Assembly: GCA_027604185.1 (NCBI GenBank)
Contig: JADGKB010000149.1
Location: forward strand, 1-27,715
Length of the DNA stretch: 27,715 bases
Direction: 5' to 3'
Origin: Boothiomyces macroporosus
Lineage: Eukaryota; Chytridiomycota; Chytridiomycetes; Rhizophydiales; Terramycetaceae
Numbering within the stretch: the stretch's first letter is position 1; the number at the start of each line of letters is the position of its first letter. Shown here in pieces: positions 1 through 27,715 of this stretch. Both the position numbers and the translations under genes were made by a program. Under the pieces are notes generated by a model. The model searched no databases. It saw nothing but the letters and a program-made list of their open reading frames with translations, and was not told the DNA's origin.

Positions 1-1
1 C

Positions 2-76
2 ACCTTGACTGACGAAGAGTTTGCCGCCATCCGCAAAGCAATCGCTGAAATTCCAATCGAAGGTGCTCAGTATTAA
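2..76 (+). CDS. 3' end of an aldo-keto reductase (partial)
   Basis: Only the last 24 codons are in the window, ending in TAA at 74-76. The peptide end (LTDEEFAAIRKAI..., closing IEGAQY) has the look of the C-terminal helix and tail of AKR-family NADPH-dependent aldo/keto reductases of the yeast pyridoxal-reductase type, where a 'LT/S-x-E-E-...-I' helix is followed by a short loop and a final RY/QY. Too little is present to name the substrate. The stop codon lies inside a TAATAAA string, so the transcript probably ends here. The next gene starts 35 bp downstream. Another oxidoreductase family cannot be excluded from 24 residues. Confidence 0.5.
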   Translation, partial: TLTDEEFAAIRKAIAEIPIEGAQY

Positions 77-80
77 TAAA
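75..80 (+). terminator. AATAAA poly(A) signal overlapping the reductase stop
   Basis: AATAAA begins at the second base of the TAA stop codon, the arrangement repeated at many gene ends in this window. Confidence 0.5.
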
Positions 81-111
81 TTGACAATCATCGTTGAATT
101 TAAATTTTCTT

Positions 112-1029
112 ATGCAAAAACAGGAAATCTTGAACTATTTGAAAACTGGAAACCTTCCAGAATTTTTGAAAAATCCAGTTGAACTGGAGGAGCTCTCTGG
201 CGGTCTTGCGAATCATGTATGGAAAATTCAGTATCCAGATTCTAGCGTCGTTTTGAAACAATACACAGCATATTTAAAGTACAATCCAAACATCAAGTTG
301 AGCGAAAATCGGTCATTGGTAGAATGGGAGTCTTTGTCTGCAGCTTACAAATTAGCCAAGAACGACAAGTTTTGGACTGTTCCGAAACCATTGTTTTATG
401 ATTCTGGGCATCACGTAATTTTCATGGAATACTTTCACTGCACCAACTTATTTTCTCTCTTATCAAAGTCAACAGATATTTCTGGGGATTTGAACTGGAT
501 TTCGGATGCAATTCAATCCTTCATCAATGATTTGGGAGGCATAAATGTTCCTGCTGAAGTTATAAGTGATACGCCAGTGGTAAGATACTATAGAAATGAT
601 CAAAAGAATATACCGGAACGTTTAAGTATGGTTGGCATTCCCGCATTAGAAATTGAAGCATACTTTAACACTGTTCGTAATGAAGTAACAAATACAGTTA
701 TTTTTGGAGATTTGTGGCCTGCTAGTGTGTTGGTTGATATTGAACATCGAAAAATTGTGGTGGTTGATTGGGAGGCATGCAGATTCGGGTACAGATACAA
801 TGATTTTGTTCAGTTTCTTGGGAATTTATATTTGATGATGAATGGAGAACCGTTCCACAACCAAAATTGCAAACTATTGTTTGATTTAATCCTTCAAAGA
901 CTTCCTGACAAGTCCCAAAACACAAAACTGCGATTGTTGGATATGATTGTATCTCTGTCACAATACGATCATTGGAAAATACCTGATCTAAAATCGACCC
1001 TTAAAAAGGCAGTCGAAATAAATCTTTGA
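112..1029 (+). CDS. APH/choline-kinase-fold small-molecule phosphotransferase-like protein
   Basis: 305 aa, single exon. I start at the ATG at 112; the open frame upstream holds only a TTG. The protein has the aminoglycoside-phosphotransferase (APH) layout: Gly-rich start GGLANHVWKIQ (residues 30-40), ATP-site lysine in VVLKQY (K49), an acidic helix near 68-75, the catalytic-loop equivalent FGDLWPASVLVD (198-209) and the metal-binding Asp in VVVDWEACRFG (D219). The usual HGD of the catalytic loop is FGD here. The D-x4-S spacing (S205 in place of Asn) resembles methylthioribose-kinase-type members. Substrate unknown; choline, ethanolamine or a sugar are all possible. An AATAAA lies 8-9 nt before the TGA stop. 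The next start codon is 22 bp downstream. Confidence 0.75.
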   Translation: MQKQEILNYLKTGNLPEFLKNPVELEELSGGLANHVWKIQYPDSSVVLKQYTAYLKYNPNIKLSENRSLVEWESLSAAYKLAKNDKFWTVPKPLFYDSGHHVIFMEYFHCTNLFSLLSKSTDISGDLNWISDAIQSFINDLGGINVPAEVISDTPVVRYYRNDQKNIPERLSMVGIPALEIEAYFNTVRNEVTNTVIFGDLWPASVLVDIEHRKIVVVDWEACRFGYRYNDFVQFLGNLYLMMNGEPFHNQNCKLLFDLILQRLPDKSQNTKLRLLDMIVSLSQYDHWKIPDLKSTLKKAVEINL

Positions 1030-1051
1030 ATAATTGACGCGTAAAGTCAAC

Positions 1052-2773
1052 ATGGACGTTCAAACAAATAAAGCAGACAACTTGAAAGTTTCATTACCAA
1101 AGATAAGTAGGAATTCCACCGGTTTGGGGCCGAGAACTTCTACAAAATCAGTTAAAAGTACCCCAGACAGGTTGTCCAAAACAGAGAGCAGGATAACACG
1201 TCGAACTACCGTATCCAGCAACCATCGACCACAATTACAACCCACAGTACTCTCAACAATAGCACAAGATACCGACAATCCATCTTCAGAGACTAAAATA
1301 GAAGAGCGGAAATCAGCTGTTGAAATCTTTCCAATTGACTTTTTTGATCCTGTGGGAGAATCAAAGAGTCGGAAACAGAATGATAATGCAACTACAGAAA
1401 GTATATTAGAGTCTGGAAAAAATGGTAATATGTGCCAAATATTTGATGAAAATCTATTTATTGGGGTAGATGCACCAAAAATTAGACCAATGGAAGATTC
1501 GAGCGAATCGGAGGAAGAAACCGAGATATACGTACCGCCAATTGTAGAATTAGAAGAGCTTCCACTTGATTATGAGCCCAGTGAGCAGTTTAACTCGTTA
1601 AACAACTATCATGATTTGATTGCAAGTGTGAGATTGAATTCAATTTCTCGATTAGAATACTATGAAATCGATGAAGAGCTTGAAGATGCATTTCATAGCG
1701 CTCTAGAGTTAAACAGGAGCATCTATTATGTGAAACTAGGGTGCATTTCTGATATGTTTTGGAGCACTTTGCCAAAAATGACTAATTTACTGCACCTACA
1801 ATTGGAAAACTTGGATTTGAAAGAGACAGTATTACTGATTGATTTTTTGGATAATTACAGACATATCGTTGCATTAAGTGTTTCATTTAGCGACGAATGT
1901 CCGTTCTTGTGGAAATTGGTCAAGATACTTTACAATTTACCAAATTTATTGTATTTAGAGATCATGGGATACATGTGTCCAAAAACTTCAAAAGAATTGG
2001 GGTGCTTATTGGTTCAAGCTAGAAATTTAGTGTTTCTTGGGGTAGAGTTTCCAGAGGAAGAGTGTCAAATTGAGCATATCACTGAAGCATTAAAAAGAAA
2101 TACAAATCTTAGACATCTCGATTTTTTGGACTCAAAATTAAAGTTAACGGATTGCAAGTTGATTGCAGATGGAATTAAATTCAACAAGTATTTGCCAAGT
2201 ATATCCCTAGTTTATTGCGAGGTTCCCAACTATTATTTTCAAGATTTTCAACATGTAGTTCAACATAACAGCCTGTTGGAATCCCTTTCACTTTCGAATT
2301 ACAATAATTTTGAAGAAGCAATGAAATTCAACACAACGCTAATATTACCGGATGATATACCTCTATCAAACGAATTGCAGGCTCTAAGCCTTCGAAATAT
2401 GGCCCTCCACGAGAAATTTACCCAACAAGCAACAGAGTTGCTACAAATATCTCGTATTTTGCCTTTGCTGGACTTATTGCCAGAGATTAGAGTAAAGATA
2501 TTCAATCTTTTTGTTTATAGTCCAATTGCATATCGGGATTCAGAAATTCTCAGCAATGTGTTGCTTGATGTGAAATATCTTGGTCGAATGAAAACTCCAT
2601 TCAAATTTTCAAATATAGAGCTAGTGCGTAGATGCTATTATGTTAGTGAAGTTGATCCAAAACACGAATACAATCACTCGTTAATTGAAATGCACAAGAA
2701 TTTAAAAGACGGACCAGAATGGTTAAAACAATTTACTTTTCAAAACTACACACCCACTCCTGGAGAATTTTAA
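1052..2773 (+). CDS. Leucine-rich-repeat protein with disordered N-terminus
   Basis: 573 aa, single exon, starting at the ATG at 1052 (the frame upstream has only a TTG). Residues 1 to about 190 are low-complexity, rich in Ser, Thr, Lys and Glu, with acidic clusters near 155-165. From about 195 to 430 come irregular leucine-rich repeats of the ribonuclease-inhibitor type (units such as NLLHLQLENLDL, NLLYLEIMGY, NLRHLDFLDSKL). The C-terminal 140 residues contain a segment LLPEIRVKIFNLF and end in a Pro/Thr-rich tail. No catalytic motif, signal peptide or membrane span is visible. The role is probably protein binding. The stop lies inside TAATAAA and is only 4 bp from the stop of the convergent LtrA gene. 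Confidence 0.75.
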   Translation: MDVQTNKADNLKVSLPKISRNSTGLGPRTSTKSVKSTPDRLSKTESRITRRTTVSSNHRPQLQPTVLSTIAQDTDNPSSETKIEERKSAVEIFPIDFFDPVGESKSRKQNDNATTESILESGKNGNMCQIFDENLFIGVDAPKIRPMEDSSESEEETEIYVPPIVELEELPLDYEPSEQFNSLNNYHDLIASVRLNSISRLEYYEIDEELEDAFHSALELNRSIYYVKLGCISDMFWSTLPKMTNLLHLQLENLDLKETVLLIDFLDNYRHIVALSVSFSDECPFLWKLVKILYNLPNLLYLEIMGYMCPKTSKELGCLLVQARNLVFLGVEFPEEECQIEHITEALKRNTNLRHLDFLDSKLKLTDCKLIADGIKFNKYLPSISLVYCEVPNYYFQDFQHVVQHNSLLESLSLSNYNNFEEAMKFNTTLILPDDIPLSNELQALSLRNMALHEKFTQQATELLQISRILPLLDLLPEIRVKIFNLFVYSPIAYRDSEILSNVLLDVKYLGRMKTPFKFSNIELVRRCYYVSEVDPKHEYNHSLIEMHKNLKDGPEWLKQFTFQNYTPTPGEF

Positions 2774-2777
2774 TAAA
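2772..2777 (+). terminator. AATAAA overlapping the LRR gene stop
   Basis: AATAAA shares two bases with the TAA stop (2771-2773) and fills the 4-bp gap to the convergent LtrA stop at 2778-2780. The two transcripts must overlap at their 3' ends. Confidence 0.5.
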
Positions 2778-4555
2778 TTAATCACTAGTTTTCACAATCA
2801 TTGTTACTGGAGCAACCCCTTCTATTACTACTTGCTCTTTTAAAGAATCCCTAGATTTTATTGGGAAGAGCGCCGAAGTGGACTTATTTACAACTCTGAC
2901 TTTTGAAGAGTAGCTATGTCTTCCCAGTTCTTCGAAAATTATACTAAATGTCGAAGAAACTAATCCAGCATACATCCATCCTTCCTTGTGCTGATCTTGA
3001 ATAAAGCAGGCTCCAACCCAAGCAGCAGCCAATATTCCTCTATGGGTAATTCTAAACGTTTTCCGAATCAAAGGCTTTTTATCCTCTCTGACTATTTCTT
3101 GGTGGGCCAGTGCCATTATTCCTAGCAAAAAGTAAATAATGGCAAAAGAGCCACAGTAGGTTACTTGCAAACCTCTAGTAACACTAGCTGCTGTTGAATT
3201 ACTAACGATGCTATAATTTAGAGTGTGTTCAATGTTATGACCAACTAAAGTTGCATTGTAGGTATATAGATCTTGAATGACTGTATCTTCTTCAAATATC
3301 TCCAAGAAGGTTTCAATGCAGCCAGCAAAAGCAACAAGAGCAACATAAAATGGAATATGAGAAAACTTCCACAATACTTTCCAAAATTTACTGTCATTCT
3401 CCAACGCATGAACTATAATTAGTTGCTAGTTACCAAAGAACTGTGACGTTTCCAGTCTAAAGTAAAGAAAGAAAATGTTCATTGCAATCAAGAAAAAGAT
3501 AAACACATACACAAAGAATTTGTAGGAATGCTGCTTTGAAAAGTCGGTAAGGAGACTTAAAATAAGTTCGCCAAAAATCAAAACTACAAAACCCCCTATT
3601 CTTTCGTGGTAGTGTCTGATATTGGTAACTGGATGGATTTTTGAATATTTTGATCTCCAATAGTCAAGTCCAAGCCTGCTTAGAAATTCAAACAACATTC
3701 CACACGCCCAGATAATGATTTGGTTTGTTATACCTCCATCGTATCCAGGTTTAAAAACATTGACGCTCAGGTAGAATACGGCCTGGATTCCTCTTATGAT
3801 TGGTGAATAAAGCATTTCAGTGGTGCGATAGGGAACCGAGTTGCACATTGCATACAGAATATACAATTCAATCATTAATATTGAAATTATATGACAGCCA
3901 AGAAATATTCCCGAAGTATTAACATCCGGGTCTGGGTCAAACGCTTTGATTAGAATTAATTACCATATTTCACGCAAACTGTCATTAGAATCACTACTCC
4001 AAGGACTAACGCATTAAACACCTTTCTCAACACACCCTTCTGATAAACCCAATTATTCAAATGTACAAATTCCTCCCAGTGAAAAATAAATGGAATGATC
4101 ACCAACACGTACATCCCAAATGAAATCAAATCAAAGTCCAGTAAAGTACCAACTTTTCTCATTGCTCCAGCATAAATCAAATCCACAAACAGCTCAAACC
4201 ATAGTACTTTAGCTTTCATTGTACTTTGATATATCCTGTTATTATACTCGTACTGCTTTATTTGAGGCCCCGCGTTCCACTTTCTTTTTAAATCAAAATA
4301 TTCTACATTTTCCTCTTCACTTTCTTCATCAGACGACTCTTCTTGGATTTCTTTCTTTGCTCTATCTAGGTCTTGATATAATTTTGTAACATCATAATCA
4401 GTACTGTTTCGTGACTCGACAATCAATTCTTTTATTATATTTTGATGCTTTTTAGACCCTGGGTGAATGCCAGTGCTTGAAATGTGGTATGTGTTTCCAT
4501 GAAGCGTAAGAGCGTCGTAGTTGTATTCTTTGGGGATGGAAATGTTGTTTTCCAT
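2778..4555 (-). CDS. LtrA-family (low temperature requirement A) multi-pass membrane protein
   Basis: Three exons on the minus strand: 4555-3964, 3943-3434 and 3412-2778, with introns of 20 nt (3944-3963) and 21 nt (3413-3433), giving 578 aa. Residues 1-110 are hydrophilic with an acidic stretch (EESSDEESEEE). The family signature begins at KAKVLWFELFVDLIYAGAM, matching the LtrA 'WlELFfDLvfv' motif, and a later HYHERIGGFVVLIFGE matches the conserved 'H..ERfglfvIIvlGE' motif. About eight or more hydrophobic segments follow, ending in a polar cytosolic tail. Biochemical function of LtrA proteins in fungi is unknown; bacterial LtrA is linked to growth in the cold. Both junctions restore the frame (V-K-Y-A-F-D and Q-F-F-V-H-A). 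A 549-bp spacer separates its start from the divergent GRAM gene. Confidence 0.85.
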
Positions 4556-4662
4556 TCTGTTGCTATCACTTTCGCGTAAAACAAAATATTACCTAATGGC
4601 TTAGTGTCACTAACATAGTTTAACTTTAAAATTACAATAGGAACAATTTTAATATACTATGA

Positions 4663-4681
4663 AACATACTTGATGTATGTT
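4663..4681. repeat. Inverted repeat, 7-bp arms
   Basis: AACATAC - TTGAT - GTATGTT: perfect 7-bp arms with a 5-base loop, 108 bp upstream of the LtrA start. Possible protein-binding site or chance. Confidence 0.4.
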
Positions 4682-4703
4682 GTTTAACTCAAAGAAATTT
4701 AAA

Positions 4704-4721
4704 CGTTTTACAAGTAAAACG
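4704..4721. repeat. Inverted repeat, 8-bp arms
   Basis: CGTTTTAC - AA - GTAAAACG: perfect 8-bp arms with a 2-base centre. A related half-site GCGTAAAAC occurs near 4574-4582, closer to the LtrA start. This arrangement suits a dimeric transcription factor site; function is inferred only from symmetry. Confidence 0.4.
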
Positions 4722-5104
4722 GCGAATTAAAAGCTAGAGGTTCAATAACTGCCGAGCAAGAAATGAGAGTTGCTTGGCATAATGACGAATCTCAATTGCT
4801 TAAAGGGCTTTTCAGTTCTCTATGTCCTCATAATTGCTGGTTGCTTTTCTAACAATACTGGGTGGCAAAGTAATGAGCCCGCATAATTCCAAGTAGGGAA
4901 AATATTCAACAAAAAAGATAGAAACGATTTTTCAAAGAGACAAAGTTTAGTAACGACAGCGGTTAAATGTCTGTGCATTTGCCCTTGGTAATTAATACGG
5001 TTTCGCATTTTAATCTTAATCACGCATCCAAAACCGAGTGTCACAGGATGGCTTTGATGTGACATGGAATAATTTAAATAGCGAAAAAACCAAAAGCACT
5101 TTAC

Positions 5105-5952
5105 ATGACGCTGTCAAGGAGGAATACATATTCAAATACTCCAAAGTTGACACCAACAGTCTGGACCGATCAGATAGTGTCGGAGCGATCGCCGAATAGT
5201 GATCGCTCTTCCATGGACACCTCCAGAGAAACCTACGATTGGGATCAAATAATTGTTTCCAGAAACAGTGACTCTACAGTTTCATCCAGACCATCATCAG
5301 ATACATCATCACCAAGGACATACGCTGAATCAGTTCATGGGGAAGATTCTTCAATTTCAGCTGAAATTCAAAAGAACAAAAAGAATACCAGAAAAATGCA
5401 GCAACTGTTTGGTGACCACATTCCAGAATACGAAATCTGTCTAGCAGGTATGTTGAGTTTAACAAAGATTTCTCATGTGCACTCTCAAAGGATTTACTGA
5501 TTCGACACGGGAGGCTTTACGTTGGGAGGGAATACGTTGCATTCCACTCTCCAATTGCAAACACAAAATTTGTGATTCATGTCTCTGACATTAAAAAAGT
5601 TTCCCCCAAAACCACCATGCTGATACCGTCTGCAATGCAGATAGAAACCGACGACCTCAATATCCACCTAATGTCATTCATGTTTAGAGATAATGCTATG
5701 CAGACATTAAACACAATCATCAATGCTTATAGAAACAAAATAACCAAAGTGAATAAGCTCAAGACTGCCGCCCCAGCCGTCCAGGAAGAAGTTGCTGTAA
5801 AAAGAGTGTTTCCTTCTCCGAGCTCTCCACTAGCACCGATATTTCTTATCGGCGCTATGCTATGCATTACCATGATATTGGTAAACGTAGCTATGCTAGT
5901 TAGATCAAGTGCCCTGAACCAAATGATCCTGGCGGAATTGTCCTCATTCTAG
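5105..5952 (+). CDS. GRAM-domain protein with C-terminal membrane anchor
   Basis: Two exons, 5105-5447 and 5468-5952, with a 20-nt intron gtatgttgagtttaacaaag, give 275 aa. Residues 1-95 are Ser/Thr-rich and probably disordered. A GRAM domain follows: LFGDHIPEYEICLADFSCAL, then GRLYVGREYVAFHSPI, then a strand HVSDIKKVSPKTTMLIP and MSFMFRDNAMQTLNTI, matching the GRAMD/Ysp2 core 'LF..iP..E.l...YsCal.r....GrlYis...icFhS'. The intron falls exactly inside this core and removing it restores it. A single transmembrane segment near residues 238-258 is followed by a short tail. No VASt/StART-like domain is present, so the layout resembles short GRAMD2/3-type proteins of ER-plasma-membrane contact sites. 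AATAAA lies at 5967. Confidence 0.85.
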
Positions 5953-5966
5953 AATGTGAGCCTCAT

Positions 5967-5972
5967 AATAAA
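5967..5972 (+). terminator. AATAAA downstream of the GRAM gene
   Basis: Canonical signal 15 nt after the TAG stop. Confidence 0.4.
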
Positions 5973-5987
5973 CTGTACTATACGATT

Positions 5988-5993
5988 TTTATT
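5988..5993 (-). terminator. AATAAA overlapping the acetyltransferase stop
   Basis: On the minus strand the stop and signal read TAAATAAA; the last A of TAA is the first A of AATAAA. Confidence 0.5.
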
Positions 5994-6449
5994 TATAAGG
6001 TATAAATCAAACGATCATCCTTTAATTCAAATCCGTAGTGAGTGAAAAATGCATCCGATAGTCCTGTATCTACGGTTACATACAGTGGCTTTGTTTCCAG
6101 AATATCATATTTCTTTGTTCTAGCATTTTCAACCAGTTCATTCAGAAGCATTCGTGCCAGTCCTTGGTTCCTGTAAGCTGGCAACACTGCTAGCACTTTA
6201 ATTGCGATCGTATCCCCAGTCTTTTTAGAAGAAATTCCGCCAACACAGATATCATTGAAATACACTGGGTTAATAATCCGTACCTAATCTAGACTCGTTT
6301 TGTAAAAATTCATCTTGGATAGGAGTTTCAAAACAGTACTTGATTATCGTCTTTAGCTGTCCGATATTGTTGACTGTAAGATCATCAAGTGCCTTGCGAT
6401 CTTTAGGAGAAATCTTTAAATTCCCCAGCTTTTCATTCAACATTGTCAT
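5993..6449 (-). CDS. NAA50-like GNAT N-alpha-acetyltransferase
   Basis: Two exons, 6449-6284 and 6264-5993, with a 19-nt intron (6265-6283), give 145 aa. The order of motifs follows NAA50/San: an N-terminal strand-helix LDDLTVNNIGQLKTIIKYCF...PIQDEFL (compare 'v...ni.qLk.ln..iFPv.Y.d.Fy'), then VYFNDICVGGISS, the acetyl-CoA loop LAVLPAYRNQGLARMLL with the Q/R-x-x-G-x-A pyrophosphate-binding turn, and a C-terminal DAFFTHYGFEL. NAA50 acetylates N-terminal Met of peptides and associates with the NatA complex. The first ATG at 6449 is used; a second in-frame Met is two codons later. Its start codon is only 22 bp from the divergent EF-G2 start. The Tyr/His catalytic residues cannot be assigned with confidence. 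Confidence 0.75.
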
Positions 6450-6471
6450 TTTCGAAAAAGTTTTTTTTTGA
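6450..6471. promoter_or_regulatory. 22-bp gap between divergent start codons
   Basis: The whole space between the acetyltransferase ATG and the EF-G2 ATG is 22 bp and includes a run of nine T's (6461-6469) preceded by AAAAAG. Both promoters must extend into the neighbouring coding sequence, or a single bidirectional element with near-zero 5' UTRs is used. Confidence 0.5.
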
Positions 6472-8731
6472 ATGAAAAGTTTATGGGGAATATTTAAGCG
6501 ATATTCAAGCAGTAAAATCAGTGTCGATTCGATTAGGAATATCGGAATCATTGCGCATATTGATGCCGGAAAGACTACTACCACAGAGCGAATGCTTTAC
6601 TATGTTGGGTACACTGACAGGATTGGCAGTATTCTTTATTTAAATTAGATGTGGATGATGGATCTACAGTTACAGATTTCTTGAAAACAGAAAGGGAAAG
6701 AGGAATTACGATTCAGTCGGCGTGTATTCCTGTTTCATGGAAAGACCACAGAATCAATATAATTGATACCCCAGGACATGTAGATTTCACCATTGAAGTT
6801 GAAAGGGCATTGCGCGTCTTGGATGGTGCAGTGACCATTCTGGATGGAGTGGCAGGTGTTGAAGCCCAAACAGAAACTGTCTGGAATCAATGCAACAATT
6901 ACAAAATCCCACGCATTGCATTTGTGAACAAGATGGATAGACAGGGTGCAAACTTCCAGAATGCATTCAAATCATTGGAGAAATTGAAAGGATGGGGCAA
7001 GCCTGTCAAAACACAGCTCCCTGTTTACAGATTCAGGGATAAACTGAGTACCGATGATAGATTAGGTGGCGACTTTGAAGGTGTTATAGATTTGCTGGAT
7101 ATGAAACTTTTGGATTGGAAAAAGGATAAATCTGGCTCTATAGTTACCCGTAGTAAAGTTGAAAAAGAGCTACTGGAGGCGTGCATGACAGAAAGAGCAA
7201 ATTTGATTGAATCCCTGGCAGAAGTGGATGAAGGAATGGTTGAATGTTTCATTGAAGCTGATGACGATATTTCAAAAATCACAGGGGCGGATATTCAAAA
7301 AGCTGTAAATAGATGTACTATTGCTGGTACAATAGTTCCAGTGTTTTGTGGAGCTGCTTATAAAAACATCGGAGTACAGCCAGTCTTGGATGCGATTGTC
7401 GATTATTTGCCATCACCTAATCAAGTTCAGCATGCAATTGCAAAAACACCAACCGGACAAATTCCTATTAAAATCTCAGACAAAGATTTGTGTGCATTAG
7501 CATTCAAAGTTGTGTATGATGATAAGAGAGGGCCTCTTGTGTATGTCAGAGTGTATTCTGGAATTTTGGAATCGCGATCGCATATACAAATTTCCAACGC
7601 AAATGGAGAAAAAGAAAGAGCCATGAAGTTACTGGAAATGTACGCTGATGATTTTGAAGAGATTCCGTCAATTGAAGCAGGAAATATCGGTGTTGTTGTC
7701 GGATTGAAAAAGGTTAAAACTGGTGATACATTAACTGGGATTAAAGATAATAGAAAGCTAGAGCTGCTTAGTATTAATGTTCCGCCACCAGTATTTGTTC
7801 GTTCATGTCATGTAGAATCTGGATCTGAAGAAAAAGCCTTGGCGACTGCTCTAGAACATTTATTAAGAGAAGACCCTTCATTGTCACTAACAGTAAACGA
7901 AGAAACGGGCCAGACTTTGCTGAGCGGCATGGGAGAACTACATCTTGAAATTGCTGGTGAAAGGCTAATGGAGGTTTACAGAGTCAAGTGCAAGTTGGGC
8001 AAAGTGGAAATATCTTATCGAGAAACCATTCAAGATTCCCATTTGGAATTGATGCGCTTCAACAAAGAGTTTTTTGGAAAAGAACTAAAGTGTGAAATCG
8101 AAATGGAATTTTCTAAACCAGCGATGAACGAAATCGAAATCGACACTAGAATAAAAGGAAAGGATATTTATCAAGCAGCCCAACCAGAGTTGAAATTGGA
8201 GGTTAGTTTTACTAATTATAGTTGGTAGGTGGATACCCACCTTTAGGCGATATCGAACGCGCAATTAAAGAGGGAATTCAGAATGGTCTATCGAGAGGCC
8301 CCATATTAGGATTCCCAGTTTCGCAAATAGCAGTCAAAGTAACTAAACTTGGATTATACAGCCCTCAAATATCAAATATTTCGGCAATTAGAGCAGCGGC
8401 ACACAGCTGTGTCCAACACGCTCTAAAATCAACATCTACTAATCTATTAGAGCCAGTTATGAAAATGAAAATCAGAGTCCCGCAGCAAAATGTAGGTGTT
8501 GTATCTAGAGATTTAACTGGAAACAAAAGGGCTATTATTAGCAATATCGAAAACGTAGAAGATGTGGTAGTTATAGATTGTACTTGTCCTCTTGCTCAGT
8601 TGGTTGGATATGCCAGCAGTCTGAGAAGCATGACGCAGGGCAACGGAAACTTTGTCATGGAGCTGGAAGGCTACAACGCAGTCAGCAAGGACCAAGAGCA
8701 AGCGATTGTAAAATCAGTCAGGGGCTACTAG
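6472..8731 (+). CDS. MEF2: Mitochondrial elongation factor G2 (ribosome-recycling GTPase)
   Basis: Three exons, 6472-6628, 6649-8201 and 8222-8731, with two 20-nt introns, give 739 aa. The ATG at 6472 starts a basic, Arg/Ser-rich presequence ([15 protein letters not shown]) typical of mitochondrial import. GTPase motifs: G1 AHIDAGKT (28-35), G3 DTPGH, G4 NKMD. The segment [22 protein letters not shown] matches EF-G2 (GFM2/MEF2), not EF-G1. Domain II onwards is complete, ending with the EF-G C-terminal [22 protein letters not shown]2 splits mitochondrial ribosomes together with the recycling factor RRF. Usual length is about 780-820, so this is a slightly trimmed but intact copy. Intron positions were fixed because removal rejoins RIG-N-VDDG and [11 protein letters not shown]. 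Confidence 0.93.
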
Positions 8732-8738
8732 TCCCACG

Positions 8739-8744
8739 AATAAA
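8739..8744 (+). terminator. AATAAA downstream of EF-G2
   Basis: Canonical signal 8 nt after the TAG stop at 8729-8731. Confidence 0.45.
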
Positions 8745-8789
8745 CTGTAAAATCTTCACTTTGAAAAATATTTTAGAGATCTTGAATTC

Positions 8790-9570
8790 ATGGAACAAGA
8801 AAGTAATTTAATCAATGAGCTGCCACAAAGCGCTCTTGAAAAAGTAGAAAAGCAAATCTCTAGTATCTTACCAGTCAAAACAAAGGATGTCACTACCTCA
8901 CTTCACATTAAAAAGGATCCAACCAAAACCGAAAAGAAATCCTCCAGAACAAAAGTAAAGATTCGCCCAAGTGACAACCTTGGAGCCGCACCATTACCAG
9001 AGGGATATATATCCAGTCTGATGGCGAAACAACAAGCAGAGCCAAAAATTATTGCTCCAACTTCGCATGCAGAAAAAGTTCGAATTGCTCAAGAAAAAAG
9101 ACCATATATCCCCAAACCGCAAAAGAAATCTGCTCAAAATATACTAAGGGCTGCTGGCGGGGAGGTATGGGAAGATCCCACTCTTGTATATTGGGACGAC
9201 AGTACTATTTGGTTAACAATAGACGATTATAGATTATTCGCTGGGGATTTGGGAAATGAAGTGACGGATGAGTTATTGGCAAAAGCGTTCTCTAATTATC
9301 CTTCAGTGTTGAGGACGTATGTGGTACGCGATAAAAAGTCACTCAAATCCAAGGGATACGGGTTTATCAGTTTTGGAGATCCTGATGATTATGTGAGAGC
9401 AATGAAGGAAATGAATGGTAATATCCGTTTAATAATTAGGCAAATATGTCGGTAACAGACCTATTACTTTGAAAAGAAGTAATTGGAAAGATAGACAGGC
9501 GGATGCAACTAATATTGCTAGACAAAAGGAGCTGGCCGAAGTTGCCAAGAACCCTATTAAAAAGTATTAA
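8790..9570 (+). CDS. RBM42-like RRM RNA-binding protein
   Basis: Two exons, 8790-9417 and 9440-9570, with a 22-nt intron (9418-9439), give 252 aa. Residues 1-140 are Lys/Pro-rich and low complexity, ending in an AAGGEVWEDPTL segment typical of RBM42 just before the domain. A single RRM covers about 145-225: RNP2 RLFAGDLGNEV, RNP1 KGYGFISF, and the restored last strand KYVGNRPITLKRSNWKDR, which is a hallmark of RBM42 ('VGSRPIKLRKS.WKDR'). RBM42 binds hnRNP K and associates with the spliceosomal U4/U6.U5 particle in animals. The restored second exon also rules out a shorter product. The stop lies inside TAATAAA. Confidence 0.9.
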
Positions 9571-9574
9571 TAAA
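9569..9574 (+). terminator. AATAAA overlapping the RBM42-like stop
   Basis: AATAAA shares two bases with the TAA stop at 9568-9570. Confidence 0.5.
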
Positions 9575-9747
9575 CATAATTGTAAATCCACATTTGCTTT
9601 GTAACACAGTAACTGGATGAATTCACAGACAATGTTCATGAGCAATAGCTTCCGCAAGAATAGATAGTAGGGCCTCTAGAGCACTTTCGGATTTGAATTC
9701 AAAGGCGAAAATGCAAATGATGAAATGAGGTCATTGAAAACTTTGAA

Positions 9748-12700
9748 ATGTTTATAGACAGGATACTGGAGCTGAGTCTTTTAGAAGCGAATCCGGGTAT
9801 ATTATCATTAAACAACTAGAGTCAAACATTTTACACGAATTCCCGTTGGATGTCAAGTGTATTTTAATATCCAAAGTCAATCATTTTATCCTGACACCAC
9901 CTAGCAATGTTAACCCTTCAGATATACTTACATCTCCTGCGCATGTGAAATTTGTAATGGAGTTCATTGGACAAGGATTTAATCTTCCTTTGGAAAATAT
10001 AAAGACAATAAGCGACGGGTTAAATATATATTCGAACTGGTTACAGCAACCGGATACTAGACCTATCATAATTAAGCAGCTAGGAATAGAGTCGGAAATT
10101 ACTCAGAAATATTTTCAGACGATATTCAAACATATTTCGTTATTATTCCGCGCGCGAACTGCTGCAATGAAAACGCTGGAAGAATTGAATGAGCACATTA
10201 ACGAGCTTATCAGTCTCTGTGAAAAAATACTGGCATCGTTGAGGGTGTTTGTACAGGAAAATAAGGATAATTTGACTGAAGAAACTTGGATGGTTTTGCT
10301 CAAAGTGCTCTTGGGAACTTGCGATACAATATTACGATCACCAATAGCAAAGCAAATTAATACTGCCAACCAGAAAACACATGAATTATCTACTGAGCAA
10401 GTCAACTCGGTAATGGGAGATAAGCTCTGCGAAGCATTGATAAGAGTAACTTTAAACTAACCAGACCCTACTAGAAATATGGTACGAATCAAAGTTGATT
10501 TCAATTGACATGTTTGATCGACTAAAGGTAATACCATTCCAACGTAGGCTCACTTTATGACATGGACTCATCGAGTTCAAATGGTTAATCAATGGTGCGT
10601 AGAAGTATTGAATCTTACCAGAATCGTTATTGCTGAAACCTTGAAAGCCAATATATATGGGGATCACTCCGATTACAGTCTGTAATACCTATTTAAATTA
10701 GTGCATCTATTCCATTGGATGAATTCATTCCTGAAAGAGATTATATATTTTATGCTTGGCATAGAACGATCTGTAAGTACAATTTAATTCAGATATGATT
10801 CAGAACCCAATTGAACTAGAGGCATTAAATTTCCAAACAGCAATATACGGACTATCAAAGCTGGTTGACGAATTACATGCATTCGATGTGGAAATCCTCC
10901 CAGAGGTACATGATTTGTAACATTTGAAAATTACTATAACAGAATCTATTGTAAATGGGAATACACTCCTAAGAATGTTTGGGGAATGGTTGTTTGATGC
11001 GTCAGCAGTAAGTAAACCGGGATATGAAGCTGGGAGAGCTGAGGCCTTGGCTATTTTATGCCGCATATTCAACAAACTGCAGAGATATGAAAAGTTTCAT
11101 GACGCATACTTGGAAAAGTTCTATTTGGTTCTCCAAAAAGGACTAAAAGCAGACTTTCTATCTCTGACTTCAATTATTTTGAACAGCAGCAGATTGTTTT
11201 CGAATGAATTATCCGGCTTCAGGATGCTATTTCCAGATTATATTCAGTCACTTTCTAGAATAATACCAATTATTCAAGCAGCTCCACAAGACTTCTTTGG
11301 ACAAAAAATAGATTTGGATGAATTGAGGAGAGGTGCGTATGTTGTACTATCCGCGATGGTTTTTTCGTTGGATGGGTTCAAGTATATTGAAATCGATCAT
11401 TTGCCATACCAATCTCAAAGCAATGCTTTGAGCGCGCAGTTTGCAACGATGGTAGCGCATACTAATACTAGGCCAAGGATCTGTACAAATTTGATCATGA
11501 ATCAGGTCTGACATTTGAAATGGTAGCGAAACAGCTAATTTAGTTGAAGGAAAATGTTCTGACGTTATTTTTGGAAGCATTGGTTTCAGAATCCAATATT
11601 AAGAATTGCCGATACATTCTAAACTTAATATCCTGCTATGCTGTTCATGAATCCAAAAATACCCCAGATATTTACGTTGTTTTTATCAAAATCATTCAAG
11701 AAAAGTTGATGCTAAGCGAGCACTGGTCACAGGAAATTATACTCGCAGCATTTGATTTACTGTCTCTAATTTCTGTGAATATGCCGATAGAAAACGAGAA
11801 TTGCGAAGTAATTAATCTTAATCTAGAAATGTGCCAGAGATTTGACTATCAGCATCTGCCACTATGTTGAGCAGCTCTTAAAATCAGATAACCTAGTTGC
11901 AATTCAAAGCAGAATAGTCCGAGCTTTTGATTTAATTGCCAAATGGTCTCTTTTAGGTGACTGGCTCCAAGGCGATTCAGGCGCAAAGAAGATTGTCGTT
12001 GGAGCTCTGATAAGAGGGGCCACGATTTTGGATAGAGAAAATCCGTACTCTTCCGTCACACCAAGAAGTACCGAACCGCCTGAGGTTCAAAACAAGTATT
12101 TATCGGCGGTAACAATGGCGGCACTCTCAAAGCTTTCTGATTCTTTGAAGGCAGAGGCCCCAGGTATTAATCAATCATCTTTTTCAAATACGATCAATGT
12201 ATTCCTTCAAGCGAATTCCGCTGTAAACTCTGCTAGAATCAAAAAGCCTCTGCCTAGAGTTAATCCCTCAACGAAAAAGTTTGGCAGACTGCGTTTAAGT
12301 TATCAAAACTCTGGAATTAACATGGTGAGCACCGGATCAAAAGATGGAGGGTTTGGGCTACCAACATTTGCAGTTTTATCTACAGAAATTCAGATTAAAA
12401 GTGCAGCAGAATCTGCACTATCACTGCTGTGGATTAGATTAGGCAACTTTCCTCCCAAAATGTCGTGTCTTGGAATTGCCCAATTGAACTCTGCTTGGGA
12501 TGAATATAAAGAGTCAAAGAGGCTGGCCAATGCCCGGCACGCATTACAAACTACATTCCCAGACGAGCCAAAACCAATTTCAGACGTGCATGGGATGATT
12601 CGATATTTTGGATACCAGAAAAGACTAATTTTGGGATTCGTTGAACGCCCTCAATGGGATAAAGGATACACTTCCATACATTCACCAACTATTGCAGTTT

Positions 12701-14177
12701 CATTCAGAGATTCTAATGGTTACTTTTCATGGTTTGGAGAGTTTCAATATCTTTCATCCAGCCATGGAGTCAAAATGAGGCATTCCAACTACTGCTCTCC
12801 AACAACTTTGGACTCTCCTGAAGCAGTAGTCGAACCTCCTGAACAAGAAAAGTCCGAAATTGTCAAAGTACACTTTACACCAAGCAAATATCCAACTACT
12901 GGGAACTCTTTGTCTATAATTGAGCTCAAAAGTATAAATGAACGAAATATTCCTGAAGTTGATAGCTGCTTCCTTTCCACTCCTGATTTGGCAGCAGCCA
13001 GTAGCTTTATCGATATAATCAGCGAGGCAGAAGTTTTTGAAAACTCTGTTTCAACTGAGGGTCAAATGTACTTTAAATTAACCCTAGATCTTCTGTCGCT
13101 AAACCACACCCGGTTGTAAATGCAATCAGCAATTCTTACTTGTAATTTTGCAGTAACTCTAGACCACAAATTTACCGATTGTTTATGGCCACGATGGGAG
13201 TGCTGGATTATCAGCCAAATTATAACCTAATTCTATCCCCACTTCCTATAAGTGATTCACTGCTTAGTGATCTAAGAAAGTTGGACAAGATATCAGAGTA
13301 ATTAGCACTAATCCCAGGCGAGATTGTTATTCAATATCCGTTATTTGTTGTAATTCAGGAGACGATTCCCTGTCTTTGATTTTAGAAGCATCCGACGCTA
13401 TCAGCAAAGAGTATGAAGCTTTTCTTTGGTCGCTGGGAAGTCCAATTCATCTCAACTCTCATCTAGGCTACAAAGGCAACCTGGACGCTAGTGTTTGTCC
13501 CGTAGCTCCTTATTTCAGTAATATCAACATGCAAGTGATATTCAATGCCCCATATCTATTTAAAAAACATACTACTGGCAATAGGCAGTTTTCGTGGGCG
13601 AAATTCCACAAAGGATTAGTAACTACGGAGGCAGGAGGGTCAGTTGAAGACTTGACCCGTGTGTCCATCGAGAACCACAAACAGCGACCAAGAGCGCAAA
13701 CCGTACTGATCAATCAAAATGAAACAGGAAAGGATACCTTCGAGTGGGTTTTAGAAAGGGATTCAGTTGTTATTCTATGGATCGAGGATTTGCATAATGT
13801 ACTCGCATTTTGTCAGGAACTGCCAGCCAATATTATAGCGATATTAGCAGTCCATCCTCTAATTAATTCTAAAGGACTATATACTATCAAAATTATTGGG
13901 CGTCCAGGAGTCTTGGAAGATGTGCTGGTAAAAATGTGTTAAATTAGAACGCTGGCCCTCTCTTGGACGACAATGTCATTGCAGAAGAAAGTTTGGCAAC
14001 TTTGGTAAGGCACACGGCTGTAAATATCTATAAATCGAATCTAATAAGCAAGAATGGATACAGACGACCGTAAGCTGTAACTAATATAGAAATATGGCAA
14101 GGAGACAAGCAATCGAAGAGCTATGCAACAAGCACACTGGTCAAAATGGTATATATGCAAATCTATTTTCAAAATAA
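9748..14177 (+). CDS. RALGAPB: Ral GTPase-activating protein subunit beta homologue
   Basis: Fifteen exons: 9748-9796, 9820-10445, 10465-10527, 10548-10681, 10702-10772, 10793-10905, 10927-11482, 11506-11522 (a 17-nt micro-exon), 11544-11807, 11827-13067, 13088-13141, 13163-13297, 13318-13927, 13948-14069, 14090-14177. The product is about 1380 aa (human about 1490). Fourteen introns of 19-23 nt were placed by phase and by alignment from memory to RALGAPB: EFPLDVKC, LLEIWYES, MFGEWLFDA, GYEAGRAEALAILCRIF, KFYLVLQKGL, ILNSSRLF, DELRRGAYVVLSAM are all recognisable. The C-terminal third (FLWSLGSP..., VVILWIEDLHN, HPLINSKGLYTIKI, GPLLDDNVIAEESLATLVRHTAVNIYK) is the Rap/Ran-GAP-like domain. In animals the beta subunit supports the catalytic alpha subunit, which inactivates RalA/B upstream of the exocyst and TORC1. 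One intron (10906-10926) seems to end in TTG, not AG. The stop overlaps AATAAA. Confidence 0.85.
10906..10926 (+). other. Probable 21-nt intron with non-AG 3' end
   Basis: The RalGAP-beta frame is open on both sides in the same phase but is broken by a TAA at 10918-10920. A stretch starting GTACAT after a GAG codon and containing TGTAAC then ATTTG has the length (21) and TAAC spacing of the other introns, but ends in TTG. No AG acceptor in the neighbourhood gives a workable phase. A T-to-A sequence error at 10925 would restore a normal TAG end. Confidence 0.5.
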
Positions 14178-14178
14178 A
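14173..14178 (+). terminator. AATAAA overlapping the RalGAP-beta stop
   Basis: The final codons read AAA TAA A, embedding AATAAA across the stop. Confidence 0.5.
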
Positions 14179-14244
14179 CTCATTTTCACTGCAAATACGT
14201 CATGAAACGCGAAAGTAACTAACACTTTTTTAATTCCACATAGC

Positions 14245-14750
14245 ATGTCGAGTCTATACAAGGAACTAAAAGCAGATTTCGAATCGCTAATAGACCAATG
14301 TAAACAAACCAAATTGGAAAATGAGCGTTTGTTTCAGGACTATCAATCAAGAGTACTAAAAGAATTCTCTGCCATCACAAAGGAGAGAACCCTGTTTGAA
14401 GACAACTGGGAGAAGCATTTACGTGAAATAAGACTAGGAAAAGCCATACTAGTAAGTCGAATTAACCACAGCGTAAAGAAATTGAAGTAGATGAAAAGGA
14501 AATCAATGAAGATTCGTTTTGTGATTCCAGCAATACACTATTTACAGAAGACGCATCTACAAACCAAGACGAGCAGTATGAATCCGAAGATGATTCACAA
14601 GAATTCGCGCTAAATCAGCTACATTCGTTTCATGCGCAAAAAACAATTAAAAGAAAGTTGAGATACAAGATGCATGACAAAATGAGAACTGTGACTGTTC
14701 AAAGCCTTGGGAAAATTATGAAAACCTTTGACTTGAATGAAGCTAACTAA
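14245..14750 (+). CDS. Small coiled-coil protein of unknown function
   Basis: Two exons, 14245-14451 and 14472-14750, with a 20-nt intron gtaagtcgaattaaccacag, give 161 aa. I do not recognise the family. Residues 1-75 form a strongly charged helix with heptad-like spacing, likely a coiled coil (LYKELKADFESLIDQCKQTK onwards). Residues 80-125 are acidic, Ser/Asp/Gln-rich and probably disordered. The C-terminus is basic and helical, KRKLRYKMHDKMRTVTVQSL, ending LNEAN. The layout (coiled coil, acidic linker, basic helix) would suit a kinetochore or chromatin subunit, but this is a guess. The stop lies inside TAATAAA, and the convergent trefoil gene stop is 12 bp away. Confidence 0.7.
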
Positions 14751-14754
14751 TAAA
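14749..14754 (+). terminator. AATAAA overlapping the coiled-coil gene stop
   Basis: AATAAA shares two bases with TAA at 14748-14750. Confidence 0.5.
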
Positions 14755-14761
14755 TTTACAT

Positions 14762-14767
14762 TTTATT
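14762..14767 (-). terminator. AATAAA overlapping the first trefoil gene stop
   Basis: On the minus strand the end reads CAA TAA A, so the stop is inside AATAAA. It faces the plus-strand signal at 14749 with 7 bp between them. Confidence 0.5.
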
Positions 14768-15902
14768 GATTGTTGGAAAAGTTTGGATGGTACGAATTTC
14801 TTGTTCTATTTGCAAAACTTGAGGTTTCTGAGCCACTGAGTGAATCTCCCGATGGTATGTGGGCTACTCGTGGTTCTGCTGGCGCCATGTAGGACATTCG
14901 CGGGTCTGCAGGAGGCATGTACGGCATTCTTGGGTCTGCTGGAGGCATATAAGACATACGGTTATCTACTGGAGGCATGTAAGACATTCGGTGTAAGTAT
15001 GGATCTGTTGATGTTGGTGGAATATACACTCCCTGTGTAGGGCCGGTAAAACCACCGTATCCCATTTGTGCATCAATGAATCCGTTAGAATTTGGATCGT
15101 AAATGTACCCGCTAGGATGGTACACCGGAGTATTGTATGCATATTGTTCAGGGTGGGCAAAAGCATTATTTTCATACATTTGAGGGTTTTCTTGCGGAAC
15201 AGCACCCTCTGGGTAACCAACCGGAGCTTCTGGGTGCGTAGTTTGCAAAGGGTTTGGATAGTCCCCATACATTTCCCTAGGAGTTTCAGCAATTGAAGCA
15301 CTGCTTGAACGAATTTGTTCAACAGGTTGGATTGTGAGTGACTGTACAGGCATAGTTTCTTCAGACTTTACTTCAGATTCAAAAGAAGGTAGAGCAGCAG
15401 GTTTTGGGTCTATCTTTGGTTCTCTTCTCATTAGAGATAATGGTTTGATAGAGAGGGCAGAACTATCGATTGAATTACCCGCATATTTTGAATAAATAAG
15501 TGAAATTGCACCAAAGAAAATGACAGCACCGATTACAATTAGACCAATAGTGACACCACTTGAAATTCCAGAATCAGGAGTGCTTGTAGCTGCAGCAGTG
15601 GCTGTAGCAAAGTTAGTTGTTGCTAAAGTGGTGGTTTGAGCGATAGTGGTTGTTGTAGGAGCAGCTGCGGTAGTGCTTTTGACAGCAACCGTAGTAGTTG
15701 CTTTAGGTGCATCTGTAGTACTATTTAATACACTGGGAGAAATAGCTTGGAAGCAAGAGGGCCCATTACCTCCAGTGGAGAAACAGCATCCTTGTGCTAA
15801 ACAACTTTTTTGTGATTTTGCACTACAAGGCACTCTATCTGCCTCATTAGTTGGGCAAACCAGCTGTCCCAAAGCAACTGCGAACAAGAGGAATCTGTAC
15901 AT
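14763..15902 (-). CDS. Trefoil (P-type) domain single-pass membrane protein, copy 1
   Basis: 379 aa, one exon. A signal peptide (1 to about 15) leads into a six-cysteine trefoil module: C16-x9-C26-x7-C34-x4-C39C40-x9-C50F, the spacing of a P-type domain, with the diagnostic GCCF. Residues 55-110 form a Thr/Ala-rich, probably O-glycosylated stalk. SGISSG precedes a transmembrane segment (about 117-138). The cytosolic tail is about 240 residues, rich in Pro, Tyr, Met and Gln, and includes five ten-residue repeats of the form RMSYMPPADP (305-354). Trefoil domains bind glycans or mucins in animals and occur in GH31 glycosidases. A stand-alone trefoil receptor in a fungus is unusual. A paralogue lies 203 bp upstream in the same orientation. 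The cytosolic tail could bind WW or SH3 proteins; this is inference. Confidence 0.8.
   Translation of the reverse strand: MYRFLLFAVALGQLVCPTNEADRVPCSAKSQKSCLAQGCCFSTGGNGPSCFQAISPSVLNSTTDAPKATTTVAVKSTTAAAPTTTTIAQTTTLATTNFATATAAATSTPDSGISSGVTIGLIVIGAVIFFGAISLIYSKYAGNSIDSSALSIKPLSLMRREPKIDPKPAALPSFESEVKSEETMPVQSLTIQPVEQIRSSSASIAETPREMYGDYPNPLQTTHPEAPVGYPEGAVPQENPQMYENNAFAHPEQYAYNTPVYHPSGYIYDPNSNGFIDAQMGYGGFTGPTQGVYIPPTSTDPYLHRMSYMPPVDNRMSYMPPADPRMPYMPPADPRMSYMAPAEPRVAHIPSGDSLSGSETSSFANRTRNSYHPNFSNNQ
14841..14990 (-). repeat. Five 30-bp coding tandem repeats
   Basis: Within the trefoil copy-1 tail, ten-residue units RMSYMPPVDN, RMSYMPPADP, RMPYMPPADP, RMSYMAPAEP and a decayed RVAHIPSGDS follow each other without gaps. 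The array is likely to vary in copy number between strains. Confidence 0.85.
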
Positions 15903-16104
15903 TTCTATCAGATTCTGGATTGATTGTAAAAGTTTAAAAGAGCCGTTTGTTTGCTACGCCAAATAGTGCCTCATAGATGAAGCCCCTTTTCGACGCCCAC
16001 ATTCCAACCGCGGTGGATTGTTGATGTAACAAAATGAAACAAGAGGGTGTAATCAAAGAGCATATTAATATATGAAACAGATAAGCATTATAGTAAACTC
16101 AAGC

Positions 16105-16110
16105 TTTATT
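16105..16110 (-). terminator. AATAAA overlapping the second trefoil gene stop
   Basis: The end reads CAA TAA AGC on the minus strand, embedding the stop in AATAAA. Confidence 0.5.
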
Positions 16111-17065
16111 GCGGATAGTTGGGGGAGTAGCCCGAAGGTGGAGGAGTGTTATTATAATTTGGGTGATAATTTTGTGGTTCTACATGCGGTTGAGGGTAAG
16201 CCTCATAGCTAGTTCCAACAGCACTACCAGAATACTGTTGGTTATATTGGGGGTTGTAATATCCAGCAGCACTTGGATCGTAATAATCAGCTTGAGCGTG
16301 CGGGTATCCAGCCTGCGATGTTGGATATCCAGCATTCGAAGGAGTGTAACCCTGTGCTGGTGGATAATAATCGGCTGGGTAAGCTGGATCAGGATATGCA
16401 TTGGTAGGATAAGGTGCAGGTGCAGAAACAGGTGCAGGAACAGGTGGTTCAGGCTTTAAAGTAACAGGTCTTTGAATAGTATATTCAGCAAATTGAGGAG
16501 CAGGCTCTGGAGCAGCAGCAAAAGGACTGGCTTTTGGAACTAGAGAACCACCACCATTTCCACCATTAGCTGCAAGGTCTATTTTACTCGCTGCTAATTT
16601 TTTTGATTTTGAAATATTATGATACATTAAAGTTCCGATTCCAAATGCAACGAAAAATGCACCAATACCAATACCTACCCACGCACCGCTAGAAATCCCA
16701 CTGGATGCCGTGGTTGAATCTGCATTTGTAGCGGTAGCGGTTGGAGAGCTTGTTGCAGTAGTTGCAGATGGAGTAATAGTCTGTGGTGTGTTGGTTGTCT
16801 TTGCTGGCAAAGTAGTCGTAACTGGGTCAACAGTTGTGGTTGGCGCAGCAGTAGTTTGGGTGTCAGTAGTATTTGATGAAATTACTGGCTGGAAACATGA
16901 AGGAGTGAAGCTAAAAAGTCCTTGGTCTTCCCAACAACAACCCTTATTTGTACAAGACTTTTGAGAAGTGAATTTGTTTCCGCAATCAACTTTTTGTGAG
17001 TTATCCACAGCGCATTGATCATTTTGTGCAAGGACTGATACTACAAGCAGTAGTAACTTGAACAT
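16106..17065 (-). CDS. Trefoil (P-type) domain single-pass membrane protein, copy 2
   Basis: 319 aa, one exon, paralogue of the downstream gene. A signal peptide (about 1-14) is followed by the trefoil cysteines C18-x9-C28-x9-C38-x4-C43C44-x12-C57F, with GCCW in place of GCCF. A Thr-rich stalk (60-120) ends in the same SGISSG motif as copy 1, then a transmembrane segment (about 129-148). The cytosolic tail is Pro/Tyr/Ala-rich, with loose repeats such as AGYPTSQ, AGYPHAQ, AGYYNPQ. Only the module order and the juxtamembrane motif are conserved between the two copies; the tails have diverged, which suggests an old tandem duplication with different cytosolic partners. Surface location and ligand binding are inferred. 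Confidence 0.8.
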   Translation of the reverse strand: MFKLLLLVVSVLAQNDQCAVDNSQKVDCGNKFTSQKSCTNKGCCWEDQGLFSFTPSCFQPVISSNTTDTQTTAAPTTTVDPVTTTLPAKTTNTPQTITPSATTATSSPTATATNADSTTASSGISSGAWVGIGIGAFFVAFGIGTLMYHNISKSKKLAASKIDLAANGGNGGGSLVPKASPFAAAPEPAPQFAEYTIQRPVTLKPEPPVPAPVSAPAPYPTNAYPDPAYPADYYPPAQGYTPSNAGYPTSQAGYPHAQADYYDPSAAGYYNPQYNQQYSGSAVGTSYEAYPQPHVEPQNYHPNYNNTPPPSGYSPNYPQ

Positions 17066-17413
17066 TCTTTTCTATTTTTTACAAAGTCCGCCATTGACTG
17101 CTTCTCTTTTATGTGGAGCCCGATCCTTTGTTTCATGTTGGAATTCAAAAATCCTCATGCTGCCATGAGATATTTTGTCAATTCCAGGCTATGTATTCTA
17201 TCCTTTACATTCCTCAACGCGGTAGCCTTAGCTCAAAATGAAGAGATGCGATTAGAATCAACTAGCGAGTATGCTACATATATCGGTTAGTTTCAATGAT
17301 GGTAGACGTGTGTTTATCCAGAAGATTGCTTCCCGACCAGCTTGCATTATTACAATCCCATTAAGACTATCTATCGGCAGATTAGTATCTAAAGAACTCA
17401 TTTAACACATACT
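17066..17413. other. Spacer between trefoil copy 2 and the MCUR1-like gene
   Basis: 348 bp upstream of trefoil copy 2 and downstream of the minus-strand MCUR1-like gene. A TATA-like CATAAAAG lies at 17106-17113 on the minus strand, 40 nt from the trefoil ATG. A short plus-strand ORF with a signal-peptide look is at 17135-17290 and is listed separately. Nothing else is recognisable. Confidence 0.4.
17135..17290 (+). CDS. Candidate small secreted protein
   Basis: A 51-codon plus-strand ORF. From the second Met (17165) it has a signal-peptide shape: basic start MRYFVNSR, hydrophobic core LCILSFTFLNAVALAQ, then a polar Glu-rich stretch. Two 20-nt GT...AG candidates near its end (17286-17305 and 17315-17334) could extend it by a Cys-containing exon, but neither has the usual TAA branch motif, and the second does not fit the frame directly. 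There is no homology I recognise. It sits in the promoter region of trefoil copy 2 on the other strand. It may be real or a chance ORF. Confidence 0.25.
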   Translation: MLEFKNPHAAMRYFVNSRLCILSFTFLNAVALAQNEEMRLESTSEYATYIG

Positions 17414-17418
17414 TTATT
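17413..17418 (-). terminator. AATAAA overlapping the MCUR1-like stop
   Basis: The end reads GAA TAA AG on the minus strand, embedding the stop in AATAAA. Confidence 0.5.
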
Positions 17419-18087
17419 CAACAGAGGCAGTTTCTTTTTTAGAATGAAAAGGTTGAAATCTAACCACCATCTTGTACGCAACCAGCATTACAAAAATAGT
17501 CAGTAAAAACCCTGTATTAAATAGACTTACTTGACACACTATTCTTTGTGCCATTTTTAATCTTTGCCATTCTAACTTCTAATTTATCCACTTGCGTATC
17601 AATCTTTTCCTCTGCCAGTTCCAATTGTTCCAACAACTCTGTGGCTTCCAATTGAATCCTTGATTTTTCCAAATTCATGTCCAACCTAACACCAGCATGA
17701 ACCCGCTTGATATCATCTCTAATATTTCCCTTAACTTTTTCTACATCAAACTTTATTCCATCCAAATTAGATTTTAACAATCCAAAATCTTTTTGTTCTA
17801 ATAATTTAATATCTGTTTGTAGTCTCTTTAATTCTGATTGTGATTCTCCCATGAATTTCTGTTGCTCTTTTTTCAACACTGCATTAATGAGTAGTACCTA
17901 GTCCTTTTGAACTTGCTTGTAGTGATTCGTCTATTACTTCTGATATTAGGGTAACAATTGCTTCTGCTTCTGGTTTTTTGAATCCTTCTGCAGTTAGTAT
18001 GTTGATGTATTGCGACACTTCAAAATTCTGTCTTTCCGAAGTGTAGTATCTGATTGATTTATGTATTAATCGACTAACGAATTTCAT
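17414..18087 (-). CDS. MCUR1/CCDC90/Fmp32-family mitochondrial coiled-coil membrane protein
   Basis: Three exons on the minus strand, 18087-17898, 17878-17531 and 17511-17414, with two 19-nt introns, give 211 aa. A basic N-terminus MKFVSRLIHKSIRYYTSER looks like a mitochondrial presequence. The head domain (about 23-55) matches the family: YINILTAEGFKKPEAEAIVTLI. A long coiled coil follows with the signature LEQKDFGLLKSNLD and IRDDIKRVHAGVRLDMNLEK. The third exon adds a C-terminal transmembrane segment (FLLTIFVMLVAYKMVV), essential for the family layout. Relatives are MCUR1 (regulator of the mitochondrial Ca2+ uniporter) and yeast Fmp32, linked to cytochrome oxidase and proline metabolism. 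Which role applies here cannot be told from sequence. Confidence 0.9.
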
Positions 18088-18140
18088 GATTCTGATTTAC
18101 AAAAAGTCACGAGGAATAGGTTTAGGATGATTTCAAGATT

Positions 18141-18255
18141 TTTAAAGTTTGAAATTAAGTTTGCTAACCTTAAAGTTATAGTTTTAAAGCTAGATGATTT
18201 GAATTTAAAGTCAAGTTAGTTGAAAGTTAAAAGCCAAGATGGTTGAAAGTCAAGT
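18141..18255. repeat. Degenerate TTNAAAG(T) repeat cluster
   Basis: Six imperfect copies of a T/A-rich unit around AAAG begin near 18144, 18172, 18186, 18207, 18223 and 18246 (for example TTGAAAGTTAAA and TTGAAAGTCAAG). Spacing is irregular. The cluster fills the 198-bp gap upstream of the MCUR1-like gene. It may be a decayed satellite or clustered factor sites. Confidence 0.4.
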
Positions 18256-18285
18256 ATAGCACTATTTCAAGTTAAATACAATATA

Positions 18286-18579
18286 TTAACAAATGATGAC
18301 AGCCAATAGCGACAAGGATAAAAGGTATTCGTTTCTCATTCCCCCACTGACAACTTTGGGTGTTTTGGTTGGCATTTGAGAAGGCATATAAGTTTGCTGG
18401 GGAGTCATCCCAGTTTGCTTTGTTTTTGGCGACTTTGTTTTAGGAGTCTTTGCTCCAGTGGCAGTTGGATTGTAAGTACCATTTGGACTGCCAGTAATTG
18501 ACGGAGCCATGTCAGTTGCAGTCACTGTTTTCTTTGCATTAATGGAAACCGCAGATAAAAGGAATATAGTTGATCGCAT
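18286..18579 (-). CDS. Small secreted Thr/Pro/Lys-rich protein, likely GPI-anchored
   Basis: 97 aa, one exon. A signal peptide (MRSTIFLLSAVSINA, about 1-15) is followed by a Thr/Pro/Lys/Ser-rich body with short repeats (TPKTKSPKTK, TPQQTYMPSQMPTKTPK) and no cysteine. The C-terminus has the GPI pattern: small residues VVSGG (76-80), a short polar spacer, then a hydrophobic tail YLLSLSLLAVII. It is probably a cell-wall or surface protein. A TATAAATAA box is 22 bp upstream of the ATG. Its 3' end shares a 12-mer with the fungalysin gene end instead of using AATAAA. No family is recognised. Confidence 0.65.
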   Translation of the reverse strand: MRSTIFLLSAVSINAKKTVTATDMAPSITGSPNGTYNPTATGAKTPKTKSPKTKQTGMTPQQTYMPSQMPTKTPKVVSGGMRNEYLLSLSLLAVIIC

Positions 18580-18994
18580 TGGTAGTTTGTATTCAGCTCT
18601 GTTATTTATACCACAACCAAAAGAAAGTGCTTTTTAGAAGGTTACTGACTATTTTATTATATCATTAATGGTAGGGGTATCAAGATTCCTTGATCTTTTG
18701 AAGCCTTGCTTTTATACCATGGAAAAAGTACCTGTGGGCTTGGAAATTCAAAGAAACTCTTTGAGCACTTGCAATAGCCAAGATAATCCATAAATTTCAG
18801 TTTGATGAGTTGTGCTTTGAAACACTCTAGAGTAGCTATTCCTTCATTGCCTTACCATCTCTGCGCAAAACTTAGACTACTGAACAACTTATTCAAACAA
18901 AGTTTCTCTTGCGGATAAAAGACTTGTCTGATAAAGTATCTTGTAAAATATAACTTTCTCAAAACCAAGTTTTTATTTTTTTACTGAAGCTTTT
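18580..18994. other. Divergent spacer between the GPI-type gene and the PAN-repeat gene
   Basis: 415 bp holding the TATA box above and an AAATATAA-type element about 45 bp before the PAN gene ATG. A 41-codon ORF (18668-18793, +) is present but has no supporting features. No RNA gene is seen. Confidence 0.4.
18602..18610 (-). promoter_or_regulatory. TATA box of the small GPI-type gene
   Basis: TATAAATAA on the minus strand, with 22 bp to the ATG. With usual TATA-to-start spacing, the transcript would begin within a few bases of the start codon. Confidence 0.5.
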
Positions 18995-21900
18995 ATGCTA
19001 CTGTTGCTTCCAGTAGCGTTTGCATACACTTTTTACGGATTCAATGCCCAGATTGATAAAATAAACAACTTTACAGTACTGTCAGCAAAAGGATGTGAAT
19101 TTGGCTCCATTCAGCAAAAGTCTACAGTTAGTTTAGAACAGTGTAGGAGTAGCTGTCTTCAGGATAAAGCCTGCACAGCATTTGCATTCTCTAATAATTG
19201 TGTACACTACTATTTCACTCTTCCAACGCTTCCAGTGTATTCAATCAAAAATACAGAGTGTGGGTAAATGCAGTTAATTTAGTGTTGTTCTGGATCGAAA
19301 CCCAAATTGTCAATTCAAAAGCACAATAGTATATTGCTCAAAGCCAATCGTCGATCGATATTCAGTCATTAGCTTTGTTGAGCAAAAAGTACTTGTTGCA
19401 ACCTCCAACTTTTCGTTAAGCATTGCGGATATAGGCACCTCAAATTTGCAAAACTGGAATCCTATATTTAACGGATTCAAATTCAATATTAACCTTTTGA
19501 ACACTCTTTTATGTATCAACGCAGAGCTGAGATTATCAGCTTGTGAAGGATATCCATGGACAATTAGGTTTGACGGCTATAGCAACTTTATAGAATATGG
19601 AACAAAATGTTTGACCGGATCTAAGCTTATTTCTATTGGAGAGTGTAATGACCCATTGAGTTTATGGGATTTTCTTCCAAACTTTACCATTGGTCCCATA
19701 TTTTCTGGGCCTAGATTATATTCATACGGTAATTTTGCAATTGGAAGCTGTAATTTCCATTTCATTGAAAATCCCATCAAATTAGGATTTGCAGATTGCT
19801 ACAATCGTTGCATTGAAACAAGTATTCACTATTAACACAGACTGTACGGTATTCAACCACAATCCGGATATCCCAGCTTGTTATCTTGGTTATGAAAAGT
19901 TTAAAACTTATTTGACACTGCCAGGTACTGATGTATGCTTGTAAGTATTATGTAATGATAGCATGCAAATTCCCAAAGATTGCCAAGTTACCCGATTTGA
20001 TGATATTATGTGTCAAGGAACTGAAATGTAACTATTTATAATGGTAGAAGTAATCAAGTTATGTATATGGGTAATTACTTTACGAAGCAAACAGATTTAC
20101 TCTTTGGCCAGGGGTATCAGTTCTTGGGAATACCAGAAAAAGTCATGAATATCAGTCTATCTGCTTGCCTTAATACGTTCATCAATTCTAGTACGACTAT
20201 ATTGATGTAGACTATACTTGCTTTACTTTTGACAACAATTTCTTTCAAGAATGCAAGTTATTCAGCTCATATGTGTATGCGAATACTCTACAGGTTGGCG
20301 GGTATTTCGTTTCTGCACTCTCTCTTTCAAGAAACCCTTCGTGTAGTTTAAAGAACGATACAATGACTTGCACATCAGATAATCACGTCAACTATTTAAG
20401 CTTTGATATGATTAGAAATGATGATGTGCTCTTCAAAAATGATTGTATGATATTTGGCAACTTCTATTTGAATACCACTTCAGATGACTGCAGTCTCTTG
20501 TGTAGAAATAGTCCTGTTGATTCTCAGTGTATGGCATTTTACTATGAAGGCCCGAACTGCTATCTGTTCAACTCCAAAGTCGAAAATTATAATTTTCTGA
20601 GTCGGAACGGATCTACTTGCGGGTAATAATATTCTAAATTAGACTGGTAATGTCTCATAATACAGACTGTATACTGGATGCAAATAATTACTATTGCGCT
20701 CCTGGAACCACAATTTATAATTACAAGTAACAGCGTACTGATTTAGCCATTCTGTGTCTATTAATGGAGTTGGCCTAAACTATTCATCTACTTATTACTC
20801 TGGAATCTGTTTTTTCTCCAATACACCAGACAAATTGATCAGCAACCTAGATAATATCCCATGTTACAAATTTTGTGCCAGAGATAGTCGTAAGTATTAT
20901 TAATGTAGTGTGCACTGCATACATAACATTGGGTTTTGGCTGTTACCTATATTATGCTACAATCCCTTACTTGACACTTCATCAATTACCACCTCCTGAC
21001 CCAAGGTATAGCTGGACTCTGAAAGCCATTCAATGCGGGTATTTGAAATTTGATTATAGATTTCTTCCCGACAGGAATTTATGCTTTGACGATGGCCGCT
21101 GTTCTCCATTATTGTCCAACCGTAAAACGCTTCCGCCCAAGCCATCTTACGACGATATATCATTTACTTTAACCAATTATAGCAAGATTTACATACACCT
21201 CGTTCTAGTTAACAGCACAGCAGATTTTATTGCTGGCAATCAGACGGTTTATCATGGGGACTGTGCGCTAGATGGATTGCCTTCAAAATCATTTTCAAGC
21301 AATTACTCTACGTGTATAGAAACATGTGTGGATCAAGGTGAATCTAACTAATTTAGGTTGCTCCTATTTTAGTTACAAAAGTAATTCTTGTTCGTTTTAC
21401 ACCAAATTCCACCCAACAAAATCTGAAACCTCTAATTGTGGGTTTGTATATGAAAATTCAGAATGCTACATCAATGATTCAGTTAAATGTCCTACTATTG
21501 ACAATTATTCTACATTCACACTCAACTCGCTCAATTTTCAAATGGTCCAACAGAACGATGTCATGTACTCAAACAATTGTAGGTTCTATTCTTATCCAAA
21601 TACTGACAATCACTTTATAAAGTATTTTGAATGCAGTGAATTGTGCCAATCAAACTCTGCATGTTATTCGTTTTCTTGGGCACCATGGGGTGAATGCTTT
21701 ACCTACAGTTATGATATGAGTCTAAGTATTGTTGTGCCAAACACAAATGGATGGAGATGTGGTTATTTGATATCCAGGAACAAGTGTCTAGTCGAAGGTA
21801 CAAATATCAAGTGTATGCCATTGCAACCATTACTTTCTCCAACGATTTCTTCTATGGGAACAATTAGTGCTCATCCTACTACTGTAGCAAGTGTTTTTTC

Positions 21901-22378
21901 TTCAATGTCTTTCAACGGATCAGATACTACAGCTCTACCAAATCAAATGGATCTCGCAACATCAGTGCCAAGCAACATCGCCTCTTTGGATTCATCCGAA
22001 AATACTGTACAAACAGTAAACGGGCCAACTACAAGTATTAATCAAGCCGCAACAACCATAATTGAAAATCACTCGGCCAAGAACACACCCATCAACAATA
22101 AGCCTCAACCTTCAGATCCGAATTCAAATGAAATCTCTGCAAAGTTAATTGCAATGGTCGTGGGTATCTGCTCGGCAGTAGTATTATTATCATTGGCAGG
22201 TATTCAACGTTACTATAAAACCAACAAAGATCCGCTTCCGCCACAAGATTTTATTGCATTATCAAAAGAGAATGACGACGCATTAAATCCAAGATCACCA
22301 TATAAATATGATAGCAAAGGAATCAGATTTATGTCCAATTATTCTTCAAACGAATCACGGAATGGCAAATTGTATTAA
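18995..22378 (+). CDS. PAN/apple-like repeat single-pass surface protein
   Basis: Ten exons: 18995-19263, 19283-19821, 19841-19940, 19962-20027, 20048-20190, 20211-20622, 20643-20726, 20747-20889, 20909-21337, 21357-22378. Nine introns of 19-21 nt; product 1068 aa. A short signal peptide (MLLLLPVAFA) is followed by about seven Cys-rich modules with the PAN pattern C...C-x3-C-x5-C...C...CG. Module 1 has C34, C50, C54, C60, C69 and C89. Between modules recurs a C-x6-9-C linker. About 90 Ser/Thr-rich residues form a stalk, then a transmembrane helix AMVVGICSAVVLLSLAGI and a polar tail of about 70 residues. PAN domains bind proteins or carbohydrates, so this looks like an adhesin or receptor. Introns inside modules are all phase 1 and those between modules all phase 2. 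There is no AATAAA at its stop; see the next gene for a possible fusion. Confidence 0.8.
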
Positions 22379-23135
22379 TTGTAGAAAGAGAGCTTGCACC
22401 AGTCAATTCCAACGATAGTGGTCAAAATGTGTCTTCAATTATTAAAAGACAGAGGTTACTGAATTCTGCAATCAATAGGGAATATGAAGATATATATAAA
22501 CAGCTACAAGAGATCCCCCAAGACCAATTTCAGTATGTTGATGAGGAGAGCATATACTTGTTTACGGATTCCTCAGGCATGGAGTTGTTTATTCAACTAG
22601 TGAACGCATTCATATTCCCTAATGGGAAATTTAGAGTAACTAAATCTAACTCCAGGTTGATGAAGACAAATGTATTGAAGGGACTAATTTTAAAGCAGGA
22701 CAGGAAATTGAAATCATTAAACACATCTTTAATGGTTATTTCGTTTCAAATGAAAACAATATTTACCCTGTATCAATTATTCCAGCAAACAAAATTCCCA
22801 CGCTAATTCTGGTGATATTCCTTGATGAACATCTTATTAATTTGGATGAAATGATAATCAACTATGCAATTGAGCATTTTGGGGACAAGATTATGATGCA
22901 TATTGTTTCGGATATCCAAAGCTTTGATCCTGAAAACTACATCAGAGATGGCATATTCAAATCTATATCCGATTCAAAGAAAATTCTGATTAAAGGCGAG
23001 CAAGAACTTGTTGGAGTAGTTTCATTGTACTTGGATGCAATCACAGATAAAATATGGACTTACTTTGACAAGACTGTTGTGACGAATAACTTTAGCTTAG
23101 AGGAGTGTATAGCATCTTACAATCCTTTTGAATAA
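22362..23135 (+). CDS. Unknown alpha/beta protein; 5' end uncertain, overlaps or fuses with the PAN gene
   Basis: Certain part: exon from about 22403 to 22635, a 20-nt intron gtaactaaatctaactccag, and exon 22656-23135 ending in TAA inside AATAAA. The restored frame runs NGKFR-VDEDKCIEGTNFK and on to IPTLILVIFLDEHLINLDEM. The 5' end is unclear because the frame has no ATG before 22579. Option A: ATG at 22362, exon 22362-22380, a 22-nt intron 22381-22402 (243 aa), which overlaps the PAN gene coding end by 17 nt. Option B: a 17-nt intron 22372-22388 fuses it to the PAN protein as a cytosolic domain. The pattern of alternating strands and helices recalls longin-like folds, but I do not recognise the family. 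Confidence 0.55.
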
Positions 23136-23136
23136 A
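23131..23136 (+). terminator. AATAAA overlapping the stop of the unknown gene
   Basis: The end reads GAA TAA A, with the stop at 23133-23135 inside AATAAA. Confidence 0.5.
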
Positions 23137-23280
23137 TAGAAGCCTTTTTATCAAAGTAAAACTCTTGTGTTCGCGTCTTTCTAATTTGAGATAGTCCCTA
23201 GAAAACAGGTGCCAGGCCCTGATCTGATCCAGGGTCCCACCAATTTACCTATAAAAAGGACCACAAACAAGCAATGTATT

Positions 23281-24879
23281 ATGCTCCAGCTTACACAGGA
23301 ATTCCATTACTTGATTGTCGAATATTTACAAGGAAACGATATCATAAATCTCTCTTCAACTTGTAGATACTTCTTTAAATTTTTGCTACCAATTCGCAAT
23401 TTGGAATACTGTGTACTGTTTGCAATTGCATGGCCGTCGCTGGTCCAGCCAATATTTCCAAGAAACGATGAATACCAACTGCTTGAATGCTTCAAGGAAT
23501 TGAAAAGAAGAAGATTCAAATTCAAGAGTATTTGTTTACAGCTATTAGGCGACTGCAGGATTGTCGATTATCTTCCTTCAACAAATCACTTGGAAATAGA
23601 CCTTTGTTATCAAACTAACCGGAATATGGAAGAGTTTGTTCATCTTAAAAGCCTAAACAGAATCGCAGTTTTCAATTCCTACTCAACTGCGCACCATGTC
23701 GTCAAATCACTCCCAAATTTCCGATATTTAAAGTCCTTGAAGCTAATGGATATTTCTGGATTGGATTTAGAACCATTAGCCAAACATTTATCTCAAACAA
23801 ACTTGACTAGACTAGAATTCTACTCTGTTACAATTGTTAATTTATTGCATCTAATGGTTTCGCTTTGTTTTTCAACCGTCAATGTTCTAGAGTTGGTTAA
23901 TGCTGACCTGGGTGATGCTGATGCGCTGATTATAGCAAAATCTCTCTCAAAGACAAAATTAACGGTATTAACATTAAACCGCAACCGGATAGGAACAAAA
24001 GGAGCAATTGACCTTTCTAAATCGCTAAAGTACTCTTCACTGCAATACTTGGGACTAGGTGAAAATCCAATTGGGACAGAAGGATGCAAAGCCATTGTTC
24101 AAGCCATTGTTCAATCATCTTTTAAGCAGTATGACTTGGAGAAAACCAATTCCACTGAAATAGATTTCAATTGCTTAAAAATAGAAAATCTTGTAAATGC
24201 ACAGATTACCAGTATCTCTATCGACTGCTACAATTCAAAGGTATTCGATGCAGTTTGTCAAAACATTAAACATGTCCAAAATGATTTCCGTCTTAAGATT
24301 CGTAATTTTCAATTGGCACTGATTTTCAAAGAAGCACAATGTTCCAACATCAAATCATTAAGTATTGATGCATCCTGTACAAATAACGGAAATTCACTAT
24401 TGGGAATAGAGAGTTATTTGGGTCTATCAAATATTCAGCGCATTTGTATTACAGAAGCGATAATATTGCCTGCTTTTCTTGGAAACCTACTCTCCAACTT
24501 ATCCAACCACTCTCCATTACAATATCTTGAAATTACAGGTCGTGCAACCAGTGCTAATACCCAACAAGGAATGATTGACTTTGCTAAACATTTACCAAAC
24601 ACCAATCTAAAACATTTGGCGTTGAACAAATTGGATTTCAGTGACTTTAGTTTGCAGCAACTGTCAAAATCAATTAATCAGACAAGGTTACGTACACTCG
24701 ATCTTTCTGGAAATAGATTCAGCAGAAATGGAATAGTGCAGTTTGTTAACACTGTAAAGTATTCGAGTATTTACAAACTTTCTTTTATTCAACAATCAAG
24801 CTCTACGGATATTAAAATGATTAGAAATTCCTTTGTGGATATGCTTGGAGACAGGCGTGGACTCCAAGTTGTTCTTTAG
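23281..24879 (+). CDS. F-box / leucine-rich-repeat protein
   Basis: 532 aa, single exon. I start at the ATG at 23281; the frame is open upstream but has no ATG. The N-terminus is an F-box: LTQEFHYLIVEYLQGNDIIN then LSSTCRYFFKFLL (about 4-37), lacking the common initial LP. The remainder is ribonuclease-inhibitor-type LRRs, clear units being LEPLAKHLSQTNLTRLEFY, ALIIAKSLSKTKLTVLTLN, GAIDLSKSLKYSSLQYLGLG and, near the C-terminus, LSKSINQTRLRTLDLSGNRF. F-box proteins join SCF ubiquitin ligases through Skp1, and the LRR part would choose the substrate. It may be distantly related to the LRR gene at 1052, but the repeat type differs. AATAAA lies 7 nt after the stop. Confidence 0.8.
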   Translation: MLQLTQEFHYLIVEYLQGNDIINLSSTCRYFFKFLLPIRNLEYCVLFAIAWPSLVQPIFPRNDEYQLLECFKELKRRRFKFKSICLQLLGDCRIVDYLPSTNHLEIDLCYQTNRNMEEFVHLKSLNRIAVFNSYSTAHHVVKSLPNFRYLKSLKLMDISGLDLEPLAKHLSQTNLTRLEFYSVTIVNLLHLMVSLCFSTVNVLELVNADLGDADALIIAKSLSKTKLTVLTLNRNRIGTKGAIDLSKSLKYSSLQYLGLGENPIGTEGCKAIVQAIVQSSFKQYDLEKTNSTEIDFNCLKIENLVNAQITSISIDCYNSKVFDAVCQNIKHVQNDFRLKIRNFQLALIFKEAQCSNIKSLSIDASCTNNGNSLLGIESYLGLSNIQRICITEAIILPAFLGNLLSNLSNHSPLQYLEITGRATSANTQQGMIDFAKHLPNTNLKHLALNKLDFSDFSLQQLSKSINQTRLRTLDLSGNRFSRNGIVQFVNTVKYSSIYKLSFIQQSSSTDIKMIRNSFVDMLGDRRGLQVVL

Positions 24880-24886
24880 AATAACT

Positions 24887-24892
24887 AATAAA
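24887..24892 (+). terminator. AATAAA downstream of the F-box/LRR gene
   Basis: Canonical signal starting 8 nt after the TAG stop, in the 34-bp gap to the convergent fungalysin stop. Confidence 0.45.
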
Positions 24893-24913
24893 AATAGGAG
24901 ATTAAATAATATA

Positions 24914-26836
24914 TTAACATCCAGGGAATTTGTCAAAGTTGTTTACAAATTGCTTGTCGTCTTTGGCGTTAGCGCCAAGGCCTCTCTTTGCGAATCCGTT
25001 GGTGATTGCACATTTGTTTGCTCCATTAGTTAATTGTTGGTCGGCAGCAATTATAGCATCACGCGCTTGAACAAAGGATGGATTACATGGCTGGATCTTC
25101 ATGGCAGTCACCAAAGTTTGGATGAATTGCGCATTTCCTTTAGTGAGATCAGGCTTTGGAGTTTTTGGGTTGAGGAATGAATTGTCAAATCCGTTTTGAG
25201 TAATCATGTTCCACATTACTTCAAATAGCATTGAGGTCCAGACTTCACCAATTGCGTGAACTTCAGGGGTAGTTGGAACATCTTGGAAAGACTTGGTGTT
25301 GACAGTGGTGTCGGTTGAGAATGGCTGGGAGCGAACACCCTTTACTTTATCACCAGTAACGTATTGACCAATTGCAACATTGTCCTGTGGAGTGTTGGTT
25401 GCTTTTGTTTCAAGAGCAATTGCAAAAGCATCAGACCAACCTTCTCCTAAACCGCCAGATTCGAGTCCGTTCAAGCAGTTGGCAGTAGCAGCCCCACCAG
25501 TCAAACGAGAAGAAACTCCATGAGTAAGTTCGTGAAGAACAACGGCGTTTTCGGAAGCACCATCCCTGTTTGGTTGAGTAGTAGTAAAAATAAACATTCT
25601 CATTACACCGTTTTGGCCATCAGGAGGAGTTTGAAAGTTTGCATTATTGGTGCCTGAACCGTCTTGAACAAGAGCAATAACCGAGTCACCACCTTTTCCT
25701 TTACCACTGGCATTGACTTCCTGGAAGTTACCAGCTGCTTCTGTGAATCCAAAGTTGTTCATGATATCGTGATATCTGTTGGCCAAAAAGAATGCCCTAG
25801 TTATGGACGCATCCACGTATTGAGGAGGTTCCTTGTTCACATCATCAACAGGGTTGTCGAAAACAGCCAAGTTTTTGTTTCCTTGAGCAACATTGGCAGC
25901 AGCTTGTCCAGGGCTTTGATTAGCGGAATTTTCAGCAGCTACAACATTGTTTCCTTGGGTAACATTAACGTTTCCTATCCAGCCGGCAACAGAGGATTTG
26001 AGATCTTCTGGATTGTTTTGAATGCTTTGCTTGGTAGTTCTTGGATCTTTGTCGCCAATTTGGTTTACCAAAAACTGAGTTGGTGGGGGAGGAGCAATTG
26101 CTTGTCTCTTTACGACTCTCCCTTCAGAAGTGTATGCGATGGAAGAAGTCCAGTCAGCAACACCTAGGATTTTGCCGTCTTTTCCAACCATGGCATTGAG
26201 ATACATGGTTTTGCCGGGAGCAACAATGTCGTGGACATTGACCAAGGAGCTTGGAGTTTGGTAAAGCGCATCACGGCAAGTGACATTGCCTACAGCAAAC
26301 TCAACTCCACCGAAAACTTGAGTATTTCCATTTTGAGAAACCGTCCAGCCAGCTGGATTAGTCTTTACACCCAGACTGCTTCCAAGCGTTTTAACTGCAT
26401 CAGCGCAAGAGATCCCAGTTTCGCGTTTGACTGGGGCAGCTTCGCTGGTTTTCACCCAGCTGGTACCAACAGCAATCAAATTGCCAGTATTGGACATTGT
26501 CATTTGAGCAACAGAGTTTACAATATCCAAGCCTTGAGATTGTTTGAGCATGTAGCAGTGATATAGCCCAGTTTGTTGATCAAGATGCGCAGTTTGTTGA
26601 ACGATCGTATCCTGGGCAGTTGCTTGAAGATTTGATGTTGCCCAATCCATAGCTTGAGAAGACAATTCACTAGTCGAAAGCGGAGAGCTTCTCTTGTTGT
26701 TATTTACAAAATCAGTTTTAAAGGTATTTGGAGGGGAATACATTGCTGGGAACGAGTTCAATCGTTCTTGACTTTTGCCCTTTCTTTCAGTGAAAGCAAG
26801 CGCAAACCCAGAAATTACAGCAGCCTTGAAGAACAT
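24914..26836 (-). CDS. Fungalysin, secreted M36 zinc metallopeptidase
   Basis: 640 aa, one exon. The signal peptide (1 to about 15, MFFKAAVISGFALAF) is followed by an FTP/PepSY-type propeptide (about 40-240). A dibasic VVKR (241-244) is the likely end of the propeptide, leaving a mature enzyme of about 396 residues, the usual size. The zinc site is HELTHG (435-440) with H435 and H439 as ligands, E436 catalytic, and the third ligand E465 in GEGWSDAFA, all intact. Upstream AFFLANRYHDIMNNFGF is also a family hallmark. Fungalysins degrade extracellular protein such as elastin and collagen and are expanded in some chytrid parasites. Codon choice is more GC-rich and regular than in neighbours, fitting high expression. 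A TATAAATAG box lies 26 bp before the ATG. Confidence 0.95.
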   Translation of the reverse strand: MFFKAAVISGFALAFTERKGKSQERLNSFPAMYSPPNTFKTDFVNNNKRSSPLSTSELSSQAMDWATSNLQATAQDTIVQQTAHLDQQTGLYHCYMLKQSQGLDIVNSVAQMTMSNTGNLIAVGTSWVKTSEAAPVKRETGISCADAVKTLGSSLGVKTNPAGWTVSQNGNTQVFGGVEFAVGNVTCRDALYQTPSSLVNVHDIVAPGKTMYLNAMVGKDGKILGVADWTSSIAYTSEGRVVKRQAIAPPPPTQFLVNQIGDKDPRTTKQSIQNNPEDLKSSVAGWIGNVNVTQGNNVVAAENSANQSPGQAAANVAQGNKNLAVFDNPVDDVNKEPPQYVDASITRAFFLANRYHDIMNNFGFTEAAGNFQEVNASGKGKGGDSVIALVQDGSGTNNANFQTPPDGQNGVMRMFIFTTTQPNRDGASENAVVLHELTHGVSSRLTGGAATANCLNGLESGGLGEGWSDAFAIALETKATNTPQDNVAIGQYVTGDKVKGVRSQPFSTDTTVNTKSFQDVPTTPEVHAIGEVWTSMLFEVMWNMITQNGFDNSFLNPKTPKPDLTKGNAQFIQTLVTAMKIQPCNPSFVQARDAIIAADQQLTNGANKCAITNGFAKRGLGANAKDDKQFVNNFDKFPGC

Positions 26837-26862
26837 TAATAAGTTGGGAAACGAACTTGAAA

Positions 26863-26871
26863 CTATTTATA
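26863..26871 (-). promoter_or_regulatory. TATA box of the fungalysin gene
   Basis: TATAAATAG on the minus strand with 26 bp to the ATG, implying a very short 5' UTR. It also forms the last codons of the small ORF at 26863-27153. Confidence 0.55.
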
Positions 26872-27153
26872 TGAGGTATTCGTTTCAGTTGGTGGGCTTA
26901 CTTCAATGGGGTGGGCTCGCTCAAAAACTTCAAGCCCTGATTGCAAAATGCGTAAATATCGGTATATGTCGATCTCGTCATTCTTGATTATCGTATGTTT
27001 GCAATAAAGGATTCTAGCAATCTCGCATCTTTTCAAACTCTGTGGTTGTGTGGATAGTAGATGATCATTGGTGTCATTACGGTTCAATGGCGCTTTGACT
27101 AAATAGTATTCAAGGGTTCTGGTAAATAAACTCATAGCATCATCATAGCTCAC
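26863..27153 (-). CDS. Possible small hypothetical protein upstream of fungalysin
   Basis: A 96-codon minus-strand ORF starting at the ATG at 27153. The composition is protein-like (hydrophilic, helix-rich centre LKRCEIARILYCKHTIIKND, then IYRYLRILQSGLEVFE) with no signal peptide, repeat or motif I recognise. Against it, its final codons TAT AAA TAG are the fungalysin TATA box and it fills the promoter region, so it may be a chance ORF. For it, tight overlap of genes and promoters is normal here. Confidence 0.3.
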   Translation of the reverse strand: MSYDDAMSLFTRTLEYYLVKAPLNRNDTNDHLLSTQPQSLKRCEIARILYCKHTIIKNDEIDIYRYLRILQSGLEVFERAHPIEVSPPTETNTSYK

Positions 27154-27698
27154 AAGATTATGAAATCTGATGCCCCTATATATATTCTATTTGACACATC
27201 GACGTAATGGCTAGCAATTGCATTAATTAGTACTAAAGCTCAAGCCTGCAACTGCAGTATACAACAATGTAGTGCCAGTACTGGATAGGAACTATTCCAT
27301 CCTGCTTCAAAAAGTAGTTAACTGAGCAGTAAAGTTGATTGACTACCGTACGTTCAAGTACCGGTGAATCTACTATGTCATTCTGGGGAGTTTGAGTCTA
27401 TAATATTATTCGCTTTATACCGGCACACAGGACGAATATTAGTTCATTAGGGCTTTCATTTTGTCTTATAGCCATCATTTGCAATTTCAACTCTCGAAAT
27501 GAGAAATGTAATGCCAGTGATGGGCAAGATAAACCTACCACGCAATTTACAGTCACTCATAAGATCCCCGCTTCTATAGTGCTTGCTAACCTTTCACAAG
27601 GTTCCAATACTACTGCTGGAGATCGATAAAACTGTGACTATATAGTCTGTCAACCGCACTTGTACCGCAAAAAAATTTTTTTAAAAAAAAACAATTAA
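27154..27698. other. Right-end spacer
   Basis: 545 bp without a convincing gene. A 77-codon open stretch (27396-27629, +) without an ATG contains a hydrophobic segment LGLSFCLIAIIC followed by polar, Thr/Asn-rich sequence; it could be an exon of a secreted protein, but no start or partner exon was found. Near the right edge lies an A7T7 palindrome. No tRNA is seen. Confidence 0.35.
27669..27691. promoter_or_regulatory. A7-T7-A9 tract ahead of a start codon
   Basis: Seven A, seven T, then nine A, ending 7 bp before ATG at 27699. Such poly(dA:dT) tracts exclude nucleosomes and are common in compact fungal promoters. A related A5G-T9 tract lies in the EF-G2 divergent gap. Confidence 0.4.
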
Positions 27699-27715
27699 AT
27701 GGAGGATTGGCAAAA
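27699..27715 (+). CDS. Possible start of the next gene (partial)
   Basis: ATG GAG GAT TGG CAA AA runs to the window edge, directly after the poly(A/T) tract. Only five codons are visible, so no family can be named. Confidence 0.25.

Follow-up and report, generated by a model that had tools for sequence, protein, structure and literature searches.

Our analysis concerns a 27,715-nucleotide stretch of the Boothiomyces macroporosus assembly (contig JADGKB010000149.1, hereafter the window), in which we placed 34 canonical GT...AG segments of 19 to 23 nt in ten genes. When these segments and one further 21-nt GT...TG segment are removed, ten complete ATG-to-stop frames result, with zero internal stops. 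The genes, the segments and the support for each placement are listed below, where P numbers denote the proteins used for comparison.

2778..4555, minus strand: LtrA-family membrane protein gene; frame complete once spliced, Pfam LtrA covers both junctions
3413..3433, minus strand: 21-nt intron, LtrA-family gene; gene finder and spliced frame
3944..3963, minus strand: 20-nt intron, LtrA-family gene; gene finder and spliced frame
5448..5467, plus strand: 20-nt intron, GRAM-domain gene (5105-5952); frame, and the GRAM match (97-194) crosses the junction
6265..6283, minus strand: 19-nt intron, GNAT acetyltransferase gene (6449-5993); two of three GNAT models above cut-off cross the junction
6472..8731, plus strand: mitochondrial elongation factor G 2 (EF-G2) gene, two 20-nt introns
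6629..6648, plus strand: 20-nt intron, EF-G2 gene; splice-blind alignment exact with P0002 and P0004, absent from the published model
8202..8221, plus strand: 20-nt intron, EF-G2 gene; P0002 exact, P0004 3 nt too long, published P0001 splices there too
9202..9222, plus strand: 21-nt intron, RRM-protein gene (8790-9570); exact with Terramyces P0122
9418..9439, plus strand: 22-nt intron, RRM-protein gene; frame, crossed by the RRM match
9748..14177, plus strand: RapGAP-domain (RalGAP-like) gene with 14 short introns, 13 of them canonical; orthologues P0121, P0122, P0124
9797..9819, plus strand: 23-nt intron, RapGAP-domain gene; equivalent placement with Globomyces P0124
10446..10464, plus strand: 19-nt intron, RapGAP-domain gene; exact with P0124
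10528..10547, plus strand: 20-nt intron without TAAY, RapGAP-domain gene; exact with P0124
10682..10701, plus strand: 20-nt intron, RapGAP-domain gene; frame, P0124 alignment off by a few nt at most
10773..10792, plus strand: 20-nt intron, RapGAP-domain gene; exact with P0124
10906..10926, plus strand: 21-nt GT...TG segment, RapGAP-domain gene; removal required for the match to Terramyces
11452..11471, plus strand: 20-nt intron, RapGAP-domain gene; exact with P0121 and P0122
11523..11543, plus strand: 21-nt intron, RapGAP-domain gene; exact with P0121
11808..11826, plus strand: 19-nt intron, RapGAP-domain gene; exact with P0121 and P0122
13068..13087, plus strand: 20-nt intron, RapGAP-domain gene; gene finder, in a poorly conserved region
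13142..13162, plus strand: 21-nt intron, RapGAP-domain gene; frame, P0122 alignment differs by one nt
13298..13317, plus strand: 20-nt intron, RapGAP-domain gene; equivalent placement with P0121 and P0122
13928..13947, plus strand: 20-nt intron, RapGAP-domain gene; exact with P0121
14070..14089, plus strand: 20-nt intron, RapGAP-domain gene; frame, P0122 and P0124 differ by one nt
14452..14471, plus strand: 20-nt intron, small gene (14245-14750); exact with P0121
17512..17530, minus strand: 19-nt intron, CCDC90-like gene (18087-17414); frame, crossed by the Pfam match
17879..17897, minus strand: 19-nt intron, same CCDC90-like gene; frame, crossed by the Pfam match
18995..22378, plus strand: large cysteine-rich gene, nine short introns; frame restored over all nine
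19264-19282, 19822-19840, 19941-19961, 20028-20047, 20191-20210, plus strand: introns 1-5 of the cysteine-rich gene; frame
20623-20642, 20727-20746, 20890-20908, 21338-21356 (GTG donor), plus strand: introns 6-9 of the cysteine-rich gene; frame
22636..22655, plus strand: 20-nt intron, gene 22579-23135; gene finder and frame

The real start of the last gene may lie farther upstream, and the product of the cysteine-rich gene is apparently secreted, with one transmembrane stretch. An Rfam search of the window gave zero matches.

Nine of the 34 introns measure 19 nt, eighteen 20 nt, five 21 nt, and one each 22 and 23 nt. An earlier sequence-only reading had likewise put 34 introns in ten genes; it counted seventeen of exactly 20 nt where our recount gives eighteen, and the four introns that it quoted by coordinate (5448-5467, 6629-6648, 8202-8221, 13928-13947) were all recovered. 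GT...AG ends are found in 34 of the 35 segments, the one at 10906-10926 having either a non-canonical acceptor or a base error. TAAC or TAAT lies close to the acceptor in 26 of the 34, as that reading had said of most of them, compared with 91 of the 706 GT...AG segments of 19-22 nt that the two strands of the window contain. We consider it very likely, from sequence evidence, that these segments of about 20 letters are spliced out as introns in B. macroporosus.

Several longer candidates in the window gave way to short ones. A codon-only gene finder proposed five introns of 77-144 nt, each replaced by one or two short introns or by an intergenic gap on the strength of splice signals or orthologues. 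Eight calls of 91-259 nt, made with signals and lengths up to 300, we read as joined short introns, gene fusions or a spurious antisense model. The Globomyces protein reduced a 29-nt call at 10446-10474 to 19 nt (10446-10464). The intron at 9202..9222, for its part, was missed by the gene finder, for which reading through it was possible. Simple counting of the motif GT...T[AG]A[CT]...AG proved too blunt: the peak at 19-20 nt was mild, with 41 and 38 occurrences where shuffled sequence gave 28.4 and 26.8.

A splice-blind DP aligner, with no knowledge of splice sites, a minimum gap of 8 and no maximum gap, placed 13 of the 34 introns at identical or equivalent GT...AG coordinates with P0002, P0121, P0122 or P0124 as guide; since these orthologous proteins are gene predictions, the agreement is not fully independent of splice-site models. 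Human proteins were too distant as guides outside conserved domains: spurious gaps were numerous, and the wrong strand also reached sizeable scores. The EF-G2 product matches B. macroporosus P0001 at 100% and Terramyces P0002 at 81%, and the published B. macroporosus model leaves a 20-nt intron unused and lacks the GTP-binding loop. At the 9418..9439 site Terramyces P0122 has seven additional residues, which we read as a retained 21-nt intron. All three of the models compared closely (P0001, P0121 and P0122) appear to contain serious errors at ultrashort introns, those of P0121 and P0122, from other species, being judged from the protein sequences. The earlier expectation that gene finders would miscall almost every gene here is thus too sweeping, many of the ultrashort introns being already in published models, although it agrees with these three comparisons.

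The same class of intron is found well beyond the window. Our genome sample comprised the window and 200 kb from 20 other contigs, in all 227.7 kb of the 15.2-Mb assembly, and was searched with a gene finder having a flat length prior and learned splice signals. It called 107 introns of 19-22 nt, while five decoy dinucleotide pairs yielded 1, 0, 0, 1 and 2; under the flat prior without a splice-signal model, introns of 15-25 nt numbered 36 for GT...AG, 14 of them exactly 20 nt long, and 8, 14, 8, 8 and 8 for the decoys. The 107 form a single narrow peak (26, 52, 15 and 14 at 19, 20, 21 and 22 nt), with 0 introns called in the sample at 12-18 nt and 0 at 23-27 nt. As 91 of them lie in the 20 other contigs, the claim of a genome-wide class is supported, and extrapolation from the sample gives thousands of introns in the genome. 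At 28-300 nt there were 45 GT...AG calls and 43-71 for the decoys, no excess, so that a long class is undetectable in the sample, with the proviso that the signal weights were trained on 17-26-nt introns and long introns with different signals might escape. Longer introns do occur: the statement that none exceeds 23 nt holds inside the window and fails outside it, where SF1 has an intron of 24 nt and Isy1 one of 46 nt, backed by two orthologues, which indicates that the spliceosome is not confined to 20 nt. A 43-nt call in SF1 was rejected as coding, for a stretch recognisable as QUA2; SF1 reads cleanly with only 18-24-nt introns.

The internal geometry of the sample introns is almost as uniform as their length. 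The donor is GTA in 105 of 107, the presumed branch A lies at nucleotide 14-16 in 98 and 5-6 nt from the 3' end in 89, and the branch motif is separated from the AG by 2-3 nt in 86. There is no space between branch point and AG for a polypyrimidine tract. The picture of donor, branch point and acceptor compressed into an ultrashort intron is borne out by sequence, orthologues and genome sample alike.

The splicing machinery encoded in the genome looks largely conventional. U6 and two U2 loci, both with GTAGTA, were found above cut-off, and U1 scored 68.8 bits, slightly below its cut-off of 69.5; we read U1 ACTTACCT and U2 GTAGTA as canonical recognition sequences. The branch motif TAAY can pair with U2 GUAGUA. 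We found U2AF35, U2AF65 (RRM1, RRM2, UHM), SF1, Prp8, Isy1 and Cwc25, and the U2AF35, U2AF65, SF1 and Prp8 genes have introns of 19-24 nt themselves. At this level of testing, with canonical U1/U2/U6 recognition sequences and with U2AF35, U2AF65 and SF1 present, a suggested alteration of U2, U2AF or SF1 is not seen. The early-recognition factors U1, SF1, U2AF35 and U2AF65 are retained, unlike in systems that combine short introns with a reduced spliceosome. The N-terminus of Isy1 was the sole divergence noticed among the splicing components, whereas Cwc25 begins with MGGGDLNLKKSWHP, just as the human protein does. In Isy1 the first exon is ambiguous, with a 22-nt intron in our model and 49 nt implied by a published relative. 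Searches of the genome for U5 and for RED_N, each run without a positive control, gave no match.

Could the segments be something other than introns shaped in this way? Repeated frame breaks might reflect sequencing or assembly indels or decayed genes, and the segment at 10906-10926 does have no AG acceptor. However, the breaks are entire 19-23-nt GT...AG modules, mostly with a branch motif, rather than slips of 1-2 nt; once the segments are taken out, the protein again matches its orthologues; and the class recurs at 91 sites in 20 other contigs and in essential splicing genes. We regard this explanation as highly improbable. Hardly better placed is the idea that the segments are recent insertions of an introner, a mobile element that creates introns. 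Their uniform length and signals speak for it, and 2 of the 107 introns exactly duplicate another, but mean core identity equals that of column-shuffled controls (0.323 in both) and pairs at least 85% identical number 2 of 1847 against a shuffle mean of 1.98.

More serious alternatives accept the introns and question how they are recognised or why they are short. Recognition might bypass U2AF, as PMC8363638 proposes for human introns that are short, have a truncated polypyrimidine tract and use SPF45; in 86 of our 107 introns the 2-3 nt from branch motif to AG are insufficient for a tract. Yet the genome encodes U2AF35, SF1 and a U2AF65 with RRM1, RRM2 and UHM, and the SPF45 query detected no SPF45, its single match being an RBM39-like RRM-RRM-UHM gene; we think bypass unlikely. 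Slightly less so, though still doubtful, is that small size was selected directly, through expression cost or speed, instead of arising from deletion bias and a steric floor. This too would predict a narrow peak. However, the distribution stops sharply at 19 nt, with zero introns called at 12-18 nt; that stop, together with two nearly fixed internal spacings, suggests a mechanical limit. As to the force that drove introns down to the limit, direct selection and deletion bias may both be compatible with these data.

We therefore favour, at a probability of nearly nine in ten, the reading that the 34 segments are U2-type spliceosomal introns, probably of about 20 nt genome-wide, removed by a seemingly conventional major spliceosome that probably works at its steric floor. 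U1, U2, SF1 and U2AF would recognise the whole intron as a single unit. The first spacing would be the shortest that allows the 5' splice site to meet the branch A, and the second the shortest that lets the 3' AG then reach the active site. Deletions would have pushed introns down to this steric floor, where purifying selection against shorter ones would keep them.

How does this compare with other ultrashort introns? Chlorarachniophyte nucleomorph introns have GT-AG ends, and microsporidian intron minima lie near 23 nt. Nucleomorph introns are of 18-21 nt (PMC10245619), mostly 18-20 (PMC5014332), thus of the same length class and narrow distribution as ours, but a nucleomorph is a relict endosymbiont nucleus, whereas B. 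macroporosus is a chytrid with a 15.2-Mb assembly and with U1, U2AF and SF1. Mikrocytid introns of 16-17 nt, 224 of them predicted in M. mackini, share uniform length and conserved signals with those of B. macroporosus, but their spliceosome is highly reduced (PMC10245619), while we found most of the factors sought and extrapolate to thousands of introns. Microsporidia, within or beside Fungi, also have relatively short introns, but few of them (PMC10245619) and a reduced spliceosome, against a single 20-nt class numbering, by extrapolation, thousands. Paramecium introns, at about 25 nt (PMC5014332), are ultrashort genome-wide too, though slightly longer and in a ciliate. Among fungi, Cryptococcus neoformans has many short introns, with a mean of 63 bp and mention of a 20-40-nt bin (PMC11913375, PMC8476143), compared with a mode of 20 and an undetectable long class here. 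Among the matches listed from the open-licence literature there was no report of a 20-nt intron class in any fungus and no paper on intron lengths in Boothiomyces or Terramyces.

A further parallel concerns Stentor coeruleus, with introns of 15-16 nt (PMC9505925). Both organisms have a narrow ultrashort class, U2AF1 and U2AF2, and a non-conserved Isy1 N-terminus; they differ in that the branch A lies at nucleotide 10-11 in Stentor and 14-16 in B. macroporosus, and in that the Gly-rich plug of Cwc25 is described as absent from Stentor (PMC9505925), while the B. macroporosus start MGGGDLNLKKSWHP is the human one. One tentative possibility, then, is that a standard spliceosome bearing U2AF measures introns with a near-fixed ruler of 14+6 nt, made possible by shedding the Isy1 N-terminus, which normally reaches the active site, in convergence with Stentor and with the Cwc25 plug kept. 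If this were true, 20-nt introns would represent an intermediate, with one of two active-site protrusions lost, on the way to the 15-nt limit.

The very likely introns of B. macroporosus come near the shortest known anywhere, the usual fungal intron being more than twice as long. To our knowledge, earlier records of ultrashort introns came from relict nuclei, from reduced parasites and from ciliates. Our results also carry a warning that published gene models of this clade are damaged, as in the EF-G2 that has no GTP-binding loop. More generally, a fungus with, by extrapolation, thousands of 20-nt introns and with recognisable standard factors brings the question of the minimum intron near to yeast and human biochemistry: it asks how a stretch of 20 nt can accommodate U1, U2 and U2AF, and what parts need changing.

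Our analysis indicates that the short introns of Boothiomyces macroporosus are real and present throughout the genomic sample, and, judged from sequence, they are very likely spliced out. Ten genes of the window resolve into complete frames once 34 GT...AG segments of 19-23 nt and one GT...TG segment are cut out, the same number of introns and genes as in the sequence-only reading. That reading was right that 20 nt dominates and that most introns carry TAAC or TAAT near the acceptor (26 of 34, against 91 of the 706 GT...AG 19-22-mers of the window), but its count of seventeen 20-nt introns becomes 18 here.

Genes of the window, their introns, and the introns reproduced by splice-blind alignment
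LtrA-like gene: 2 introns; Pfam match across both junctions
GRAM gene: 1 intron; Pfam match across the single junction
GNAT gene: 1 intron; Pfam match across the single junction
EF-G2 gene, 6472-8731: 2 introns; reproduced 6629-6648, 8202-8221
RRM gene: 2 introns; Pfam match across one of two junctions; reproduced 9202-9222
RapGAP/RalGAP-like gene: 13 canonical introns and one GT...TG segment; reproduced 9797-9819, 10446-10464, 10528-10547, 10773-10792, 11452-11471, 11523-11543, 11808-11826, 13298-13317, 13928-13947
Small protein gene: 1 intron; no Pfam match; reproduced 14452-14471
CCDC90-like gene: 2 introns; Pfam match across both junctions
Large cysteine-rich protein gene: 9 introns
Tenth gene, product unnamed: 1 intron

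Three further window genes read without introns. One (26836-24914) looks like a secreted metallopeptidase gene, of what we take, from its HELTHG motif, to be the fungalysin-type (M36) family. The other two (17065-16106 and 15902-14763) adjoin and are of similar build, their secreted-type products having an N-terminal cysteine-rich domain (presumably trefoil-like), a Thr-rich stalk, one hydrophobic stretch and a Pro/Tyr-rich tail.

The protein-to-genome aligner allowed gaps of at least 8 nt anywhere and in any phase without favouring GT or AG, and with EF-G2, RRM and RapGAP orthologues it reproduced 13 of the 34 introns, either at identical coordinates or in a placement yielding identical spliced DNA. 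The genes so aligned contain 18 of the 34; of the remaining five, some came out a few bases off or run together with a neighbour, and 9418-9439 was masked because the Terramyces model retains extra residues there. With the EF-G2 query P0004, the gap at 8202-8221 overran by three bases. Alignment of the distant Globomyces RapGAP protein (identity at 590 of 1335 aligned residues) opened 17 gaps, four of them exact, so that the rest carry no weight as evidence; and since the orthologues are published predictions, they are not wholly independent of splice models. Support for sixteen introns, including all nine of the cysteine-rich gene, comes from frame, signals and partly Pfam. Matching Terramyces (KITITES...) also requires removal of 10906-10926 (21 nt, GTACATGATTTGTAACATTTG), whose 3' end is TG rather than AG: either a non-canonical acceptor of a rare kind or one wrong base.

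Beyond the window we sampled bases 10001-20000 of 20 other contigs, unselected for content. A codon-usage gene finder that lacked a signal model and treated all intron lengths of 12-100 as equally likely called 36 GT...AG introns of 15-25 nt, 14 of exactly 20, against 8, 14, 8, 8 and 8 for five decoy dinucleotide pairs, with 1-3 at 20. With lengths flat over 12-300 and weights for donor, branch and acceptor trained on the 17-26-nt introns, it called 107 of 19-22 nt across window and sample (26, 52, 15 and 14 of 19, 20, 21 and 22 nt) and none of 12-18 or 23-27 nt; the decoys gave 1, 0, 0, 1 and 2. The 91 outside the window bear out the earlier claim that the class is genome-wide, and extrapolate from 200 kb to about 6,900; since this setting retrieves 16 of the 34 curated introns, the real total may be about twice that. 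At 28-300 nt, 45 GT...AG calls stand against 57, 71, 50, 68 and 43 for decoys, and thus a long class is not detectable. Rare long introns may occur, and one exists: 46 nt in the Isy1 gene (L040, 1761-1806), which the proteins of both Boothiomyces sp. JEL0838 and a Globomyces sp. support. It sits in a splicing factor's own gene; the other introns found here are of 19-24 nt. Hence the earlier upper bound of 23 nt holds for the 34 window introns and fails in Isy1 and SF1, whose gene model includes one of 24 nt.

The 107 introns are tightly built. The donor is GTA in 105; position 4 is mostly A (72), position 6 is T in 56 and position 5 is almost uninformative. The last exon base is G at 54, and the base before the acceptor is T in 68, C in 25 and never G. 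The presumed branch A falls at nucleotide 14, 15 or 16 in 53, 37 and 8 introns; its distance to the 3' end is 5 nt in 46 and 6 nt in 43, so that both spacings are nearly fixed and no tract separates branch point and AG. Could a single element have recently copied itself into these sites? There are two exact duplicates among the 107, but intron middles are near background and no more alike than column-shuffled controls, which speaks against this.

The spliceosome itself appears largely conventional. Genome searches found U6 (ACAGAGA) and two U2 genes (both GTAGTA), and a U1 match of 68.8 bits, slightly below the cut-off of 69.5, carries ACTTACCT; all three recognition sequences read as canonical. 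The U2 genes L002 and L003 clearly differ (142 and 135 bits) and have the branch-recognition sequence in common. U2AF35, U2AF65 (with both RRMs and a UHM), SF1, Prp8, Isy1 and Cwc25 were found; at the level of recognition sequences and presence of factors, the suggestion of altered U2, U2AF or SF1 found no backing. RED and U5 gave no match in genome searches run without a positive control, and the genome search for SPF45 detected just an RBM39-like gene.

Introns within splicing-factor genes
U2AF65: 19, 20 and 19 nt; a fourth, of 19 nt, read by eye
U2AF35: 19 and 20 nt; a further 19 nt read by eye
Prp8 (part of gene): 21, 21 and 22 nt
SF1 (model): 24, 22 and 21 nt

For Stentor, PMC9505925 conjectures that 15-16-nt introns are tolerable owing to a lack of conservation in two active-site elements, the Cwc25 plug and the N-terminus of Isy1. 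In B. macroporosus, by contrast, the first 14 residues of Cwc25 equal the human protein. Isy1 does depart, as in Stentor: both Boothiomyces species begin MAPKTLAQKQE (L040, from 1225) instead of the common MARNxEKA. Among 120 homologues listed of 502 matches, 63 have the canonical start and most of the other 57 just start at a later methionine (M-L/F-x-R/K-F/W); the clearly divergent starts belong to Boothiomyces, Globomyces, Gorgonomyces and a handful of metagenome models. A tie between this divergence and short introns is a lead, not a result. Cwc25 matches score identically on L044 and L045 (contigs C49 and C100), reflecting either recent duplication or two haplotypes assembled separately.

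B. macroporosus is a chytrid (Rhizophydiales, Terramycetaceae; assembly of 216 contigs, 15.2 Mb). Published models from it and its relatives already splice some short introns, which are thus partly implicit in databases. Our EF-G2 reading is 100% identical to 'G elongation factor, mitochondrial 2 [Boothiomyces macroporosus]', followed by Terramyces sp. JEL0728 (81%) and, among named species, Globomyces pollinis-pini (61%). The GenBank model splices 8202-8221 and starts at MKNVDDG..., without the GTP-binding loop encoded directly upstream of intron 6629-6648. The JEL0838 RapGAP model matches six short introns exactly, has a 95-nt gap where we place two, and is fused to the next gene over a 174-nt gap. 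The Terramyces model P0122 fuses the RRM and RapGAP genes. The expectation that gene finders would miscall nearly every gene is thus half right: the three models compared closely each appear to have serious errors at such introns, yet many of the short introns are already present in published models. Near residue 203, at the position of intron 9418-9439 (22 nt), P0122 carries seven extra residues, SAELIIG, which look like a retained 21-nt intron; short introns are therefore probably common to the Terramycetaceae. Literature searches returned no report of these introns among the matches listed and, as far as those searches go, this is the first genome-wide 20-nt intron class described in a fungus. 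B. macroporosus adds one more independent lineage to those at the lower bound of intron size.
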